From Cupriavidus pauculus (GTDB taxonomy: Bacteria; Pseudomonadota; Gammaproteobacteria; Burkholderiales; Burkholderiaceae), in assembly GCF_008801835.1 (NCBI RefSeq), contig NZ_VZOW01000013.1, forward strand, positions 1 to 64,000: 64,000 nt of DNA, read 5' to 3'. The translations under genes were made by a program, and so were the position numbers. Under the pieces are notes generated by a model, which ran no database searches, was not told the origin of the DNA, and worked only from the letters and a program-made list of their open reading frames with translations. Of this stretch, positions 1-64,000 are shown piece by piece (the first letter of the stretch is position 1; every line of letters begins with the position of its first letter).

Positions 1-247
1 CGCCGTACTTCAGGTCCAGGGAGGCACCCGCACCGCCTTCCGAGATATGAATGCCGCCGTGCCACATGCCCTTGGCACTGACGGCGTAGTGGCCAGATGC
101 TTCCTTTTTCAGCAGCGCGTGGAATTCATGCTCGTCGGTTATGTTCTTACCTGCTGCATTCCCTTCTCCTTTCTTTCGGAACGGAAAGGCAAAGGCCAGC
201 AGCTTGACTTTGGTATCGGGCGTGTTTGCTGGTGTCGTCTTTGCCAT
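1..247 (-). CDS. Partial gene resembling T6SS-associated cell-wall effectors
   Basis: Only the first 82 codons are in view; the gene runs off the left edge. It starts with ATG behind GGAATAAGC. The protein begins MAKTTPANTPDTKVKLL and carries GMWHGGIHIS followed by GAGASLDLKYG. I recall this N-terminal pattern from peptidoglycan-targeting proteins next to type VI secretion VgrG genes, but no catalytic residues are visible. Its GC-rich codon use differs from everything right of about 1000, so it is most likely host chromosome next to the inserted element. The family assignment is a recollection and is weak. Confidence 0.45.
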   Translation of the reverse strand, partial: MAKTTPANTPDTKVKLLAFAFPFRKKGEGNAAGKNITDEHEFHALLKKEASGHYAVSAKGMWHGGIHISEGGAGASLDLKYG

Positions 248-255
248 GCTTTTGC

Positions 256-351
256 TTATTCCGAGAAGCCGAAGTTCATGACATAGGACTGCCGCGCATC
301 GGACCTTGGCAGCCCGTCGCCCCATGATTTCAGTTCATCCGTCACATCCAT
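256..351 (-). CDS. Small ORF upstream of the partial effector gene
   Basis: A 31-residue ORF starting MDVTDELKSW and ending MNFGFSE, eight bases before the next gene. An AAGGAG lies 12 bases upstream of the chosen ATG. The frame stays open to a TTG at 438, which would add 29 residues. It could be a short upstream partner or the tail of a remodelled gene. I do not recognise it. Confidence 0.35.
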   Translation of the reverse strand: MDVTDELKSWGDGLPRSDARQSYVMNFGFSE

Positions 352-439
352 CACTGTTGCTTGCTCCTTACCAGCCGTGATCGCGTTCTCCGAACAGGCC
401 GTCGCTTGCGACGCCCGGCCGACATTCTCGTGCGTCAAA

Positions 440-910
440 ACCTTACGCCGCTATCCGACAAGCGAGAACAGCCAATGCGTCGCGCAAACAACAGAAACTG
501 AATAAAATCTGAAATAATATTTTTATGATTTACAGATATTTATCTTTTGATTACTGAGATCACGAACACGGAAATACTAGAAATTCAGATATAAGAAATA
601 TCTAGTGCTTACACAAAATAAATTGCGGAAGCTTTACGTCGAATGTTTGACTCAAGCCGCGCTGATCGGCCAACTGAGAGGCAGAAAGCGGCATTTCGCT
701 TGCGAGCGCGCTTGTGGTGCTTGCCGCGGTGGAATTTGGAGCGGTGAGCGGTGCCACCGCACGCGGGAGCCCGTTGCGGGCAACGACATTGCGGCGTTGA
801 CGACGACAGATGCGCGCGGATCGTGGCAACCTCTGGCAGGCCGCCAGGCCGAAAAGCCTGGATTTATCGCAAAGGGGGAAACTTCAGGAAAACTGCCGCA
901 GACTTGATGT
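440..910. other. Chromosomal flank without a recognisable gene
   Basis: Short open frames exist on both strands but none has a convincing start, codon pattern or known motif. An AT-rich stretch at about 505-600 is followed by GC-rich DNA. A perfect hairpin, CCAGGC-CGAAAA-GCCTGG, lies at 843-860. I see nothing else supportable. Confidence 0.5.
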
Positions 911-954
911 TGGTCCCGCCGACAGGAATCGAACCTGTATCTAGCGCTTAGGAG
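911..954 (-). tRNA. 3' part of tRNA-Arg(CCU); element attachment site
   Basis: Read on the minus strand: anticodon loop CTCCTAA, 3' anticodon strand GCGCT, a full T arm (ACAGG-TTCGATT-CCTGT), acceptor 3' strand, discriminator A and encoded CCA. The bases before the anticodon loop (GTTGTCC) cannot pair with GCGCT, so the 5' half is missing. This is a tRNA split by integration. The rest is expected at the other end of the element, outside the window. Confidence 0.8.
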
Positions 955-1097
955 GGACAACTTTCAAATCTGGCAAAGCCTTATTCTACAAGGCATAGCG
1001 GTTGTTTTCCAAGTCCGGTACGCTAGAATGGGACACGAATGGGACAAATGCCATTCCGACGACTCCACGGGACCACAAGGGAAAGGAACGCAACAAC

Positions 1098-2336
1098 ATG
1101 GAAAACGAACTCGTAACTGCCCCCGAGCAAGCCACAAAATTTACCCCCAAAGAAGAGAGCATCAAGGTTGGTTCTGGCACGGTTGTAAGCCGTACCAAGA
1201 AAGACGGCTCCAAGTCCTATCAAGCCAAGGTTCGCAAGAACGGCGTCAATCTATCACAAACATTTTCTTCCCTAAAAGAAGCAAAGGAATGGATTACCAA
1301 GACTGAAGCCAAGCTTCTTAATGGTGAAAGCATTTCACCAAATAAAATCAAGAAAACTACCCTTGCTGAAGTCTTCCAAGAATTTTTGAAAGACAACCCA
1401 AAAATTTCGGAAAACAAGAAGGGGCGGATTGAGCGATTGATTCTTGAAATTGGCAAGGTGTCTCTTGAGGAATTCAAGACACGATTTCTGTTCAAGTGGA
1501 TGGATTTCAAGCTCAATCAAGAAATACCTGATCAAGCCAAGAAGAAAAAATCTCATAAGCTGTTCAACGGCAATCGAACGATTGATGAGAATGGCAATGA
1601 GGTAAAGCGGGTCTATAAGCCCGGAACCATTCGCAAGTATTATTACGACATCAAAATGTCGCTTGAGCATCATGCAAAAATGCATGATTATCAGTTCAAC
1701 TCCAAGCCTTTTGATGAGGTTGCTCCCCCTCCTGCTTGGGGTGATCCTCGTGATAGAAGGCTTGAAGAAGGAGAGCTTGAGAAGTTGCTTGAGGCTTGCA
1801 ATAAGCTCTATGTCAATGTTGAGCAATCCAAGATTCTCATTCGCTTTCTCGCGTTTTCTGCCTTCCGTGTTGGCGAAACGATGATGATTAAGTGGAAGGA
1901 TATCAAGCTGAATAAGGATCGTCCTGAAGAGTCGTACATCTTCATTCCGAAGGAAAACCAGAAGATTGCTCACAAAAAAGGTGCGGAAGATCGTTACGCC
2001 TCTCTTCGTCCTGAACTCTACAATTTGATTGTAGATGAACTTCTTCCTTACAAGGAAGGAAAAAAGGACGATGACTATGTGTTTTCTTTCTGGTCAAGTC
2101 CGGGCTATTTCTATACCCGCTTCAAGAATATTTGCTTCAATGCGGGTTCAAAGGATCTGACCATTCATGATCTTCGCCATGAGGGAGTGAGCTGGTTCTT
2201 TGAAAATACGACCTTGTCTGACATTGAGATTGCGAAGATAACGGGCCACATTGAACTTTCAACCTTGCAGAAGTACGCCAAGTTGAGACCTCATAAGACT
2301 GGTGCAAAATTGTGGAACTCTATCGTCCAGCAATGA
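1098..2336 (+). CDS. int: Tyrosine recombinase (integrase)
   Basis: A 412-residue tyrosine integrase that should recombine the element with the tRNA-Arg site about 140 bp away. The N-terminal 60-110 region (VVSRTKKDGSKSYQAKVR) looks like an arm-binding domain, followed by a SAM-like core-binding domain. The catalytic set is visible: Arg in AFRVGE, HDLRHE (H-x-x-R), the GH of KITGHIELS, and the Tyr nucleophile in LQKYAKL. The ATG at 1098 is chosen because GGGAAAGGAAC precedes it; an in-frame TTG at 1002 has no such site. A rho-independent hairpin follows directly. Its position beside the truncated tRNA is typical of integrative elements. Confidence 0.93.
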   Translation: MENELVTAPEQATKFTPKEESIKVGSGTVVSRTKKDGSKSYQAKVRKNGVNLSQTFSSLKEAKEWITKTEAKLLNGESISPNKIKKTTLAEVFQEFLKDNPKISENKKGRIERLILEIGKVSLEEFKTRFLFKWMDFKLNQEIPDQAKKKKSHKLFNGNRTIDENGNEVKRVYKPGTIRKYYYDIKMSLEHHAKMHDYQFNSKPFDEVAPPPAWGDPRDRRLEEGELEKLLEACNKLYVNVEQSKILIRFLAFSAFRVGETMMIKWKDIKLNKDRPEESYIFIPKENQKIAHKKGAEDRYASLRPELYNLIVDELLPYKEGKKDDDYVFSFWSSPGYFYTRFKNICFNAGSKDLTIHDLRHEGVSWFFENTTLSDIEIAKITGHIELSTLQKYAKLRPHKTGAKLWNSIVQQ

Positions 2337-2337
2337 A

Positions 2338-2361
2338 AAAAAGCCCCGAAAGGGGCTTTCT
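2338..2361 (+). terminator. Terminator after int
   Basis: Hairpin AAAGCCCC-GAAA-GGGGCTTT directly after the integrase stop codon. Confidence 0.85.
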
Positions 2362-2488
2362 CATATCCTCCGTGAGCTCGTGCCGTTCTACGCGATGCTC
2401 TACGGTCGGGTAGAACACTTTTCTCTATGAAAATCAAAGGGTTACGGAGATTTTTCGTGTTCTACCGTCGCTAAGCGATTTTTTTCGG

Positions 2489-4057
2489 CTATGTTTGCTC
2501 GGTGTATGCGAAGAAGACCACTTCGGGGGCTGCATCTGCCACGGTCTGAGCAAATCGCTCCATTGCGACCTTTCTAGAAGGCATCTCGTAGAAGTAGTCT
2601 TCTCTCGTCTTCCAGTTCGTTTTCCACTTCGGGTTGTCAAGCTCAAACTGAAGAGCCTTGTTGATGTGCTTGCCGAAATCATCAGCCGTGGGCTTGTCCC
2701 GTATACCTTGGGTCGGCAACCAATCAAGCATTGCCTTGTAGATGCTCTTTCTAAACCAACGAATCTTGCCGTCTTCCGTGAATCGCTGGGTGCTGTCGTC
2801 AAGCTCAATGGTTCCGTTCAAGCACTCATAAACAAACTTCAGGGAAGGATTCAAGCCCTTGATAAGCAACTGAACTCGTCCAGCCGTCTTAGGCGAAAGT
2901 CTTGTGTTGAATTCAGAAATGTCTCTGTTCTTGAGCATGTAAAAAATAGCCTCAAGACCTCCATTTTCAAGCCATTTGTTATATTCATAAAAGAACTCGC
3001 CCGGTTGAACTTGTCCTTTGTATCGTGGTGAGCAATCAAGAACAAAATACCGTCTATCACCTTCTCCAACGGGTACAGCCCAATCCTCGTTAGAAGCTAC
3101 AAAGAGGCGAATGTAGTTCCTCACTGAGATAACATCCTTGCCCTTCGCATTGATGGTCAAGGTGCTCTCAGTAATCATTGCCTTCATGCGTCCTTCTGCT
3201 GCTTTGTCGCCATTGTGAACGGCTTCGTCAGAGAACACGATAAAGGCATCAACCATGTGCCCATTGAAGTTGCCCGTCAAAGCATCTGCTGTAGAGAGGT
3301 GCTTGAAGTTATCGGTCAATTTTCCAAGGGTTGACATGATTGTACCCTTGCCGATACCTTGTGCCCCTCTCATGACGATAGCTTTTTGTGGCAATTCCCA
3401 AGGCTTTTGAACCATGTGAGCAAGATAGTTCAAAAGATATTCAATACATTCCTTGTCATCGTCACACAAAGCCTCGATGAGCTTCATGAACAGATCGACA
3501 TTTCCTTCTATTGGTTTAACCTTGAAGCCTGTCCACAAGTTCCAAGAGGTAGGAGCTGCCTTCTCGGTTGGATCAAAGACAATATTCTCGTAGCGAGTTG
3601 TTCTCTTGTCTTCAACAAAAGCACTGGTGGAATATACTTTTCTAGGTTCTTTTCTCTTGCCGTCCTTACCAATGACCTCAATCATGTGGAACATGTGGGC
3701 ATGATATTTGTTGAAGGCTTCAAATTTCTGGAATTGAAGTCCAAGCAAGGGATGGCGAAAACAAACCAAAGGTCTTCCGCCATAGATCAGTATGGAATAC
3801 TTGGCTCTCAATGTTGCCAAGTCTTTTTCAAGTGCTTGTTCGGGTGTTAGGTCGGATTGAGTGTTTCCGATCAAATTGGAGATACTTTCTTGAGCTTGCT
3901 CGGGTGTTAAATTATCGTTGTCGTTATCAATCAAAAGATAGAGCAAGTCTTGCTCATCAAGCTCTTCATTGCCTGGTGGATTATCCCAAGCTGAAAAAGC
4001 GTCCTCAAATTCACCAGTCAAGTGAACCGTCTCAATTTCTTTTGCTTGGTTTTCCAT
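2489..4057 (-). CDS. SF3-type replication helicase (DUF5906/D5-like)
   Basis: A 522-residue protein with the superfamily 3 helicase core of phage and plasmid replication proteins. The Walker A motif is GAQGIGKGT near residue 232, the acidic motif is FIVFSDEA, and the sensor-like LFVASNEDWAVP comes before GDRRYFVLD. These match the helicase part of P4/NrS-1-type primase-helicases. No primase domain is evident; the first 100 residues are acidic and hold two LTPEQA repeats. It likely unwinds DNA during replication of the excised element. It starts with ATG behind AGGAAAAG, is transcribed convergently with int, and has a perfect inverted repeat at 4087-4117 in its promoter region. Confidence 0.8.
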   Translation of the reverse strand: MENQAKEIETVHLTGEFEDAFSAWDNPPGNEELDEQDLLYLLIDNDNDNLTPEQAQESISNLIGNTQSDLTPEQALEKDLATLRAKYSILIYGGRPLVCFRHPLLGLQFQKFEAFNKYHAHMFHMIEVIGKDGKRKEPRKVYSTSAFVEDKRTTRYENIVFDPTEKAAPTSWNLWTGFKVKPIEGNVDLFMKLIEALCDDDKECIEYLLNYLAHMVQKPWELPQKAIVMRGAQGIGKGTIMSTLGKLTDNFKHLSTADALTGNFNGHMVDAFIVFSDEAVHNGDKAAEGRMKAMITESTLTINAKGKDVISVRNYIRLFVASNEDWAVPVGEGDRRYFVLDCSPRYKGQVQPGEFFYEYNKWLENGGLEAIFYMLKNRDISEFNTRLSPKTAGRVQLLIKGLNPSLKFVYECLNGTIELDDSTQRFTEDGKIRWFRKSIYKAMLDWLPTQGIRDKPTADDFGKHINKALQFELDNPKWKTNWKTREDYFYEMPSRKVAMERFAQTVADAAPEVVFFAYTEQT

Positions 4058-4086
4058 GTTCTTTTCCTAGAGCAATGACATGGGCA

Positions 4087-4117
4087 GTGTATCAGAAAAG
4101 CTCTATTGTCGATACAC
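4087..4117 (-). promoter_or_regulatory. Inverted-repeat operator upstream of the helicase gene
   Basis: Perfect 7-bp arms, GTGTATC-N17-GATACAC, 30 bp before the helicase start. A weak promoter-like TCGACA/TACACT pair overlaps it on the minus strand. Confidence 0.5.
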
Positions 4118-4120
4118 ATG

Positions 4121-4145
4121 GAAAAGCCCCATTTAGGGGCTTTCT
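4121..4145. terminator. Hairpin terminator
   Basis: AAAGCCCC-ATTTA-GGGGCTTT with T-rich flanks on both strands. Confidence 0.65.
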
Positions 4146-4184
4146 TGTTTAACAAGAGCCCATCAAATAATCCCCTTGTTTGAC

Positions 4185-4219
4185 TTTAATTTAATCGGAC
4201 AATCATTCCACTAAAGACC
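4185..4219. repeat. 35-bp dispersed repeat, copy 1
   Basis: TTTAATTTAATC followed by AATCATTCC and AAGACC. It recurs at 46360-46394 with a few mismatches. Both copies lie beside a hairpin terminator. Confidence 0.55.
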
Positions 4220-4224
4220 AAAAG

Positions 4225-4254
4225 AAAACCCCATTTTTACATGGGGCTTTTTTG
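4225..4254 (-). terminator. Terminator of the adhesin gene
   Basis: Minus-strand hairpin AGCCCCAT-GTAAAA-ATGGGGTTTTCTTTT downstream of the adhesin stop codon. Confidence 0.75.
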
Positions 4255-4316
4255 TTACCTACTCAGTCTAACAAACAAAGAGAGAAAGGGCATAAATTGA
4301 GTAGGCGACGATCTTT

Positions 4317-5306
4317 TTAGAAATTAAAGCTCATTCCAGCTCCAACTGCTGTCTGTCCACCAGTAGAGGTTGAAACTCCAACAGAGTAGATAAAACGTCT
4401 GCTTGGTGAAGCAATCATTGCTTTGATTGCTAAGGCTTGACTACTTCCAGAGAAACCAACTCCGACACCCATCTGAACATGACTTCCGCCGTTGTTATAA
4501 ACGACACTTGATTGTGCTGCTGCCATTGCTCCAACTCCATCAATTCTTTTCTGTAAGCCGTCAATGCGACCATTCAACTGAGACTGAACTGAGCGAAGTT
4601 GCCCCATGTTCGCTGCATCGTGATTTTGAACGCCGTCAGCTACATTGCTGATTGTTGTTCCAGCTCCACCGTTGCTGTTAAGAACAAGATCGCTAGAAGT
4701 GGTGTTTGTGTAATCAACTGCTGCTACTGGTGCCCCGCCAGTGATTTTGATTTTAGAGATTTCAGTGTCAGTGTATTGGTTTGCACTGTTCAAGGTCTGG
4801 TTGGCGATAGCTTGAACTTGTCCAAGATTGGTTGCCTGATCTGCTTGAGTTGCAGTACCAACTTGTCCGATTGTTCTTCCTCCAACTGCAACCTCATTGT
4901 CTCGGGTTGCTGTGGTGTTGTTACCTAATGCTACGGCGTTGTTTGCTGTTCCAGTAGAAGCATTTATACCCACTGCTAATCCACCAGAAGAGCCCATAGA
5001 GCCAGTGCCGAATGCTGCGGAGTTGTCGTCTGCTACTGCATTCGATCCGATGGTAGTTGCATTGTGGCCGGCGGTTGAATTGGCACCTACAACTGTTCCA
5101 TTGTTAGAAGCTCCAGAATTTGCACCGACACAAGTCGCATTGGTATCCCCAGAGCTCGCACAATTGACGTTGTTACCTATTGCTGTTGAATTTGAACCTG
5201 GTGCGAAGGCTCCTGTCCCGTATTCTGTACTTCCTGGCCCTGCCGCTAATGCAGTGCTTGTAATTGTTGCGATAGCTAAAGCCATCATTGTTTTTGTTAT
5301 CTTCAT
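4317..5306 (-). CDS. Small trimeric autotransporter adhesin (YadA-like)
   Basis: A 329-residue outer-membrane adhesin. It has a signal peptide ending ...STALA, then a YadA-type head of about 14-residue repeats (STAIGNN, GTVVGAN, ATTIGSN, AVALGNN). A neck follows (DNEVAVGGRTIG), a short stalk, a second neck (ISNVADGVQNHDAANMGQL), a coiled coil and the C-terminal membrane-anchor domain ending in Phe (GMSFNF). By family, three chains form one 12-strand barrel and display a lollipop-shaped adhesin. It is very short for the family. It has its own class A promoter. On a conjugative element it may promote cell-cell contact or host attachment; that role is inferred. Confidence 0.88.
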   Translation of the reverse strand: MKITKTMMALAIATITSTALAAGPGSTEYGTGAFAPGSNSTAIGNNVNCASSGDTNATCVGANSGASNNGTVVGANSTAGHNATTIGSNAVADDNSAAFGTGSMGSSGGLAVGINASTGTANNAVALGNNTTATRDNEVAVGGRTIGQVGTATQADQATNLGQVQAIANQTLNSANQYTDTEISKIKITGGAPVAAVDYTNTTSSDLVLNSNGGAGTTISNVADGVQNHDAANMGQLRSVQSQLNGRIDGLQKRIDGVGAMAAAQSSVVYNNGGSHVQMGVGVGFSGSSQALAIKAMIASPSRRFIYSVGVSTSTGGQTAVGAGMSFNF

Positions 5307-5346
5307 TTTGCTGCCTCCTTTATAGTTTATGTTTTTGGCAATCTTA

Positions 5347-5374
5347 TTTATAAAAGAATTTTAGTTCTTGTCAA
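5347..5374 (-). promoter_or_regulatory. Class A promoter of the adhesin gene
   Basis: TTGACA, 16 bp, TATAAA. Upstream (5375-5396) AATATAT and GATATT half-sites are spaced about 9 bp apart. Confidence 0.7.
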
Positions 5375-5397
5375 TATCATCCATAATATATATTAAA

Positions 5398-5423
5398 AGA
5401 AAAACCCCTTTCGGGGCTTCTTT
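5398..5423 (-). terminator. Terminator after the first binding-protein gene
   Basis: Minus-strand GCCCC-GAAA-GGGGTTTTTC directly after the stop codon. Confidence 0.8.
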
Positions 5424-6314
5424 TTAGTTCCCAACGGAGTTTGTTGGAAATCTCACTACGTCCTTCAATGGGTTGCTCATTGGGACATTCAATGATTTGT
5501 TGAATGGTGGAATGGGTTGCATAAACCATTTGTTGTAAATCTTGTTGAATTCCCCATTGTTCATTAGTCCCATGATGGTTTGGTCTATAACAACTTGAAG
5601 ATCCTTTGACTCTAATGTTGTCATGACGCCATAGGGTTCGGTTGTTATTCTTTCTGGAAGCAACTTGAATTTTGATGGGTTCTTGCTCTGGGCAATTGCC
5701 CCAGCTAACAAGATGTCGTCACCAATGAAAGCATCTGCTTTTCCGCTTTCTACTAATGCCAAGGTGTCAAGATAATCTTTTCCTTTTGCGTACTTGGTTT
5801 TATGTCCTTCCCAGCTTGCTTTAACGCCTTTGTTCGCACTGAATACTGATTCTGTTGCTGTTGTGCCATCAACATAAGCCACGGTGCCAATTCTGTTGTC
5901 GCTAAAACCGCGTATCTTTGAGTCGTTTGCTACAACAATACCGATGCCCGCAATTTCGTAGGGAATTGAGAAGGCAACATCCTTTCTGCGAGAGGAAGAG
6001 TTGGTTGTTGATCCACATTCCATGTCGATCTTGCCTTCCTTCAACATGGGGATACGGGTCTTTGCTGAAACTTCAACATAGTTAAGCTTCAAGCTTGGGT
6101 CTTTTTCTTTGAGCTTGTCAAAGATACGGTTGCAGATATCAACTGCCTCACCCATGTATTGACCGTTCACCTTGTAAGATACGGGGGTGGAGCTGGGTCT
6201 AACTCCGACATTGACTACATGATTTTGATAGATTCTGTCGGTTACTGGATCAGCGAAAGAGCTAGTTGCTACTGCTGATAGTGTTGCTAATAATGCGATT
6301 GTTTTTAATTTCAT
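5424..6314 (-). CDS. Periplasmic amino-acid binding protein, GltI-like (first copy)
   Basis: A 296-residue family-3 solute-binding protein with a signal peptide ending SSFA. Motifs shared with glutamate/aspartate-binding GltI are R-P-S-S-T-P-V-S-Y, GEAVDICNRI, the diagnostic MECGSTTNSSSRRKDVAF, and LESGKADAF-like VESGKADAFIGDD. It is expected to hand substrate to the permease encoded at 7.9-9.3 kb. It sits in its own unit, 31 bp behind a small secreted protein gene, and starts behind AAGGAGAC. It differs clearly from the second binding protein at 9324, so the importer may take two ligands. Confidence 0.87.
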   Translation of the reverse strand: MKLKTIALLATLSAVATSSFADPVTDRIYQNHVVNVGVRPSSTPVSYKVNGQYMGEAVDICNRIFDKLKEKDPSLKLNYVEVSAKTRIPMLKEGKIDMECGSTTNSSSRRKDVAFSIPYEIAGIGIVVANDSKIRGFSDNRIGTVAYVDGTTATESVFSANKGVKASWEGHKTKYAKGKDYLDTLALVESGKADAFIGDDILLAGAIAQSKNPSKFKLLPERITTEPYGVMTTLESKDLQVVIDQTIMGLMNNGEFNKIYNKWFMQPIPPFNKSLNVPMSNPLKDVVRFPTNSVGN

Positions 6315-6345
6315 AAAGTCTCCTTGTTTTTATTGTTAGTTTGGA

Positions 6346-6714
6346 TTACTTCTGCTCTACGATTGGTTTCAATGCGGATTCGTCCTTTAATGAAACTTTG
6401 ACTGTGCAACCAACATCTGTTTTGACTAAATCAACGGGGTCTTTGTCTTCAAATGCACTTGAGACAACATCCTTGGCTTGTCTTTTTTGTTCTGGTAAAT
6501 CAAAGACTGTGTATAGCTGGTCTATTGCATTGCCATCGTATCCGTGAGTCTCAATCAAACCAAACTGTTTGCTCTTGATAGGAGAGCTTGGGTGTGTGTA
6601 TTGAACGGTTAATTGTTTGCATGAATCAATGGACTTGTTAATGTCTTCTTTTGTTGCTGCAAAAGTGCTTGCTGATAATCCGGCTACTAAAACTGCTAAT
6701 GCGATTTTTTTCAT
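6346..6714 (-). CDS. Small secreted protein of unknown function
   Basis: 122 residues. A signal peptide (MKKIALAVLVAGLSASTFA) is followed by a mature part of about 100 residues with two cysteines that could form a disulfide. It is the first gene of a two-gene unit with the GltI-like protein at 5424, transcribed from a class A promoter. I do not recognise the family. The pairing suggests a periplasmic accessory to amino-acid uptake, but nothing in the sequence proves this. Confidence 0.75.
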   Translation of the reverse strand: MKKIALAVLVAGLSASTFAATKEDINKSIDSCKQLTVQYTHPSSPIKSKQFGLIETHGYDGNAIDQLYTVFDLPEQKRQAKDVVSSAFEDKDPVDLVKTDVGCTVKVSLKDESALKPIVEQK

Positions 6715-6746
6715 ATCTTCTCCTTGTTTTGAAAGTTATATTTCAA

Positions 6747-6774
6747 GTTATAAGGAAAAAATCTAGTTTGTCAA
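6747..6774 (-). promoter_or_regulatory. Class A promoter
   Basis: TTGACA, 16 bp, TATAAC. It drives 6346-6714 and the binding-protein gene. Confidence 0.8.
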
Positions 6775-6777
6775 TCT

Positions 6778-6794
6778 AATCTATCGGATATATT
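6778..6794. promoter_or_regulatory. Class A operator palindrome
   Basis: AATCTATC-G-GATATATT, a 17-bp near-perfect palindrome 3 bp upstream of the -35. Confidence 0.6.
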
Positions 6795-6813
6795 AAAAGA
6801 AACTTGTTGGAGA

Positions 6814-6840
6814 AATAAAAAAAGCCCTCGAAGGGCTTCT
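6814..6840 (-). terminator. Terminator of the ABC transporter operon
   Basis: AGCCCT-CGA-AGGGCT followed on the minus strand by TTTTTTTATTTC. Confidence 0.75.
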
Positions 6841-6865
6841 TTGTCTGATAAACGGAATTTAAGGC

Positions 6866-7585
6866 TTAGTAGTTCAAGTTGTCCAAGAATGCTCTTGCTC
6901 TCTCTGTTGCTGGTGCTTCAAAGAATTCCTCTGTGGGTCTGTCCTCAAGAATCTCCCCCTTGTCAAAGAAAGCGATTCGGTTGGAGACCTTGCGAGCAAA
7001 GTTGAGCTCGTGGGTTACTACGATCATGGTGGTTCCAGCTTTCGCAAGCTCCCCTAAGAGCTGAAGACATGCCTTGATGTTCTCTGGGTCTAGTGAAGCG
7101 GTTGGCTCGTCTAGAAGCAAGATCTCTGGGTTCATGGCAAGAGAGCGAGCAATGGCTACACGCTGCTTCTGACCTCCACTGAGCTGACTTGGTAGCTTAT
7201 CCATGTGTACGGTCATGCCGACTCGTTTAAGAAGCTCTATGGCGTTGTGCATGGCTTCCTCATGGCTTCTCTTCAATACCTTGACCTGGGCGAGAGTGAC
7301 ATTCTCCAAGGCTGTGTAGTTTGGGAATAGCTCAAACTGCTGGAAGACAATGCCAGCTTTCGTTGCAAGCTCACGGCTCTCATAGTCCCCGTTGTCCTTG
7401 CCGTCGATCAAAATGCATCCCTTTTGGATAGGCTCAAGCTTGTTTATGGTCTTGATGAAGGTTGATTTTCCTGAACCAGAGGGACCACAAGCCACTATCA
7501 CATCCCCTTGTGCAATGACATAGCGGGGAATGTTCAAGACTCTATTGCTTCCGAAATACTTCTCTACTTGTAAAAATTCAATCAT
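6866..7585 (-). CDS. gltL: Amino-acid ABC transporter ATPase, GltL-like
   Basis: A 239-residue polar amino-acid importer ATPase. Walker A is GPSGSGKST, the Q-loop is FQQFELFPNYT, the signature is LSGGQ, Walker B is ILLLDEPTASLD, and the H-loop is VTHE. Length and motifs are complete. It is the last gene of the transporter operon, with a 4-bp ATGA overlap to the small gene upstream. It energises the GltJ/GltK-type channel encoded just before. The symbol reflects family, not proven substrate. Confidence 0.92.
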   Translation of the reverse strand: MIEFLQVEKYFGSNRVLNIPRYVIAQGDVIVACGPSGSGKSTFIKTINKLEPIQKGCILIDGKDNGDYESRELATKAGIVFQQFELFPNYTALENVTLAQVKVLKRSHEEAMHNAIELLKRVGMTVHMDKLPSQLSGGQKQRVAIARSLAMNPEILLLDEPTASLDPENIKACLQLLGELAKAGTTMIVVTHELNFARKVSNRIAFFDKGEILEDRPTEEFFEAPATERARAFLDNLNY

Positions 7586-7902
7586 GCTGTTTCTCCTTTG
7601 TTGTTGATGATTTTTCTTTCTTCTAGGTGGTCAAGAATTCTTCTGACCGCCTGGTCTGTGCTGTAGTGGTATGTCCAATGGCTATCTATGTTGGAAAACA
7701 ATCTCGCAACTCCATCTAGATATTCATAACCAAAGCTGCATACGTCTCTATGATTAAGGCTTACATAAGCCTCATAAAAATAATCATGATCGTCAATGTA
7801 GACTTCCACTGCCTTGTTCTGTGCTACGGCTTGCTCAACCTCTTGAATAGCTGTGGAGATTGCATAGCCTTCGTGCCAATCTAGTAAGTGATAGATGCTC
7901 AT
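7582..7902 (-). CDS. Unknown protein embedded in the ABC transporter operon
   Basis: 106 residues, soluble, acidic and rich in Tyr and His (YIDDHDYFYEAYVS). It overlaps both neighbours by 4 bp, so it should be translated with the permease and ATPase. This tight coupling suggests a role in the transporter. Its family is not one I recognise, and the usual GltIJKL operon has no such gene. Confidence 0.75.
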   Translation of the reverse strand: MSIYHLLDWHEGYAISTAIQEVEQAVAQNKAVEVYIDDHDYFYEAYVSLNHRDVCSFGYEYLDGVARLFSNIDSHWTYHYSTDQAVRRILDHLEERKIINNKGETA

Positions 7903-8546
7903 GCTACCTCCTTGCTCTTGTTGAATTTGAATATGGTGATGCAGATAGCCATGAATCCGATTGTTGCAACCAAAATCCCAGATTCAATGTGTCCGGTTCT
8001 GTCTCCAATATGTACCGCTGTTGTGAACCAGTCGGATAAACCTATGACATAGACAAGTGGTGTGTCTTGTATCAATGAGACGGACTGGTCGACCAAGCTC
8101 TTTCTGCTGTTCTTGAAGGCTTGGGGCAACACTACAAGAAAGCTCGTTTGCAACTTGCTCAAGCCAAGTGATTTCGCTGCTGCTGTCTGGTCTGGGGATA
8201 CTCCATTGATCCCAGCTCTGACGATTTCAGCGAAGTAAGCTGACTCAAATAGGCAGAATGAAATGATGGCTGCTGGCAATGCTACATCCGTGAATCCAAG
8301 GCTCTTAAAAAAGGTTGGAATGGCTAGATAGAAGCCAAGCAAAACCATGATTAAAGGTATGCTTCGGAAAGTGTTGATGTAGAGCATTGCTGGGATCTGA
8401 ATAAGCTTGTTTTGGCTGTTTCTTCCTAATGCAAGTAATGAGCCAAAACTGATACCGAAAGCAAGGGCTATGCTGAAGATGAGAGCTGTTGTCTTGGCTC
8501 CTTGTATTAGCTCTGGGTAGGCTGAAAAAATTTGTGAAAAATTCAT
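7899..8546 (-). CDS. gltK: Amino-acid ABC transporter permease, GltK-like
   Basis: A 215-residue inner-membrane permease with five or so helices and the ATPase-docking EAA loop (AAKSLGLSKLQTSFLVVLPQA). It pairs with the next permease to form the heterodimeric channel. The start at 8546 (MNFSQIF) is preferred over 8570 because AAGGAGACTAT precedes it and it gives an ATGA overlap with the gltJ-like gene. Both ends overlap their neighbours. Confidence 0.88.
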   Translation of the reverse strand: MNFSQIFSAYPELIQGAKTTALIFSIALAFGISFGSLLALGRNSQNKLIQIPAMLYINTFRSIPLIMVLLGFYLAIPTFFKSLGFTDVALPAAIISFCLFESAYFAEIVRAGINGVSPDQTAAAKSLGLSKLQTSFLVVLPQAFKNSRKSLVDQSVSLIQDTPLVYVIGLSDWFTTAVHIGDRTGHIESGILVATIGFMAICITIFKFNKSKEVA

Positions 8547-9253
8547 ATAGTCTCCTTGTTTGTGAAGCAATATTCATTGATGGTCTTTGTCATTAAGAGA
8601 ATCACTCCATTGATGATGAGGTAGCAAGTGCATATCGCTAAAAATGCTTCGTAAATCGCTGAGGTATTGTCAATGATGTTTTGAGTCTGTCTAGATAGCT
8701 CTATCAAGCCGATTGTTGAGATGGCTGAGGTGTTCTTCACGCAACTCAAGAATTCGTTTGTCAAAGCTGGCATAGCTTGTTTGATAGCCTGGGGAAGCAA
8801 GACAAGGGTGTAGCTCTGGCATGTAGAGAATCCAAGTGCTTGAGCTGCCTTCGCCTGGTCTGCTGGTAGTGCTGTAAGTGAGCTCGTGATGTGGCTACTG
8901 ACTCTGCAAGCTGTGAATACGGCAAGCCCCAAAATTCCCGCTGTAAGGGTCAATGTCATGAAAGCTATGTGCTTGACTGCCTCGGGGAAGAAAACGGCTG
9001 GAATCACGTAGTAGGCAAGGAAAAGCATGGACATCAAAGGTATGGAGCGAACTACGGCAAAGACAGCGTTTGTGAGCTTTCCTGTCATGCCTGGTCGGGT
9101 TCTTGCGACTCCTAGAGCAATACCCAGAATCAAGGCGATAGCAAAGGCGGCAAGCCCCGTTCCAGCGGACATACCCATCCCTCTCAATACCCAATCCAAG
9201 TAGGTTGCCTTCTCGCCAGTGGGAACGGCTTCGGTTAAAAATTCAAAATTCAT
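8543..9253 (-). CDS. gltJ: Amino-acid ABC transporter permease, GltJ-like
   Basis: A 236-residue permease with hydrophobic segments throughout and the EAA loop AAQALGFSTCQSYTLVLLPQA. The SLGLSK/ALGFST pairing and gene order (J, K, L) match glutamate/aspartate importers. It is the first gene after a hairpin that separates it from the binding-protein gene, so its expression probably depends on read-through. Confidence 0.88.
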   Translation of the reverse strand: MNFEFLTEAVPTGEKATYLDWVLRGMGMSAGTGLAAFAIALILGIALGVARTRPGMTGKLTNAVFAVVRSIPLMSMLFLAYYVIPAVFFPEAVKHIAFMTLTLTAGILGLAVFTACRVSSHITSSLTALPADQAKAAQALGFSTCQSYTLVLLPQAIKQAMPALTNEFLSCVKNTSAISTIGLIELSRQTQNIIDNTSAIYEAFLAICTCYLIINGVILLMTKTINEYCFTNKETI

Positions 9254-9275
9254 GTTGTTTGGTCTCCTGTGGTTA

Positions 9276-9301
9276 TAAAAAAAGGGACTCGCAGTCCCCT
9301 T
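9276..9301 (-). terminator. Leaky terminator between binding protein and permeases
   Basis: GGGACT-GCG-AGTCCC followed on the minus strand by a T run. It lies inside the operon, a common way to make more binding protein than permease. Confidence 0.7.
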
Positions 9302-9323
9302 GTACTTCTGGCGATGCAGTTGC

Positions 9324-10175
9324 TTAACGCTGTTCTGCGATTGCTTGCTTCTGAACTTCAGTCAAGCTCAAGCCTAATGGTCCGAAATATTTGTCGTGTA
9401 ACTTCCATAAGCTTCCGTCCTTGATCATGCTTAACACTTTGCCTTTAACGAATGCTGAGAACTCAGGATCTTTCTTGCTAGTTACGATAGCGATAGGTTC
9501 ATGAGGAACTAACACGATATCGTCACGAACTTTGAAATTGGTTGAACCAGATTTTTTGATAGTGCCAACAAGTAAGTCTTTGTCAGTGATGAATGCATCT
9601 GCCTTGCCGCTCTCAACATCCTTCAATGCCAATGAATATTCTTTAACTGAGTTAATTTGAGTGTTCCATCCGTTTTTGTTTTTAAGTTGATTGATTGCGA
9701 TTTCGCCAGTAGACCCAGCAACTACATCAACACGAGCATCTTTCAAGCTCTCTAAATTCTTGACGTTGGTATTGTTTGCTAAGGTTGCAACTACAACACT
9801 GTCAGAATCGATCACTGCGAAGTCAAAATTGTTTTTCTTCTCTTCTTTCACTGTGGTAGATCCGCATTCAGCATCAGCATTGCCAGATTGAACAGAAGGC
9901 CATCTTGTTGTGCCATCAACGGGAACATAGTTAATTGTCGTGGTTACTTTGTGCTGCTTGTCGAATTCTGCATGGATGATTGCGCAAATCTCTTGGCTGT
10001 AGCCCTTGTATCCGTTTGCTGTCTTCTCTGAATAGGGAATTGAAGACTCTCTTGAGCCAACGTTGAAAGTCTTGCTGTGAATGATTCTGTCAGTCACTTC
10101 ACCAGCGAATGAGCTGGTTGCTGTGAATGCTAAGGTTGCTGATAAAGCATAGGTAACGATTGTTTTTAATTTCAT
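9324..10175 (-). CDS. gltI: Periplasmic amino-acid binding protein, GltI-like (second copy)
   Basis: A 283-residue family-3 binding protein with a signal peptide ending SSFA. GltI hallmarks are SRESSIPYSEK, GYKGYSQEICAII, DAECGSTTV and VESGKADAFITDKDLL. It is in the same transcription unit as the permeases and ATPase, so it is probably the main binding protein of this importer. It shares the fold and key motifs with the protein at 5424, but the sequences are well diverged, which argues against a recent tandem copy. Confidence 0.88.
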   Translation of the reverse strand: MKLKTIVTYALSATLAFTATSSFAGEVTDRIIHSKTFNVGSRESSIPYSEKTANGYKGYSQEICAIIHAEFDKQHKVTTTINYVPVDGTTRWPSVQSGNADAECGSTTVKEEKKNNFDFAVIDSDSVVVATLANNTNVKNLESLKDARVDVVAGSTGEIAINQLKNKNGWNTQINSVKEYSLALKDVESGKADAFITDKDLLVGTIKKSGSTNFKVRDDIVLVPHEPIAIVTSKKDPEFSAFVKGKVLSMIKDGSLWKLHDKYFGPLGLSLTEVQKQAIAEQR

Positions 10176-10206
10176 ACTGTCTCCTTTGTTGTTTGATCTG
10201 GTTGGT

Positions 10207-10479
10207 TTAGTGTTTTGTGGTTTCTTGTGAAGCTTTTAATGTGCCGATAGCAACATGATGAACGGCTGCTAACTTGAAAATCTCATCAATGTATTGAGCA
10301 AGGCTGATTTGATTTGTTTGATAGGCTGTGTGTGCGGACAAAAGAACCTGTGAGAAAATTGTTCCAGTGACAAGTCCATCACCTTGGGCTATCTTGTTGC
10401 GAATGGCAGCTACATGTTTTGAGAATTCAATAGATTGATCCTCTGGTAAAAATAGTTCTAATACTGATACTTTGTTCAT
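10207..10479 (-). CDS. Small unknown protein leading the ABC operon
   Basis: 90 residues, helical, no signal peptide (MNKVSVLELFLPEDQSI...). It is the first gene behind a class A promoter, with AAGGAGAAGCC before its ATG, and lies 31 bp before gltI. It could be a cytoplasmic regulator or accessory factor. I see no recognisable domain. Confidence 0.7.
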   Translation of the reverse strand: MNKVSVLELFLPEDQSIEFSKHVAAIRNKIAQGDGLVTGTIFSQVLLSAHTAYQTNQISLAQYIDEIFKLAAVHHVAIGTLKASQETTKH

Positions 10480-10520
10480 GGCTTCTCCTTTGTTGTTGAA
10501 ATTTAATTGAACTACTCCTT

Positions 10521-10548
10521 TTTATAAGGAAAAAATTAAATTTGTCAA
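10521..10548 (-). promoter_or_regulatory. Class A promoter of the ABC operon
   Basis: TTGACA, 16 bp, TATAAA. It drives 10207 through 6866. Confidence 0.8.
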
Positions 10549-10551
10549 TCT

Positions 10552-10568
10552 AATATATCGGATATATT
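10552..10568. promoter_or_regulatory. Class A operator, perfect palindrome
   Basis: AATATATC-G-GATATATT, perfect 8-bp arms, 3 bp upstream of the -35. It is the clearest example of the family. Confidence 0.7.
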
Positions 10569-10591
10569 AAAAGATTTTTCGTTTAACCAAT

Positions 10592-10613
10592 AAAAAAGCC
10601 CCTCTTCGGGGCG
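10592..10613 (-). terminator. Terminator
   Basis: GCCCC-TCTTC-GGGGC with a minus-strand T run, downstream of 10642-11043. Confidence 0.7.
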
Positions 10614-10641
10614 TGTGGTGTATTCAAGATATCGTCTTTTT

Positions 10642-11043
10642 TTATTTAGCAGGCCACTTTAGATAGTGGGCGAAAGCCTTGGATTTATAGTTCAATCTAC
10701 CACTCTTGAATTTCATATAGAAATCTGAAATAGCAAGTCTCGCAAGGTCCGAATAAAAAATCTCTTTATCATCAAGAATGTCATCAATCTTGCCGTCTTC
10801 TGTCTCGTCGTAGATTAGGAAAAAGTTTTTGGCCGTCTTGTCTCTGGTGTCGGTGTCATATCGTTTAAGTGCCTTCCTCTTTGAGAAGATGTCATGAACA
10901 TCAGCAATGGCAATCTGAAGAGCTAGAGAGTGAGATACCTTGAAGTAGTCGGCAATCTCAGCGATTTGTTGGCGGTGCTTGGGGAAAGGTTCTAGCTTCA
11001 AGACTCTGCTATGTTCCTTGCTTTGTTCTTTCTTCTGCATCAT
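10642..11043 (-). CDS. Unknown protein, possible DNA-binding
   Basis: 133 residues, basic at both ends, predominantly helical (QIAEIADYFKVSHSLALQIAIADV could be a helix-turn-helix). It overlaps the gene before it by 4 bp. I do not recognise the family. Confidence 0.65.
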   Translation of the reverse strand: MMQKKEQSKEHSRVLKLEPFPKHRQQIAEIADYFKVSHSLALQIAIADVHDIFSKRKALKRYDTDTRDKTAKNFFLIYDETEDGKIDDILDDKEIFYSDLARLAISDFYMKFKSGRLNYKSKAFAHYLKWPAK

Positions 11044-11279
11044 AGATCCCCCTCTATGACGGCTTTTGCTGTCGCCTTCATGAAGTTCTGATACTTCAAA
11101 TCGTTGTGGTCTGCCAGATTGATTAGAACTTGCTCATCAAGAGCAACTGCCCATTGATCATCTGGATAGGATGTACCGAAGGCGTCCTCAATTGCTTGAG
11201 TTGGGTTTTCGGCTTCAATCTGAACCTGTATCTCTTCTAGTACGACTTTTGTTCTTCTCATTGTTACTGTGTATGTCAT
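11040..11279 (-). CDS. Small protein of DpnD/PcfM-like fold
   Basis: 79 residues starting MTYTVTMRRTKVVLEEI, then VQIEAENPTQAIEDAF. This beta-strand, beta-strand, helix pattern resembles the short DpnD/PcfM-type proteins found on conjugative elements. Similar openings occur in the proteins at 40928 and 42536. Function unknown. It overlaps the downstream gene by ATGA. Confidence 0.65.
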   Translation of the reverse strand: MTYTVTMRRTKVVLEEIQVQIEAENPTQAIEDAFGTSYPDDQWAVALDEQVLINLADHNDLKYQNFMKATAKAVIEGDL

Positions 11280-11288
11280 GCTGTCTCC

Positions 11289-11618
11289 TTATAGTAATGT
11301 CATGTGCATGGGGGAATTGGCTGCTCTCCACATTGCTCCTGGTAGAGCTTGGACAAGCCAGCTAGACATATTGAGAATGTGATTGTGTGGAAGAAGATTC
11401 CAACAAGCGATACCAACTACTGATGCAAAAATTAGAACAGGAAGAGCGTCATGAACGGAAGTCATATCCTCTTTCTCAACAACAAACCAATCCCCAAGGT
11501 GTTCGCAAAAAAGATTGTTGATGGATTTCTTGGCATATATCCACAAAAAACCGACAATGAAAAAAGCGGTAAATGGTGGCAAACTCAGTAGCGATAATAG
11601 GATGTTCTTCTTATTCAT
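11289..11618 (-). CDS. Small membrane protein
   Basis: 109 residues with two clear hydrophobic helices (LLSLLSLPPFTAFFIVGFLW and ALPVLIFASVVGIACWNLL). The start at 11618 (MNKKNILL) follows AGAGGAAT; an upstream ATG at 11639 lacks a site. It is the first gene of a three-gene unit ending at 10642. Function unknown. Confidence 0.65.
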   Translation of the reverse strand: MNKKNILLSLLSLPPFTAFFIVGFLWIYAKKSINNLFCEHLGDWFVVEKEDMTSVHDALPVLIFASVVGIACWNLLPHNHILNMSSWLVQALPGAMWRAANSPMHMTLL

Positions 11619-11641
11619 GGTATTCCTCTTGTCATTCATAA

Positions 11642-11669
11642 GTTATATTAAAAAAATTCAAAAGATCAA
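11642..11669 (-). promoter_or_regulatory. Promoter of the 11618-10642 unit
   Basis: TTGATC, 16 bp, TATAAC, divergent from the ardC promoter. Confidence 0.5.
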
Positions 11670-11688
11670 GAGGGAACCCTTTTGTCGA

Positions 11689-11706
11689 CTATTGATTTGA
11701 CAATAG
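11689..11706. promoter_or_regulatory. Inverted-repeat operator at the ardC promoter
   Basis: CTATTG-ATTTGA-CAATAG, perfect arms that cover the -35 of ardC. Confidence 0.55.
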
Positions 11707-11724
11707 CCTCAAATTGATGATAAT
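11697..11724 (+). promoter_or_regulatory. Promoter of ardC
   Basis: TTGACA, 16 bp, GATAAT, 26 bp before the start codon. Confidence 0.7.
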
Positions 11725-11749
11725 AAATTTATCAACAATGAGGTTTAAT

Positions 11750-12808
11750 ATGGCTTATTACAATAAAAATAAGAATGAAGAAAACAAAGAAAGAAAAGAC
11801 CACTTTCAAGAGTTGACTGACAAGCTTATTAAAAGGCTTGAGGACGATATCAATTATGAAAAACCTTGGTTCGTCTGCAATGAAGCTCCTTTCAATCCCG
11901 TCACTGGCACAAAATATAGAGGCATCAACTTCGTTTCCCTATTGGAGAACGGCTATGACGATCCTCGCTTCTACACATTCAACAACATCAAATCCCTTGC
12001 CGAAGAAACGGGACAAAAGCTCCATGTGAGGAAGGGAGAACATGGCTCACCAGTCTTCAAAGCCGTCCAAATTGAAATCAAGGCAAAGAAAGACGGAGAA
12101 GTAGAGATCGGCAGTGATGAGGGTGAAGGTAAAGAAAAAGCCAAAATTTGGGTGCTTGCCTACTCTGGAACGGTCTTCAACGGCTCCCAGATAGAGGGGC
12201 TTGAGCCTTACCAATTCCGTGAGAGACCCGCCTTCCAGCAACAAGAGGAAGCTGAGAAGGTTATTGAAGCCATGAAGGCCAAAGGGGGAGTCGATCTACA
12301 CTTCCACTCAGAGGGCAAGGCTTTCTATCAACCTAGTGCGGATCGTGTCGTCTTGCCTCATCGTGAGCTGTTCAAGAACGATGCCTTGTTCTATCGCACT
12401 GCCTTGCATGAATTCGGTCACTCCACGGGGCATCCTTCAAGACTCAACAGAGACCAAACGGGAGAATTCGGAAGTGCCAAATATGCTCGTGAAGAGCTTG
12501 TTGCTGAGCTGAGCTCGTATTTCATGGGTGCTGAGCTTGGGCTTCCCTATGACGGCCGAACTCATGACAACCATGCTGCCTATGTTAAGAGCTGGCTCCA
12601 AGCTCTCAAAAACGACAAGAGCTTTATTGTCAAAGCCTCACAAGCTGCCGCCAAATCGGTTGATTTCCAACTCACAAAACGAGATGAGTATGTGAAAGAC
12701 CTTGAACAACAAAAAGCTACCTCCAAGGCTTACGATGACATGATGGCTAAACTTGGAAAAACCACAAGGGAGCGAGAACAACAAAAGACGGTTGCACTCA
12801 GCCGATAA
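11750..12808 (+). CDS. ardC: ArdC antirestriction protein with C-terminal tag
   Basis: 352 residues. The N-terminal part (FQELTDKLIKRLEDDI ... YRGINFVSLL) is the ArdC single-strand-DNA-binding domain. The zincin-like peptidase domain carries HEFGHSTGH near residue 220, with the third ligand region EELVAELSSYF. By family, ArdC shields incoming plasmid DNA from host restriction. It starts at the ATG behind TGAGG; further upstream ATGs lack sites. After the usual domains it ends in AYDDMMAKLGKTTRER, the motif shared by five other proteins here. It is one of the few plus-strand genes, with its own promoter and operator, which fits early expression after transfer. Confidence 0.92.
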   Translation: MAYYNKNKNEENKERKDHFQELTDKLIKRLEDDINYEKPWFVCNEAPFNPVTGTKYRGINFVSLLENGYDDPRFYTFNNIKSLAEETGQKLHVRKGEHGSPVFKAVQIEIKAKKDGEVEIGSDEGEGKEKAKIWVLAYSGTVFNGSQIEGLEPYQFRERPAFQQQEEAEKVIEAMKAKGGVDLHFHSEGKAFYQPSADRVVLPHRELFKNDALFYRTALHEFGHSTGHPSRLNRDQTGEFGSAKYAREELVAELSSYFMGAELGLPYDGRTHDNHAAYVKSWLQALKNDKSFIVKASQAAAKSVDFQLTKRDEYVKDLEQQKATSKAYDDMMAKLGKTTREREQQKTVALSR

Positions 12809-12839
12809 TGTTTAACCCGATATCCTTCCTCTTGAAGAC

Positions 12840-12871
12840 CAAAAAAGCTCCTAGTCGGAGCTTTAATTTTT
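12840..12871. terminator. Bidirectional terminator
   Basis: AAAGCTCC-TAGTC-GGAGCTTT between convergent ardC and the lipoprotein gene. Confidence 0.8.
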
Positions 12872-12890
12872 TTCGTGTGTGCCTGGAGTA

Positions 12891-13358
12891 TTACTGGATT
12901 GCAGCAATGCGAGCATTGTTCTTGTCGGTGCCGATAAGTTGAACTCTCTGACCAACAGCAAACTTCTCATCTGTCTTTTCAGTGATAGCAACGGTTGCTC
13001 CAGTGTCTTCCATCTTCAACACGAACTCAGTAGCTTTGTTATTAGATAAAGCTCTCTCGATTGCTTGACCTCCGATAGCTCCCAAGATAGCTCCACCAAG
13101 GCCGCCAAGAATTTTGCCTCTTCCACCACCGACTTGTGTACCTATTGCTCCACCAGCAACACCCCCGCCTAAAGCTCCCACTCCGCTTGTGTTCTCTTTG
13201 ATTTGAACATCACGCATGGCAATGATGGTGCCGTAGCTCACATGAACAATGGAATTGCTCTGTTGAGCTGTGTATTGATTGCTTGTTGGAACTAAGCCAG
13301 CACAACCAGTCAATAAAATACTTGTGGCGATTAAGCTTGTTAAGATTGTCTTCTTCAT
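12891..13358 (-). CDS. Glycine-zipper outer-membrane lipoprotein (SlyB/Pcp-like)
   Basis: 155 residues. A lipoprotein signal peptide with lipobox LLTGC is followed by about 45 residues and a glycine-zipper double helix (GALGGGVAGGAIGTQVGGG, KILGGLGGAILGAIGGQ). A C-terminal beta domain follows. This matches SlyB/Pcp-type envelope lipoproteins. The start at 13358 follows AAAGGAGACTAT. On an element of this type it may stabilise the envelope around the mating apparatus; that role is inferred. It is a single gene behind a class A promoter. Confidence 0.85.
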   Translation of the reverse strand: MKKTILTSLIATSILLTGCAGLVPTSNQYTAQQSNSIVHVSYGTIIAMRDVQIKENTSGVGALGGGVAGGAIGTQVGGGRGKILGGLGGAILGAIGGQAIERALSNNKATEFVLKMEDTGATVAITEKTDEKFAVGQRVQLIGTDKNNARIAAIQ

Positions 13359-13385
13359 ATAGTCTCCTTTAAAGTTATATTTCAA

Positions 13386-13413
13386 GTTATAAAGAAAAAA
13401 TGAATTTTGTCAA
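13386..13413 (-). promoter_or_regulatory. Class A promoter
   Basis: TTGACA, 16 bp, TATAAC before the glycine-zipper lipoprotein gene. Confidence 0.8.
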
Positions 13414-13417
13414 TCTA

Positions 13418-13432
13418 ATCTATCCGATAGAT
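13418..13432. promoter_or_regulatory. Class A operator palindrome
   Basis: ATCTATC-C-GATAGAT, perfect 7-bp arms, just upstream of the -35. Confidence 0.6.
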
Positions 13433-13454
13433 GAAAATAATTCTGTCGGAAAAA

Positions 13455-13480
13455 TAAAAAGCCACTCGTGAAAGTGGCTT
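13455..13480 (-). terminator. Terminator
   Basis: GCCACT-CGTGA-AAGTGGC followed on the minus strand by TTTTTATTTT. Confidence 0.75.
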
Positions 13481-13501
13481 AAAAGAATGGCGAAGAATCA
13501 A

Positions 13502-14464
13502 TCAGAACGGTATGTCGTCAAATTCTTTTTCTTTTGATGCTGCCTTGCCTTTAGACTTGGTAGCTGGTTTTGTCTTTGAGGATTTTTCGGCTAACTGATC
13601 TATGGCTTTATCTGCTTTGTCTTCTGGTGCTTTGGATTGAATTGCAAGCTGCTTCAATCTCTCTTCGGCCTTTGCGAATTCAGTCTTTTCAATATCTTTG
13701 TTTCTTGGTTTATATTCGTTGATCTTGCTTGCTTTCCATTTCTCATCAAACTCAACATACTTCATTGAGCCAACTGGAAACTTCTGAGCAATCACTTCGT
13801 CGCGTTTTGCAAATTCGCCTGGTGCTAGTAAGTTGGAAGTTGGAATAGCTCTCAAGAATCTGATTTCGTCTTTGCCTTGGGTGTCACCAAACAATACATA
13901 GTAGCTTCCTTGCTCATTGGTAAGCTTTCCGTCTTGGCCTTTGATATAGCCGATAATTTCGCCGCCGATTCTGGAAGGTGCAACCTTGTCCTTTCCAGTT
14001 CTTTCATCCTTGATGACATTGCCTTGCTCGTCTTTGACTTTCTCGGTAGGAACTCCAAACTGAAGTACAACGGTTGGGCTGGTTACTCCCTTGTCGATTG
14101 CCATTTCAGACAACATAAGCTCTTTACGGTCAATGACTGCTTGCATGTCTCTTTCTTTTCTTGAGAAAGCTGTGCGAGCATCACGAACCTTGAAATTGAA
14201 GTTCTTGATGTCTTCTTCACTTGCCAAAGCATCTAAGCCTACGGCAAACATGGTTTTCTTTTTTCCGCCAGTATCAAGTTCTTCGGCAAATTTTGAGCCG
14301 TCCTTGTTCTTTCCTTTGAATACGAAATTCACATCGTAGTCATAGGGTGCTTCAATAACATATCTACCGTGCTCAGGATCAGGAATAACGGAGATTCCAT
14401 CTTGAAAACCAGTATTGATTCTTGCTTGTGTTCCTTGACCAGCCATTTCTTTCATTGCGCCCAT
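13502..14464 (-). CDS. Unknown protein with SSB-type C-terminal tip
   Basis: 320 residues. A folded N-terminal two thirds (beta-rich, e.g. SYYVLFGDTQGKDEIRFLRAIP) is followed by a Lys/Ala/Glu-rich linker and an acidic end, EFDDIPF. That tip is nearly the last residues of bacterial SSB (DFDDDIPF), which dock repair and replication proteins. The rest does not look like a standard SSB OB fold to me. It could be a divergent plasmid ssDNA-binding protein or a mimic that recruits SSB partners. Start chosen at GGGAGG-N6-ATG. It has its own promoter-like region (TTGACA near 14520) and terminator. Confidence 0.75.
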   Translation of the reverse strand: MGAMKEMAGQGTQARINTGFQDGISVIPDPEHGRYVIEAPYDYDVNFVFKGKNKDGSKFAEELDTGGKKKTMFAVGLDALASEEDIKNFNFKVRDARTAFSRKERDMQAVIDRKELMLSEMAIDKGVTSPTVVLQFGVPTEKVKDEQGNVIKDERTGKDKVAPSRIGGEIIGYIKGQDGKLTNEQGSYYVLFGDTQGKDEIRFLRAIPTSNLLAPGEFAKRDEVIAQKFPVGSMKYVEFDEKWKASKINEYKPRNKDIEKTEFAKAEERLKQLAIQSKAPEDKADKAIDQLAEKSSKTKPATKSKGKAASKEKEFDDIPF

Positions 14465-14549
14465 GATGGACCTCCCATTAAATAATTTAATGTTTAACTT
14501 CTACCTCGAAAAAAAGGCTTGTCAAATTCTCATATATGGGAGGGATGAA

Positions 14550-14571
14550 AAAACCCTCCGAAGAGGGCTTG
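14550..14571 (-). terminator. Terminator after the lysozyme gene
   Basis: ACCCTC-CGAA-GAGGGC with a minus-strand T run. Confidence 0.7.
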
Positions 14572-14629
14572 TGTGGTCGGTTATTCCTGATAAGTGGTTA
14601 AGATAAATAGACTGCTCCACTATGACGAT

Positions 14630-15760
14630 TTACATCATGGGAACACCTATTAGATTGCTGGATGTCCCCCGTCCCACATGCTTTTTTTTTTCTGGCACTG
14701 CTTCTCGCTCTGGTGTTACCACATTCAAATCAAAGCTTTTACCTTCCTCAAGAAGCTGCTCTTTCAAAGGGGTGAAAGTGTCCTGCTGCTCGATCTGTGG
14801 ATCTGCTGCTTTGCTTGGGTCGATCTTCATGCCGCTGTTAGAAGTGACAGCTTGAAAATCTGCTGGTGCTGCGGTAGTGCCAAGCAAGTAAGCATAGGCT
14901 TGTGGATCTTGGAACAAGGCTCCCATGTAGAGCTGAGAACGGGTGTCGTACTTGCGAACTCCATTGAGCATGTAGCTGTATGTGAAGCCCTCGGCCGCCC
15001 GTTTGCAGTCAGCTTGAGATTGGCTGTTCGCACAAGCCTTGATATCCGCCTTCAAGTGGGTCCAGTTCAAGTTTCCAGTCTTGTAGACGTGGTAGTTGAT
15101 GACCGCTTGCTGGTTGGGCTTGAGCTTATTCCATGTGGATTGCCCAAGAGCTCGTACAGCTACGGGATTGAAGTTCATATCTCGCATGACCTGGGCGGCT
15201 CTGGTGGCTTGCTCGGGGCTGATCTGGGTGCGGGGTATCAATGAAGGGCTGGGGTTCTTGTTGCCGCTTATCGCAACAATTGCTGCTTGGTCGGATGGAG
15301 ACATCCCGATTGCTTTGGTGATCGCTGAATTCGTTGTCTTCGTTTGGAAGCTCACATTCCATCCATTCCCGGTGGCCACACCAATGTTGTCGTGATAAAA
15401 GGTCGATCTGAAGCCTTCAACTTCTGAGACAACAGATTCGTAGTAGTTGCCCTTGGCAAGCTCGGCAATCGCTACCTGGCGAGAGGTTGATTTGCTGCTC
15501 TTCTGATAAGCAATCTTGCCGATAGAACCGCCTACAGCCGTTTTTTGAGCCTCGGTTGTTGTGTTGGTATCACCTTGGGCTTTTAGAGGCTCTACGGGCT
15601 GATTTTGGGGCTGTTTAGGTTGTGCTGGAAGGTTCATTGAGAACATGTCCGCATCATCTGCCTTCTTGGTGTCTTTCTTATCGTCGTTGCATCCAGTAAG
15701 TCCAGTTAGTAATACTGTCAAAACTAGAGCAAGGATTTTGTTTTTGTTCTTTTTATCCAT
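14630..15760 (-). CDS. Lipoprotein lysozyme (T4-type muramidase)
   Basis: 376 residues. A lipoprotein signal peptide (LLTGLTGC, Cys24) and a Pro/Gln-rich linker lead to a phage-type lysozyme domain. It opens VVSEVEGFRSTFYHD (catalytic Glu about 115) followed by GNGWNVSFQT. It should cut peptidoglycan from the periplasmic side, the job VirB1-type enzymes do in type IV secretion. The linker motif DADMFSMNLP recurs in the membrane protein encoded just upstream (DNDMFVMNIP), so the two probably meet a common partner. It is the second gene of a two-gene unit. Confidence 0.8.
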   Translation of the reverse strand: MDKKNKNKILALVLTVLLTGLTGCNDDKKDTKKADDADMFSMNLPAQPKQPQNQPVEPLKAQGDTNTTTEAQKTAVGGSIGKIAYQKSSKSTSRQVAIAELAKGNYYESVVSEVEGFRSTFYHDNIGVATGNGWNVSFQTKTTNSAITKAIGMSPSDQAAIVAISGNKNPSPSLIPRTQISPEQATRAAQVMRDMNFNPVAVRALGQSTWNKLKPNQQAVINYHVYKTGNLNWTHLKADIKACANSQSQADCKRAAEGFTYSYMLNGVRKYDTRSQLYMGALFQDPQAYAYLLGTTAAPADFQAVTSNSGMKIDPSKAADPQIEQQDTFTPLKEQLLEEGKSFDLNVVTPEREAVPEKKKHVGRGTSSNLIGVPMM

Positions 15761-15770
15761 GCCGTCCCCC

Positions 15771-16388
15771 TTACTGATACCAAGCTTTGGTTGCTGGTTG
15801 AGGGGTTGGTTGAACTGGTGAACTATGAACGGTTGGAGCTGCTTCTTGGCGAGCTTCTACATGAACCTTCTTGGCTCGTTTCTCAATTTTGTGAACGGGT
15901 TTCTCTTCTGGGATAGGTTTCACATCCTCAACGGGCTTGGCGATGGGAGCTTGTTCTTGTTGTGGAACTGGAGCCTTGCTAATCTTGTTTGGTGCATCTG
16001 GTAAGTCATAGCAATGTGGTGGCTTGTAGGCTTCCATCTCATGTAAAGCCTGGATGCCGTCCTTTGTGTTCTTCAAGTTATTACTGTGTTGAAGGTTGTA
16101 TTCGTCGTTATAAGCCATGCACTCCCTGAAAGTCATGTCTTGCCATCTCTTGGGAATAGCTTTTGGCGTCTCTGCTACGGGCTGGGGGGTAGGTGTAGAA
16201 GCTGGAACTGATGGAGCTTGCTCTTGAGGTTGTTTTTTGACTTCAGCCTTGGGAATGTTCATGACGAACATATCATTGTCAGCTTTCTTCTTGTTCAATG
16301 CGAAATATGAGCCAGTCCCAATAGCTGATGCAATCAATATGCCTCCACCAATCAAGGCAACCTTCTTCTTGGTTAGATTTAATTTCAT
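15771..16388 (-). CDS. Membrane-anchored periplasmic protein paired with the lysozyme
   Basis: 205 residues. One N-terminal membrane helix (VALIGGGILIASAIGTGSYF) is followed by DNDMFVMNIP and a Pro/Gln/Glu-rich periplasmic region. A small Cys pair domain (FRECMAYNDEYN ... PPHCYDLP) comes next, and then a Pro/Lys-rich tail. It resembles bitopic scaffold proteins of secretion machines only in outline. It lies 10 bp before the lysozyme gene behind a class A promoter. Function unknown. Confidence 0.7.
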   Translation of the reverse strand: MKLNLTKKKVALIGGGILIASAIGTGSYFALNKKKADNDMFVMNIPKAEVKKQPQEQAPSVPASTPTPQPVAETPKAIPKRWQDMTFRECMAYNDEYNLQHSNNLKNTKDGIQALHEMEAYKPPHCYDLPDAPNKISKAPVPQQEQAPIAKPVEDVKPIPEEKPVHKIEKRAKKVHVEARQEAAPTVHSSPVQPTPQPATKAWYQ

Positions 16389-16415
16389 ATTGTTTCCTTT
16401 AAAGTTATATTTAAA

Positions 16416-16443
16416 TTTATAAAGGAAAATGAAATTATGTCAA
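16416..16443 (-). promoter_or_regulatory. Class A promoter of the lysozyme unit
   Basis: TTGACA, 16 bp, TATAAA. Wide-spaced AATATATC and GATATT half-sites lie at 16444-16463. Confidence 0.7.
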
Positions 16444-16470
16444 TATCATCCCTCTGATATATTAAAAGAA

Positions 16471-16515
16471 AACCCCATAAATAATAAAAGCCACCAAGAT
16501 TTCTCAATGGGGGCT
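16471..16515 (-). terminator. Terminator of the split-ATPase operon
   Basis: Long hairpin with CCCCAT and ATGGGG arms followed by TTTTC on the minus strand. Confidence 0.55.
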
Positions 16516-16531
16516 TATGTCTTTAGGTTGT

Positions 16532-18145
16532 TTATGCCGCTTCTTTGTGAACCATATGCTGAGCTTTGTTGATGATTTCATTTGCAGACTCAATAGAATT
16601 GTCAATCTCTTGGAAGTCATCATTGTAGGCAACTGCTTCATAGATACTTCTTCTTGTCACCATGCCTCGTTGGGCGATACCAATTGCTGTGAATGGTGTT
16701 TCAAGCTCTTGAATACAATTCTCATTGAAGATGTGTTGTGGTTCTTTGGATAGCTGGATACTTGCACCACATGGCATTTCACCTGATCTGTTGGTTTGAT
16801 TATACATTGGATTCTTGGGATCACTTTCTACCTTACGAACTCGTGCCACTGAGTTTCTATGGAAGAAACCATCAAGCTCAGAGAAAGAAAATGCTTTAAG
16901 TTTTTTTCTTTGTGGGTTGGTGGTATCAAACCAAGGTGTACCCATTTGAAGCTGAGCATTCTTTTCAAAATCAATGATTGGATTTCCGCCTATCTTCTCA
17001 ATCACTCTTGCTTTGCCAATTTTATGTTGAACATAAGCGTAGGTTGCTTCTGTGGATTTGAATGAGAAGATTGAAGCAAAAGCACCCATAAATTTACCTC
17101 CACCGTCTTTGCCGTACTTCTCGTAGATAGAGTCAATGTTTTGGCTTGCGAACCAGCAAACAAGCTCAAGAGAACGTGCTTCTGGCAAGATAGCTAAATC
17201 CATCTCATCAAGGAATCGTTGGCACTCGTCAACAAACAAGAAGACACGGCTGTAACCTCTTTCAAGAGCATTGTTTCCTCTGTTTTTGATTTCGTTGTAA
17301 AGACGTGCCTTCGCTAAAGATTGGATAGCAAGTCCCGCAGATCCATACTTGGATTCTTCAAGTGCTATACCGATCTTTGCTCCCATCAAGATATCGCTAA
17401 GGTTAAAGTCTGATGTCTCAGAGTTGGCCCAAGGTCTTAGGTATTCAGATTGAAGGAATATCATCAACCAGCTTTCCACATTAAAGACAACAGAATTTTT
17501 TGTTTCGTCTGCCAGTTCGTTAAAGCGAATGTATTTCTTCAAGGCATCGTTCAAGATAGTGCCGTCTTTCATCAAATCTATTTTTGCTTGGCCTTCCGCA
17601 AACTGATCCAAGATTGGATGAGAATATTTCTCTTGTGGCTCATCGTTTTCGTCAAGGTATGCAACCATTTGAGAAGGCTTCGCCATATCAAAGATGGTCT
17701 GAATGTGAGCTGCTGGGGAATTGCTAATCCCTTTGTACTTTACAAGTGCCTGGTGAAATACCATGCCGTAGAAAAGCAAGCTCTCACCAGCATTCATCCA
17801 CACTGAGTTTGCTTTGTGTTCTGCTCCAGCAAACAAGTTCAAAATCGTCTTGGCGAAAATTTCTGGTTTTTGGTTTTCGAAGTAGTTAAAGTTTTTGACT
17901 GTCTCTGGGCTAACAACCAAGTCCAAAATCTTGCGAACTTCCCAAGGTAAAGGTCCCTTACCGTCAAGAACCAACATACCGTTTTTGTAGTTGACGGGAT
18001 ACTCATCAACTCCTTTGGCAATTGGAGTCTTGCTAAATTTGCTTTTCAAGTTTGAGAAGCCTTCGGCAAGCTTCTGTCTCAATCCCTTCTTGTTAGGAAC
18101 CCCATCTATTTCTCTGGTGGTATCTAATGCGGCTGTAATACTCAT
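16532..18145 (-). CDS. VirD4/TraG-like ATPase, Walker-B half
   Basis: A 537-residue protein with the second half of a coupling-protein ATPase. It has the helical segment WMNAGESLLFYGMVFHQAL, the Walker B RVFLFVDECQRFLDEM near residue 303, and the following ARSLELVCWFASQNIDSIYEKYG. In VirD4/TraD proteins this combination follows a P-loop in the same chain. Here no P-loop is present; it sits in the gene overlapping by 4 bp upstream. The pair probably forms one composite ATPase. A frameshift is unlikely, because the ATGA overlap and the AAGGAGACAAT site look like a genuine gene boundary. Confidence 0.72.
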   Translation of the reverse strand: MSITAALDTTREIDGVPNKKGLRQKLAEGFSNLKSKFSKTPIAKGVDEYPVNYKNGMLVLDGKGPLPWEVRKILDLVVSPETVKNFNYFENQKPEIFAKTILNLFAGAEHKANSVWMNAGESLLFYGMVFHQALVKYKGISNSPAAHIQTIFDMAKPSQMVAYLDENDEPQEKYSHPILDQFAEGQAKIDLMKDGTILNDALKKYIRFNELADETKNSVVFNVESWLMIFLQSEYLRPWANSETSDFNLSDILMGAKIGIALEESKYGSAGLAIQSLAKARLYNEIKNRGNNALERGYSRVFLFVDECQRFLDEMDLAILPEARSLELVCWFASQNIDSIYEKYGKDGGGKFMGAFASIFSFKSTEATYAYVQHKIGKARVIEKIGGNPIIDFEKNAQLQMGTPWFDTTNPQRKKLKAFSFSELDGFFHRNSVARVRKVESDPKNPMYNQTNRSGEMPCGASIQLSKEPQHIFNENCIQELETPFTAIGIAQRGMVTRRSIYEAVAYNDDFQEIDNSIESANEIINKAQHMVHKEAA

Positions 18146-19293
18146 ATTGTCTCCTTTGTAGTTATTTCTTTTTCTGCATCATCTAATAATTTTTCGTCTT
18201 CGTAGTTGGCGATTTTTTCGCGGAATCGTTTTTCCACTTCAGCTCTCATTTCGTCTTCATACAAGGCAAGGGCACGAAGAGCTCTATCTTTTGGTTTCTC
18301 ACCTTTGATCTCTGGAACCATCTGAACGGCGAACTCTAATTCCTCCTTCCAGATTTCATCCTTGATTACCCCAGCCATGATGTTCTTAAGGGAGGTAGTT
18401 TTACCTGTTCCTGGTGCTCCGAAATAGAATCCGTGCTGTCTCTGGTCTTGGACTGTTTGACCAAAATCCAAACCTTTATCTGGTGCGAAAGAATCACCTC
18501 TTGCTGATAATTTTCCTGTTGCTCGACCAATCTTCACGAACCAAGTCAAGTCTTCAAGAGCTTTTGCCATTTGCTTGCTTCTAGCTGCACCTTGAGAGCG
18601 AAGATTGGAAGCAATTGCTCCATTGTGCGTTGTGCCGACATCCGCTAATTCAAGAACATGTCGACCAAAAGTTCTTTTGTAATACACATAGGGAATTAGC
18701 ATTGACCAGAAAGGCAACAACAAAGACAAGAAACTGAAATGTGAGAATATTGATGAGGCTTGAGCTCCATGCATGGCATAGGCTTGCATCAAGGTATCCA
18801 TGTGAGTGAAGAATTCATATGCTCCGAAAATTAAAGCTAAAATGATGAGCGCCGTAAACAATCCAAAACTCTTAAAATCAAAAAACATGGGTCTCTTAAC
18901 TTTAATAGCAAGTAGCGCATACAAAGCTATTACTATCATGGCGATTGTTTGAAGATGTATATTGTTTAAGAACTGAAACAATCCAAAAACAAAGCCCGCC
19001 ATACCTAAAACGATTGGGACCACGGGACTGTCTCCACCTACATGAAAATCTTCTTGAACAAGAATCCCAGCGGTAGCAAAGCCATTTGAATTCACTAAAC
19101 CATCACCATGTCGGTCATTCAAATCTCTGACTCGTGGGTGATCAACTTTGGGAACATCATGACGCTCAAAGCAATCGTTGATGATTTCCTCTTCTTCATT
19201 GGCATACTGTTGGATTGGGAACAACCCCTTCATGTACTTGCTAGTTTTTTCTAGCTTCTGCTGTATTTCGTCTTTTATTTCATTTGCGTCCAT
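18142..19293 (-). CDS. VirD4/TraG-like ATPase, membrane and Walker-A half
   Basis: A 383-residue protein. About 90 cytoplasmic residues are followed by four hydrophobic helices (residues ~92-205), then a P-loop, YFGAPGTGKTTSLKNI, near residue 294. It ends in an acidic/basic coiled tail without any Walker B. This is the first half of a coupling-protein-like ATPase, completed by the next gene. It is part of a four-gene operon (20337 to 16532). The element has a separate full-length coupling protein at 24519, so this pair may serve another step, for example channel assembly or protein export. Confidence 0.72.
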   Translation of the reverse strand: MDANEIKDEIQQKLEKTSKYMKGLFPIQQYANEEEEIINDCFERHDVPKVDHPRVRDLNDRHGDGLVNSNGFATAGILVQEDFHVGGDSPVVPIVLGMAGFVFGLFQFLNNIHLQTIAMIVIALYALLAIKVKRPMFFDFKSFGLFTALIILALIFGAYEFFTHMDTLMQAYAMHGAQASSIFSHFSFLSLLLPFWSMLIPYVYYKRTFGRHVLELADVGTTHNGAIASNLRSQGAARSKQMAKALEDLTWFVKIGRATGKLSARGDSFAPDKGLDFGQTVQDQRQHGFYFGAPGTGKTTSLKNIMAGVIKDEIWKEELEFAVQMVPEIKGEKPKDRALRALALYEDEMRAEVEKRFREKIANYEDEKLLDDAEKEITTKETI

Positions 19294-19303
19294 ATCGTCT
19301 CCT

Positions 19304-19846
19304 TTAATTGTTTGCTTGTTCGTATTGTTGTTTCAAGACACTCATTTCAGCTTGGCAAGCTGCCACATCCTTCTTCCCAGATTCACAATCTGCCTTCAAC
19401 TGAGCAACTTGGTTCTTGATGTTGTCAATTGTCATTTGCTTGCTTGCTGCTTTGATATCTGCTGAACGGTTTGAATCTTGAATAGACTGCTCAACATGAT
19501 TGACGCCTTCTCTTGCCTTATCGACTCCGTAGTTGATAACGCCCCAAAAGACAATGCCAAGGAAACATTCAATCATGGCGATTCGGCAAGCCTTTTTCCA
19601 CATTCGACGGCGAGTTCTTGATACCAATTGATTTCTTATGCTTACTTCTCGTCTGCCTACATTTGATGGGTGGAAAGTATCTGGATTAGCATCAATTCGG
19701 TCTTGTTGAAGGGAGTACATTTCGTCGTTGTCGACAAAATTCCCTTTCGGTAAAACTAGCTTTGACGCATCTGGCATACCAAACTTGGCAATAAGCACCA
19801 TGATTCGGCTTGTCAAAGTGAGGTTTGTTTTTTTGTTTATCTGCAT
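19304..19846 (-). CDS. Bitopic membrane protein with coiled coil
   Basis: 180 residues. The N-terminal half is basic and cytoplasmic, one membrane helix follows (IAMIECFLGIVFWGVINYGV), and a C-terminal coiled coil carries two Cys (DCESGKKDVAACQAEM) that may form a periplasmic disulfide. It is in the operon with the split ATPase, 10 bp before it, so it probably belongs to the same complex. No family recognised. Confidence 0.68.
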   Translation of the reverse strand: MQINKKTNLTLTSRIMVLIAKFGMPDASKLVLPKGNFVDNDEMYSLQQDRIDANPDTFHPSNVGRREVSIRNQLVSRTRRRMWKKACRIAMIECFLGIVFWGVINYGVDKAREGVNHVEQSIQDSNRSADIKAASKQMTIDNIKNQVAQLKADCESGKKDVAACQAEMSVLKQQYEQANN

Positions 19847-19869
19847 GTTGTCTCCTTTGTTGTTATTGG

Positions 19870-20337
19870 TTATTTGTGGTCTGCGAAAGGATCAAAGTTA
19901 TCGTCGTCCTTCTCTTGTTTATCTACAAAGCCCCAATCAAAGTCATCAACACTGCCCTTGTTTGCTGGGGGGATAGCTGGTTGGGTTGCTGGGGAAACAC
20001 TTGACTTGATCTGAGGAAGGGAACCGCCTGGTGTGGCCTGTCGTGGTTCTGGTTTCCACTCGGGAAGCTTGAAGCTCAATCCCCACTTGTTGAACTCTTC
20101 ACGAACCCAGCGATTTTTCTCTCTTGCTGAGGCGCTTCTGTCTTCTTTTGTTTGTTCTTCTCCGTACTTCTTTGCGACACATACATAGATGTCTAGCTCT
20201 AATGTGTCTCGCTTGACGAAGATATAACGAACAAAGTTTGTGCCATTGTATTCGCCATTGAAGTACATCTTGCCGTTCTTCATTTCAAACTCTTTTCCAA
20301 GCTCTCTAAGCTCGCAATATAAATTCTCCATATCCAT
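19870..20337 (-). CDS. Unknown protein, first gene of the split-ATPase operon
   Basis: 155 residues. About 100 residues are beta-rich (GKMYFNGEYNGTNFVRYIFVKRDTLELDIYVCVA), followed by a Pro/Ser/Gln linker and an acidic end (DDDNFDPFADHK). The DPFADHK-like acidic tip may be a docking peptide. Not recognised. Confidence 0.65.
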   Translation of the reverse strand: MDMENLYCELRELGKEFEMKNGKMYFNGEYNGTNFVRYIFVKRDTLELDIYVCVAKKYGEEQTKEDRSASAREKNRWVREEFNKWGLSFKLPEWKPEPRQATPGGSLPQIKSSVSPATQPAIPPANKGSVDDFDWGFVDKQEKDDDNFDPFADHK

Positions 20338-20378
20338 AAAACCTCCTATTTATTTGACTTTTTGGATTTCTTTTAATA

Positions 20379-20407
20379 TATATATGGAATGAAAAGGGAT
20401 TTGTCAA
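20379..20407 (-). promoter_or_regulatory. Promoter of the split-ATPase operon
   Basis: TTGACA, 17 bp, TATATA, one of the few 17-bp spacers here. Confidence 0.6.
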
Positions 20408-20444
20408 TAATCTAGAATAAATAAAACACACAAGGAGAGTTTAA

Positions 20445-21191
20445 GTGGAGTCGTATAATGAATATATAAAATCTGAAGATCAAAAGAAAGAAAAAGAGGC
20501 ATTGCAGAAAAGCTTGTCTGATGTGTTAGTGCTTTGGCCTGAACCAGAAGCCGATCTATTTCTTACTATGTTGAGTGATCCTATGTTCAACGAAGAATAC
20601 AAAAAGAAGCTCATGGCTCTGGTTAGGGAGAAAGGTTTTATCAACAATGAGGTCATGTTGGCTCATGTCTTTAGTTCATTCATTGGCTTCAAGACTGTTG
20701 CTCAAGCTACTGAGGCTGGTTATGTCGCAAGAGATATCTTGTTAAATTCTGTGCCTGGGGTCGTCAACAAGCAACTTGCTGATTTCGAAAATAAAATCAT
20801 AGACATGGTTGGTCATGGTGTTGCTGAGGCTCAGGAGTCCCTTGAAAGCCTTTCCGAAGCATCTTCCAAGCTCAATCAAGGCATGATTGATATGAAAAGC
20901 TATGTTTCAGATGGTGTCAAGATTATAGAAACGGCTTACAAGGAGAGAAAGATTGACATCAACAATGCTGTCGAAACAAAAACAACAGAGGCAAAAGCCT
21001 TGCTTGATAAAAAGCTTGTGGATATTGAGCATGTATTGACTGAGAAGGCAGTCAAAGAATTTCGTAGATCAATAGCTTCTTCTATAGCAAAAGCTGTTGG
21101 TTGGAAAGGTCTTGCAAAAATCTCTGGGGCGGTATTGTTGGCTATGTTTGCCCATGACTTAATATTGAAAGTTTTCAGTCTCATGCACTGA
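20445..21191 (+). CDS. Coiled-coil protein with C-terminal membrane helix
   Basis: 248 residues, GTG start behind AAGGAGAG. A helical N-terminal domain is followed by a long amphipathic coiled coil (VAEAQESLESLSEASSKLNQ ... ETKTTEAKALLDKKLVDIEH) and a C-terminal hydrophobic helix. The layout resembles mobilisation accessory or surface-tethering proteins. It is a lone plus-strand gene between minus-strand operons and ends at a shared terminator. Function unknown. Confidence 0.68.
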   Translation: MESYNEYIKSEDQKKEKEALQKSLSDVLVLWPEPEADLFLTMLSDPMFNEEYKKKLMALVREKGFINNEVMLAHVFSSFIGFKTVAQATEAGYVARDILLNSVPGVVNKQLADFENKIIDMVGHGVAEAQESLESLSEASSKLNQGMIDMKSYVSDGVKIIETAYKERKIDINNAVETKTTEAKALLDKKLVDIEHVLTEKAVKEFRRSIASSIAKAVGWKGLAKISGAVLLAMFAHDLILKVFSLMH

Positions 21192-21205
21192 TATGCGTCC
21201 GGAAA

Positions 21206-21238
21206 AAGAAAAAGCCCTAGATTTTAGCTAGGGCTTCT
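21206..21238. terminator. Bidirectional terminator
   Basis: AAGCCCTAG-ATTTTA-GCTAGGGCTT between convergent genes. Confidence 0.85.
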
Positions 21239-21254
21239 TTATTCGAGCTGTTGG

Positions 21255-23642
21255 TTAGAACATGCTGATGGCTTTTGATTTTGACTGAGATTGGCTTTGG
21301 TTTTTTTGTGCGGCTTGCTTCATCATCTTGTCAAAGTCATCAACATAGTGACTGATTGGCTTGCTTGCTTCGATCTCTGCCAACAATCTTGCACGGCGTT
21401 GCTCATCAGTTTCTTGAGGTTTGGACTCGGTCTTTTGAGCCTGCTGCTCTTGCTTCTGTTTTTGCTGCTGTCCAATGCTCTTCATCATGTCGTCGTATGG
21501 ATGACTTTCTTGCTGAGGCTGAACTTGTTGAGGCTTCTGCTCGACTGGTGTTTGAGCTTGCTGATTTGCGTTCTCTCTCTCGTTAGTTCGGTAAGTGTCC
21601 CCGTTGTACTCAAACATTTCAGACTCGTTTGTTTGAGCTGGTTTTTCAACGGTGGCTTCCCAAGAATTTCTGTGAGTAGAAACTTTCTCACCTTGTTTTG
21701 TAGTTGCTTGAGCTGGGACTGTCTCTGTTTTTTGGAGATCAATGAAGTCACCTACTTGCACCTCAGCTCTATCTAATGCTGGTCCAATGTCGATTCCCCA
21801 TTTTGTTCTTTCTTTTCCATTCTCAAGAACGGTCACATAATAGCTTTGGTTGTTTTTGTCATCATGCAAGTAAGGAGCACTGCCGTAGTCAACTACAACA
21901 CCTCTTACATGGTTAGGGTCAACTTTCTCGGCTGTTTTTGGGCTGTTTTGAGCGATTTCTACGGCTTGGATAGGTTGAGCTACCTCTTGCACCGTTTGAG
22001 CGGTTTGTGGGGCATTTTGAGAGGCAAGGATGCTCTGGATAGACTCTTGAGCTGGTGCCTGGTCGATAGCTGCAAGCTTTTCCTGGCGACGTGCTTCGTA
22101 TGCTTGTAGGCGAGACTTCACATCCTCAACTGAGCTGTATCCCTCGCGGTTAGGTTTCATGGTAAGAGGAACAGTGTGAGCAACGGCTTCAAGTGTTTGA
22201 CTCTGCTCGTGCTGTTTAGAGATAGCTTTGGTCTCTTCTGGATACATCTTTTCAATCTTGCTGATGTACTCGGCATTCTCAAGCTGGCTGTACTTGGTGT
22301 AGGCAGCTTGGAATTGCTTCTCTTCCTTAAATGGAATTTTCTGGTCGACAAGCTCAGTGTGGCGAACATTGAAGTAGGTTTGCTCTACCTTGTGTTTTGC
22401 CTCTTGGGTCTTCAAGGCTTCAAAGTCTCCGTTGAAGTTGGAAATCTCTTTCTGCTGAGTTAGGCGAAGCTCACCCGCTGCAATAGAAACGGCTGCATCG
22501 ATGTTCTGTCCAGCAATCAAATCCTTATTCTGGAATGCTCGTGTGCTTTTTGCATTACTGTAGACTTCGTTGTACTGCTGATTTCTCTCAATGATTTCGC
22601 CAGTGGTTTTTAGCTGATGAACTTCACCAGTCTCAACATCACGATATCGGGACTCTGGGGCAACATTTACAAACATGCCTTGTGTGTTATCTAAGAAGTT
22701 TCGAGGACCTTTGGCATCGTCAATATTGTCGTGAATTTGCTCTTTTGCTTCTGCTACGGTTGGATATTTAGATTGGCGATACTCTTCAAGTAGCAATTGT
22801 TTTTGTTCTTCTGCTTCTCTTGCTTCCTTAGCTGCCACTCTGTCTTGCTGATTCTGTGAATCAACTCTCGCAATAATGTCTTTCTGACCTTGTGAATACC
22901 CATCACGATCTAACCATGCTTGCATTTGAGCTGAGATTTTGCTTTCTGGAATCTCGGCTTTAACCTGGTTGTCTTGGTTAGGTTGTGCTGGGTCTTCGAT
23001 TACTTGAGACTTCACATTGATATCGGGAATCACTGGAACCTCATAACCGCTTGAAGGTATCCAATGATTCAATCCATCAAGCTTGTCTTGGATTCCTTGA
23101 GCAATTTGATTGATTGTGTCGTTAACATGAGTCTCAAAGTCAAAGTTCGTTTTGTACGCGAAGTAGCTATCTTGAAGTTTGTCTAGGTTGGGTTCTCTTT
23201 CTTCAGTCTTTGCGAGATTCATTTCATAAACTTCTCGCTCAAGATCGTGCTTGCGCTTTAATTCAGGATAAGCTTCTGGTGTTGTGTTCAACAACTCTTC
23301 CATGTGAGTGTTGATCATGTGGTTGTGGGACTGCTTCAAAATGTCTTTGACTTCAACATCTTTGTTTGTCGCATAGTCTCCGTATAACTTGGTTAAATCA
23401 TTGATGGCGAAGTCTGGGCCATTGTCAGTGTCGTAGACGGATTTGATAATGGCGAAATTGAAAAAATCGCGTGGCTTGTCACTATCAAGAATCATGTTGT
23501 CATTCAATTCATGATTTAATGCATCAAGTGAGTATTCTTGAATTGGCTCAATTTGGACATTGATTTTGGTTTCTGGTGTCCAGTCCCATTGAGCTATTGT
23601 TGATTTGTGCCATTGATAATGCTCGTCTTTCATATCAAACAT
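21255..23642 (-). CDS. Large conjugation-associated protein with KfrB-like domain and tag
   Basis: 795 residues, acidic and Gln-rich, largely coiled coil. Near residues 590-680 a compact domain reads VRGVVVDYGSAPYLHDD ... SYYVTVLENGKERTKWGIDI ... ALDRAEVQVGDFIDL. I recognise this as the KfrB-like domain found in plasmid relaxases and zeta-toxin-type proteins. Near the end come HPYDDMMKSIGQQ and then DDFDKMMKQAAQ, versions of the motif shared with ArdC and others. The start at 23642 follows ATAAGGAGACC. It lies between the split-ATPase and coupling-protein genes. It may be a transferred helper protein; no catalytic motif is seen. Confidence 0.7.
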   Translation of the reverse strand: MFDMKDEHYQWHKSTIAQWDWTPETKINVQIEPIQEYSLDALNHELNDNMILDSDKPRDFFNFAIIKSVYDTDNGPDFAINDLTKLYGDYATNKDVEVKDILKQSHNHMINTHMEELLNTTPEAYPELKRKHDLEREVYEMNLAKTEEREPNLDKLQDSYFAYKTNFDFETHVNDTINQIAQGIQDKLDGLNHWIPSSGYEVPVIPDINVKSQVIEDPAQPNQDNQVKAEIPESKISAQMQAWLDRDGYSQGQKDIIARVDSQNQQDRVAAKEAREAEEQKQLLLEEYRQSKYPTVAEAKEQIHDNIDDAKGPRNFLDNTQGMFVNVAPESRYRDVETGEVHQLKTTGEIIERNQQYNEVYSNAKSTRAFQNKDLIAGQNIDAAVSIAAGELRLTQQKEISNFNGDFEALKTQEAKHKVEQTYFNVRHTELVDQKIPFKEEKQFQAAYTKYSQLENAEYISKIEKMYPEETKAISKQHEQSQTLEAVAHTVPLTMKPNREGYSSVEDVKSRLQAYEARRQEKLAAIDQAPAQESIQSILASQNAPQTAQTVQEVAQPIQAVEIAQNSPKTAEKVDPNHVRGVVVDYGSAPYLHDDKNNQSYYVTVLENGKERTKWGIDIGPALDRAEVQVGDFIDLQKTETVPAQATTKQGEKVSTHRNSWEATVEKPAQTNESEMFEYNGDTYRTNERENANQQAQTPVEQKPQQVQPQQESHPYDDMMKSIGQQQKQKQEQQAQKTESKPQETDEQRRARLLAEIEASKPISHYVDDFDKMMKQAAQKNQSQSQSKSKAISMF

Positions 23643-23675
23643 AGCGGTCTCCTTATATGAGTTTTTATACATTTA

Positions 23676-23697
23676 ATGTATCAAAAGATTCATTAAA
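23676..23697. promoter_or_regulatory. Promoter region with inverted repeat
   Basis: Minus-strand TTGATT, 16 bp, TACATT overlaps AATGAATC-TTTT-GATACATT. A GCCTTGTAGACTTG element lies immediately upstream and recurs at 27708-27721. Confidence 0.5.
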
Positions 23698-23931
23698 ATC
23701 AAGTCTACAAGGCATTATTTTTGATGTTGGATTTTGGCGAAGAACTTGAAGAAGAGAGGTCTAAATCAAGATATTTGCTCTTTTTTTGATAGATTTTCAA
23801 GAAAAACACCAAAAAACCTCTCTTTTTCACTCAATCGCCGTTAGGCTCTTTGAAAGAGGTCTTTTCCTTGCGGAAGCCCGTCGCTGTTGAGTATTCCTTA
23901 TTTAATAAGCTGTAAATGGGGATTTTTTCAA

Positions 23932-24239
23932 CCGACCTTACCCGACCTTTTTCCGACCTTTTTTGTTAAGGTCGGGTAGCTGGAAAGCCCCGTCAATTAA
24001 AGCTCTTCAAGGATTATTTTTTAGAATTCCGACCTTACCGTTTAAAAGTAAAGTCCTATAGGGAAAAATAGCCTATATAGCCCTATGTAGATCCCTCATA
24101 TAGAGATAGATGTACCTATATGCAGAATTTAGTTTTTTAGGTGGTAGGTCGGAAAGGCTGGATCAAGTCCTTGTAAAAGCCCGTCAATTAAAGCTCTTCG
24201 TGGTTTCCGACCTTGCTTTTAAGGTCGGAAAAAGGTCGG
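23932..24239. repeat. Iteron-like CCGACCTT cluster (candidate origin)
   Basis: Nine copies of CCGACCTT or its complement occur at 23932, 23942, 23953, 23968(rc), 24029, 24145(rc, one mismatch), 24207, 24221(rc) and 24232(rc). The blocks 23941-23975 and 24207-24240 are nearly the same sequence in opposite orientation. The core between them is AT-rich and holds CTATATAG and ATATAGAGATAG. Iterons around AT-rich DNA are typical of replication origins; inverted pairs also occur at transfer origins. Confidence 0.6.
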
Positions 24240-24360
24240 GTGAAATTTAATAGAGTTTTGACCTAAAATCTCGGGAAGAGGCTTTATTGGCAAGTATTTA
24301 ATCTTGATTGAGTGATAAAAGCAAGAACTTGTGAAACTAGCCCATTTATGGGTTGAAAAT

Positions 24361-24420
24361 ACGGAAAAAGCGTGCTTGACACGCAAAAAGCGAATGCTTT
24401 CTTGAAGATGTGGACGGCTA
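24361..24420 (+). ncRNA. Two-hairpin RNA-like module, copy 1
   Basis: Hairpin 1 is GCGTG-CTTGA-CACGC (24370-24384) and hairpin 2 is AAAGC-GAAT-GCTTT (24387-24400), followed by CTTGAAGATG and GGACGGCT. The same layout recurs six more times in intergenic DNA, with compensating stem changes. Confidence 0.5.
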
Positions 24421-24427
24421 AGACAAT

Positions 24428-24452
24428 AAAAAAGCCCCAAAAATGGAGCTTA
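24428..24452 (-). terminator. Terminator of the coupling-protein gene
   Basis: Imperfect hairpin AGCTCCATTTTTGGGGCT with a T run on the minus strand. Confidence 0.6.
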
Positions 24453-24518
24453 TTTTATATGGCTTGACCTTTTAGATTTTTTGCTATCGCTTATTGCTGT
24501 TTTTCCCTATTTCCTTAT

Positions 24519-27500
24519 TTAAAAAGGCGAAGAGCCTTGTGTTTCTTTCTCTCTACGGATTTCTCTTCTTCTTTCCTCAACAACTTGCTTGAACTTCTCT
24601 TTATCGTTGGTTTTGGTGACACTGCTACCTATCAAGATATCTGCGGTGTGCTTGATAGCTGATAGAGCATGACTGTCCACCACTGACTCAACAATCGCAT
24701 CCTTGGCTACTTCTCCCGTGGCGTCTTCTTCATCCTTGCTCAAGATGTAGATAGGTGCTCGTTCGTCCCTCAATTTCAAGCTCTCAAGCATCTGTTGGTT
24801 CTCTTCCTCCGTGAGCTCGTGCTGAACTTGGTAGGCTTCCTCTGGTGTTTCTGATTCCCAAGTGCCAGCGTCGACAACCTGGTCGAGTTCTGGTTGCTGA
24901 GAGGTGGGTAGCTCGTTCAATACCCAGCGGTTGATTGGTTGCTTGTCCTTCTCGAGATCGTGTAGGGCTCCGTTCGCCAAGATATCGTGTGCCACTTTCT
25001 TGAAGTCGTTTGGCTTGGGATTCTTCTTGCGGTCTATCCAGTCTGCGGGTTCTGGGTTCGTTACTGTTTTGTAGCTACATACAGGGGTCTCAAGTATGTA
25101 AGCTTTGGGCATATTAGCTCCAAGGTACAAATAACGAATGGGCAGCTTCTTGGGTGAGGTTATCAAGCCCTTTGCATATTGTTCTGGAAGTAGCTTGGCA
25201 AAGAAATTCCATATCTTCTGAGAGAAGGTCAATTGTGGATAACCGTTTTGATCAAGACCAAGCTTGCTGTTGACCTCATCGGGAGTGATGACAATGCCCT
25301 CATGTTCTTGCCAGTTTTGGGAAAAACTTTTGCCGTTTTCTTGATATGTGACTGAGCCATGAAGCTTCTTGAACCATTTCTTACCAACGGCATTGCTGAT
25401 TAATTCAGTATCCTTGCCCATATTGGAGCCGATAAAGAAAATATTGCCCGTGTTTCCTAGTAAGAAATCCACAAACTCTTGCCCATATCCTTGTATCTTG
25501 ATGAGCTGGGAAAGTGCTTGTACAGCAAGCATGACAGAAACACCCTTGGATGCAAATCGCTCAAGTGCCGGATAAATAAAGTCGCTGATATTTCCTAATG
25601 CTTGGAATTCGTCCATCAATATGTAGAACTGGCGAACGAAACCAGCATCCTTGTCGTCTAGGAAAGCGTCATCGTCAATGATACCCTTGGCATAGAACAA
25701 CATGCCTCGGACAAGGGGATTGGTTAATGTTGAATATTGCCCAGAAGTCTTCAAGACAAATATCTTTTTCTCTGGGTTCTCGTCGTAGATCCAATCTCTA
25801 AATGAGAATCTAGGTTGAGTCTCAAATTTGTCCCATGTGTCGTACCACGTGAAAATTGGTGCGAGCTTGGTGATCAAGGTTTGGTGGTCGTTCGTGTTCG
25901 TAATTGAAGCAAGCTCGTGACTACTGAGATTGTTTGCTACCACATCAAGAATCACATCCTCCCAATGCTCCAAGGTTTCGACCATGCCGACAAATGGGAT
26001 TTCGTCGTGTCTGTGCTTTCTAATCAAAGCTCTGAATACAAGGTTTGCTTGTTTCTCTTCTGGCTTTGAGAACTGCTTGCCGACAAATTCAATCATGTCA
26101 TCGTCGGTGTTGAAGCTGAATCCTCGCTGAAGCAATCGCATGGTTGCTTGAGTGATGGGAAGCTTGATGGCATCATTGATAAATAGAGTCCTCTCGTCTG
26201 GGGTCAATGACTCAATAGCAAAGGCGAAGATTTCACGGTATGGTTTCTTGAGAATTTCAACCATATTCGCCCATTTCCATCTTAAGCCTTCCTCGTTGCC
26301 AATGTCCTTGTTTAATGAGCGAATGAGCCCTCTAAAAACAAGGTGAGGAATGACATTCTCAACGATGACTGGTGGTTCTCCATCTTTATTTTTCTCTTTG
26401 AAAATCGGAATTAGATGCTCAGCAAGGCGAATCTGATTTTCGTCGTATTGGTCTTGTAGTAAGCGAACGGACATTTGATTGATGTCTCGCTTGTATTGAT
26501 AGCCATCCCAGATTTCAGCTAATTGAAGCAAGTGCTTTGTGAAACTCTCCATTGTTCCCAGCACGTTTGAGAGAGTTGTTTCCCCCATTTGGATAATTTG
26601 AAGTGCTTCGGGATAGTGGCGTCTGATGATGGGCTCAAGCTCTTCAGGTGTGAGCTTCAAGTAGTGAACGACATTATTGAAACTCCAATCTGTTCCGCAT
26701 GTGTCGATAAGCGCTACTGTTGAACCTACACCGACTGAGCGAGCGGTGTTAGGCCAGAATGGGTCTTTGTCACTGTCGGGAATTTGGCCTTTCCAAAATT
26801 CCTCAGCATGTAGCTTGTTTTCAAAATCTTTTGCCACCCACCAGGCAACTCCATTTTTATTATGTGGAGCAATCATATGCATCATTTCAATGGGTATGTC
26901 TCGGCTGTAATCTGCCTTGGCTGTGTCCACTATGAAGAGCTTGATGAGTTCCCCAGCAAGAATTCTTCGTTTGAATTCGTGTGTTCTCTTTTTGATAACT
27001 TGCGTCTTGCCTCGGCGTGAGCCTGCTGCAAAAAGGAAGTGAGGTCTGCGTTGACCATCTGGCATACAAACCTTCTCATTGGGCTTGAGCTGGTCCAGAT
27101 CGGGGTCATTGGGGTTGTAGCCGTTGTCTGTTTCCATGATGAAGGCTGGCTCGATGCCGTCATCTGCCTCTCGTCTGAGCTGGTTGGCTAGGTCTCGTTT
27201 GAAGGTTGGATAAGCGTCCTCTCCCTCAACGAGCTCACGGCCACGGGTCTGAATCTCAACCTCAGTGGCTTTCCAAGCTGCAAAACCTATCTTGACGGCC
27301 GCAATGGTTCCCGCAAGGAAAGAGAACAACCATCTCCACCCAAGCCTTCCAAGCTCGCCTCTGTCGCCTAGCCAGCTAATCCATGCTCCGTACTGCTGGT
27401 AGTTCTCGCCTTGGAAAAATGGAACAAGCTTGCCGAACCACATCTCGTAGAACATGAGAAGGTGGTAGAGCGGTACGCGGTTGTTTGTTGGGAGTGGTAG

Positions 27501-27653
27501 CAGTGGAATGTCATGCCAGCTCAATAGAAGTGCTGCCGACATGAAAAAGAAAAACGATAAGATGACTAATGCGATTACTGAGCCGACATTGATATATGGC
27601 CCATCAATTAAATAAGAAGTTCCTGGCAACTTCAAAACTGGCTTCTGCTTCAT
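24519..27653 (-). CDS. traD: Type IV coupling protein, TraD-like
   Basis: 1044 residues. Two N-terminal membrane helices (VIALVILSFFFFMSAALLL; WLFSFLAGTIAAVKIGFAAW) lead to an FtsK/VirD4-type ATPase. Walker A is FAAGSRRGKTQ near residue 211, and Walker B is FYILMDEFQALGNISDF near residue 679, followed by VSVMLAVQALSQL. By family it brings the relaxase-DNA complex to the secretion channel and pumps DNA. Length, motifs and its place next to the relaxase fit. It is a single gene with its own promoter region carrying the GCCTTGTAGACTTG element. The symbol denotes family only. Confidence 0.85.
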   Translation of the reverse strand: MKQKPVLKLPGTSYLIDGPYINVGSVIALVILSFFFFMSAALLLSWHDIPLLPLPTNNRVPLYHLLMFYEMWFGKLVPFFQGENYQQYGAWISWLGDRGELGRLGWRWLFSFLAGTIAAVKIGFAAWKATEVEIQTRGRELVEGEDAYPTFKRDLANQLRREADDGIEPAFIMETDNGYNPNDPDLDQLKPNEKVCMPDGQRRPHFLFAAGSRRGKTQVIKKRTHEFKRRILAGELIKLFIVDTAKADYSRDIPIEMMHMIAPHNKNGVAWWVAKDFENKLHAEEFWKGQIPDSDKDPFWPNTARSVGVGSTVALIDTCGTDWSFNNVVHYLKLTPEELEPIIRRHYPEALQIIQMGETTLSNVLGTMESFTKHLLQLAEIWDGYQYKRDINQMSVRLLQDQYDENQIRLAEHLIPIFKEKNKDGEPPVIVENVIPHLVFRGLIRSLNKDIGNEEGLRWKWANMVEILKKPYREIFAFAIESLTPDERTLFINDAIKLPITQATMRLLQRGFSFNTDDDMIEFVGKQFSKPEEKQANLVFRALIRKHRHDEIPFVGMVETLEHWEDVILDVVANNLSSHELASITNTNDHQTLITKLAPIFTWYDTWDKFETQPRFSFRDWIYDENPEKKIFVLKTSGQYSTLTNPLVRGMLFYAKGIIDDDAFLDDKDAGFVRQFYILMDEFQALGNISDFIYPALERFASKGVSVMLAVQALSQLIKIQGYGQEFVDFLLGNTGNIFFIGSNMGKDTELISNAVGKKWFKKLHGSVTYQENGKSFSQNWQEHEGIVITPDEVNSKLGLDQNGYPQLTFSQKIWNFFAKLLPEQYAKGLITSPKKLPIRYLYLGANMPKAYILETPVCSYKTVTNPEPADWIDRKKNPKPNDFKKVAHDILANGALHDLEKDKQPINRWVLNELPTSQQPELDQVVDAGTWESETPEEAYQVQHELTEEENQQMLESLKLRDERAPIYILSKDEEDATGEVAKDAIVESVVDSHALSAIKHTADILIGSSVTKTNDKEKFKQVVEERRREIRREKETQGSSPF

Positions 27654-27678
27654 GTGTGTCCTTTTTTGTTTTTGTAGA

Positions 27679-27722
27679 CATACACTTAGCAGATTATTTC
27701 ATTTGTTCAAGTCTACAAGGCT
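27679..27722 (-). promoter_or_regulatory. Promoter region of the coupling-protein gene
   Basis: TTGAAC, 16 bp, TAAGTG, preceded by GCCTTGTAGACTTG, the element also found before the 21255 gene. Confidence 0.45.
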
Positions 27723-27731
27723 GTAGATGAA

Positions 27732-27755
27732 CAAAAACCCCTTGCAAGGGGCTTG
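27732..27755. terminator. Terminator
   Basis: Perfect CCCCTTGCAAGGGG stem with A and T runs, downstream of 27778-27990. Confidence 0.75.
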
Positions 27756-27777
27756 TTTATATGGAGACCGTCAATTA

Positions 27778-27990
27778 TTAAACTTTAAAAGGTTTGTCAA
27801 GGCCAAGCTTTTGCTTTGCTCTGAAGAAGAGATTCTTCAATGTGAATCCTTGCTTGAATGTCTTCCATCCGAAACCTTCAAGCCCAGCTCCATCAAGTGG
27901 CTCTTCGTCAAATCTCCAAGTCATCTGTGATAAGTTATCTTGGAATTCCTTCTCTCTCTCGTCAATTTCTTCCTTTTTGTAAAATCTCAT
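27778..27990 (-). CDS. Small unknown protein
   Basis: 70 residues, charged (MRFYKKEEIDEREKEF ... KQKLGLDKPFKV). Its ATG follows CGGAGAGG, with its own promoter inside the relaxase 3' end. Not recognised. Confidence 0.6.
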   Translation of the reverse strand: MRFYKKEEIDEREKEFQDNLSQMTWRFDEEPLDGAGLEGFGWKTFKQGFTLKNLFFRAKQKLGLDKPFKV

Positions 27991-28025
27991 TTTGCCTCTC
28001 CGTGTTCAAAGTTATATTTCAACTC

Positions 28026-28053
28026 TTTATACGGAAGAAAATGGATTTGTCAA
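28026..28053 (-). promoter_or_regulatory. Promoter of the 27778 gene
   Basis: TTGACA, 16 bp, TATAAA, overlapping the last codons of the relaxase gene. Confidence 0.7.
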
Positions 28054-31000
28054 CGGATGATGTCATCTTTTTCCTTCTTCTTGCGTTTTTCTGTCTTTTT
28101 AGCCTGGTCTTTCATGATGGTCTGAAGACTGTCTTTCTGTTTATTGGCAAGCTGTGTAGGTTCTGATTTTTTCTTTGAAGCCTTGGTTTTCTGCTTGGCT
28201 GGCTTCTTGGAATCCTTGATAGTTGGCTCCGCTTTAGCCTCAGTCTGTTTAATCTCATCCTTCTTGATAAGCACTGGCTCGTTTCCAGAATATTCCTTGC
28301 CATCCTTGGTTTGAACCTCGACCTTGTGAGCTTCAGGATTGCTTTGAACTTCACTTCTCTGTTTAAGAGCATCGTAGTATTTATCTACTGCTAAACCATC
28401 CATGATCTGAAAATCGAAGGTACTCTTCTTGTAGGCAGTAGTGGACATGGCTTCAATGATTGAAGCAAAGTCGTCCATTCTGTGTCTTGGCTCAGTTTCT
28501 TTGCCTTTAATTTGAGGAACATGCTGGTTCAAGAAATTTCGAATATCAACAAAAGAGCCTTTCATTTCCTCGTCAAGAGTGATTCCATTTTTGGCTGCTA
28601 CATCCTCAGCCCACTTCAACATCTTTTTGGTGGGTTCCTTGTCGGCAAGTTCTTCTGCCCATTTGTTAGCAAGCTCGTCACTCAAATACATCTTGAAGCC
28701 GCTCTTGTGGCGTGAAACTCCAACATAAGCCAAGTGCATGTTGTCAAGATTAGTTGGTGCGTATTCGGTAGCTTCGTAAGTAGAGCCTTGGTTTTTGTGG
28801 ATTGTGGTGGCATATCCATTATTGACGTTGTGCTCTTTGTTGGTGGACAACCATACCTCTTTAGGTGCGTCTCCATTCGCTCCGTCGATCAATACCTTGA
28901 TTGCATTAACTTGATGCTTCTTGGTGAGTCTGTTGAAGACGGTTTTGAACTCGGTCACGGTTCCAAGCTCTGAGTTGACAACCTTCTCTTGCTCCACATC
29001 GTCACTGAGCTGACCTTTGGTGAAGACAATACGATCTCCAACACAAAAAGACTTCTCGCCGTCTTTGGTTTGAAGCTTTACCTCATCCTTGGGATCGCTT
29101 GAAAGAAGACCTTGCTCTTTCAAAGTGTCACGAATAATGCTGTTGATTCTGTCGCAATCTGCGTTGGTTCCAGCATAGGCGGCCTTCTTCATGAAAGCAT
29201 TTGGATCTTCCATGTAGTCCTGGGCTATTTTCTGGAATTTCTCTTCCTCAGTTTTGCAGATAATGATGCTGCCTTCATCAAACAAGGTTCTCATGCCTTT
29301 GCCGACTCTGCCATATCCGAAGTCTTGAACCATTTCACGGTGGCGAGCGGTATTTTGACGGTTGATTTCTGTTAGCTGCTCGCAAACAAAATCGTTGGAC
29401 ATGACTCTAAATGTTCCGCCATGTGCTACTGATTGAATCTGCTTGGCATCTCCGATACTGATTATTTTTGCACCAGATTCATTGACGTGCTTCATTAAGC
29501 GGTGGTAGTCGTCAAGGCAAGCCATGCCCATCTCGTCCCCAATAACTACGGTATCCTTGTTCCACTTCACTTTGCCCTTGTCGAGGTCATTCAACACCTT
29601 CGCCAAACTTCCATAAGAGCCTTCTTGGAAGCGAGCATCATTGGCTAAACCTTTGACTGCCTTGTTGGTTGGTGCCACTGCGAAAACATTCTTGCCGTCT
29701 GCTTCGTAGGATTCTTTGATAGCACGGGCAACGAATGATTTTCCTGTACCTGGATCACCCATAATGAAATGTGCTGAGCCTGGCTTGGTCATGATCGACA
29801 TGAAGCTTTCTCTCTGCCCTTTGGAGCATTTGACGGGCTTGTTAAGCTCACGGCTCATCTGGTTTTCAAAAGCAAGAAGTCTCTGAGCTGCCTTTTGTTC
29901 TGGGATAGTGAATTGGACTTCACCAGATCTAGCTTTGGCTGTCTCGTGCATGTATTGCTCTTGAGCTAAAACCTCCTTGGTTGTGAAGCTCATTTCACGG
30001 GTATAGCGAATTTGTTTTTGGCGGTATTCGTGCGGGTCAGTAATCTTTCCAGCAAGGAAGTCTTTGTAATAGTCCACTTTGGTCTTATCGATCATGTGGA
30101 CACATTGCTCTTCAAAGATACGGGCTGCTTCTCGTTGAGCCTTGTCCTTGTCCATATCGTTGATGAGTTGCTTGACCATATGGGCTTTGAATTGCCCTTC
30201 GGTGAAGTGAAGCTCTTTCATTTTGCGAAGAAAACCCTTCACAAGTTGCTGGTCTCGTTCTCTTGGATCGTTCTCAACGGCTCCATATTCAACAGGACCA
30301 TTCTTGTCCATCTCGGTTTTCTGGAACTTACGAACAAAGCCCTTGGTTAATGCCTCATCAGATCTCGTTGAGTAACCAAGGCGCACCTGGTTGAAGTCCA
30401 ACTTTTGCTTGATGGATTGAGAGGTCCAGCCCATGCCATCCATTTCTGCTTTCCACTTGGCTAACATTTCGGAAGGAGAGAGTTCTGATTTGTCGTCTCT
30501 GCTGGTAACACGTGCGATTTCAGTTGCTATGAAACCTTGTCCCTTTTGGGCTGCTGCCATTTCCTCACTTCTCTTGCTGTAGAAGTCTTGAACCATTTTG
30601 GGAACCCAATCATCAGGTAGGTCATAAGAGCAAATATTTTTCTCGTCGTCGGGTATGAAGTCGTCGTTTTTCTCGTCATCAAGAATCACTGGCTTAAACA
30701 CAAAGCCCATCTTATTCTCAAGCTCTTCCTTGATTTCAGCCTGGAAGCAAGCATTCAAGGTGTCCTTGTGTTTGGCAACTTCACCCATATACAAGGCGGT
30801 CAATTTGTCGTCAAAACCTCTTGCCACATTCAATACATCAAAGTGAAAGTGGATATAGGGCTCAACTCCGTTCTGTTCTGAGCCACGGTTTTCTATGTGC
30901 ATGTAGTTGACGGCCATGATTGAGCGAGCATAGTTCAAGGATTCTCCATCCTTGCCAGTTCTGACCATTGCATACTCAAGAGCAAGTGGCATGACCTTCT

Positions 31001-31532
31001 CGCTAAATACTCGGTTGGCTATCTCGTTGAATTTCTCAATATAGGAAGGGTCTTCGGTAGCCAAGCGAGCCAATGTCTTGCTGAAGTTTCCACCCATGCC
31101 AAAAACGAATTCTGTGCCAATAGCACGCTGTTTCTTGGCTTCCTCTGGGTGGTAGGTGCCCAGCTCGTCCATAGGGGAAGCATTGCGATTGAGAACAACC
31201 ATCTTGCCTCGTGGTGTGTCCTTGATCTGCTTCTTGAATGGGGAGTCTTCTGGAAGGTATTCAGCGGGGCAGTAGCCATGGGACAAGTCTCGCCAAAGAT
31301 CAAGGGTCATGAGTCTGTCTTGTATCCCTAAATCTTTCGCCAAACCTCCCATCACCTTGGGAGCATATGGAGAGCCTTTGACGATATCCGCATACTTAGG
31401 ATCATCAAGGTCTGGTTCTAGGTCTTCTGGATATTGCTTCTTGATTTCATTCAAGATAGCGGCCATGTTGTAGGCGATCTGCTTCTCGTGATAATCGCCG
31501 TTCTTCATGGTCATATAGTCAATGAGCATCAT
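28050..31532 (-). CDS. traI: MobF relaxase-helicase (TraI/TrwC-like)
   Basis: 1160 residues. The N-terminal relaxase domain has Tyr14 and Tyr21 as likely nicking residues, EFVFGMGGNFSKTLARL (the MobF motif that usually reads DLTFSAPKSVS), and a histidine metal site (H212 in YMHIENR; H228 and H230 in PYIHFHFDVLN). The C-terminal part is a RecD-type helicase with Walker A MGDPGTGKSF near residue 590, VIGDEMG, SIGDAKQIQSV and motif VI YVGVSRHKSGF. It should nick oriT, stay bound to the 5' end and unwind the strand. The tail is Lys-rich. It overlaps the upstream gene by 4 bp and is the last gene of a five-gene operon starting at 32818. Confidence 0.9.
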   Translation of the reverse strand: MMLIDYMTMKNGDYHEKQIAYNMAAILNEIKKQYPEDLEPDLDDPKYADIVKGSPYAPKVMGGLAKDLGIQDRLMTLDLWRDLSHGYCPAEYLPEDSPFKKQIKDTPRGKMVVLNRNASPMDELGTYHPEEAKKQRAIGTEFVFGMGGNFSKTLARLATEDPSYIEKFNEIANRVFSEKVMPLALEYAMVRTGKDGESLNYARSIMAVNYMHIENRGSEQNGVEPYIHFHFDVLNVARGFDDKLTALYMGEVAKHKDTLNACFQAEIKEELENKMGFVFKPVILDDEKNDDFIPDDEKNICSYDLPDDWVPKMVQDFYSKRSEEMAAAQKGQGFIATEIARVTSRDDKSELSPSEMLAKWKAEMDGMGWTSQSIKQKLDFNQVRLGYSTRSDEALTKGFVRKFQKTEMDKNGPVEYGAVENDPRERDQQLVKGFLRKMKELHFTEGQFKAHMVKQLINDMDKDKAQREAARIFEEQCVHMIDKTKVDYYKDFLAGKITDPHEYRQKQIRYTREMSFTTKEVLAQEQYMHETAKARSGEVQFTIPEQKAAQRLLAFENQMSRELNKPVKCSKGQRESFMSIMTKPGSAHFIMGDPGTGKSFVARAIKESYEADGKNVFAVAPTNKAVKGLANDARFQEGSYGSLAKVLNDLDKGKVKWNKDTVVIGDEMGMACLDDYHRLMKHVNESGAKIISIGDAKQIQSVAHGGTFRVMSNDFVCEQLTEINRQNTARHREMVQDFGYGRVGKGMRTLFDEGSIIICKTEEEKFQKIAQDYMEDPNAFMKKAAYAGTNADCDRINSIIRDTLKEQGLLSSDPKDEVKLQTKDGEKSFCVGDRIVFTKGQLSDDVEQEKVVNSELGTVTEFKTVFNRLTKKHQVNAIKVLIDGANGDAPKEVWLSTNKEHNVNNGYATTIHKNQGSTYEATEYAPTNLDNMHLAYVGVSRHKSGFKMYLSDELANKWAEELADKEPTKKMLKWAEDVAAKNGITLDEEMKGSFVDIRNFLNQHVPQIKGKETEPRHRMDDFASIIEAMSTTAYKKSTFDFQIMDGLAVDKYYDALKQRSEVQSNPEAHKVEVQTKDGKEYSGNEPVLIKKDEIKQTEAKAEPTIKDSKKPAKQKTKASKKKSEPTQLANKQKDSLQTIMKDQAKKTEKRKKKEKDDIIR

Positions 31533-32074
31533 ATCTTCTGTCCTCGCACTGTCTTGGCTACTTTCTGATTCAACGAGGCACTAAGCTTTGCTCTGAAGAT
31601 TTCATCTTGGTAGTGCTGAAGAATTGCCATCAGTGCCAAGAGCTCGCCTGGTGTAGCAAGATCGGTGTTTCCATTCTTGTCTAGCTGGTCTGCATAGGGC
31701 TGAGTATTGGGAATGGATAGCTGTAGCAAGCTTCTTCTGTTGCCACTTTGTTTGAAGTAATTTCGTTGAATATTCCAAGGTGTTCCCGTCATTTCGTTGT
31801 TGAAATAAACGATGAATTGGTTGATGGCTTGGCTGCATTCTTCCTTGATTTCTCGGATCTCTTCCTGCTGCTTTCTGTGTTTTGCTTGAAGCTCTTCCGA
31901 GAGCAAAACCTTGCCTCCAATTTTTAGGAAGAGGGATTGCTCGCCATTTGCGTAGCCGGAAACAACAGTCCCGTTTTGTTGATTGCTCAAGTAGATGGGG
32001 TCAAGTTCATCTTGCAATAATGTTGTTTGAAGATCACCCAAGTTCTTGCTCATAAAATCCTGTACTGTTTTCAT
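31529..32074 (-). CDS. Unknown relaxase-operon protein
   Basis: 181 residues (MKTVQDFMSKNLGD...). The middle is a charged helix (LQAKHRKQQEEIREIKEE) followed by RNYFKQSGNRRSLLQLSIP. Start 32074 gives 8 bp to GGAGAA; an ATG at 32080 is too close. It is translationally coupled to the relaxase by an ATGA overlap, so a relaxosome role is plausible. Not recognised. Confidence 0.65.
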   Translation of the reverse strand: MKTVQDFMSKNLGDLQTTLLQDELDPIYLSNQQNGTVVSGYANGEQSLFLKIGGKVLLSEELQAKHRKQQEEIREIKEECSQAINQFIVYFNNEMTGTPWNIQRNYFKQSGNRRSLLQLSIPNTQPYADQLDKNGNTDLATPGELLALMAILQHYQDEIFRAKLSASLNQKVAKTVRGQKI

Positions 32075-32076
32075 TG

Positions 32077-32349
32077 TCATTCTCCTTTTGCCATAATTTG
32101 AAATTTTAGGTGTTCGTTCTCTTCAGTGAGTCTATTGATAAGGTCATGAAGTCTCTGAAATTCTGCATCAGTGACTTGCGCGAACTGGTCTTGAAGGCTG
32201 TACTTCGCATGTAGGGCAATAGCCTCATGATAGAAAGAACTTCTCTTCACGTCCTTTTGCTTGCCTTTGACAATCTTTGGTTGTGTCTTCATCCAGTTGT
32301 CGATATAGGCTTCCTCGTGGTTGTTTTCCATGATTGTTGTTTTTCTCAT
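32077..32349 (-). CDS. Small relaxase-operon protein
   Basis: 90 residues starting MRKTTIMENNHEEAY with a C-terminal leucine-rich helix (LHDLINRLTEENEHLKFQI). The start at 32349 fits AAGGTG and the stop of the gene before it; upstream in-frame ATGs lie inside that gene. Probably a coiled-coil partner. Function unknown. Confidence 0.6.
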   Translation of the reverse strand: MRKTTIMENNHEEAYIDNWMKTQPKIVKGKQKDVKRSSFYHEAIALHAKYSLQDQFAQVTDAEFQRLHDLINRLTEENEHLKFQIMAKGE

Positions 32350-32351
32350 AC

Positions 32352-32591
32352 TTACACCTTGCCTATTAAAAATCCAACAAAAAACATGGCGAAGACTAGA
32401 GCCCATAAGCGATAGTTCCAGTTTGAATACTCATCAATCTTGTTTGTGAGTGAGCATAGGGCAAGATTGTTGATCTTCATTTCATCTTGCAATTGCTGGT
32501 TGTACTCAAAGGAGCGTTTAAGTTCTCGTCCAACGATAAGAACTTGCTCTTGTGGGGTGTATTCCTCAAAGGGTTTCTCTAATCTGCTCAT
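32352..32591 (-). CDS. Small tail-anchored membrane protein
   Basis: 79 residues: a charged helix and a C-terminal membrane helix (LWALVFAMFFVGFLIGKV). It overlaps the upstream gene by ATGA. It is part of the relaxase operon and may tether it to the membrane. Confidence 0.62.
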   Translation of the reverse strand: MSRLEKPFEEYTPQEQVLIVGRELKRSFEYNQQLQDEMKINNLALCSLTNKIDEYSNWNYRLWALVFAMFFVGFLIGKV

Positions 32592-32818
32592 GCTTGCCCC
32601 TTGTTTTGTTCTTCTTGTAGATGGTTGAATGCCTCTTGGATCTTGGCCTTGTCTTCCTCGGTGATCTTTTCTTGGGAAGTTAGCAATGAGAGATTCATCA
32701 AGCCAACTTTTCCTACTGAAGTTATCACTTGTTGGAGTTCCTTAATCTTGAGTCTCATTAGAAAGACTTCAAGGAACAAGAAGGCGACTGCGATAGATAG
32801 TATTATTGTTGTGCTCAT
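32588..32818 (-). CDS. Small membrane protein with coiled coil
   Basis: 76 residues: an N-terminal membrane helix (TIILSIAVAFLFLEVFLM) and a coiled coil ending EEDKAKIQEAFNHLQEEQN. First gene of the relaxase operon behind a class A-type promoter. Function unknown. Confidence 0.62.
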   Translation of the reverse strand: MSTTIILSIAVAFLFLEVFLMRLKIKELQQVITSVGKVGLMNLSLLTSQEKITEEDKAKIQEAFNHLQEEQNKGQA

Positions 32819-32847
32819 GTATTTTCCTTTTTTGGTTTTATTTTCTT

Positions 32848-32875
32848 GTTATAAAGGAAAATTTTGGCTTGTCAA
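32848..32875 (-). promoter_or_regulatory. Class A-type promoter of the relaxase operon
   Basis: TTGACA, 16 bp, TATAAC. A degenerate ATATCGGGTAT site lies just upstream. Confidence 0.75.
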
Positions 32876-33119
32876 ACATATCGGGTATTGGTTTTTTATT
32901 CTTTCCCGTGAAGAAACTTATTGCCGTAGGATTTTATTGAGATTTTAGCGAGAACCACATTTTAATGTAATGAGTGCTTTAAAAGATTTACCGCCGAAAA
33001 AAACAACCATCTTTATATGGTTTTGGTCTCTTTCGGTTAAATCTGGGCATATCTGGTTTGTTTCGGTTTAATTTGTGTGCTTTTGGGCTATTTTTGTTTT
33101 ATGTCGCTGCAATCTAAAC
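32876..33119. other. Divergent intergenic region, oriT candidate
   Basis: It lies between the relaxase operon and a divergent gene pair. It holds a nested inverted repeat at about 32994-33042 (CCGAAA ... AACCAT-CTTTAT-ATGGTT ... TTTCGG) and two TTTCGGTTWAAT direct repeats. No gene is visible. The position fits oriT, but no known MobF nick-site sequence is evident. Confidence 0.4.
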
Positions 33120-33147
33120 TTGACTTTATTTAATTGTCGCTTATAAA
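33120..33147 (+). promoter_or_regulatory. Promoter of the 33182 pair
   Basis: TTGACT, 16 bp, TATAAA, 34 bp before the start codon. Confidence 0.7.
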
Positions 33148-33181
33148 AGAATTGTTATTATTACAAAACGGAGACAATTAA

Positions 33182-33760
33182 ATGAGTGATATAAGAGAAT
33201 TAGGCTTGTCGGCAATTGATGAAGTTAAGAGAAAATCTGTGAGTGGGAAGAAGTCTCTTAAGCAAATTTTTAGAGAAGAGCTTGTCTTTTGGGAGACTGA
33301 GTTAAGAATATGGTGTAGAGAGGATGATTATTACGATAAGATAAAAGAAATTCTTTTTAAGGCTGGATATGAAGTCTCTCATTCGACCATTGGATATAAC
33401 TTATCCGTGGTGGCAAAGGAAATTGGTTTTGATAGAAAAACCAAGAAACTTGATGGTAGGAAGGCAACTCGCAAGAAGCATATTGATTACTCGGACATTG
33501 ACAAGTTGAGTGAGTCCGTGTTGGTTGCTTCTTCTGATAGTAAGGTCAAGCTTTCTCTTCGTGAGGAATTGAAGAGATATTTGCCAGGTTTAGAGAACGA
33601 GCTTTATCCTGCATTGATTGCTCGCAAGATTCCAAGGTACAAGTTTATTTGTGAAGAAATACTTGCTCCTTTGGGGTATGACGTTAATCCAGATTATTTG
33701 AGAAAGATGATTTCTAATATCAAGAAGAAAATGAGAGCCGAAGGTGGTGAGTATGAATAA
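33182..33760 (+). CDS. Two-module protein next to the relaxase operon
   Basis: 192 residues with two copies of one module: a helix like FREELVFWETEL, a gap, then ...ILFKAGYEVSHSTIGYNL, and again LREELKRYLPGLENELYP ... EEILAPLGYDVNPDYLRKM. The second half of each module may be a DNA-binding helix-turn-helix. It starts behind CGGAGA and overlaps the next gene, which has one more copy of the module. A relaxosome accessory role is possible. The family is not recognised. Confidence 0.68.
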   Translation: MSDIRELGLSAIDEVKRKSVSGKKSLKQIFREELVFWETELRIWCREDDYYDKIKEILFKAGYEVSHSTIGYNLSVVAKEIGFDRKTKKLDGRKATRKKHIDYSDIDKLSESVLVASSDSKVKLSLREELKRYLPGLENELYPALIARKIPRYKFICEEILAPLGYDVNPDYLRKMISNIKKKMRAEGGEYE

Positions 33761-34379
33761 GAATGAGCTTCACGAGATTGGTAAACAATCGATCTCTCGA
33801 TTCAAGGATATGGAGCTGATCAATCCTCGGTATGCCGTGGAGCTTGAACTTGACTTCTGGGAGCAAGAGATTTTTCCGTTGTGCCAGCAATACGGGGTGC
33901 CTAAGTACCAATTCGTGCTTGAAGAGATTTTGATGAAGGTTGGCTTCGTCAATCTCACTGTCGACAAGCTCTATGACACCGTTCGCCGTGTCCGTAGCAA
34001 GCGCACAAAGGCGGATGTGACATCAGGTCTTCCTAACCCTCTTGAGCAAGCATCAAAGCCCATAACTAGCCCCATAGATACGACTAGCCTTGTAGGTGTT
34101 TCTCAGCCCCGTGCTGTGCCTGGTGGGGCTTCCCCTACCCCTATGGTGGAAGTAGATTGGAAATGGGCTGAAGAGCTCAAACGTCTAAATAGTGGTGGTG
34201 ACGATTGGACTGAGCAAGATGAGAAGATTTGGGCTTATGTGATGCAGATATGTGCTGAAAACAATATCAATATCAAGACTGAGTTCTGGAAGTTCAACAA
34301 GATAATTGAAAGTGGCACTATCAAGAGAGTGATTGGGGAGATTCGCTCCAAGCGGGAGAATGTTGGCTTTGAACTTTGA
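33753..34379 (+). CDS. Single-module partner of the preceding protein
   Basis: 208 residues. Residues ~20-75 (ELELDFWEQEIFPLCQQYGV ... LEEILMKVGFVNLTVDKLYD) repeat the module seen twice in the preceding protein. A Pro/Ser/Thr linker and a C-terminal helical domain follow (EDWTEQDEKIWAYV-type region). The ATG at 33753 follows AAGGTGG; a GTG three codons earlier is an alternative. The two genes overlap and look like products of one duplication. Confidence 0.68.
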   Translation: MNKNELHEIGKQSISRFKDMELINPRYAVELELDFWEQEIFPLCQQYGVPKYQFVLEEILMKVGFVNLTVDKLYDTVRRVRSKRTKADVTSGLPNPLEQASKPITSPIDTTSLVGVSQPRAVPGGASPTPMVEVDWKWAEELKRLNSGGDDWTEQDEKIWAYVMQICAENNINIKTEFWKFNKIIESGTIKRVIGEIRSKRENVGFEL

Positions 34380-34388
34380 TTGAAATAA

Positions 34389-34413
34389 GAAAACCCCCAT
34401 TTGGGGGGATTCT
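34389..34413. terminator. Bidirectional terminator
   Basis: CCCCCATTTGGGGG with A and T tracts between convergent genes. Confidence 0.8.
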
Positions 34414-34427
34414 TGTTGGTGTTTCGA

Positions 34428-35270
34428 TCAATAAACTGCCTTAACGGTATCTACATAATCTTTTAGGAATTTTCCCATAGTTATCTTGCTTGTTTCATCA
34501 AGGCTTCCAAGAATACTAAACCAGTCTCTATTTGGACCATCTTCTGTGTAGTCAATGATGTTCTCAAATCCTGGTGTGAATTTTGTTTTAATGTGTGCGG
34601 CATAGACCTTTTCTTTCATGCCCTTGATTGCTGAGTCTAACCCCGCTAATGTTTCGCTCTCATCAATCATCATTGAGTAGTTAAGAAGCAAGACAAATTC
34701 AATGACCGCATTGCTGTTGACCCCACAAAATAGGTTCTTCAACTTCTGAACTGCTAATAAAGAGTCAATCCCGTTGATAAAAGGAACGCAAAAGACAATC
34801 TTGGTATTGTTGTTCACAAAGGCTTGTAAGAAGCTGTCTGAACTGTCGAAGATTTCTGGAAGCTCATCAATTGAAGCTGCGGGCAAGTCATAGATCTTGT
34901 ATTTTGCTGGTGACTTCAAAGAGTTGACTAACTTGAAGCTCTCGGTGCGAATATTTAAGTACCCGCAATCACTAGGAACTTGTGCCTCTTTGCTGATAAG
35001 TGTTCCTGATGCATCTCTCTTTCCGAAGCCATAATAAAGCTTCATGTGGTCGGGGTCACACTGCCAAGCATCAACTGTCTTGTTAAGCTTTCTCAAGATG
35101 GTTGTGAAGGCGATAGCTGCTGTTGACTTACCAGCTTTACCTTCATCACTTAGAAATAAGAAGGCTGTTTTGTCTGGCTCTGCAACATGTTGAATCCCCA
35201 ACAAGGAATCAAAGTCATCTGTCTCAATTGCTTGGGCTATCTCTGTTTTTTTACTCATTGTCTTACTCAT
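34428..35270 (-). CDS. ParA/MinD-like ATPase (partition or StbB-like)
   Basis: 280 residues. A deviant Walker A, LSDEGKAGKSTAAIAF, near residue 42 has the signature Lys of ParA/MinD proteins. DAWQCDPDH and KIYDLPAA could serve as the Walker B region. These ATPases position plasmids or, as StbB in IncW plasmids, act in transfer and stability. The gene overlaps an upstream ribbon-helix-helix gene by 8 bp, the common layout of two-gene partition or stability loci. No ParB-like gene is present. Confidence 0.75.
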   Translation of the reverse strand: MSKTMSKKTEIAQAIETDDFDSLLGIQHVAEPDKTAFLFLSDEGKAGKSTAAIAFTTILRKLNKTVDAWQCDPDHMKLYYGFGKRDASGTLISKEAQVPSDCGYLNIRTESFKLVNSLKSPAKYKIYDLPAASIDELPEIFDSSDSFLQAFVNNNTKIVFCVPFINGIDSLLAVQKLKNLFCGVNSNAVIEFVLLLNYSMMIDESETLAGLDSAIKGMKEKVYAAHIKTKFTPGFENIIDYTEDGPNRDWFSILGSLDETSKITMGKFLKDYVDTVKAVY

Positions 35271-35484
35271 CGTTATTGTCTCCTTTGGTTTTATCTTGAA
35301 TATTGCAGAATCTTCTGAATTTGAAGTCTTCTGGTGATGCGTATTCCTGGTTTAATGCTTTTAGTTCTTTAAGTAGAGCTGACACTGTAATTTCTCGTAT
35401 GCTTGTGTTCTCCTTAGCACTGACCTTCTTCATGTGCTTGAAGAAAGAACTTGGCACACGAACTATGATTGATTTTTCATCCAT
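35263..35484 (-). CDS. Ribbon-helix-helix DNA-binding protein
   Basis: 73 residues. KSIIVRVPSSFFKHMKKV gives the beta strand and first helix of a MetJ/Arc fold, and TSIREITVSALLKELK the second helix. The start at 35484 follows AAAGGAGATCGA. It sits right behind a class A promoter and operator, so it may repress its own unit. Because the same palindrome fronts several other operons, it is a candidate for their common regulator. Confidence 0.75.
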   Translation of the reverse strand: MDEKSIIVRVPSSFFKHMKKVSAKENTSIREITVSALLKELKALNQEYASPEDFKFRRFCNIQDKTKGDNNDE

Positions 35485-35518
35485 TCGATCTCCTTTATAG
35501 TTCAAAGTTATATTTCAA

Positions 35519-35546
35519 GTTATAAAGAAAAAAATCGCTTTGTCAA
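35519..35546 (-). promoter_or_regulatory. Class A promoter of the RHH/ParA pair
   Basis: TTGACA, 16 bp, TATAAC. Confidence 0.8.
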
Positions 35547-35549
35547 TCT

Positions 35550-35566
35550 AATCTATCGGATATATT
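35550..35566. promoter_or_regulatory. Class A operator palindrome
   Basis: AATCTATC-G-GATATATT, identical to the site at 6778-6794. Confidence 0.65.
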
Positions 35567-35591
35567 AAAAGATTTATCTCCATAAATAGAA

Positions 35592-35613
35592 AAAGCTCCG
35601 CAATGGAGCTTTT
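35592..35613 (-). terminator. Terminator
   Basis: AAGCTCC-GCAAT-GGAGCTT with flanking A/T runs. Confidence 0.75.
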
Positions 35614-35676
35614 GTAGTCTGTAAAGGCGGTTAGTTTTTTTGGGAGAAAAGGACCTTTATAGACTAGGGAGATTGT

Positions 35677-36057
35677 TTAGTCTGCTGCCTTTCTCTTGCT
35701 GAACTGAAATGAGCCACTTGTCCAAGTTTTGCCAAGCTTGATGCCTGGGGTTTTGATGGACATCTTCTCAACATAGACATGAACATCATTGATAGATTTC
35801 TTCATTTCCTCTAATTCATACTCTGAAATGAACTTGTGAAGATCAACTTGTTCGCCAGTTAGCTCAAACCAGTCTTGATGCATCCTCTCATTCCAAGCAT
35901 TGAATTCTTTGTCTGACTTGATTGCTACCCCATTGAAGAAGCCGACTTCCCAATTATTCGCTGTTGGTGTTTCGCTGGGGATGAGTGCTTCAATCATCTG
36001 ATTGAGTGCTGACTTGTATTCTTCGTTTTTTAAGTTTTGTACTTGTACTAAGACCAT
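35677..36057 (-). CDS. Unknown protein
   Basis: 126 residues, acidic middle and basic tail (SFQFSKRKAAD). The ATG follows a CGGAGA site. It lies 37 bp after a small membrane-protein gene and probably shares its class B promoter. Not recognised. Confidence 0.62.
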   Translation of the reverse strand: MVLVQVQNLKNEEYKSALNQMIEALIPSETPTANNWEVGFFNGVAIKSDKEFNAWNERMHQDWFELTGEQVDLHKFISEYELEEMKKSINDVHVYVEKMSIKTPGIKLGKTWTSGSFQFSKRKAAD

Positions 36058-36093
36058 GATTTTCTCCGTTATTCTAGTTATTTTTGATTGCTG

Positions 36094-36258
36094 TTATTCT
36101 TTTCCAAGCAATTTGTTGATGCAGAACTCGATTACCTTGATGATGAACTCCAAGACATCCCAAAGCAATTCCTTTAATGCTCGCCCACCTAAAACCCAAA
36201 CTACTGCTACCCCTATCATTGCTATCACAAGCAAGATGCATTGAATGAATGTTTCCAT
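36094..36258 (-). CDS. Small membrane protein
   Basis: 54 residues, METFIQCILLVIAMIGVAVV with a strong membrane helix and a second amphipathic stretch. The start at 36258 follows AAAGGAGACAA. Function unknown. Confidence 0.6.
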   Translation of the reverse strand: METFIQCILLVIAMIGVAVVWVLGGRALKELLWDVLEFIIKVIEFCINKLLGKE

Positions 36259-36295
36259 ATTTGTCTCCTTTATAGTTTTAATTCCCTTATTATTC

Positions 36296-36323
36296 AATTT
36301 AACGGTTATATTGAGTTTGTCAA
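36296..36323 (-). promoter_or_regulatory. Class B promoter
   Basis: TTGACA, 16 bp, TAAATT. A tandem GATAAA site lies upstream at 36347-36380. Confidence 0.7.
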
Positions 36324-36346
36324 CATAAAGGCAAGATGAAATATAA

Positions 36347-36380
36347 CTTTAAGATAAACGGTAAACTTAACGATAAAAGG
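36347..36380. promoter_or_regulatory. Class B tandem operator
   Basis: AAGATAAACGG and AACGATAAAAGG, a direct repeat with about 20-bp pitch upstream of the class B -35. Similar sites lie at about 37774, 39842, 42236, 43832, 49615, 49943 and 62373. Confidence 0.55.
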
Positions 36381-36405
36381 TTTTTGATCTTCTTAGATAA
36401 GGAAG

Positions 36406-36482
36406 TGCCGTAGGCTGGAAGACTCTGACAGCGAGCTTGACTCGCAAAGAACGAATGTTCTCTTGAAGATGTGTGGACGACT
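36406..36482 (+). ncRNA. Two-hairpin RNA-like module, copy 2
   Basis: GCC-GTA-GGC is followed by GCGAG-CTTGA-CTCGC (36431-36445) and GAAC-GAAT-GTTC (36449-36460), then CTTGAAGATG and GGACGACTTG. It lies directly upstream of the H-NS-like gene. Confidence 0.55.
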
Positions 36483-36523
36483 TGTGCTATTCTGTGCCTT
36501 CCTAAACGGTGCTAATAAAAGCT

Positions 36524-36709
36524 ATGGCAACAAGCTACAAGGAACTACTCGCTCAACGGGAAAAGCTTCAAGCTCAGATTGATGAGATACGCCAACAAGA
36601 GAGAGAAGAAGCGATAGCTCTCATCTTGGGAAAGATGGCTGAGTTTGAAATTACAACTCAGGAGCTTGATAAGGCGGGAAGAAGAAAGAGAACTCGTGCG
36701 AGCAAGTAA
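36524..36709 (+). CDS. Truncated H-NS-like protein (oligomerisation domain only)
   Basis: 61 residues: MATSYKELLAQREKLQAQID, then ILGKMAEFEITTQELD and a basic tail AGRRKRTRASK. The first 50 match the N-terminal oligomerisation region of Burkholderiales H-NS proteins. The C-terminal DNA-binding domain with its W-x-G-x-G-R-x-P motif is absent. By analogy with H-NST proteins it could poison host H-NS filaments and relieve silencing of the AT-rich element; or the basic tail could bind DNA by itself. The ATG at 36524 is used; a GTG lies five codons upstream. Confidence 0.72.
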   Translation: MATSYKELLAQREKLQAQIDEIRQQEREEAIALILGKMAEFEITTQELDKAGRRKRTRASK

Positions 36710-36712
36710 ATG

Positions 36713-36738
36713 AAAGCCTCCAAGTTGGGGGCTTTTTT
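36713..36738 (+). terminator. Terminator
   Basis: GCCTCC-AAGTT-GGGGGC followed by a T run, after the H-NS-like gene. Confidence 0.75.
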
Positions 36739-36762
36739 ATTTTGTGACTTGTTGTTTGATCG

Positions 36763-37026
36763 TTAATCGTTCTTTGAATAGCCCAAGTACCATAGATAAA
36801 ATAAGATAGAAAGTATGTCTACAAAGCCGGTTCTGTCGGCAAAGTTTCTATAATGGATAGCTGTGGCGCTTCCATAAAAGATCTGTAAGAACCAATCTGG
36901 CACGGTTTCAAGGAAGAAGTGGAAAAACAAAAGACAAAAAATTGGTGCGGCAATGAAGCCCAAGAGAACGATCAAGCCTCTTCCTATGTTCTTGAATAAA
37001 TCCCATATAAATTTAAGTATGCTCAT
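36763..37026 (-). CDS. Small membrane protein
   Basis: 87 residues with two hydrophobic stretches (IVLLGFIAAPIFCLLFFHFF; VDILSILFYLWYLGY). ATGA overlap with the gene before it. Function unknown. Confidence 0.6.
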   Translation of the reverse strand: MSILKFIWDLFKNIGRGLIVLLGFIAAPIFCLLFFHFFLETVPDWFLQIFYGSATAIHYRNFADRTGFVDILSILFYLWYLGYSKND

Positions 37027-37322
37027 AATATCCCCTTTTTGGTGTTGTTGGTTGTTTTGTTTTTTAAGGGTTGGAACTCTTCACTGCCATTTAACTCTTG
37101 CTCAATTTCCTTGTGTTCTTGCTCTACGTCTTTCTTACATATCTCTGCCCAGTAATTGATGTTGATGTAGGCGACAAGAGAAAAAATGTCGACGGCAAGT
37201 AAAAATACGCCAAATGATTCATTGACCTTCATTGTTCCAAGGGCAAGGAAAAAGAAAAGATACAACCCATAAAATACATCACGCTTTTCCATCTCAAATA
37301 TTTTCTCAATAAGTTTGTTCAT
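37023..37322 (-). CDS. Small membrane protein
   Basis: 99 residues with two membrane helices (VFYGLYLFFFLALGTM; VFLLAVDIFSLVAYI) and a charged C-terminal tail. It is coupled to the next membrane protein. Function unknown. Confidence 0.6.
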   Translation of the reverse strand: MNKLIEKIFEMEKRDVFYGLYLFFFLALGTMKVNESFGVFLLAVDIFSLVAYININYWAEICKKDVEQEHKEIEQELNGSEEFQPLKNKTTNNTKKGIL

Positions 37323-37378
37323 AGTGTCCTCTTAGTTGGTTAATTAGCTCGTTATAGGTGAGCCAGCCCTTGTTGTTC

Positions 37379-37690
37379 TTAGTCGTGGTATCCATCATCT
37401 TCTGAATCTTCTGCTGCATATCCCAATACAAATTCTTTTCTGCAATCTAGAAGATGGCGGTGTCTTCTGTATTCCCAATAAGCTTGTGTTTGAAGCATGG
37501 TGGCAATTTCTAAGTTGCTCATTGATTCTGGATTTTCTTCGTCGAATCCAAGTAACTCGTTTATTGCATCGATGTTCCATTCTCTTTTTTCAACATGGAT
37601 GACGATGGTTTCTAATGGCTTTTCTTTGAAATCAATATTTTGAGTTTCAAAATGTTGTGCCAAATTTAAGGGTATAAAAAAATTAAACAT
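37379..37690 (-). CDS. Unknown protein
   Basis: 103 residues, acidic end (AAEDSEDDGYHD). First gene behind a class B promoter. Not recognised. Confidence 0.6.
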   Translation of the reverse strand: MFNFFIPLNLAQHFETQNIDFKEKPLETIVIHVEKREWNIDAINELLGFDEENPESMSNLEIATMLQTQAYWEYRRHRHLLDCRKEFVLGYAAEDSEDDGYHD

Positions 37691-37720
37691 AAAATTCTCC
37701 TTGTTTGTTGTTATATATCT

Positions 37721-37748
37721 AATTTAACAAATAAAAGTAATATGTCAA
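37721..37748 (-). promoter_or_regulatory. Class B promoter
   Basis: TTGACA, 16 bp, TAAATT. Confidence 0.7.
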
Positions 37749-37839
37749 CATAAAAGCAAGATGGAATATAACTTTAAGATAAACGGCAAACTTCAAGATA
37801 ACTGGATGCTTTTTACTTACTGTTTGAGAAGAGAGGTGA

Positions 37840-38252
37840 CAACCTGTCATTAAATTGGAGCCGAGCGCAGCGGGAGGGGTTGGCCCCGCCAGGATGACTC
37901 TTGAACGACTTTTAAGCGGAAACCTGGAAGAATCGGCTTGCGAGAATGGGGCTACAAGGCGATATCTCTGGCTGGTTGGTGCATTCGTGTGTCTGAGAGG
38001 AAAAATCGCTCCACGGGGCTAAAAAGTGCCTTTGTGTCGATTTTTACAATGCGGGATAGATCTGAGGCTCAGAAACGGGACTTGGAGCTCTTCTGAGGGG
38101 ATGTGGGAGATCCCGAGCTGGGAAATGGTCTGTGTGCCTGGTGAAGCTGTATGAGCTCGTGGCAATCGACCTGGTGGCGGTGTGAGGTTTCGGGTTGGCT
38201 GTGCCTGGTGCGTCAGCAAGCGGCTTGACCGCAACGAAAGCGAATGCTTTCT
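37840..38252 (+). ncRNA. Long noncoding RNA-like block, copy 1
   Basis: About 410 bp, GC-rich compared with its surroundings and without a credible gene. A block at 37932-38030 (GGCTTGCGAGAAT, GGGGCTACAAG, GCTCCACGGGGCTA) matches 62463-62560 in order. The 3' end is the two-hairpin module: GCGG-CTTGA-CCGC (38220-38232) and GAAAGC-GAAT-GCTTTC (38236-38251). A terminator follows. Confidence 0.5.
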
Positions 38253-38283
38253 CTACCCCTCTGGACGACTTGTCGGGACAAAC

Positions 38284-38303
38284 TAGCCCCGCCTTTGGGG
38301 CTG
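38284..38303. terminator. Terminator
   Basis: AGCCCC-GCCTT-TGGGGCT. It could end both the plus-strand RNA block and the minus-strand operon. Confidence 0.65.
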
Positions 38304-38304
38304 T

Positions 38305-38516
38305 CTATTTCTTAGCGACTATCTTGGCTACTATCGCGTCTTCTTGCACTCTTTGAGCAATGGCATTGAGCTCTTTGGGTCCAATCCTTCCAGTAGAGCA
38401 TATTTTTGTTTCTAGCTGGGATGAGTCTCTGGCTCTTGCTTTGGTTTTGATATCTTGAATAAGTCAAACTCTTCCTCGTGCATCTCAAGTGCGGTGTGAT
38501 CGTTGTTCTTTTTCAT
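38305..38516 (-). pseudogene. Small gene split by a frameshift
   Basis: It starts at an ATGA overlap with the 38513 gene: MKKNNDHTALEMHEEEFDLF, then a stop in frame near 38418. A different frame continues (DSSQLETKICSTGRIGPKEL ... AIVAKIVAKK) to a stop right at the terminator. The coupling and the good second half suggest one gene of about 70 residues broken by a single indel, or a sequencing error. Confidence 0.45.
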
Positions 38517-39439
38517 ATCTTGCATCTTGATTTTGTGTTGGTTTCTTTTGCTGGAAGCTCCTTGTCCAAATTGTGAGCCATCGCTTGTTTTCTGAGTAAT
38601 TCAAGGTTTTGGATTTTTGTTCCACCTTCCATCTTTTCATCGGCTTCAATAGCTTGCTCAAAAACAGCTCTTGATTTATCGTCCTTCATCACTTGTTCAA
38701 TTGCTAGGGAGTGAGGAAGATAGTCTTTGAGTGATTCTTCAATGATTGCCCCTCTTGCTGCTTCGTATAGCTGAATAATTGGCTTTTCGTATTCCACAAT
38801 AGGGATGAGCTTCTTGATCATGAAGTCAATAATTTCTTCTTTGTCGCAAGTGTAGTATTCGCCATCTCTGTATTTATCAATAAACCAAGGGTCTTGAAGA
38901 AAGGCGTAGTCTTCTCTAAGGTGCCATTCAAAAGCATTAAGCAATTCTCCTTGGCATAAGACTGCTAATAAGACCTCGCTGTTATAGCAAAATCTTCTTG
39001 CTGCCCATTTCATACAAGAATTTTGCAATATGTTGATTCTGATGGTTGTGTCCAAGTCTCTATGAAAGTTTCCCTCGTCGTCTATTAAAGCTTTGTTTTC
39101 TGCAACACAATCCATTGGCAAGTGGGTTGGTTCATCTGTATAGAATGGATAGTTCTTTGCCTTTAAAAGCTCTTTCTTCCTCATGTAGATGCCAATTTGT
39201 CTCAGAATGTCGTTGGCTGATTCATTTGTGAAGTTTTTCAAGTGGTGGCGTAATGGTCTTTTATCGCCTGGATCAACATAGCCAGAAAGATTGGCAACAT
39301 AGAGGCTATTGGGGAAGTGTTTTGAGAAGTAGTCTTCAATTTGCTTGACGGTGTATTGAAATGAAATCCATCTGTACTCGCCGTTGTCTATGATGTCTTC
39401 ATCGCTGAAGATGCCAAGTATTTTTTGTTTTAAGTTCAT
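38513..39439 (-). CDS. Unknown 308-residue protein
   Basis: Helical, acidic, no membrane segment. The end reads HNLDKELPAKETNTKSRCKI. The LDKELP piece matches the sequence that precedes the shared DMM tag in the 62793 protein (LDRELPQKDSYEDMM), so it may be a tag-bearing protein that lost the tag. First Met taken as start behind CAAGGAAA. No family recognised. Confidence 0.65.
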   Translation of the reverse strand: MNLKQKILGIFSDEDIIDNGEYRWISFQYTVKQIEDYFSKHFPNSLYVANLSGYVDPGDKRPLRHHLKNFTNESANDILRQIGIYMRKKELLKAKNYPFYTDEPTHLPMDCVAENKALIDDEGNFHRDLDTTIRINILQNSCMKWAARRFCYNSEVLLAVLCQGELLNAFEWHLREDYAFLQDPWFIDKYRDGEYYTCDKEEIIDFMIKKLIPIVEYEKPIIQLYEAARGAIIEESLKDYLPHSLAIEQVMKDDKSRAVFEQAIEADEKMEGGTKIQNLELLRKQAMAHNLDKELPAKETNTKSRCKI

Positions 39440-39477
39440 GTTGATTTTCCTTGTTGTATTTTAATTTAACCATTGAG

Positions 39478-39496
39478 TAGCCCTTAAGGTGGGCTA
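39478..39496. repeat. Intercistronic hairpin
   Basis: TAGCCC-TTAAGGT-GGGCTA. Similar hairpins lie at 40893, 41393, 43371 and 62007, always just after a minus-strand gene and before the next. Confidence 0.55.
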
Positions 39497-39506
39497 GTCC
39501 TATTTC

Positions 39507-39761
39507 TTAAGCTAACACCGCTTGTTTCTGAGTCTTTGCGATGTTCTTGTATTCACGAACGATAGCCTCGTGGGCAAAGTCACATAATTCATGTTTCACA
39601 TAGTTGGGCATGGCGAAGTAGTCAACCCCCAATCTATCGCAAGCTGTTTCAACATAAAGCTCTTGTGTGTAGCTCTTGTCTTTGTAGTAGTTGGTTTTTG
39701 GAACTACTGGAAGATATTGGATGATGACTTTGATGATTTCTGCTCTGACTAATAAACTCAT
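39507..39761 (-). CDS. Unknown small protein
   Basis: 84 residues (MSLLVRAEIIKVIIQYLPVV...), soluble and helical. First gene behind a class B promoter, before 38513. Not recognised. Confidence 0.6.
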   Translation of the reverse strand: MSLLVRAEIIKVIIQYLPVVPKTNYYKDKSYTQELYVETACDRLGVDYFAMPNYVKHELCDFAHEAIVREYKNIAKTQKQAVLA

Positions 39762-39790
39762 GATTGTCTCCTTGTTTTGGTTATATATTT

Positions 39791-39818
39791 AATTTAACAA
39801 ATAAAAGTAATATGTCAA
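39791..39818 (-). promoter_or_regulatory. Class B promoter
   Basis: TTGACA, 16 bp, TAAATT. Confidence 0.7.
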
Positions 39819-39952
39819 CATTAAATCAAGATTAAATATAACTTTGAGATAAACGGTAAACTTAAAGATAGAAGGTTGTTTATATAAAGTGATGGTACAT
39901 TCAATCGCCGTGCGGCTCTTTAGGAAGATTTTGGGGTTGTTCCTGGCGGATC

Positions 39953-40030
39953 TGCCGTAGGCATGGAAGACTTAGGCAAGCGTGCTTGACACGCAAGAAG
40001 CGAATGCTTCCTTAAAGATGACTTAGAGGG
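39953..40030 (+). ncRNA. Two-hairpin RNA-like module, copy 3
   Basis: TGCC-GTA-GGCA, then GCGTG-CTTGA-CACGC (39980-39994) and GAAGC-GAAT-GCTTC (39997-40010). It fills the 39762-40083 gap together with the class B promoter and a CAATCGCCGTGCGGCTCTTT element that is nearly repeated at about 23832. Confidence 0.55.
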
Positions 40031-40059
40031 AGATGTAGGTTTCCATCTCCATAAATAAA

Positions 40060-40083
40060 AAAAGCTCCACTAGGGAGCCTTTA
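40060..40083 (-). terminator. Terminator
   Basis: AGGCTCCCTAGTGGAGCT with a minus-strand T run. Confidence 0.7.
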
Positions 40084-40326
40084 TTACCATGTCCATCCGA
40101 TAGTTCCATCTTTCTCTGGAAACAACATGATTACGGGGGCATTTCCATTAAAGAAGGTGTAGCCGTTCTTGGTGTATTCATGATAGAAATTAGCCTCTGT
40201 TTTCTGTAAGTAGTCAGTCAACCATGTCTGAAATGGGATCTCGTCATATTTGGTGAACTTGACTGCTTTCCCCCTCTTTATAGATCTGATGAGCTCGTCT
40301 AGGTTGTGGATGGGTTGCTTGCTCAT
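40084..40326 (-). CDS. Unknown small protein coupled to the exonuclease gene
   Basis: 80 residues (MSKQPIHNLDELIRSIKRGK ... DGTIGWTW). The start at 40326 overlaps the exonuclease stop (ATGA) and has AAGGAGG. Not recognised. Confidence 0.65.
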   Translation of the reverse strand: MSKQPIHNLDELIRSIKRGKAVKFTKYDEIPFQTWLTDYLQKTEANFYHEYTKNGYTFFNGNAPVIMLFPEKDGTIGWTW

Positions 40327-40862
40327 AAAGCCTCCTTGTCTGATTGTTCTTCTTCTTGCTCCATAAATTTGATGACTTCCAATGTCATGAGGCAATCTGC
40401 AAGGGCTCTGTGAGCTTTGAGAGTGATTGGCTCGCTCTTGGTGACACTGATTGCATGGTGGTAGGCATGGATGAGCTTGGACCAGTAGCCGTCATTGAAG
40501 CGGTCTGAGTAGTCCTCCATGACACAAGAGAAGGAACACTTGGAGCTGTCAAACTGGAGACCATAGAGGCCGGCGGTCTGACGAATGAGCCTGGTGTCGT
40601 AGCTGCTGTTGTAGATGTAGCAGGTGTGTTGCTCTAGTAGGGCAATGAGCTCGTGGTGTACCTGGTCGTATGTAGGCGCCTCGGCCACCATCTCATTGGT
40701 AATGCCATGGATAGCGGTGGCATCTCGAGGAATAGGCTTGGTGGGCTTGATTAGGGTATCAAGCAAGACTTCGCCTTGATCGTTTATGACTGAGATTTCA
40801 ACGATTTCGGCGGTGTTGTCTAGCCCCGTGGTCTCTGTATCTAAAATAATGTAGTTGCTCAT
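40323..40862 (-). CDS. DEDDh 3'-5' exonuclease (DnaQ-like)
   Basis: 179 residues. Exo I is IILDTETTGLDNTAEIVEIS, Exo II region is HGITNEMV and YNSSYDTRLI, Exo III is LKAHRALADCLMTLEV with the DEDDh His and Asp. It should remove 3' ends of DNA or RNA in a metal-dependent way, as the epsilon proofreading subunit or RNase T do. Length is that of a stand-alone domain. It is in a minus-strand row of small genes. On a conjugative element it could trim or repair incoming strands. Confidence 0.88.
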   Translation of the reverse strand: MSNYIILDTETTGLDNTAEIVEISVINDQGEVLLDTLIKPTKPIPRDATAIHGITNEMVAEAPTYDQVHHELIALLEQHTCYIYNSSYDTRLIRQTAGLYGLQFDSSKCSFSCVMEDYSDRFNDGYWSKLIHAYHHAISVTKSEPITLKAHRALADCLMTLEVIKFMEQEEEQSDKEAL

Positions 40863-40892
40863 GTTTTCCCCTTGTTTTTGTTGTTATATGGG

Positions 40893-40913
40893 TAGCCCGT
40901 TGTAGGTGGGCTA
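40893..40913. repeat. Intercistronic hairpin
   Basis: TAGCCC-GTTGTAGGT-GGGCTA between two minus-strand genes. Confidence 0.55.
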
Positions 40914-40927
40914 GTCCTTGTCTGCCA

Positions 40928-41359
40928 TCAATCGTTCCAATCCTTGATATCAAAGAATCCTAGCTCTTCCATCTTTGCTCTGGCTTCTTCTATGTTTGAG
41001 CATTCGCTCAAGTATAAATAAAAGCCCTTGTTGTCTCTTTGCTGTTCGTAGGTGTTGCCCTTGACCCATCTTCCAAGCTGTTTAACAACATAGCAATTTT
41101 TTCCGCGTTGATGGAAGTTCACGACAACTTGAACTTTATTGATGATGTTCCAGTCTTCAACTTCTTCCTCTTCCAATGCTCTTGCTTGTGATGCTTCGGT
41201 GCCGTTGATTGGCTCGCAATCCCAATCTATGGAAGCAAGATCGTCGTCTGAAATATGGCAGGCAATAGTTTTGGCTTCTTCTTCTGATGCTGCCTCAATG
41301 TGAACGGTAGCGGTATGGATGTATGTTTGATTGAGTAAAACTTCATAAACTTGTTTCAT
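40928..41359 (-). CDS. DpnD/PcfM-like domain protein
   Basis: 143 residues. It starts MKQVYEVLLNQTYIHTATV, then IEAASEEEAKTIA, the beta-beta-helix pattern of DpnD/PcfM-type proteins. The C-terminal half (GRWVKGNTYEQQRDNKGFYL) is a second small domain. Function unknown. Confidence 0.62.
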   Translation of the reverse strand: MKQVYEVLLNQTYIHTATVHIEAASEEEAKTIACHISDDDLASIDWDCEPINGTEASQARALEEEEVEDWNIINKVQVVVNFHQRGKNCYVVKQLGRWVKGNTYEQQRDNKGFYLYLSECSNIEEARAKMEELGFFDIKDWND

Positions 41360-41392
41360 GGTAGGTCTCCTTTGTAGTTTTTATAAGTGGAA

Positions 41393-41409
41393 GGTCCGTA
41401 AGGTGGACC
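41393..41409. repeat. Intercistronic hairpin, variant stem
   Basis: GGTCC-GTAAGGT-GGACC. The stem bases differ from the TAGCCC/GGGCTA form but pair fully. Confidence 0.55.
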
Positions 41410-41423
41410 AATCCTTGTGTTTC

Positions 41424-42164
41424 TTACTTGGCTAAGAATTGCTTGGAATCGATATATCTAAAGTTGTCGGTTCCTTCCATTTCAGCCATAAGCTTGTCAT
41501 AGTTTTCTTGGCTCAAGCGGGTGTCTGTTCTCTGTAAAAGCTTGCCATAAACCCAGTTGTCAAGATTTTTGATAAGGGTTGCAAGCTGGTCTTCTGTGAT
41601 AGTGCCTTTTTTGAATAAAACTGGAAGATAGCTGTCTGTTTTTGATAATTCGATTGATTGCTCAATAGTTCTATCACTCACTAAGAAACTGGATGCTTTG
41701 AATTCATCCTCGTCGTCTTGGATCAAGCTCATTCCCCAAGTGCCATCCATCTGATCATCATAGAATCTGAATTTTGGCTCATGCTTTTTAAGTTGTGCGA
41801 TTCCTTCTTCCCCGAAAATCACATTGACCTTTTTCTCGGAGAAAATAATCTTCTCCACATTAACGACTTTTGCTTTTTGAAGGTTATTTAAGAAACGGCG
41901 GGTGATTGTATTAACATCGTCTTCTGTTGATATGCCGTTTCCATTTTTCAATTGAAGGCAACCAGTTAAGATTGAGTGTGCATAGTGAGCTGTTTCAACA
42001 CCAAGCTGGCTTTTTGTCTTTGCTGCTGCGTTGAAATAGATAGTGTCGTAGCGTTTTGGTGAAACATTGTTGTCTTCTGAAACGGCACCGCTGGCAATGA
42101 TTGATTTGCCGTCTTGATCGACTAATTGAAAAACTTTTGTGCTTTGTAAAATGGTGTAGCTCAT
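41424..42164 (-). CDS. Unknown 246-residue protein
   Basis: Soluble, mixed alpha/beta (MSYTILQSTKVFQLVDQDGK...). First gene of a class B transcription unit. No motif recognised. Confidence 0.65.
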   Translation of the reverse strand: MSYTILQSTKVFQLVDQDGKSIIASGAVSEDNNVSPKRYDTIYFNAAAKTKSQLGVETAHYAHSILTGCLQLKNGNGISTEDDVNTITRRFLNNLQKAKVVNVEKIIFSEKKVNVIFGEEGIAQLKKHEPKFRFYDDQMDGTWGMSLIQDDEDEFKASSFLVSDRTIEQSIELSKTDSYLPVLFKKGTITEDQLATLIKNLDNWVYGKLLQRTDTRLSQENYDKLMAEMEGTDNFRYIDSKQFLAK

Positions 42165-42194
42165 GACATTATCCTTGTTTGTTGTTATATATTT

Positions 42195-42222
42195 AATTTA
42201 ACAAATAAACGGATTATGTCAA
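42195..42222 (-). promoter_or_regulatory. Class B promoter
   Basis: TTGACA, 16 bp, TAAATT, with the tandem site at 42236-42269. Confidence 0.7.
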
Positions 42223-42305
42223 CATAGATTATTGACTTTAAGATAAACGGTTCACTTAACGATAAAAGGATGGCATGAACCATCCTCATTTAAGAAACTG
42301 AAAAC

Positions 42306-42500
42306 TCAATCGTCTTCGTCAGTGAGTTTGATTTTGACTTGGCTTGGTGGGTCAAGCTTGATTTTGTTATTGGTAGCCTCGGGAACGCTTATCGATCTGG
42401 CCTTTCTCTTCCTTTGCTTGCCTTGCTCAAGCTCTCTGGATAGGTCATTGAGAGTAAAGCCGTACTTGGTGATTTGGTTCTTGACCTCTTCTAAGGCCAT
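42306..42500 (-). CDS. Small basic protein with H-NS-like segment
   Basis: 64 residues. VKNQITKYGFTLNDLSRE resembles the I-x-x-x-M-x-E-Y-G-I-T-x-x-D-L stretch that ends the H-NS oligomerisation domain. It is followed by KQRKRKARS and an acidic end. It may be a second, more degenerate H-NS-type fragment; the similarity is short. It starts behind AAAAGG. Confidence 0.5.
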   Translation of the reverse strand: MALEEVKNQITKYGFTLNDLSRELEQGKQRKRKARSISVPEATNNKIKLDPPSQVKIKLTDEDD

Positions 42501-42535
42501 TGCCTTTTTGACATGGCGGTTTCCTATTCTTGTTC

Positions 42536-42853
42536 TTAACCGTTCTTATTCAACCAATCAATAAACTGAAAATATTTCTCGTCGTAGATGGCTGGATCAT
42601 CCTCTTCTTCTTCAGCATCGTCTTTGGCACACATGCTGGCAAGAAGCCAGCGGCATTTTTTGATTCCCTCTTCTGCACCAGGTAGGTCTTCTACTGCGAA
42701 TGTGATCTCCTTGTTTGTGGATTCGCATGAGACATTGGTATGAGGAAGTTCAGCGGCTTTCTGGATAGCTTCTTCTTTGGAGTCAGCTTCTACAAGTTGG
42801 ATGCTGGTCTCTGTAATGGTTTTTGTTCTTTCGGTTATGACTTCAAATTGCAT
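42536..42853 (-). CDS. DpnD/PcfM-like small protein
   Basis: 105 residues, MQFEVITERTKTITETSIQL followed by VEADSKEEAIQKAAEL, the same opening pattern as the proteins at 11040 and 40928, then an acidic end. The start at 42853 follows AAGGAGGT; the in-frame ATG at 42889 lies in a hairpin region. Confidence 0.62.
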   Translation of the reverse strand: MQFEVITERTKTITETSIQLVEADSKEEAIQKAAELPHTNVSCESTNKEITFAVEDLPGAEEGIKKCRWLLASMCAKDDAEEEEDDPAIYDEKYFQFIDWLNKNG

Positions 42854-42925
42854 ATGACCTCCTTGTCTGTTCACCCCTAAAGCCCGCATATAGCGAGCTA
42901 GTGAGTTGGGAGGTCTTAGGGCTGT

Positions 42926-43339
42926 TTAGGTTGCTAATGCTAATAGCTCTTGTAGGTCGACAATGACTTCTTTTGTCTTTTTAATGCTTTGAGTATGCCC
43001 TTGAATGGTTTGATCGTATTCCTCTTTTGCTTTATTCCATATTTCATTGAGTGTCATTTTTGAGTGGCTGTATTGAAATAGGTGCATATCAACAAGCTCG
43101 TCTTCAATCATTTTTTCGTGCTTGGCTATCTCGTTTTCAAAATGATTGATCATGTAATATTGCTCATTGATCAATGATTGGATTGTTTTGTTGTCGGAAG
43201 GCTCAAATCTGATGGTAATGCCGTCTTTGTGAGTGATGACATAGTTAACTTTCCCGTCCCAATTGTTTTTGCCTTTGTGAATCTTGTACTCTTTTTCTGA
43301 CAATGCTGTAGTGATTAATTTGATGATTGATGGTTTCAT
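42926..43339 (-). CDS. Unknown coiled-coil protein
   Basis: 137 residues with long charged helices (MINHFENEIAKHEKMIEDEL). AGGAGAAACC precedes the ATG. Not recognised. Confidence 0.6.
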   Translation of the reverse strand: MKPSIIKLITTALSEKEYKIHKGKNNWDGKVNYVITHKDGITIRFEPSDNKTIQSLINEQYYMINHFENEIAKHEKMIEDELVDMHLFQYSHSKMTLNEIWNKAKEEYDQTIQGHTQSIKKTKEVIVDLQELLALAT

Positions 43340-43370
43340 GGTGGTTTCTCCTGTTATTGTTGTTATTGGA

Positions 43371-43390
43371 TAGCCCGTTGAGGTGGGTTA
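43371..43390. repeat. Intercistronic hairpin
   Basis: TAGCCC-GTTGAGGT-GGGTTA, one G-T pair. Confidence 0.5.
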
Positions 43391-43403
43391 GTCCTTTTGT
43401 TGT

Positions 43404-43757
43404 TTAGACTGCTTCCTTTGCCATCTGTAAGATGTTGTTGTAGTTGGACCACGCCATTTCGTTCATGTAGTAGTCCAATAAAGTCATTTTCTTTCGATCT
43501 TCAGGAACTTGATTGAAGTCGTACCAATTGTGGCTAAACTCTTGGATTTTTCCTTGGTTGAGCTTGTAAAACTCATCGAGAAATTCATCATCGGCAAGGT
43601 GGTAATATTCGATTTCATTGTAATAGTTGTTGAAGTCATCCATTAAGTATTCTTCGCTTTTGCCAACACAAAGCTCAATTCTGAAGAATCCTGCAATTTC
43701 ACTAAAAATGGTGTATTTGATTTCTTCGTGTCTTTTGAAGTATGCCAATAAGTCCAT
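43404..43757 (-). CDS. Unknown acidic protein
   Basis: 117 residues, acidic and Tyr-rich (MDDFNNYYNEIEYYHLADDE). First gene of a class B unit. A DNA-mimic role is conceivable from the charge pattern but not shown. Confidence 0.58.
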   Translation of the reverse strand: MDLLAYFKRHEEIKYTIFSEIAGFFRIELCVGKSEEYLMDDFNNYYNEIEYYHLADDEFLDEFYKLNQGKIQEFSHNWYDFNQVPEDRKKMTLLDYYMNEMAWSNYNNILQMAKEAV

Positions 43758-43790
43758 GTTGCTCTCCTTGTTTGTTTTGGTTATATATTT

Positions 43791-43818
43791 AATTTAACAA
43801 ATAAACGGATTATGTCAA
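43791..43818 (-). promoter_or_regulatory. Class B promoter
   Basis: TTGACA, 16 bp, TAAATT. The 43758-44073 gap holds this promoter, its tandem site and the RNA-like module. Confidence 0.7.
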
Positions 43819-43890
43819 CATAGATTATTGACTTTAAGATAAGCGGTAAACTTCAAGATAAATGGATGGATTGGAGCTTCTTAAATAAGG

Positions 43891-43975
43891 AAGCCCGTAG
43901 GGTGGGAGACTTTGACGGCGAGCTTGACTCGCAAAGAACGAATGTTCTTTAAGATGACCTGGGCGATACCTGGCT
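43891..43975 (+). ncRNA. Two-hairpin RNA-like module, copy 4
   Basis: CCC-GTA-GGG, then GCGAG-CTTGA-CTCGC (43918-43932) and AAAGAAC-GAAT-GTTCTTT (43933-43950), then AAGATGACCTGG. The 35 bp before it (GGATTGGAGCTTC...) are shared with the copy at 50001. Confidence 0.55.
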
Positions 43976-44073
43976 TTTTCCTGGACGACTAATATTTGTT
44001 GTTCTTGTTGACTCTTCTTGCAAGATGTACGCTAAAGTTTCTTCACTATCTACTTTATTGATGAGGTGAAGAA

Positions 44074-44562
44074 ATGATTGAGGCTATCAAGAAGTTCTCG
44101 GCTGGTTATCGTGCCGTAGGTATCAAGAACACGACTGGAATTGAAGGTTCTGGCTGGATTGCTACCATCATGAAAGATGGCAAGGTTCTCGGTGACGCTG
44201 CTGATTACGGCGATGGTGCTGCCGTTCATGTGAGCTTCACCAATCAGGAGGATGAGCAAGCCTTGTATGACCATGCCAAGGCAACCTATCCGCAATTCCA
44301 ATATGCGACGGCTGATTGCTTCCTCGGTGATCTCGTGAACTATGAGCTGGCGATTGCGAAGCTCAAGAAACAAGCCAAAAAGAAGCTCATGAAGGCTGAA
44401 GAGGGCGAGCTTGATGAGAACGGTGTCGCCAAGTCGTACAGCTCGTGGAATGCTCCCGATAGCCCCGAGTTGCGGGCAAACATCCTCGCCAAGTATCCCG
44501 AAACCGTCTTCCTCAATGATGAGCTTGAGGGTTGGGCTGACATCAAGAAGTCTCGGAAGTGA
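44074..44562 (+). CDS. Unknown plus-strand protein
   Basis: 162 residues, MIEAIKKFSAGYRAVGIKNT ... VLGDAADYGDGAAVHVSF. The start follows GAGGTGAAGAA. It has higher GC than its neighbours and its own promoter (TTGACT, 17 bp, GCTAAA at about 44008-44036). An AAGATGTACGCTA element there recurs before the 45153 gene. Not recognised. Confidence 0.68.
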   Translation: MIEAIKKFSAGYRAVGIKNTTGIEGSGWIATIMKDGKVLGDAADYGDGAAVHVSFTNQEDEQALYDHAKATYPQFQYATADCFLGDLVNYELAIAKLKKQAKKKLMKAEEGELDENGVAKSYSSWNAPDSPELRANILAKYPETVFLNDELEGWADIKKSRK

Positions 44563-44580
44563 TAGCCCCCAAGAATGAAT

Positions 44581-44607
44581 GAAGCCCCTAAATCGGGGCT
44601 TTTTTTA
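44581..44607. terminator. Terminator
   Basis: AAGCCCC-TAAAT-CGGGGCTTTTTTT between convergent genes. Confidence 0.85.
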
Positions 44608-45045
44608 TCGCTCAATGGTCTTGGATTGCTTATCTGATCTCAAGCACTTGAGAGCGGCTAGTTTGGTTTGTAGCTGAGTATTGAAAGGTGCTGGAATCTT
44701 CTCTTGCTCTTGTGGTGGAGTCTTGTCAGTGCAAAGCTCTTTTGCTTTGAGATATTGATTGAATTCTTGCTCCGTGATTCTCTTGTCATGAATGAACCAT
44801 TCTCTTGTTCCAGTTTTGAGAATAAGGGCTGGTCCGTCCTCTCTGTGAAGCTTTCCTTCAACATACCACGCTTGATGTCCGTCTGGTCCCAAAACGGCAG
44901 GACCATCTAATCTGTGGCGAAGTCCATTGACAAACCATACCTTGTAGCCGTCAGCATCAATCATGGCGGGTCCATCTTCTCGGTGTAGTTTGTCGTCCTT
45001 GAAATATTCAACGGTTCCATTGCTTTCATATCTTCCTTGTCTCAT
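44605..45045 (-). CDS. MORN-like repeat protein
   Basis: 146 residues with four copies of a 20-residue repeat: HREDGPAMIDADGYKVWFVN, HRLDGPAVLGPDGHQAWYVE, HREDGPALILKTGTREWFIH. This HREDGPA-x-W repeat is common in phage and plasmid accessory proteins and is related to MORN_2 repeats. A Gln/Lys-rich tail follows. Function unknown; binding of a partner surface is likely. Confidence 0.75.
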   Translation of the reverse strand: MRQGRYESNGTVEYFKDDKLHREDGPAMIDADGYKVWFVNGLRHRLDGPAVLGPDGHQAWYVEGKLHREDGPALILKTGTREWFIHDKRITEQEFNQYLKAKELCTDKTPPQEQEKIPAPFNTQLQTKLAALKCLRSDKQSKTIER

Positions 45046-45152
45046 TCTTCTTCCTCATATAAATAAATATACTTTAACAAGAAAAATAAGATGATCAAGT
45101 CTTGAAGATGTACGCTATGATTTAGCCATCAATTCAACAAGATGGGTTAATC

Positions 45153-45356
45153 ATGAATATTCAAGATATCAAGAAGCAAGTTGAGGAAGTGGCTGAGAAA
45201 GCTCAACAAGCATTTTGGGATGAGGTTGCAAAGAACTTCCCCGAGATCTCAACGGGTGATATGCCGATTCAAGCGGTCTTCCAGTTCAACAAGGAATGTG
45301 AGGAAGCGGTGGGAATCTGGGTCAAAAGCAACCATCCCAGCTATCCCAAAGAATAG
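45153..45356 (+). CDS. Unknown small protein
   Basis: 67 residues (MNIQDIKKQVEEVAEKAQQA...), helical and acidic. TGGGTTAATC precedes the ATG, and a promoter element AAGATGTACGCTATGAT shared with the 44074 gene lies upstream. Not recognised. Confidence 0.6.
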   Translation: MNIQDIKKQVEEVAEKAQQAFWDEVAKNFPEISTGDMPIQAVFQFNKECEEAVGIWVKSNHPSYPKE

Positions 45357-45375
45357 AACCCTCAGAAACTCACGA

Positions 45376-45400
45376 AAGAGCCCCTACGTGGGCTTTTTTG
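45376..45400 (+). terminator. Terminator
   Basis: AGCCCCTACGTGGGCTTTTTT. Confidence 0.75.
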
Positions 45401-45453
45401 TTGTTGGTGGTGCCGTAGGTCTACCTCACTGATTGGAGAGGCTAGAAACCATG

Positions 45454-45478
45454 AAAAAAGCCCCTAATTGGGGCTCTT
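45454..45478 (-). terminator. Terminator of the toxin-antitoxin operon
   Basis: AGCCCC-TAATT-GGGGCT, T run on the minus strand. Confidence 0.8.
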
Positions 45479-45479
45479 A

Positions 45480-45809
45480 TTAAACCAGCTTCATGAGTCG
45501 TTTGTAGAGCATGGTTTGGAAGTCTCTATTGGTATCTACGAACATATGAACATAGATGCCGTCGTCCTTGATTTGATACACCACTCGGGTCTGTCGCACG
45601 AGTCTTTGACGGCAATCGGTCAATCCAAGGGTCACGATTTCTTGGGGGATAGAGCCAGCTTCGGGCATCTCTCCAAGTTGGCTGAGAACCTTCTTGTACT
45701 CAGCATCAACCTCTTGCCAAACCGTGTTGCCGAAGTTCTTGCGCACATAGGTTCGGATCTCCCGATAGTCCTCCTTGGCGGCACTCAGGACAAAGACGGG
45801 GCGGGTCAT
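45480..45809 (-). CDS. RelE/ParE-family toxin
   Basis: 109 residues. The helix LSAAKEDYREIRTYVRKNFG and strand-rich core (CRQRLVRQTRVVYQIKDDGI) are typical of ParE/RelE toxins. ParE members poison DNA gyrase and RelE members cut mRNA; the sequence does not decide which. It overlaps the antitoxin by 4 bp. The locus is richer in GC than its surroundings, so it was probably acquired separately. Confidence 0.85.
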   Translation of the reverse strand: MTRPVFVLSAAKEDYREIRTYVRKNFGNTVWQEVDAEYKKVLSQLGEMPEAGSIPQEIVTLGLTDCRQRLVRQTRVVYQIKDDGIYVHMFVDTNRDFQTMLYKRLMKLV

Positions 45810-46078
45810 TCCTCACCTTCCTTGTCCATCTCGGCAAAGAAGGCTTCGGCGGTCACGAACTTGCCTTCCTCGATCTGCTTGTTGCCAAGAGCCAAGAGCT
45901 TCAAGAGAGCCATTGTTTCTTGCGTTTCTTCGTAGGTAGCAATGTCCATCACTACCATCTTGGCTTCCCCGTTCTGGGTAATGATCAGCGGGTTACGGTT
46001 CTCAGCGAAGTCCTTCACGATTTCAGCGGTGTGAGACTTCAAGTAAGAGATGGGCTTGATCTGTTCAGAGAGCTTCAT
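45806..46078 (-). CDS. Phd/YefM-family antitoxin
   Basis: 90 residues: MKLSEQIKPISYLKSHTAEI, then PLIITQNGEAKMVVMDIATYEE, the Phd/YefM fold, and an acidic toxin-binding tail. The start at 46078 follows GAGGAACGG. It should bind both the toxin and the operator in its promoter. Confidence 0.87.
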   Translation of the reverse strand: MKLSEQIKPISYLKSHTAEIVKDFAENRNPLIITQNGEAKMVVMDIATYEETQETMALLKLLALGNKQIEEGKFVTAEAFFAEMDKEGEE

Positions 46079-46092
46079 GGTGTCCGTTCCTC

Positions 46093-46239
46093 TTAGCTGT
46101 TGAGCCATTCTTCGTAAGTCTTGACCGTCCAGCCAAGGCTTTCGGCATTCGTCTTGTAGATCTGGTACTCGCTGTCGTTGTCGCCTCGGGCTTGGGTCTG
46201 CCAAGTGTCAGAGGGGATCAGCTTCGGGGTGTCGCTCAT
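46093..46239 (-). CDS. Small first gene of the toxin-antitoxin operon
   Basis: 48 residues, MSDTPKLIPSDTWQTQARGD ... GWTVKTYEEWLNS. It starts behind AGGAC, 14 bp before the antitoxin. It shares the GC-rich codon use of the toxin and antitoxin. Third genes of this size occur in some such operons. Role unknown. Confidence 0.65.
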   Translation of the reverse strand: MSDTPKLIPSDTWQTQARGDNDSEYQIYKTNAESLGWTVKTYEEWLNS

Positions 46240-46265
46240 GGCTTCGTCCTGGTTGGTGACTACAG

Positions 46266-46290
46266 GACTAATTATAGACCAAATTTAGTC
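46266..46290. promoter_or_regulatory. Operator and promoter of the toxin-antitoxin operon
   Basis: GACTAA-N13-TTAGTC inverted repeat overlapping a minus-strand TATAAT. Confidence 0.65.
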
Positions 46291-46359
46291 TTTCATCCAT
46301 CAATATCCCCGAAACATCAATAAGAACAACAACAAAAAAACAACCTCAATGGGTTGTCT

Positions 46360-46394
46360 TTTAATTTAATCTGATAATCATTCCCCTGAAGACC
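46360..46394. repeat. 35-bp dispersed repeat, copy 2
   Basis: Matches 4185-4219 apart from a few bases. It follows a hairpin GACAACCCATTGAGGTTGT. Confidence 0.55.
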
Positions 46395-46407
46395 GAGGGG
46401 TTAGGTT

Positions 46408-46858
46408 TTAGATTTTAAGCTTTCTCTTCAATACGATAGCCAGATAATCAGCGATGTCTTGCTTGTCTTCGTCATCAATATCGGAAGGAAACGACATCAA
46501 GAAATATTTGCTGCCGCTCAAAGGCATTTGGAATGCGTAACTCATAAGACTCAGCTTTAGGCTTCTCTTTGACCTTGGCTGGCTCAGGTTCATTGAATGG
46601 ATTGTCTGAATCGATTGAAGCCAATATCCTGTCTAGCTCGTCGTCCTCTTGTGGGGAGGAAGGTACAAATAAAACTCTTGGGCTGTACTCCTTGTGATGT
46701 CGTACATATTGCCTAGCGACTTCATACTTGTAGATGGCGGCTTTAGTGATGCCAGTAAGCTCGCTGATTGCTTTGACCGTTATTTTTTTGTTGGCTTCAG
46801 ACAATGTGCCGATTGCAACCTTTACTTCCTCAATGTTTTGTTGTGTGTTTTTTGCCAT
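46408..46858 (-). pseudogene. HTH protein gene with apparent frameshift
   Basis: From ATG 46858 the frame gives MAKNTQQNIEEVKVAIGTLS, a helix-turn-helix (KAISELTGITKAAIYKYEVA) and a linker, and stops at 46475. In the +1 frame, from about 46540, a well-formed end continues: FQMPLSGSKYFLMSFPSD, then IDDEDKQDIADYLAIVLKRK to 46408. Either one base was lost or gained, or a second ORF starts at the in-frame ATG of MSYAFQMPL. The paralogous gene upstream also has a disturbed end. Confidence 0.5.
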
Positions 46859-47970
46859 ATTTCCTCCTTATAGTTGTTATTAGTTGGCTGTCTTATTTTT
46901 TCTTGGGTCCAGGTTTGACTCTCTTGTATGGAATCTTGTTTTTTGCAAGCTGGTTGCACAAACTCATCCTTTGAGCGACGATCTCTAAAAACTGGAATAT
47001 TATGCTCGGCAACAATCTTGGAAAGTGTTTGGCGAGTGGTTCCAATCATCCTAGCCAAGCTACTTATGTTGTACTTTGAAGTGTCAATCTCGCTGAGTCT
47101 TTGAAGAATAGTTGCAACTGTGTCTTTATTTCTTATTCTTGCGCATTTAATCTTGTGGCTCCTAAGAAGATTGTAAAATGCTGCTAATGATCCATCCATT
47201 TTCAATAATTTGTAAAGCTCTCGTGATGTATATTTTGAAGTATCAATCTCACTGATTCTTTGAAGAATAGTTGCAACTGTGTCTTTATTTCTTCTTCCAT
47301 TCTTGAAGGGTATTTTTTCAGCATAGAGAACTTCTCTTAATCTTCTGAAATTTCCCCCGACAATCTTGTGTAGCTCTTGAGCGGTGTATTGCTCTGTGTT
47401 GTCAATTAACTTAATTTTATCGATGATGTTGTTGGCATGAGGTATTTTGTATTTGGATAGCAATAAACTCATCTGGTAAGAATTGAGACTAGCTAGACCA
47501 TCTATTGGTAGCTTCTTTATGTCTGAGTGAAGTAAGCTTTTTGTGTCAAAATTCTTCAACTCTTTGGAAATTCGCTCAAGTTCATCTCGTTGCTGAAAAT
47601 TATCCAAGCTTGAGAACTCATCAAACTCATTCAAGATTTGATGAACTCTTTGTCTACTTATGCCCAAGTGACTGCCGACAGAGGCTGTGGTGGTTTTTGT
47701 TCCCTTGGCATTTAGTTCCGCGATTGCCTCTCTAACTCTATGTATTGCTTGCTTGTCAGAACGATTCTGTTTTGGATATTCTTGGTAGGTCCTCAACTTG
47801 GTCAATAAATCTTTTTGCTTGTGATAGTTGAGTGTGCCCTTGATTGTGTCATAAGCCTTGCCAAGTGATTTGGCAACCTCTGAGATCGTTGGCTTAATTC
47901 CTTGCTTTTCCAATGATTCAATGGCTTCGTAAATCTCCTTTAGTGCTTTTGGTTGTGTGTGTTTTCCCAT
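46822..47970 (-). CDS. Multi-HTH DNA-binding-like protein with tandem modules
   Basis: 382 residues. The N-terminal third has two helix-turn-helix units (TISEVAKSLGKAYDTIKGTL; TTASVGSHLGISRQRVHQIL). The rest is four modules of about 45 residues, two of which share NKDTVATILQR(I/L)SEIDTSKY at the DNA level (47072-47134, 47231-47293). The last 50 residues run through the ribosome-binding site of the next gene and look artefactual. Another frame there reads QLAKNKIPYKRVKPGPKKK and stops cleanly, so the end is probably frameshifted. It may be a regulator or replication protein. Confidence 0.65.
   Translation of the reverse strand: MGKHTQPKALKEIYEAIESLEKQGIKPTISEVAKSLGKAYDTIKGTLNYHKQKDLLTKLRTYQEYPKQNRSDKQAIHRVREAIAELNAKGTKTTTASVGSHLGISRQRVHQILNEFDEFSSLDNFQQRDELERISKELKNFDTKSLLHSDIKKLPIDGLASLNSYQMSLLLSKYKIPHANNIIDKIKLIDNTEQYTAQELHKIVGGNFRRLREVLYAEKIPFKNGRRNKDTVATILQRISEIDTSKYTSRELYKLLKMDGSLAAFYNLLRSHKIKCARIRNKDTVATILQRLSEIDTSKYNISSLARMIGTTRQTLSKIVAEHNIPVFRDRRSKDEFVQPACKKQDSIQESQTWTQEKIRQPTNNNYKEEIWQKTHNKTLRK
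47072..47293. repeat. 63-bp direct repeat inside the multi-HTH gene
   Basis: The copies at 47072-47134 and 47231-47293 differ at about five positions and encode the same module segment. Confidence 0.8.
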
Positions 47971-47979
47971 ATAGTCTCC

Positions 47980-48366
47980 TTATCTCATGGTTGGTCTTCT
48001 TATCAAGAAAGGACTAGGTCTCTTTTCTCGTTGTGGTTCTGGTTCGTAGTTGCTGTTCATGGCATCCATTGCTATGAGCTGAGTGATAAGCTCCATACAT
48101 GACTTGTGCTTGCTCTCAGTAGCAAGAGACATCAAGAATAGTGTTGCTCCCTCGGCTTGCTTTCTCATAGATTCCTCTCGGTTGGTTGGTTTCCATCCTG
48201 CTAGTTCTGCGGCTTTAAGAAGCAATGGCATCTCAAAGGTGGATGTCACATCCTCAAGGTCTTTCTGGTGTTTCTGCTCTTCTAAAGCCTCGTCCTCTCT
48301 GCGACCTTGCACCTGGGCTGCTGCTCGTTTCTTCTTCTGAGCTGGGGTTAGGTTGCTATCAAACAT
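47980..48366 (-). CDS. Unknown protein between HTH genes
   Basis: 128 residues, charged and helical, with basic ends (REKRPSPFLIRRPTMR). It overlaps the HTH gene before it by 8 bp. Not recognised. Confidence 0.62.
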   Translation of the reverse strand: MFDSNLTPAQKKKRAAAQVQGRREDEALEEQKHQKDLEDVTSTFEMPLLLKAAELAGWKPTNREESMRKQAEGATLFLMSLATESKHKSCMELITQLIAMDAMNSNYEPEPQREKRPSPFLIRRPTMR

Positions 48367-48907
48367 TTTTCTTGCCTCCTTTGTGGTTGCTTAGCTTCTT
48401 GTATTCGATGTTGTTGCGGTAGCAAATGACTCGCAATGAACGAATGGATGTTTGGCAATCGATAAGCTTGTGTAGCTCTTGAATAGTCAAGTTGCTCACA
48501 TCCTCTTTCAGATTGATAAGCTTGTGCCTGGTCCCGCCTGGTCGTGCCTTGGATCGCTGAGCACTGGCAAAGCGAGAGTCGTCAAAGGGGATCTCGTGCT
48601 TGCAAAGTAGCTTGTAGAAGGATTGAGCTGTGCGGGGATAACCGACAACCTCTTTCAATTCGTTGATGGTTTTGGCTGCTGTGTCCATGCTCTTCAACTG
48701 CCCGACGAACATAGCGAGCTCGTCTTCACTGAGGCGATACTTCTCATTGCTCTCGTTGTTGTAAGCAAGGGTCTTGCTTACTGATTGACGGCTGATACCC
48801 AATGTTTGAGCGACATTGCTTTGGGTGGTCTTTACGCCACTTTCGCCTAGTTCTTTGATTGTGGCCTTGATCTTCTCAATTCCCGCTTTCTTCTGGTTTG
48901 TTTTCAT
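48359..48907 (-). CDS. HTH protein, paralogue of the multi-HTH protein
   Basis: 182 residues. The N terminus (IKATIKELGESGVKTTQSNV, AQTLGISRQSVSKTLAY) repeats the HTH pattern of the 46822 protein, followed by a shortened set of the C-terminal modules (LTIQELHKLIDCQTSIRSLR). It starts an operon of four related or linked genes reaching 46408. It could be a transcription regulator of the element. Confidence 0.68.
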   Translation of the reverse strand: MKTNQKKAGIEKIKATIKELGESGVKTTQSNVAQTLGISRQSVSKTLAYNNESNEKYRLSEDELAMFVGQLKSMDTAAKTINELKEVVGYPRTAQSFYKLLCKHEIPFDDSRFASAQRSKARPGGTRHKLINLKEDVSNLTIQELHKLIDCQTSIRSLRVICYRNNIEYKKLSNHKGGKKNV

Positions 48908-48962
48908 GTTGTCTCCTTCGTTATTTAATAGCCCCTTGATTGGGGCTTTGTTGGTTTAATGT

Positions 48963-49253
48963 TCATTCTGCAAATAAGTCCCAATAAGAACCGTTTTTCT
49001 CGACAAATTTCTCTCGTACCCATTGCCGTCCTTCTTCACGAGTTTCCTTGTATTGCTCGAAGTATTCTTCGTCTGAAAGATAGTTGGTTGAGATGACTTT
49101 AAGGCATGTTGCTTTTGAAAGATTGCCCCATAAGCTGATGTTTCTATACAAGACGCTGCCATCGTCGTTCCACACATTGAAATGAGCTGTGGTGCGTTTG
49201 TGGGAGTTGAAGTTGTACTTGTCTAAGTTGTTGATGATTGTGATGGTTGTCAT
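48963..49253 (-). CDS. Unknown protein
   Basis: 96 residues (MTTITIINNLDKYNFNSHKR ... SYWDLFAE), beta-rich, acidic end. AAAGGAGACTAG precedes the ATG. Not recognised. Confidence 0.6.
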   Translation of the reverse strand: MTTITIINNLDKYNFNSHKRTTAHFNVWNDDGSVLYRNISLWGNLSKATCLKVISTNYLSDEEYFEQYKETREEGRQWVREKFVEKNGSYWDLFAE

Positions 49254-49281
49254 TTTCTAGTCTCCTTTGTAGTTGTTGGTA

Positions 49282-49530
49282 TTAAGCGATTCTTACTGCA
49301 TCTGTTAATGGGTTGTAATCGGGCTTGTCAGTCCATACGATTTCATGCATGTCATCTGTGACTGCTTCGTAGACTTCATCTTTGTTGCCAGAATATATCT
49401 TGGCTATTGTTTCACTTGATTTGTCGATCAAGGTGAATGTGTCGCCTTCTGATTTGATTGAATGGTTATTGATGCCCCAAATTTTTGCCAATGTAATTAA
49501 AGCACTTTTGATTTCTGTTTTTGTAGTCAT
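49282..49530 (-). CDS. Unknown small protein
   Basis: 82 residues (MTTKTEIKSALITLAKIWGI...). First gene of a class B unit, before 48963. Not recognised. Confidence 0.6.
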   Translation of the reverse strand: MTTKTEIKSALITLAKIWGINNHSIKSEGDTFTLIDKSSETIAKIYSGNKDEVYEAVTDDMHEIVWTDKPDYNPLTDAVRIA

Positions 49531-49561
49531 GGTATTCTCCTAAATGGTTCTTTCATTATTC

Positions 49562-49589
49562 AATTTAACGATTATTTAGAATTTGTCAA
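49562..49589 (-). promoter_or_regulatory. Class B promoter
   Basis: TTGACA, 16 bp, TAAATC-like TAAATT element, with the tandem site from about 49615. Confidence 0.7.
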
Positions 49590-49672
49590 CATAAAGAACT
49601 GGTTTATATTGACTTTAAGATAAACGGTAAACTTAGCGATAAGTGGCAAGATAGGGATTTATTGAGGGCAAC

Positions 49673-49697
49673 AAAAAAGCTCCACTTGGGAGCCTTA
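49673..49697 (-). terminator. Terminator
   Basis: GGCTCCC-AAG-TGGAGC followed by TTTTTTG on the minus strand. Confidence 0.7.
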
Positions 49698-49714
49698 TTG
49701 TTTGGTTGAGGAAC

Positions 49715-49870
49715 TTAGATTGATTGAGCCAAGTTAATTGCTGCCATGCTGATTAATGTTACAAGCAAGGTAAATCCAAATATGAAATCTACAGTTGATA
49801 GATTGTTGGATTCATCTTTGAATTCTTTTTCCCAATATGCGAATTTTCTTTTTAATGATGCGATAGACAT
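49715..49870 (-). CDS. Small membrane protein
   Basis: 51 residues: a charged start MSIASLKRKFAYWEKEFKDE and one membrane helix (FIFGFTLLVTLISMAAINLA). AAGGAGAATAAC precedes the ATG, and it has its own class B promoter and terminator. Function unknown. Confidence 0.68.
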   Translation of the reverse strand: MSIASLKRKFAYWEKEFKDESNNLSTVDFIFGFTLLVTLISMAAINLAQSI

Positions 49871-49903
49871 GTTATTCTCCTTGTTTGTTATCTATATATA
49901 CCT

Positions 49904-49931
49904 AATTTAACAAATAAACGGAATATGTCAA
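49904..49931 (-). promoter_or_regulatory. Class B promoter
   Basis: TTGACA, 16 bp, TAAATT. Confidence 0.7.
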
Positions 49932-50000
49932 CATAGTTTATTGACTTTAAGATAAACGGTAAACTTGACGATAAAAGGATGCATTGGAGCTTCTTAAATA

Positions 50001-50090
50001 AGGAAGCCCGTAGGGTGGGAAGACTTTGACAGCGAGCTTGACTCGCAAAGAACGAATGTTCTTTTGAAGATGAAGGGGCGACTTGTCCAG
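50001..50090 (+). ncRNA. Two-hairpin RNA-like module, copy 5
   Basis: CCC-GTA-GGG, then GCGAG-CTTGA-CTCGC (50032-50046), AAAGAAC-GAAT-GTTCTTT (50047-50064), TGAAGATG and GGCGACTTGTC. A strong terminator follows at once, so a short transcript of about 100-150 nt is plausible. Confidence 0.6.
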
Positions 50091-50097
50091 ACAAATA

Positions 50098-50122
50098 AAA
50101 AAGCCCCTCTAGGGGGCTTTTC
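50098..50122. terminator. Terminator
   Basis: AAGCCCC-TCTA-GGGGGCTTTT. It can end both the RNA-like module and the lipoprotein gene. Confidence 0.8.
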
Positions 50123-50142
50123 ATGGTGTTGCTGAGCTTAAC

Positions 50143-51288
50143 TTAATTCATCCGGGTGCAAACGGAAATGGCATGTTGCCCGTCGTTCTCGATCACTGCC
50201 AAGCTTGCCGACAGAGGCAACACAAGAACTCCACTTGTGAGCTGATTTTCGCCGTTCTTGGTAGAGGTTGCCATGCCCGTGAAGTCGTACATTGCACTGG
50301 CTCCATTGACCTTGTTCAAGGTCAGTGTTTCTTGCCAAGAGCTGTTGCCTTGGGTGACATTGATAGTCGTTCCGCTGTTCTTGAGGGTGCCTACAAGATT
50401 GCCGAAATACGAGCAAAGCCAGCTTCCATCAAACTCGTTGCCTTGGAGAGCTTGGGTCTTCACTGCATAGAGGTTGCCAACGGTCAGAGGGGCAACGGTT
50501 GCATAGTGGTCGACAACCAGCACGGGACCACGATCACCAGCTTGCACGAAGACATTGCCGAAATTGGCGCCATCAAGCTTCATGGTAATGATGCCGCTGT
50601 TCACATCCTTGCTCAGAGTGAGGTTGTGCTTCTCCGTGGGCTTGGCGGGGTCAATCTGGTTACATCCCGAGCTGGAGACCGTCCCAGCAAGGCAATAGGT
50701 TCCTGTAGCTCCATCGCTGTTGATTTGGAGCTGTCCACCAAGGAATGTTGCTGGGGTTCCTCCTTGCGGGTCTCGTGTGGTGCCAAGGAAGTTGTAGGTG
50801 CCAGCAAGAGCCGTCATGTTCGCTACTTGATAGGGAGAGCCAGCAACGGAAGCTGACTTGCTTCCAACGGTCATAGTCCCCGATATCGTCTTTGTTTGAA
50901 GGTCTTGATAGAGACTGATTTTGCCCGCTAGGGTGTAGTTGACGAAGTTGCCCAAAACCGTGCGGGTCAGTGTTCCCGACTCGGTAGCAACTCCATATTG
51001 AGAGTTGTTCGGAACTACTTGATAGTTGCCCGTTTTGGTGTCGACCGTCAGTCGCCATGTATCTCCAATATCGGCGGCAAGGTCAAACACTTCCTTGCTG
51101 TTGTCGGTGCTGATAGTGGTTGCCCCGAGAGCTGAGGCAGTGGCTTGAGAATTCGCTTGAGTGGTGCTGATTTGAGGCTGTGAAGGTTGGGTGTTGGTTT
51201 GCGAGTTGTTATCGCTGCCTCCACCTCCACCACATCCAGCAAGAATCATGGTGAGAATGGTAGCCGTGGTCAGTGCTGCTTTTTTCAT
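50143..51288 (-). CDS. Secreted lipoprotein of unknown function
   Basis: 381 residues with lipobox LAGC (Cys19) followed by a Gly/Asn/Ser linker. The rest is beta-rich, with repeated short strands (GTLTRTVLGNFVNYTLAGKI; ALAGTYNFLG). It is GC-richer than the element average. It follows the 51314 gene by 25 bp, so the two are probably co-transcribed. No enzyme motif seen. Confidence 0.72.
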   Translation of the reverse strand: MKKAALTTATILTMILAGCGGGGGSDNNSQTNTQPSQPQISTTQANSQATASALGATTISTDNSKEVFDLAADIGDTWRLTVDTKTGNYQVVPNNSQYGVATESGTLTRTVLGNFVNYTLAGKISLYQDLQTKTISGTMTVGSKSASVAGSPYQVANMTALAGTYNFLGTTRDPQGGTPATFLGGQLQINSDGATGTYCLAGTVSSSGCNQIDPAKPTEKHNLTLSKDVNSGIITMKLDGANFGNVFVQAGDRGPVLVVDHYATVAPLTVGNLYAVKTQALQGNEFDGSWLCSYFGNLVGTLKNSGTTINVTQGNSSWQETLTLNKVNGASAMYDFTGMATSTKNGENQLTSGVLVLPLSASLAVIENDGQHAISVCTRMN

Positions 51289-51313
51289 TACTTTCCCCTT
51301 GTTGATTGATTGT

Positions 51314-52198
51314 TTAGCTCAAATAGACGCCGCCAGTTTTAGGAGCATCTTTGACTCCAAACGCCTTCTTGATCTTCTGAAAAATTGCCTTAATCGTCGG
51401 GTCGCCGTCCATGTCGTTCTGAATGAGAACCGTCTTGTCCATGTACTTGCTTTCAATCGTGACAATGGGTTCTCGGTTCTTGCCAAGCAAAGTAATGGAA
51501 TCTGGGGCAATTACCGTGTAACGATCATTGCCTTGTGATTCTGTGTAGAGAACATAGCCATTGACTTGAATATCCATGAGAACAAGGTCATTGGCATTGC
51601 TTCGGTGAGCCGATAGATAGCCTTCAAGCTTCCGTGCTGTTTGCTCGTCGGGATTGAAGAAGTAATCGGTGGCTTGATTGAAGCCGTTTGTCTTGAAGCT
51701 GGGATTGAGCAAGACAAGGTAATATCGGCCACTGCCATATCCAAGACTGCGGTACTTGTCTATGAAGTTGGTTTTATTTACTGAGGCATAAATGGCAAAG
51801 CCTTTTCCGGGTTGGTAGGCTTTTACACTGGCTGTAAAAGGTGTTTTGATTGAAACATTCTTGATGCGTTGTGCCGTGCTATATGAGGCGTCAAGTTTGG
51901 GTGTCAGTGCTTTGAGAAGATCTTGCTTGCCGAAGGCATTTGAGTTCTTGTTGTATTCAAAGGAGAAATCTTCCGCCAGTCCTTGATAATCCTTCTTGGC
52001 TTTAGACCAATAAAAGTCTCGCCATGTGTTGTAGGTGGCATCCCCATCTTTGAATTGGGAAGTCATATCGAAGGTGGTCTCGTAGACCTTGCCTTCTGAG
52101 GACCGGCGAGCAATGCCGGTGCTGTCGGCAAGGGCGGTGGTGCAAACCGTGAGCGATAGCACTGCGGCCACGGTTGCGAAGAGCTTTGAGTGTGTCAT
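51314..52198 (-). CDS. Secreted periplasmic protein of unknown function
   Basis: 294 residues with a signal peptide (MTHSKLFATVAAVLSLTVCT ... ALA). The mature part is alpha/beta (KVYETTFDMTSQFKDGD ... GRYYLVLLNPSF ... DIQVNGYVLYT). I may recall this as a DUF4852-type protein but am not sure. GC-rich. It forms a unit with the lipoprotein gene. Confidence 0.7.
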   Translation of the reverse strand: MTHSKLFATVAAVLSLTVCTTALADSTGIARRSSEGKVYETTFDMTSQFKDGDATYNTWRDFYWSKAKKDYQGLAEDFSFEYNKNSNAFGKQDLLKALTPKLDASYSTAQRIKNVSIKTPFTASVKAYQPGKGFAIYASVNKTNFIDKYRSLGYGSGRYYLVLLNPSFKTNGFNQATDYFFNPDEQTARKLEGYLSAHRSNANDLVLMDIQVNGYVLYTESQGNDRYTVIAPDSITLLGKNREPIVTIESKYMDKTVLIQNDMDGDPTIKAIFQKIKKAFGVKDAPKTGGVYLS

Positions 52199-52297
52199 TG
52201 GGTCTCCAAATGCAAGGGATGGTCAACCTGGCTTGAGTTCGTGCCTGGTCACGCTAATGTGGGAATGGGTGGTCCGAAATGGGAACCATATCCCGCA

Positions 52298-52335
52298 TTG
52301 CTAATCATATCCCGTGGTGCTATGTGCATCAACGG
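52298..52335. promoter_or_regulatory. Direct-repeat operator upstream of the XRE gene
   Basis: CATATCCCGCATTGCTAA and CATATCCCGTGGTGCTAT lie in tandem between the divergent XRE and secreted-protein genes. Confidence 0.5.
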
Positions 52336-52349
52336 GCCAGTATGGGCGC

Positions 52350-52592
52350 ATGGTTCAAGGCAATGAAAAAAACCCTGCTCTCGTGTTGTTTGGTGCCACT
52401 GTTCGCCGTCTACGGAAAGAACGGGGCAACTCGCAAGAGACCTTTGGAGATCTCTGTGGCATAGATAGAAGCTACATGGGGGGTATTGAGCGAGGGGAAC
52501 ACAATCTAGCCCTCATCAACATCCTCAAGATTATTGTTGCGCTTCAGATGAAGCCGTCAGAGTTTTTCAAGCATCTTGACGACACGGACTAG
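52350..52592 (+). CDS. XRE-family HTH regulator
   Basis: 80 residues. LFGATVRRLRKERGNSQETF, GDLCGIDRSYMGGIERGEHN and LINILKIIVALQMKPSEFF form a complete Cro/C1-type helix-turn-helix. The start is uncertain; the ATG at 52350 leaves about ten residues before the domain. It is divergent from the secreted-protein operon and may repress it through the CATATCCCG repeats. Confidence 0.82.
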   Translation: MVQGNEKNPALVLFGATVRRLRKERGNSQETFGDLCGIDRSYMGGIERGEHNLALINILKIIVALQMKPSEFFKHLDDTD

Positions 52593-52668
52593 GGTTATCG
52601 TCAACAACATAGAGCATTTAGCTCCGTGCTGAGTCGATCTGTGCGATTAACATTCTTACGGCATGAAG

Positions 52669-52694
52669 AAAGCTCCCAAGTTGGAGCTTTTTTT
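52669..52694. terminator. Terminator
   Basis: AAGCTCC-CAAGT-TGGAGCTTTTTTT. Confidence 0.8.
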
Positions 52695-52699
52695 GTTTA

Positions 52700-54547
52700 T
52701 TAGAATCCGAATTTCCTCTTGGCTTCTTGTTGTGGTAGGTTCATGTGTCTTGCTTGAACCTCAATCATATCCCCGTTGAATTTCATTTCCTTCAACTCTT
52801 CCTTGGTATATTCAAGAAGAGCATTGGCAACGGCATCATTGATATATTGCTTTGCCTCTCTCAAAGACTTGATCATAAGACTATCAATCAAATCTTCGCT
52901 CATGCTTGGATTGAACAATGCTGATCCTCTTGTTGCCTCATTGTAGATTTTCTTGCAGATAGAGGTTCTTTCTTCTTTGGTTGGGCTTGGGATATCAAAG
53001 ACTTTGAATCGGGTCAATAATGGCTCTGGAATGCCTTCAAGCTCATTAGCACAAGCAATGAAGATAACACCTGAACAATCGATTGGATGGTCTATAAATT
53101 CGTCTGTAAAGGTCTTGGCGGTGTTCTCTTCAAGTAACTGGTAGAGAGGTGCCTTGGGATCATTGTCTTCTCTAACGGGCTTCTCTATCTCATCCAAGAC
53201 AACGATTGGATTGACTGTTGAACTCTCAACCATAGCTTCAAGGATCTTGCCTTGTTTAGCATCATTCCATGTAGAGCTTCCCCCACTTAATAAACGTCCT
53301 GTTGTTGCTGATGAGATGTCCACATAGGTCATGCTGGTTTGAAGAGCTTCAGCAAGTTTCTTGGTAAATAGTGATTTACCGATACCTGGTGAGCCAAGCA
53401 ATAGGATGGGATTGACACGAAACTTGTTGGTCTCTTCAAGCAATCTGAACTGAGCTTTGTAGAAGCGAATGTCTTGAAGCTCATCAAACACGGCTTCGTC
53501 TTCAATGATTATTTTTGGTTTTTGAGAAGGTTGTCTCAAGATTTTGCCGATGAATGGGACATGCGGACCTCTTTCAAGACTTCTATGATGTCTTCTCAAT
53601 GATGCTTCGTCATACCAAGTCACCTTTTTGAAATCCTCTGGTTGTTTCCCATCTCTGGCTAAATAAAGAACGGTATCGCCATTAAGCTCTCTCTCATAGT
53701 GGCTATAGATAATATCGCTGGCTAATTTGTAGTATTCTGAATGCGAAGCCTTGAATCCGCTAAGTCTGATACGATTGATGGCATGAAGTTCCTTACTTTT
53801 GGTCTCCATTGTGAAGTGGTTGTCTTTCACTTCAATTGATTGTAAATATCGATGAAGTCTTGCTCTGACAAACTGTGGGGCATCTCGTCTTGTTTTGAAA
53901 AATCTGCAAATTTCCTCAGCATCTTCCGTGTGTTGATCAGTTACCAAGGGCTCAAAAATCTTCATATAGCACTGAACATAGAAGAGGCCATCATCTTCGG
54001 GATAAATCTCAACAAGCTGCTCAAGAGTTTCAACTGATTTTTCAAGTGCTTGAATGAATTCGCTGTCTGAATCATCCAATGGGTGTCTGTTGATAGGAAT
54101 TGCATCTAATAGTGTTTGCTTCCAGTCAGTGTCATTTTTCTCCTTCTCTTCAGGCTTGATTTCCTCCTCTTCCTCGTCATCCTCATCAAAATCAAAATCA
54201 AAAGAGGGGAAAGTGGGTTCATCGCCTGGATCGCCTTCATTGTTTTCCTCTTGCTCGCCAACGATTTCATTGAAATATCCATAAATATCGGAATGGTATT
54301 CCATCATACTGACTTCAAGAACATAGTCACCAAAAGCACGGATATTGGTGTCAAATTCTTCAACAAGAAGCTTGACGATATCTAAATGACCTAAATATGC
54401 AGCCTTGCATAAAATGGCGTTTTTGTTGTGTTCTGGATTAAGGTGGGCTCTGACAGTTGCTACTGAGCCTTTTTTGATGGCAAGCTGTAGATAAGGTGGC
54501 AACCCTTCAAAGTATTCATCAATTTCAAGAGTAGTTTCTTCAATCAT
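52700..54547 (-). CDS. Ankyrin-AAA+ ATPase
   Basis: 615 residues. Residues ~18-75 form ankyrin-like repeats (LQLAIKKGSVATVRAHLNPE; AAYLGHLDIVKLLVEE). A very acidic linker follows (FDFDEDDEEEEEI), a helical middle, then an AAA+ module. Walker A is LLLGSPGIGKSLF near residue 386, Walker B is IVVLDEIEK near 448, and sensor 1/Arg finger is FIACANELEGIPEPLLTRF. The core resembles Lon/ClpX-type remodelling ATPases, but no protease domain follows. The ankyrin part probably picks the target. Single gene behind a class B-like promoter. A defence, effector or plasmid-maintenance role are all open. Confidence 0.8.
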   Translation of the reverse strand: MIEETTLEIDEYFEGLPPYLQLAIKKGSVATVRAHLNPEHNKNAILCKAAYLGHLDIVKLLVEEFDTNIRAFGDYVLEVSMMEYHSDIYGYFNEIVGEQEENNEGDPGDEPTFPSFDFDFDEDDEEEEEIKPEEKEKNDTDWKQTLLDAIPINRHPLDDSDSEFIQALEKSVETLEQLVEIYPEDDGLFYVQCYMKIFEPLVTDQHTEDAEEICRFFKTRRDAPQFVRARLHRYLQSIEVKDNHFTMETKSKELHAINRIRLSGFKASHSEYYKLASDIIYSHYERELNGDTVLYLARDGKQPEDFKKVTWYDEASLRRHHRSLERGPHVPFIGKILRQPSQKPKIIIEDEAVFDELQDIRFYKAQFRLLEETNKFRVNPILLLGSPGIGKSLFTKKLAEALQTSMTYVDISSATTGRLLSGGSSTWNDAKQGKILEAMVESSTVNPIVVLDEIEKPVREDNDPKAPLYQLLEENTAKTFTDEFIDHPIDCSGVIFIACANELEGIPEPLLTRFKVFDIPSPTKEERTSICKKIYNEATRGSALFNPSMSEDLIDSLMIKSLREAKQYINDAVANALLEYTKEELKEMKFNGDMIEVQARHMNLPQQEAKRKFGF

Positions 54548-54575
54548 ATTGTCTCCTTGTTGTTGTTATAACTTC

Positions 54576-54603
54576 AATTTAACGGTTATATTGAGTTTGT
54601 CAA
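54576..54603 (-). promoter_or_regulatory. Class B promoter without the tandem site
   Basis: TTGACA, 16 bp, TAAATT. No GATAAA repeat follows upstream. Confidence 0.65.
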
Positions 54604-54655
54604 CATAGCAACTAAAATAAAAGACAGGAGACACAATTGAAGATAAGTGGAGGCA

Positions 54656-54681
54656 ATAAAAAAGAGCCTTTCGGCTCCTTA
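54656..54681 (-). terminator. Terminator
   Basis: GGAGCC-GAAA-GGCTC followed by TTTTTTATTG on the minus strand. Confidence 0.7.
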
Positions 54682-54698
54682 GATTTTGGTTCGTATTC

Positions 54699-55025
54699 TC
54701 ATCTGTCTAGTTTCCTCCATATTGCCTTGCATAGCTTCTCTGCTGAGCGAAGAAAGGCAACTCCACTTCTTACAAAGCCTGCCGTGGTGAGAGATCCCAC
54801 AAAGGCAAAGCCAAGCAAGACAAGTAAAAGTAGGAAACCTCCTATGTGTGGGTTCTTCGCTGCATCGGCCATGTCTCTGAGAGCTGAAGTGGTCAATGCA
54901 AGCATGAATGCATTAACGAAGAGGAATGCTCCCGTCTCTTTAAGCAAGCCCTTGATATCCTCTTTGGGTGTTGTGTCAGTTTGATTATTCTTGAAAAACT
55001 GAAATTCTTCTTGTTGTAGTTCCAT
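54699..55025 (-). CDS. Small membrane protein
   Basis: 108 residues with two membrane helices (AFLFVNAFMLALTTSAL; GGFLLLLVLLGFAFVGSLTTA). Last gene of the 56432-54699 unit. Function unknown. Confidence 0.62.
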   Translation of the reverse strand: MELQQEEFQFFKNNQTDTTPKEDIKGLLKETGAFLFVNAFMLALTTSALRDMADAAKNPHIGGFLLLLVLLGFAFVGSLTTAGFVRSGVAFLRSAEKLCKAIWRKLDR

Positions 55026-55034
55026 ATCGTCTCC

Positions 55035-55223
55035 TTATATTTTTGCTTTGCCTTTGGAGCCTCCATTGTCATGAAGTTCAATAGAGAGCTTGTTGGCAAG
55101 CATGATGGTGCTTACTTTCTTTGAAAGTAGGGATGCGAGATAGCTATATGCTGCTTTGTCAGCTTTCTTGTGCTTTCTCACATACCAAAGATAGTCATTC
55201 AAGTTTGTCTCTAAGTTGTTCAT
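55035..55223 (-). CDS. Unknown small basic protein
   Basis: 62 residues (MNNLETNLNDYLWYVRKHKK ... NGGSKGKAKI). It starts behind CAAGGAGCGACGAC. Not recognised. Confidence 0.6.
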   Translation of the reverse strand: MNNLETNLNDYLWYVRKHKKADKAAYSYLASLLSKKVSTIMLANKLSIELHDNGGSKGKAKI

Positions 55224-55246
55224 GTCGTCGCTCCTTGTTTTTGTTC

Positions 55247-55759
55247 TTAATACTGACCTCTAAGCCATTTTTCGTGCTGGTCCAGTCTGTCTATCAATCC
55301 ACCTGTTTTCTGTCTGAGTTCACCCCATTTGAAGGTGTGCTTGCCTTTGTAGGTCTCCAAGACAAGAGGGGCGAGTTGGTGAAAGACTTCCTTCGTTCTG
55401 GTGAGGATCGCCTTCTCGGTGTACCTGGCAAGCTCCAATTCAAAGTGAGCGTGATATGTGGTCTCGATCAGCTCTTGGCTCTCTGGAATGTGATTGAGAG
55501 AGAAATGAAGGTTGTAGTGACTCTTGTTGCTGGTTGGGTTGCTGATGCTCTGTAGGCTGAGCTCGTAGCAATCTGAACCAATCCACTCAGTAACCTTCAA
55601 GCCCTCATAGAAAGCATGGTTGAAAAGAAATCGCTTGAAGCTGTGGCTGTCGTCACGGATATATTCAATCTCAAGCTTCTTGTCCACGGTGGTTTTCTGT
55701 TCCATGTCTAGAAGGTGCCATTTCGCAACCAAGGCCATTGTGTATTCTTCAACGATCAT
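55247..55759 (-). CDS. Unknown 170-residue protein
   Basis: Soluble, alpha/beta (MIVEEYTMALVAKWHLLDME ... HEKWLRGQY). It overlaps the tag-bearing gene before it by ATGA, with AAGGAGCTTCAA before the start. Possibly the cytoplasmic partner or chaperone of that protein; this is inferred from coupling alone. Confidence 0.65.
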   Translation of the reverse strand: MIVEEYTMALVAKWHLLDMEQKTTVDKKLEIEYIRDDSHSFKRFLFNHAFYEGLKVTEWIGSDCYELSLQSISNPTSNKSHYNLHFSLNHIPESQELIETTYHAHFELELARYTEKAILTRTKEVFHQLAPLVLETYKGKHTFKWGELRQKTGGLIDRLDQHEKWLRGQY

Positions 55760-56184
55760 TTGAAGCTCCTTGTAGTTTTGGCGGTGCTGCTGGCTTTGTG
55801 CTTCTGCCCAAGGCTCTTCATCATGTCGTCGTAGACCAAAGCTGCTTGAAGGCTCTGAATGCCTTTGTAAGCTGAATCGATCATCTGAAGGGGATCGTCA
55901 AAGACGGCAGAGAATAGAGGCTTCCCGTTCTTCAAGAATTCAATCTTGATCTGCTCGTGCTTGGCTGTGTGGTTGCCGACATTGAAGTACATATCAAGAT
56001 TTTGTTGTTCTCTGATTCTCTTGATATCTGCCATCTTGTCTTTGTAGGCTTGTGGCAAGTTGTCAGTTGGAAGCATGACAAGGCTTGGGTCGTAGTGAGA
56101 GGCGAGCTTGTTTAATTCTTGCTCTGTGCAAAGCTCAAGTATGAAATAGTTTTTTTGTCCTCTTAATCTGTCTGTTGAATTCAT
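55756..56184 (-). CDS. Unknown protein with C-terminal DMM tag
   Basis: 142 residues. An alpha/beta body (KNYFILELCTEQELNKLASH ... KNGKPLFSAVFDDPLQMIDS) is followed by VYDDMMKSLGQKHKASSTAK and a basic end. The motif is shared with ArdC and four others. The start at 56184 follows AAGGAGAACCAAC; an upstream ATG at 56289 lies in a hairpin region and inside the previous gene. Confidence 0.68.
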   Translation of the reverse strand: MNSTDRLRGQKNYFILELCTEQELNKLASHYDPSLVMLPTDNLPQAYKDKMADIKRIREQQNLDMYFNVGNHTAKHEQIKIEFLKNGKPLFSAVFDDPLQMIDSAYKGIQSLQAALVYDDMMKSLGQKHKASSTAKTTRSFK

Positions 56185-56249
56185 GTTGGTTCTCCTTGTA
56201 CCCCTAAAGCCCGCATGTAGCGAGCTTGATTGGTTGGGTGCTGGAGAAC

Positions 56250-56432
56250 TTATCCTTGGAAGTTGCCTGTATCTTCTAAAGACTTCCAAAAATCCTTGGC
56301 AAATTTTTTGATGCCGTCCTTGCTCAAGAATTTCTCAGCCTCGGGCTTTTCAAGTGTTGTATGTTCCAACTCTTGCTTCTTCTCTAAACTCTTATCTAAC
56401 TTCTTTTCCAATGGCTTATTCATCTTAAACAT
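56250..56432 (-). CDS. Small protein with a GIKK...FQG C-terminal end
   Basis: 60 residues, highly charged (MFKMNKPLEKKLDKSLEKKQ), ending SKDGIKKFAKDFWKSLEDTG plus NFQG. The end resembles that of the membrane protein at 61030 (KEGIKKVGVDLW ... HFQG). Function unknown. Confidence 0.62.
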   Translation of the reverse strand: MFKMNKPLEKKLDKSLEKKQELEHTTLEKPEAEKFLSKDGIKKFAKDFWKSLEDTGNFQG

Positions 56433-56459
56433 AACATCTCCTTTTATCTGTCAATATTC

Positions 56460-56487
56460 AATATAACGAATAAAAAGAATTTGTCAA
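56460..56487 (-). promoter_or_regulatory. Promoter
   Basis: TTGACA, 16 bp, TATATT before 56432. Confidence 0.65.
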
Positions 56488-56579
56488 CATAGAAAGCAAG
56501 AAATATCTTGACTTATTGAAAATAATTTGACTTGCTTTTGTTTTCTGCTATTTGTGGACGGATTAAAGGAGGTTGATAG

Positions 56580-56765
56580 ATGAAATATCAATATTTAGCA
56601 CGAGAGAAGGAACTTCATTTCTGGGTAGTGGAAGAAGGCAAACACAAACACTTGATATATAGCGATGTGGGTGTCAACGAAGTTGATGATGCTGTTCGTG
56701 AAATGAAAGAGAGACTTGACGAAGACTATCGCCGTCAGAATGAAATAGAGGCTCACAATAGATAA
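56580..56765 (+). CDS. Unknown small protein
   Basis: 61 residues (MKYQYLAREKELHFWVVEEG ... EAHNR), a small beta domain and a charged helix. AAAGGAGG precedes the ATG, with a promoter TTGACT, 16 bp, TATTTG at 56527-56554. Confidence 0.65.
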   Translation: MKYQYLAREKELHFWVVEEGKHKHLIYSDVGVNEVDDAVREMKERLDEDYRRQNEIEAHNR

Positions 56766-56784
56766 GCCCTCCGAAGAGGGCTTG
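56765..56784. terminator. Terminator
   Basis: AGCCCTC-CGAA-GAGGGCT between convergent genes. Confidence 0.7.
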
Positions 56785-56795
56785 TGGTGTTGGTG

Positions 56796-57380
56796 TCATA
56801 CCTTGATTTTTCCAGCTCGTGTGATTGATTGCTCTTGCTTGTCCTTATGTTGGATACCAAGCTTTTTCATCATGTCTTCGTAGCTGTCTTTTTGAGGAAG
56901 GGTGGTGTCAAGTTTGTTGGCAAGTTTTACTGAGTTCGCTGTATCTCGCACCCATTGAGCTGTTTCCTCTTTAATGTTTCTGACTTGAGGAATCGCAATC
57001 TCGACATCCGCTCCCTTGTTAATGAGCATTTGTGTGGCTCCTGTTTGGTGGGCTTCTATGGCGACTACAAGGGCATGTTCTCGTTTTGCATGAATATCAG
57101 CCCCATGATCTATTAAGACAGCCATATTGCCAAGATACCCCCAATGGGAAGCAAGTATCAATGCATATGGGTATTGTCTTGAGTCGGCTCCCTTATCGAT
57201 GAGCGCTTTCATAATCTCTGGATTGTCTCTTGATGCTGCCACTGCTTCAAGGTGTGTAGATCCGCGTTCTCCGCTGTAGTTGGCGTCAAATAATTCATGC
57301 TCCATTAACTTCTTGGCATCAGTAACATAACCTTGACGTATGTCGGAAATGAAATTCTCGTTGACTGTGTAGTAATCCAT
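56796..57380 (-). CDS. Ankyrin-repeat protein with C-terminal DMM tag
   Basis: 194 residues. Four to five ankyrin units cover residues ~15-135 (HLEAVAASRDNPEIMKALID, YALILASHWGYLGNMAVLID, ALVVAIEAHQTGATQMLINK). The end is LPQKDSYEDMMKKLGIQHKD and a basic tail. Its last 105 bp are identical to those of the 62793 gene. Ankyrin proteins bind other proteins and are frequent among type IV effectors. It lies 9 bp after the 57390 gene, in one operon. Confidence 0.8.
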   Translation of the reverse strand: MDYYTVNENFISDIRQGYVTDAKKLMEHELFDANYSGERGSTHLEAVAASRDNPEIMKALIDKGADSRQYPYALILASHWGYLGNMAVLIDHGADIHAKREHALVVAIEAHQTGATQMLINKGADVEIAIPQVRNIKEETAQWVRDTANSVKLANKLDTTLPQKDSYEDMMKKLGIQHKDKQEQSITRAGKIKV

Positions 57381-57389
57381 AGTTTCTCC

Positions 57390-58706
57390 TTATAGTTTAA
57401 TTTTGCCTTCTCTGGTCATTGATTGATTTTGCTTAGTCTTATGCTCAAGCCCAAGTTTCCTCATCATGTCTTCGTATGGATCTTTTTGAGCAAGGTTGAT
57501 GTCAAGCTTGTTCTTGTTGACAATTCGGTTTAATGCTTGCTCAGGGTCTTGATTGCCGACCATGCTTTTCAATTTATCTGACATGTGATCGTAGGCTTTT
57601 GTCTCAAGAATAAGCTCTGGATCGTTTCTAAGTGGATAAGAGGCTTTCGCAACAATCTCTTTGTCTTTCTTTCCCATCTCAAGCACAAGCTCTCTGTCGG
57701 ACAAGAATGATGGCTCAATGCTGGTAGCGGGTTTTTTGTAGTCTGTACCATGCAATTCTTGCTCGACTTCTTTCGTAAGTCCCTCAGAGATTGGTTTGAA
57801 ATCTTTGTGTGATAAAGCATCTTTGAAGACTTCTCTATCTGCTCGTAGCTCGTCGCCTAGATAGTGGAAAATTTCTGGGGATACCTTAACGGCTTGTTGA
57901 GCGAAGTCTTTGTTATCAAGAAGCTCTCTATCTAAAACAGGATAGAACTGGTGTTCCCCTTTGAGAGCTTGTAGGGCAATATCAGTATCTTTTTGGAGAT
58001 GTCTATCTAAGTTAAGATATGCTGCTGGATCGGCTGCTACTAGGTCCATTGCGAAAGGCTTATCTGCAAGTAGGTTGGATGGTAGAGAGTAATATCTGCC
58101 ACTTTGACCTTGGGCACTTAAAGTCTCAAACCAATGTTTGTCCCTCTCTGAGGCATTGGGTCTTTCGGCTCTTTGGCGAGCTCGTTCAATGAGTTCTGGA
58201 TCAGCTTTCAAATAGTGCTTGAATTTCTCTTGGGCTGTTTCATTGCTTTTCGCGTCTCTCCAATCATCATCCCAAGTCTCAGCATGAATTGCATGAGCAT
58301 AGGCAAGGACAATCTCCTTGTCTTGTTTTAGCTCATCCCCCATTGAGTCCATAATTCCGGTTTTTCTTGCTTTTGAATTCAAGGCAGATAGATAGAAATC
58401 TCTATCGTTTCTGACCTCATCGCTCATGTCTGCAAGAGGAAAAGTGGAAGTTCCGAACCATAAACTACGTGCGGCATCTAGTGCTTCAAGAGCAAACTCT
58501 CGGCTGTTTTTTAATCTGTCTGAGGCGTATTTAGCCAAGTCGCCATCTTGTTCAACACAAGCGATCATGAACTTTTCATTGTCAAAATATTCTTGTGGTA
58601 GTAGCTTGGATTTGTCTTTGCAATCACTTTGGTAAAGCTCTTGAGCCATCTTCTCAAAGTCGTCGGTGATTTGGATTGGCTCTATTTGATCAAGTGTTTT
58701 TTCCAT
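57390..58706 (-). CDS. DUF4116-like repeat protein with C-terminal DMM tag
   Basis: 438 residues made of repeats such as LKNSREFALEALDAAR, VRNDRDFYLSALNSKA, LKQDKEIVLAYAHAIH, LRADREVFKDALSHKD and LRNDPELILETKAYDH. I recognise the DUF4116-type pattern seen in Legionella and other intracellular-bacteria proteins. It ends LAQKDPYEDMMRKLGLEHKT and a basic tail. First gene of the pair with the ankyrin protein. It is a candidate translocated protein; no enzyme motif seen. Confidence 0.75.
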   Translation of the reverse strand: MEKTLDQIEPIQITDDFEKMAQELYQSDCKDKSKLLPQEYFDNEKFMIACVEQDGDLAKYASDRLKNSREFALEALDAARSLWFGTSTFPLADMSDEVRNDRDFYLSALNSKARKTGIMDSMGDELKQDKEIVLAYAHAIHAETWDDDWRDAKSNETAQEKFKHYLKADPELIERARQRAERPNASERDKHWFETLSAQGQSGRYYSLPSNLLADKPFAMDLVAADPAAYLNLDRHLQKDTDIALQALKGEHQFYPVLDRELLDNKDFAQQAVKVSPEIFHYLGDELRADREVFKDALSHKDFKPISEGLTKEVEQELHGTDYKKPATSIEPSFLSDRELVLEMGKKDKEIVAKASYPLRNDPELILETKAYDHMSDKLKSMVGNQDPEQALNRIVNKNKLDINLAQKDPYEDMMRKLGLEHKTKQNQSMTREGKIKL

Positions 58707-58776
58707 ATAGATTCCTTGTTGGTTTCATTCATCATCTATATCAGAATATTGGCATAAATCAAGTTAATTGCTTGAT

Positions 58777-58995
58777 TTATTTGCTATTTTCTTGTTCTTT
58801 CTTCTTCATCTCTTCAGCTTCTATTTCTTCAAGCTCATTCTCTAACCATCGCTGTAGGTTCATTAGTTGAATAGCGATTTCGGTTGAGTAGAAATGGAAC
58901 AATGCCCATATAAAGAAGGCAACAAGTGGGATGAGTTTCCAGCATGAAGGAAAGCCCAAGAGCAAGCCGATAGCCAGAGCAATGATGGGGTTCAT
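58777..58995 (-). CDS. Small membrane protein
   Basis: 72 residues with two N-terminal hydrophobic segments (IIALAIGLLLGFPSCWKLIP; LVAFFIWALFHFYS) and a charged helix ending KKKEQENSK. ATGA overlap with the HNH gene. Last gene of the operon. Confidence 0.62.
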   Translation of the reverse strand: MNPIIALAIGLLLGFPSCWKLIPLVAFFIWALFHFYSTEIAIQLMNLQRWLENELEEIEAEEMKKKEQENSK

Positions 58996-59609
58996 TCGTA
59001 CACCCCTTTACGGCAAAAGCGGTTCTCTTGGGTGGTGAAGACGATTGGTTGGTTGTTCTGCTCTTTGACCTGGTAGGGGTAGCTATTGAGGTAGGTGAGA
59101 TCCAGCTTCCAGACTCCCTTGAGTTGCTTGACCTCGTGCTTGGCTCTGTTGATGGCCAGTTCTACCTGGTCGGCAGTCCAGCCGTTGACCTTCTGTATGT
59201 GAGCTCTAACCATTGGCCCGTAGCCTCTAGAGTCAGTAAAGGCTATGTGCTTGAACTTGTGACAAAGCGGGCAAAGGATGAGGATATTTGTGAGGGATTG
59301 GGTTCTGGTTCTGTGGTCGTGAACCCATTCCTCGTGAGCCTCGACGTCGTGCTTGAAACCTTGGGCTTTTCCCTTGCCCCCGCATACCTCACAACAGAAG
59401 CCTTTCTTGCGCTTCGCATAATTCCTCAGCTCGTTCCATTGGGTCTCGGTAAGCCTAGAGCGGACATTTACCCCAGACATCTTCCAAGGAATCATGTCGG
59501 GCAAGATCTTGCCTTCTTGTGTTTGCTGGTTGGATTTTGGCTTGGAAAATAAGCCGTAGGCGATTAGGACAATGCCAAGTAGTAGGAATGTTGTTATTAG
59601 TATGGTCAT
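58992..59609 (-). CDS. Membrane-anchored HNH nuclease-like protein
   Basis: 205 residues. An N-terminal membrane helix (ILITTFLLLGIVLIAYGLF) is followed by an HNH domain: C-E-V-C-G-G, EAHEEWVHDHRTRTQ and CPLCHKFKH. The four Cys suggest a structural zinc, and the His-Asp pair the active site. HNH domains nick or cut DNA. Membrane anchoring is unusual and would place it at the site of DNA entry or exit. The start at 59609 is used because the longer frame overlaps the 59660 gene. Confidence 0.75.
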   Translation of the reverse strand: MTILITTFLLLGIVLIAYGLFSKPKSNQQTQEGKILPDMIPWKMSGVNVRSRLTETQWNELRNYAKRKKGFCCEVCGGKGKAQGFKHDVEAHEEWVHDHRTRTQSLTNILILCPLCHKFKHIAFTDSRGYGPMVRAHIQKVNGWTADQVELAINRAKHEVKQLKGVWKLDLTYLNSYPYQVKEQNNQPIVFTTQENRFCRKGVYE

Positions 59610-59659
59610 GTTGTTCTTCTTGTGGTTAACAAGACAACATACCAGATAAATACACTTAA

Positions 59660-59830
59660 TCAAGTGTATTGGTCGATCATGTATGAGTAATAGTCTTGAT
59701 CTAGGCTTGCAAGATACCTTTTGATTTCTATTTTAAGAAGCTGTTTGCTCTTCGCATTGACAATCTTTTCTATGGTTCTCGTAGAGCAATCCTCATCTCT
59801 GTAATAGACCCTCACTCTTGCCGACTTCAT
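59660..59830 (-). CDS. Small unknown protein
   Basis: 56 residues (MKSARVRVYYRDEDCSTRTI ... YSYMIDQYT), basic. Its ATG overlaps the stop of the gene before it (ATGA), which supports it as real. Not recognised. Confidence 0.6.
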   Translation of the reverse strand: MKSARVRVYYRDEDCSTRTIEKIVNAKSKQLLKIEIKRYLASLDQDYYSYMIDQYT

Positions 59831-60036
59831 GCGTGGAAGCTTCCCGCATGGTGCAAGACAAATCCTAGTCTATGGGCAAGAATCAATAGAGCAATTGTCG
59901 CAATAACAATCATGAATCGCACCCACACTGGCATGCCCTCTGGTTCATGGTGTTTTTCTTCCTTGACTGATTTATTCCAGAAGTCAAATTCTTGCTCTTG
60001 TCTCTCACATTGAAGCTCGGCGTTTTTGTTTTTCAT
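59827..60036 (-). CDS. Small membrane protein
   Basis: 69 residues with a charged N-terminal half and one membrane helix (VRFMIVIATIALLILAHRLG). It overlaps both neighbours by 4 bp. Confidence 0.62.
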   Translation of the reverse strand: MKNKNAELQCERQEQEFDFWNKSVKEEKHHEPEGMPVWVRFMIVIATIALLILAHRLGFVLHHAGSFHA

Positions 60037-60365
60037 TTGGCTTCCTTTGTCTTAATCCAAGTTCTACTCCATTTTTCCAAATCATCAAGCATCTTCGCCT
60101 TGAGTTCTTTCTTCTGATTGTAGTATTCAACAAATCGCTTAGCTGCCCCCTCTGGGTGATCCTCAATGGAAAGCTTCTGAGGGTCATTGGGATTCGAGAT
60201 ATAGAAGAATGATGCGGTAGGGGTTGATTTCCCTACTTGCTCTTTTTCAATCACAATGAGCTTGCCCTTGTATTCAACCAAATCATACTTGTCATCGTAT
60301 TCGATAATATTATTGACATATTGGTGGCTTGCTTGTATTTCATCAATTATTTGTATTAGGTTCAT
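60033..60365 (-). CDS. Unknown protein, first of the HNH operon
   Basis: 110 residues: a small beta domain (YDLVEYKGKLIVIEKEQV) and a C-terminal charged helix. ATG behind AAGGAGAGG. Class B promoter upstream. Not recognised. Confidence 0.62.
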   Translation of the reverse strand: MNLIQIIDEIQASHQYVNNIIEYDDKYDLVEYKGKLIVIEKEQVGKSTPTASFFYISNPNDPQKLSIEDHPEGAAKRFVEYYNQKKELKAKMLDDLEKWSRTWIKTKEAK

Positions 60366-60395
60366 GACCCCTCTCCTTTATCGTCCTTTCTATTC

Positions 60396-60423
60396 AATTT
60401 AACGGTTATATTGAGTTTGTCAA
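60396..60423 (-). promoter_or_regulatory. Class B promoter of the HNH operon
   Basis: TTGACA, 16 bp, TAAATT. Confidence 0.7.
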
Positions 60424-60452
60424 CATTCAAGATAGATAAAAGGTTGGCTATC

Positions 60453-60480
60453 TTGACAAATGGAAATTGAAAGTTATATT
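60453..60480 (+). promoter_or_regulatory. Promoter of the pilin gene
   Basis: TTGACA, 16 bp, TATATT, divergent from the HNH operon. Confidence 0.75.
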
Positions 60481-60513
60481 TGGAGAACAACCATAAAAAT
60501 AAAAGGGGACACT

Positions 60514-60972
60514 ATGAGACTTAATGGGAGGAAAAACGGATTTACATTGATAGAGCTGATGATTACGGTGGCTATCGTTGGAATTTTAGCGGCAATAGCT
60601 TTGCCCGCTTATCAAGACTATGTAATAAGAGCGCAAGTATCTGAAGGTATGACAATTGTTGGTGGGCTTCAAGACGATATTCAAGAATACTATGCGAACA
60701 ATGGAACACTGCCTGCAAGTAATTGGGCGGTTCCTACTGCAATGCCAGTCGGCAAGTATGCTTTCGTCAATAACATTCAAAACGGCTTGATTATTGTTCG
60801 TTTCGGCAGTGGAGCAAATGCCAAGCTTTCAAGAGCAATGTTAGCGATAGAAGCGGTTCCTGATGCGAATGGCTCAATCCATTGGAAGTGCGGAAATTTC
60901 GCTATGATTGCCCCTCAGTGGTTGCCATCAAGTTGCAAAGACACGATAGATTTGAATGGATATGGTGGTTAA
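60514..60972 (+). CDS. Type IV pilin
   Basis: 152 residues. A short basic leader (MRLNGRKNG) is cut before [20 protein letters not shown], with Glu5 of the mature pilin; the helix continues [12 protein letters not shown]. The C-terminal part carries the Cys pair (WKCGNFAMI ... PSSCKD) typical of major pilins. The start at 60514 follows AAAAGGGGACACT. Type IV pilins form thin flexible fibres; IncI-type conjugative plasmids use such pili for mating in liquid. Pilus assembly genes are not in the window, so host machinery or genes outside would be needed. Confidence 0.88.
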
Positions 60973-60983
60973 GCCATAGAGCA

Positions 60984-61011
60984 ACAAAAAAAGCCCCTAG
61001 AGGGCTTTCTT
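60984..61011 (+). terminator. Terminator after the pilin gene
   Basis: AAGCCC-CTAG-AGGGCTTTC. Confidence 0.75.
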
Positions 61012-61029
61012 TCATTGTGGCTGGTGAAT

Positions 61030-61200
61030 TTATCCTTGGAAATGCTGGGGATTCGCCAAGTCATTCCAAAGGTCTACACCCACTTTCTTGATCCCTTCCT
61101 TAAATGATTGATCATGCTGAGCATAGGTGTAGTATACCAATGAGGCTAATAGAAGTATGCTGATCAGTTTGATAATGGTTTGTTGTTTCTTGGTTGTCAT
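61030..61200 (-). CDS. Small membrane protein with a GIKK...FQG C-terminal end
   Basis: 56 residues: MTTKKQQTIIKLISILLLAS with one membrane helix, then KEGIKKVGVDLWNDLANPQH and FQG. AAGGAGACTTATC precedes the ATG. Its end resembles the 56250 protein. It lies 20 bp after the SGNH hydrolase gene. Confidence 0.65.
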   Translation of the reverse strand: MTTKKQQTIIKLISILLLASLVYYTYAQHDQSFKEGIKKVGVDLWNDLANPQHFQG

Positions 61201-61220
61201 GATAAGTCTCCTTGTTGTGG

Positions 61221-61748
61221 TTAGATTCCAAGTTGTTGAGCAATTGCTTTGTAGCCGTTGTTCGTGGGGTGGATGTGGTCTGCTGAGATGGTTTGGTCAA
61301 TGTTCTTCATGTAGTCACGATTTCGCATGGCTACATAGAGAGCATCCTTCTTCTTCTGAATACCAAACGACAAGATAGCGGGTGGAAGTATCCAGATCAC
61401 ATTCTGAGCATGGATGCGAGCTCGTAGGGCTGCTAGGTTGGATCTCGTGCCTGGATAGTCTCTGTCGTTGATTCCAAGACTCACAATGACTGTTTGGACG
61501 GCCGGCACCTGGTTGAACCTGGTGAGAGCTTGGACTGTATTCAAGCCGACCTTGGTGTCACTGGCGCATTGTGGGAGCTGAGCTGCGATCCCTTGTGCAA
61601 TGGAGTCCCCCATCACAAAGCAAGAGGCATCCTTCTTCTTGCTCACAACTTCTTGACCGAATGCCTTGGGTAAGCCCGCTATCAAGCAAAGCATGATGAA
61701 GGCTACGGTCAATGTCACATAATAAAATCGTTTTTGGCTTGTTTTCAT
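61221..61748 (-). CDS. Secreted SGNH/GDSL hydrolase
   Basis: 175 residues with an N-terminal signal or anchor (YYVTLTVAFIMLCLIAGLPK). SGNH blocks: VMGDSIAQG (nucleophile Ser), LGINDRDYPGT (Gly-Asn block) and DHIHPTNNGY (catalytic Asp and His). It should hydrolyse esters in the periplasm, for example acetyl groups on cell-wall sugars. The start at 61748 follows AAAGGAGGATTT; the frame upstream runs through that site. Confidence 0.85.
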   Translation of the reverse strand: MKTSQKRFYYVTLTVAFIMLCLIAGLPKAFGQEVVSKKKDASCFVMGDSIAQGIAAQLPQCASDTKVGLNTVQALTRFNQVPAVQTVIVSLGINDRDYPGTRSNLAALRARIHAQNVIWILPPAILSFGIQKKKDALYVAMRNRDYMKNIDQTISADHIHPTNNGYKAIAQQLGI

Positions 61749-61779
61749 AAATCCTCCTTTGTATATTTTTTCCTTGTAG

Positions 61780-61980
61780 TTATTGTTTGTTTTCCACTTT
61801 GACAAAGTGACTATCCTCTATGTTTGAGATAAAGCCTTGAATGATGAAATTGGCAAAGCCAAGTTTGGTGCAGATTGCTTTGATTTCAGTCAATATGCTC
61901 TTGGTTAAGACTCTGACAAAGAAGAAGGCTGTTCCCTCATCTTCTGCAATGAAATATTGGTTATTGATAGCTGCCATCAT
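61780..61980 (-). CDS. Unknown small protein
   Basis: 66 residues (MMAAINNQYFIAEDEGTAFF...). AAGGAGACAATC precedes the first ATG. Not recognised. Confidence 0.6.
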   Translation of the reverse strand: MMAAINNQYFIAEDEGTAFFFVRVLTKSILTEIKAICTKLGFANFIIQGFISNIEDSHFVKVENKQ

Positions 61981-62006
61981 GATTGTCTCCTTGTAGTTAT
62001 GGTTGG

Positions 62007-62025
62007 TAGCCCGTAAGGTGGGCTA
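62007..62025. repeat. Intercistronic hairpin
   Basis: TAGCCC-GTAAGGT-GGGCTA. Confidence 0.55.
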
Positions 62026-62035
62026 ATCCTTGTTG

Positions 62036-62287
62036 TTAGTCACCAATTTCAAGTTGGCGCAACATGCGATCTCCTTCCTTTCTTGCTTCTTTGTCAATTT
62101 CAAATCTATTTCTAGACAAGAAGTTATAAATTCTTATGGTTTCTTTGTATTTTTTAGACACTTCAGTAGCAACAGTTATGAAATCAGTGTCGCCGTCAAA
62201 ACAGTATGCGTGAGAAAGTTTGTGCAAAACATTGTAGTACGCATCAATTTTGTCTTGTTTTAATTGAGCCTTGGCTTTGTCATTCAT
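62036..62287 (-). CDS. Unknown small protein
   Basis: 83 residues, helical and charged (MNDKAKAQLKQDKIDAYYNV...). First gene of a class B unit that continues to the SGNH hydrolase. Not recognised. Confidence 0.6.
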   Translation of the reverse strand: MNDKAKAQLKQDKIDAYYNVLHKLSHAYCFDGDTDFITVATEVSKKYKETIRIYNFLSRNRFEIDKEARKEGDRMLRQLEIGD

Positions 62288-62321
62288 GGCGGGTCTCCTT
62301 GTTTGTTTTTGTTATATATTT

Positions 62322-62349
62322 AATTTAACGGTTATTTGGAATATGTCAA
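62322..62349 (-). promoter_or_regulatory. Class B promoter
   Basis: TTGACA, 16 bp, TAAATT, with the tandem site from about 62373. Confidence 0.7.
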
Positions 62350-62424
62350 CATAATGACCGATTAAATCTTGACTTTTAGATAAACGGTAAACTTCAAGAT
62401 AGAAGGTAAGATTGATTGATGAAT

Positions 62425-62720
62425 TGAAGATGTTGGCTTTTTTGATCGTCAAAGCCTGAAAATTGGCTTGCGAGAAGGGGCTACAAGCCTCTGTTTGAGG
62501 TTGGTTGGTGCTTTGGTATGTCTCGGGTGGAAAACGGCTCCACGGGGCTAGAAATGGCCTTCCTGAGCCTGTGCCCAAACATTGAGCAAAAGGTGAGTGT
62601 TTTCGGGAGGGTAGGAGTTGGTCTCTACCTGGTGGAGTTGGTGCCGTAGGCTGGGAGACCTGGCTGAGCGGCTTGACCGCTAGGAAAGCTAAGGCTTTCT
62701 TGAAGATGACTTTGAGGATT
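62425..62720 (+). ncRNA. Long noncoding RNA-like block, copy 2
   Basis: It occupies most of the 62288-62792 gap. 62463-62560 matches 37932-38030 in order (GGCTTGCGAGAA, GGGGCTACAAG, GGTTGGTGC, GCTCCACGGGGCTA). The 3' module is GCC-GTA-GGC, AGCGG-CTTGA-CCGCT (62667-62681) and GAAAGC-TAAG-GCTTTC (62684-62699), then TTGAAGATGACTT. No credible gene. Confidence 0.5.
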
Positions 62721-62756
62721 GGTTAGGTTCCTCATTTAAGAAGGCTGGGAGCCAAT

Positions 62757-62780
62757 AAAAAAGCCCTCCGAAGAGAGCTC
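62757..62780 (-). terminator. Terminator
   Basis: GAGCTCTC-TTCG-GAGGGCT followed by a minus-strand T run; nearly the same hairpin as at 56765. Confidence 0.65.
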
Positions 62781-62792
62781 ATGGTGATTGGT

Positions 62793-63554
62793 TCATACCT
62801 TGATTTTTCCAGCTCGTGTGATTGATTGCTCTTGCTTGTCCTTATGTTGGATACCAAGCTTTTTCATCATGTCTTCGTAGCTGTCTTTTTGAGGAAGCTC
62901 ACGATCCAATTTGATGGCATTAAGCTTGTTTGCTACTTCTTGAGCATGGTCAAACTTTTCCTGTGCAGATGGATTTACTTGCTTGTTAAGTCTAGTGGGG
63001 TTAATCATCTTCTTGATATTCTCGAAGTCAGCTCCTTTGACTAAATTCTCTTCAATAACATCCTTTCTCCATTTGATATCGTCGGGGTGGTGGTCTCGCA
63101 CTTGGATGAAGTCTAAAACAGCTTGCTCGCGCTCTTTATTGAGTGTTTCTTGGTTCAATGGCCTGAATGATTTTTTGTCGTTATCATGATCTACGAAGCC
63201 ATAATGGGTGACGTCATGTTGTTTATTGTAAGACCAAGAGTTTGTTTGTTCGTCAAAGAGATAGTTGAAGTCCTTTTGCCAATATTGTTTTCTTGTTTTG
63301 TAGTGGTCAATATCGGTGAAGCTGCGGGAGTATTCTGGATTTTTCCCCACCCCATAAAATTCCGTTGATTGTTTGGTTTCGCCAAGACGATCCATTGCCT
63401 CACCTTTTATCAAGTTCTTTACGGATTCAGCATCCTTGTAGTGGTTGAGTAATTTTTCACCAACTCCACCAATCAAGTAGCCGTCATGGTGGCAATAAGT
63501 CATGTTAATAGTTCCATCCTTATTTAAAATTGCGATTGTTGCGTTTGTAGACAT
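62793..63554 (-). CDS. Unknown protein with C-terminal DMM tag
   Basis: 253 residues. The first 70 (MSTNATIAILNKDGTINMTY, CHHDGYLIGGVGEKLLNHY) resemble a small domain I recall from phage and plasmid proteins (I-Y-C-H-x-D-G-Y). The middle is charged. The end is LDRELPQKDSYEDMMKKLGI and a basic tail, encoded by 105 bp identical to the ankyrin gene's end. AAGGAGAAAATCT precedes the start. Candidate translocated protein. Confidence 0.72.
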   Translation of the reverse strand: MSTNATIAILNKDGTINMTYCHHDGYLIGGVGEKLLNHYKDAESVKNLIKGEAMDRLGETKQSTEFYGVGKNPEYSRSFTDIDHYKTRKQYWQKDFNYLFDEQTNSWSYNKQHDVTHYGFVDHDNDKKSFRPLNQETLNKEREQAVLDFIQVRDHHPDDIKWRKDVIEENLVKGADFENIKKMINPTRLNKQVNPSAQEKFDHAQEVANKLNAIKLDRELPQKDSYEDMMKKLGIQHKDKQEQSITRAGKIKV

Positions 63555-63580
63555 AGATTTTCTCCTTGTAGTTGTCTGTT

Positions 63581-64000
63581 TTAAATTTCCTGTATTGTTT
63601 CGGCTTTGATATATAAGTGGACTGCTCGTCTTCCTGTATTTTTATCTTTCATGTCTTGGTCTTCCTTCAATCTTGGGAAGATATTATTTGCTCGAAGCCA
63701 AAAGCTAGTTGACGACATTTGTTCAAACTTGTTCTGATCCGCCCACTTATTGAATGCTTCAAATATGGTTTGCTTGTCGTTCTTTTTCTTCTTGTCATCG
63801 TCGTAGTGGTAATTACGTTCAACAAAGAACAAGCGAACCTTGTCAGCAGCATTTCTCCACTCAGCGACAGAGTTATCAATGCTCTGAGCCTTGGTAAATT
63901 TCCAGTCGGCTTTGATCATGCGTTGAAGACCTTCAAGACACCAGAAAAGAACTTCTTCTTTTTCGTCTCTGATAATGTCGTGAGCAAGGTTTTCATCTGC
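63581..64000 (-). CDS. C-terminal part of a P4/D5-type primase-helicase
   Basis: The frame is open to the right edge, so the 5' part lies outside; 139 codons are visible. VLFWCLEGLQRMIKADWKFT, SVAEWRNAADKVRLFFVER and IFEAFNKWADQNKF match the C-terminal region of phage/plasmid D5-like SF3 helicases, including the winged-helix substrate-recruiting part. The Walker motifs would be upstream of the window edge. With the helicase at 2489 this is a second SF3-type replication protein in the element. Confidence 0.78.
   Translation of the reverse strand, partial: ADENLAHDIIRDEKEEVLFWCLEGLQRMIKADWKFTKAQSIDNSVAEWRNAADKVRLFFVERNYHYDDDKKKKNDKQTIFEAFNKWADQNKFEQMSSTSFWLRANNIFPRLKEDQDMKDKNTGRRAVHLYIKAETIQEI

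What the first reader, a model, noticed from the sequence alone, without database searches (positions are those of the whole stretch)
11750..63554. A shared C-terminal Y-(D/E)-D-M-M-x-(K/S)-(L/I)-G tag on six unrelated proteins
ArdC (AYDDMMAKLG), the KfrB-like-domain protein at 21255 (PYDDMMKSIG), and the proteins at 55756 (VYDDMMKSLG), 56796 and 62793 (SYEDMMKKLG) and 57390 (PYEDMMRKLG) have different bodies. All carry the same motif, in five of them near the C terminus, followed by a Lys/Gln/Ser/Thr/Arg-rich tail. A short shared end on an antirestriction protein, an ankyrin protein and a DUF4116-like protein is what a secretion signal would look like. C-terminal signals recognised by the coupling protein are established for type IV secretion, and ArdC would be most useful if it arrived with the DNA. 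Hypothesis: the element exports a set of helper or effector proteins during conjugation.
Basis: partly seen in the sequence, partly recalled or inferred. Interest (0 to 1): 0.88.

Follow-up and report, generated by a model that had tools for sequence, protein, structure and literature searches.

The report
Private C-terminal tag on ICE proteins
A mobile DNA element in a bacterial chromosome puts the same short tail, seen nowhere else we searched on more than one kind of protein, on six otherwise unrelated proteins; the tail looks like an address label for the element's own transfer machine, though export itself has not been shown.

Summary
Y-(D/E)-D-M-M-x-x-(L/I)-G is on all six proteins; in five, Tyr is 25-28 residues from the end. 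The sixth (21255) has its exact copy at 80, plus a degenerate copy at 26. In the 6.4-Mb genome the Y[DE]DMM codons occur six times, all in this 81-kb element. A tail profile hits nothing in 368 other class genomes or 59 same-genus genomes. A pattern scan of about 85,000 species gave 48 matches, none with such a tail. The window is part of an ICE (contig 944-82142) inserted in a tRNA-Arg(CCU) gene, with DotA/TraY, a coupling protein and a MobF/TraA-like relaxase. Two unrelated proteins share the last 105 bases exactly (34 codons plus stop), so the tail has moved as a 3'-end cassette. Best reading: a private, helical C-terminal translocation signal, read by the element's coupling complex, that sends ArdC and partners to the recipient. 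The relaxase may carry a faint version at the same distance (rank 7 of 1080; shuffle p 0.04): suggestive only. Export is not shown, and no relative element was found for a comparative test. Docking to an element partner without export is the main rival.

The parts
12731..12808 (+). Tag (YDDMMAKLG) and tail of ArdC; gene 11714-12808
   Evidence: ArdcN, MPTase-PolyVal; anti-restriction profile ends at residue 333; tag Tyr is residue 340
21255..21497 (-). Exact tag (YDDMMKSIG, Tyr 80 from end) and degenerate second copy (FDKMMKQAA, Phe 26 from end) of the 805-aa MobP1/LPD7-like protein; gene 21255-23672
55756..55833 (-). Tag (YDDMMKSLG) and tail of a protein without family match; gene 55756-56289 (ATG possible at 56184)
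56796..56900 (-). 34-residue tail cassette plus stop (YEDMMKKLG) of the ankyrin protein 56796-57380; 105 bases identical to 62793-62897
57390..57476 (-). Tag (YEDMMRKLG) and tail of the DUF4116 protein 57390-58706
62793..62897 (-). Same 105-base tail cassette on an unrelated protein (phrog_1987-like body, residues 1-114); gene 62793-63554
28050..28127 (-). C terminus of the relaxase with a faint tag-like stretch (QKDSLQTIMKDQ; position equivalent to Tyr is 25 from the end); suggestive only
28050..31532 (-). MobF/TraA-like relaxase-helicase
   Evidence: TraA_Ti 5.6e-65; MobF 1.2e-14; both below curated cut-offs
24519..27653 (-). Type IV coupling protein (TrwB_AAD_bind), candidate reader of the tag
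   Evidence: 2.2e-23
16532..18145 (-). TraG/TraD C-domain ATPase-like transfer protein
1002..2336 (+). Tyrosine integrase next to attL
   Evidence: Phage_integrase 8e-16
944..955 (.). attL: 12-base repeat in one half of the host tRNA-Arg(CCU) gene; attR is at contig position 82131-82142, outside the window

Best explanation
The tag is a C-terminal translocation signal private to one integrative and conjugative element. About nine residues (Y/F-(D/E)-D-M-M-x-x-L/I-G) form a short amphipathic helix: Tyr, Met, Met and Leu at i, i+3, i+4, i+7 on one face, Gly as cap. A basic, probably disordered tail rich in Lys, Gln, Ser or Thr follows. The element's coupling complex (24519 protein with or without an adaptor) reads this helix and passes the tagged proteins to the recipient with or beside the DNA: ArdC against restriction, the MobP1/LPD7-like protein, and ankyrin, DUF4116 and two other proteins as helpers. 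New cargo is recruited by 3'-end exchange, which moves the tail as a cassette. Shown: motif, position, privacy within what was searched, one cassette copy, the ICE and some of its transfer genes. Inferred: helix, reader, export, cargo roles.
For: Motif on six proteins, five at 25-28 residues from the end, and a degenerate copy at 26 in the sixth. All six genomic copies lie in the ICE. Tag lies outside the conserved bodies of ArdC and 62793. DotA/TraY TIGR04346 2e-145, coupling protein, relaxase. 105 identical bases give two unrelated proteins the same tail. The last 25 residues of the six plus the relaxase are net positive, 7 of 7 at +2 or more, against 32 of 91 other ORFs of the element. In a C-terminal profile ranking of 1080 ORFs the first seven are all of this element: five tagged, then 21255's end, then the relaxase, the one obligatory substrate, at distance 25 (21255's internal copy was in the profile). 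Precedents, passages only: ArdC of pSa and TraC1 are transferred as full-length proteins (PMC5512222); coupling-complex adaptor LvgA reads a C-terminal helix, FxxxLxxxK (PMC7251119); cloned C termini with net positive charge generally carried Cre through an F system (PMC11288057).
Against: No export datum. No second element carries the tag, so linkage to conjugation rests on n = 1 element. The relaxase match is weak: shuffle p 0.04 by profile; pairwise shuffle p 0.0095 against the ankyrin tail and 0.06 against 62793, but 0.09 to 0.80 against the five other tails and ends; DNA p 0.10 against the ankyrin tail. 32 of 91 untagged ORFs also have basic ends. Look-alikes occur by chance: 2 of 61 viral matches (one viral protein, L093 and L108) have YDDMMDILG with Tyr 32 from a net +4/+5 end, and 1 of 48 genome matches (L116, Enterococcus pallens) ends in YDDMMKKLGF. 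Beyond DotA, coupling protein, a TraG/TraD-like ATPase and relaxase no Dot/Icm part was recognised, so completeness of the system is unproven (not all ORFs scanned). Structure models are low-confidence.
Confidence: 0.55

Rival explanations
1. Docking peptide without export: the helix binds an element-encoded hub in the donor or new host (relaxosome, replication or partition complex, or an adaptor), keeping the helper proteins together.
For: Short helical motif plus basic disordered tail fits any docking peptide; the relaxase may share it; 21255 carries two copies, as a scaffold would.
Against: Strict placement near the C terminus in five of six, with the degenerate copy of the sixth there too, and an ankyrin and a DUF4116 body beside ArdC, fit an address label better; but both share the same first step (binding a partner).
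Confidence: 0.25
2. Signal for injecting proteins into a eukaryotic host cell (amoeba, fungus or plant) by the type IVB-like system, which would be a hybrid of conjugation and effector delivery.
For: Ankyrin and DUF4116 bodies; DotA/TraY relates the machinery to Dot/Icm.
Against: ArdC and the MobP1/LPD7-like protein belong to DNA transfer between bacteria; relaxase and integrase make it an ICE; the tails hold no EExxE or FxxxLxxxK; no export evidence.
Confidence: 0.08
3. Neutral by-product of 3'-end recombination: a tail cassette was copied onto neighbours and has no function of its own.
For: Two tails are identical over 105 bases including the stop, with a partly shared terminator-like hairpin behind; the third is close to them.
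Against: ArdC, 55756 and 21255 have kept the motif while their flanks have largely diverged, with silent codon differences at Gly, Asp and Lys positions inside it: the protein motif has been kept, not just copied.
Confidence: 0.06
4. Degradation or regulatory tag read by a protease adaptor.
For: Short C-terminal shared peptides can be degrons (general knowledge).
Against: In five proteins 16-19 residues follow the motif, so it is not at the very end; it is private to an element that would have to rely on each new host's proteases. No protease adaptor was named among the ICE proteins scanned; the one peptidase domain seen is ArdC's own MPTase.
Confidence: 0.06

Closest known systems
C-terminal translocation signals of conjugative type IV systems (F-plasmid conjutome; basic C termini)
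   Same: Basic C termini within the last 25-50 residues can carry a reporter; proteins with different bodies travel (PMC11288057, PMC8406263, passages read).
   Different: There the signals vary between substrates and can be internal; here one near-identical motif is shared by six proteins.
Dot/Icm (type IVB) C-terminal signals: LvgA-read FxxxLxxxK helix, E-block, RalF-type hydrophobic end
   Same: Related machine (DotA/TraY); an aromatic-led C-terminal helix read by the coupling complex (PMC7251119, passages). A hydrophobic residue at -3, recalled from RalF, is present in 4 of 6 tagged proteins and the relaxase.
   Different: Motif sequence and spacing differ (no FxxxLxxxK, no EExxE); Legionella effectors do not share one common tag (PMC7251119 names several signal types).
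Shared C-terminal delivery domains: XVIPCD of X-T4SS effectors, BID of Bartonella
   Same: One C-terminal module on many unrelated bodies (only search listings and abstract starts seen; rest recalled).
   Different: Those are folded domains of about 100 residues or more, spread through many genomes (recalled); this is a short peptide found in one element.
Polyvalent proteins of phages and conjugative elements (ArdC-N, MPTase)
   Same: ArdC of this element has both domains; such proteins are proposed to travel with DNA (PMC5512222, passages).
   Different: That paper proposes the N-terminal ArdC-N as 'header'; a shared C-terminal tag did not appear in the 12 passages read.

Membership tests
Integrative and conjugative element (ICE) | Integrase, att repeats at a target site, relaxase, coupling protein and transfer genes in one element | tested here: met
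   Integrase; 12-base repeats at 944 and 82131, joined flanks give an intact 75-nt tRNA-Arg(CCU); relaxase, coupling protein, DotA. Excision and transfer not testable.
Type IVB (MPF_I) transfer system | DotA/TraY family protein | tested here: met
   TIGR04346 E 2.1e-145, 485.9 bits against cut-off 100
Type IVB (MPF_I) transfer system | DotB, DotG, DotH, DotI, DotO homologues | tested here: inconclusive
   No family named in the proteins scanned; not all ORFs were scanned and the proteins are very divergent
Type IV translocation signal | C-terminal position and basic tail | tested here: met
   Five of six at 25-28 residues from the end; the six tagged proteins and the relaxase have net +2 to +5 in the last 25
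Type IV translocation signal | Necessary or sufficient for export | not testable with these tools
   needs fusions
Type IV translocation signal | Also present on the relaxase | tested here: inconclusive
   Rank 7 of 1080, shuffle p 0.04; pairwise p 0.01 to 0.80
Dot/Icm FxxxLxxxK signal (LvgA) | F-x3-L-x3-K on a C-terminal helix | tested here: not met
   Absent from the last 60 residues of the six proteins and the relaxase
Dot/Icm E-block | EExxE near the C terminus | tested here: not met
   Absent from the last 60 residues of the six proteins and the relaxase
Known Pfam domain as tag | Tail matches a curated family | tested here: not met
   Six tails, one match at E 0.077, below its cut-off
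ArdC antirestriction protein | ArdC-N plus MPTase-PolyVal | tested here: met
   3e-18 and 2.7e-40

The most novel reading that the evidence does not exclude
A conjugative element has its own address label: a private nine-residue helix plus basic tail, carried as a movable 3'-end cassette that turns any gene it is pasted onto into cargo, with a degenerate ancestor on the relaxase. Conjugative elements may each evolve a private label, which general predictors of secretion signals miss because they look for signals shared between genomes.
Probability: 0.4. Interest if true: 0.82.

Novelty: new variant of a known kind. Interest (0 to 1): 0.66.

Why it matters
What coupling proteins recognise on protein cargo is a long-standing question, because natural signals vary even within one system (PMC11288057, passages). 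Here one element repeats the same short signal on six bodies, with natural variants, an internal and a terminal copy, and a candidate relaxase version: a ready-made series for binding and export tests. If right, it also explains how elements recruit cargo: by pasting a 3' end.

Tried and rejected
Chance: rejected. General signal shared by other elements: not supported. Ten other same-genus genomes have a DotA homologue (26-41% identical over the matched pieces) and no profile hit. An all-against-all comparison of C termini in stretches around the DotA of nine of these ten (G042 only 20 kb, G029 not fetched), plus the second own DotA locus and two chromosomal controls, showed no comparable multi-protein tag among the 14 best pairs printed per set (one pair in G018 shares about 16 residues).

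Relatives of the coupling protein: none at E 1e-40 in 398 other genomes of the order, one partial 29% match (E 9e-17) in 368 other class genomes, 9 plasmid records at about 24-29%. Viral contigs: tail alignment found nothing confirmed (its first row was the ArdC tail, the least typical), coupling protein nothing, pattern 61 matches: 8 of 61 within 35 residues of a stop, of which one viral protein (L093, L108) comes near in place and charge. PDB profile hits to the first helix of fatty-acid-binding protein (FDDxMKSLG, E 0.05 and worse) taken as convergence. Fold search of the 55756 model: nothing at E 0.001. PADLOC: no function for the tagged proteins beyond an ankyrin match. Plasmid searches with the 62793 protein: no match; with the DUF4116 protein: one Mycoplasmopsis record. 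Group I intron missed at Rfam gathering score, seen below it. A frame-by-frame look behind 38513 found no tag remnant.
Full report
What was checked. Counting Tyr to the end, it is residue 25 in ArdC and 55756, 28 in 56796, 57390 and 62793, and 80 in 21255. The 21255 protein also ends with a degenerate copy, FDKMMKQAA, 26 residues from the end. The whole genome (6,415,608 bases, 111 contigs) holds the codon pattern for Y[DE]DMM six times, all here; the pattern read backwards gives none.

How rare is it. In 197 other related genomes the short pattern gives 27 hits in 25 genomes; 7 of 27 lie within 35 residues of a stop, but none of 27 has xx[LIMFV]G. A 35-position profile of the tails finds 6 of 6 at E 3e-20 to 4e-15 in the own genome (the profile was made from them), and nothing in 368 other class genomes at E 0.01 or in 59 same-genus genomes at E 0.05. 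A longer DNA pattern that fits all six was scanned over the collection of 84,980 species: 48 matches, 35 of 48 in one conserved membrane-transporter-like family (counted by eye). Four of 48 lie within 35 residues of a stop; their last 25 residues have net charge -2 to +1. One of them (L116, Enterococcus pallens) ends in YDDMMKKLGF, the exact motif without a tail. In viral contigs there are 61 matches, 8 of 61 within 35 residues of a stop; one viral protein, seen in L093 and L108, has YDDMMDILG with Tyr 32 from a basic end. So a single look-alike can arise, but no other genome or contig searched showed the tag on two different proteins. Both collections may leave out records near the window's own genome.

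The element. The window is contig 1-64000 of 140,131. GC is 43% in the window and 65-66% after contig position 82,142. A 12-base repeat at 944-955 and 82131-82142 lies in two halves of a host tRNA-Arg(CCU) gene; the joined flanks give an intact 75-nt tRNA. A tyrosine integrase is next to the left end. Transfer genes: DotA/TraY, a coupling protein, a second TraG/TraD-like ATPase, and a MobF/TraA-like relaxase-helicase. It is an 81-kb ICE with a type IVB-like transfer system. Other Dot/Icm parts were not recognised in the proteins scanned.

Bodies. ArdC (ArdC-N and MPTase-PolyVal), ankyrin, DUF4116, a phrog_1987-like protein, a MobP1/LPD7-like protein, and one without family (55756). The anti-restriction profile phrog_7245 stops at residue 333 while the tag starts at 340; the phrog_1987 body stops at 114 while the tag starts at 226. 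So in these two the tag lies beyond the body that exists elsewhere.

How the tag spreads. 56796 and 62793 are identical over 105 bases, from the Leu codon of LPQKDSYEDMMKKLG to the stop codon, no further, with a partly shared terminator-like hairpin behind and little likeness upstream. That is a copied 3' end on unrelated bodies. 57390 has a close relative of the same tail. ArdC, 55756 and 21255 keep the motif with largely diverged flanks and silent differences inside it. Copying alone would not keep nine residues while the flanks are lost.

Shape. Tyr, Met, Met and Leu stand at i, i+3, i+4, i+7, one face of a helix; the helical moment of the octamers is 0.42-0.73 (no null run). Low-confidence single-sequence models put helix on the tag and none after it in both proteins tried: residues 167-173 in the ankyrin protein, seven of the nine tag residues (mean pLDDT 43), and up to residue 127 of 142 in 55756, covering the tag (68). 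The last 25 residues carry net +2 to +5 in the six and the relaxase, 7 of 7, against 32 of 91 other ORFs at +2 or more.

The relaxase. If the tag is a transfer signal, the relaxase should have it or something like it. A profile of five distinct tags, run over the last 45 residues of 1080 ORFs (98 of the ICE, the rest from fetched chromosomal and same-genus stretches, not all of them genes), ranks the five tagged proteins first, 21255's end sixth and the relaxase seventh, at distance 25. The gap to the next ORF is small (8.8 against 7.9 bits), composition-keeping shuffles give p 0.04 (0.003 for 21255's end), and of seven pairwise tests only that against the ankyrin tail is below 0.05. I treat this as a lead.

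Reading. Most likely the tag is a translocation signal read by the element's coupling complex. Known, from passages: ArdC of pSa and TraC1 travel as proteins (PMC5512222); type IVB coupling complexes read a C-terminal helix (PMC7251119); basic C termini generally carried Cre through an F system (PMC11288057). Not shown here: binding and export. The chief rival, docking to an element hub without export, shares the binding step, so a binding screen comes first. A text search for the motif letters in 5.39 million open papers gave 16 papers; the 10 listed are unrelated by title and the other six were not seen. I found no report of this tag in searches.

Novelty. C-terminal type IV signals are known; one short motif shared nearly word for word by six candidate cargo proteins of one element, and confined to it as far as searched, is a new variant. 

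Noticed in passing
contig 81628-81913 (L036 17628-17913), outside the window: The ICE carries its own tRNA-Arg(CCU) gene, split by a 211-base group I intron (RF00028, E 4.7e-6, below gathering score), beside attR, while the integration splits the host's tRNA-Arg(CCU): the element seems to replace the tRNA it breaks.
   Followed up: partly
window 16532-18145 and 18142-19293: Two overlapping genes look like the halves of one ATPase: Walker-A-like GAPGTGKT late in 18142, TraG/TraD C-domain in 16532. Divergent or split transfer ATPase.
   Followed up: no
window 5424-10175: Looks like an amino-acid-type ABC transporter set (two binding proteins, two permeases, ATPase), read by eye, as ICE cargo.
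   Followed up: no
window 38513-39439: C terminus has LDKELPAKE, like the stretch just before the tag in 56796 and 62793, but no tag; may be a tail that lost or never had the motif.
   Followed up: partly
window 13502-14464: Ends in EFDDIPF, like the C-terminal tip of single-stranded DNA-binding proteins (recalled).
   Followed up: no
window 52700-54547: AAA+ ATPase with an N-terminal ankyrin-like stretch.
   Followed up: no
G000:C26:4248-6281 (in L193): A second DotA homologue in the same genome (30-42% identical in two pieces), on a contig without tags.
   Followed up: partly
window 45480-46204: Looks like a RelE/ParE-type toxin and Phd/YefM-type antitoxin pair (by eye).
   Followed up: no
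L213-L216 (G018), ORFs 23453-23968 and 34432-35115 of the joined stretch: Two ORFs share a C-terminal stretch ending ARWRNEAKKVLREV(V/M)HD near another DotA homologue; possibly a second, smaller case of shared ends.
   Followed up: no
L116 282-307 (Enterococcus pallens): A protein ends in ISYDDMMKKLGF, the exact motif at the very C terminus without a tail; its family was not looked up.
   Followed up: no
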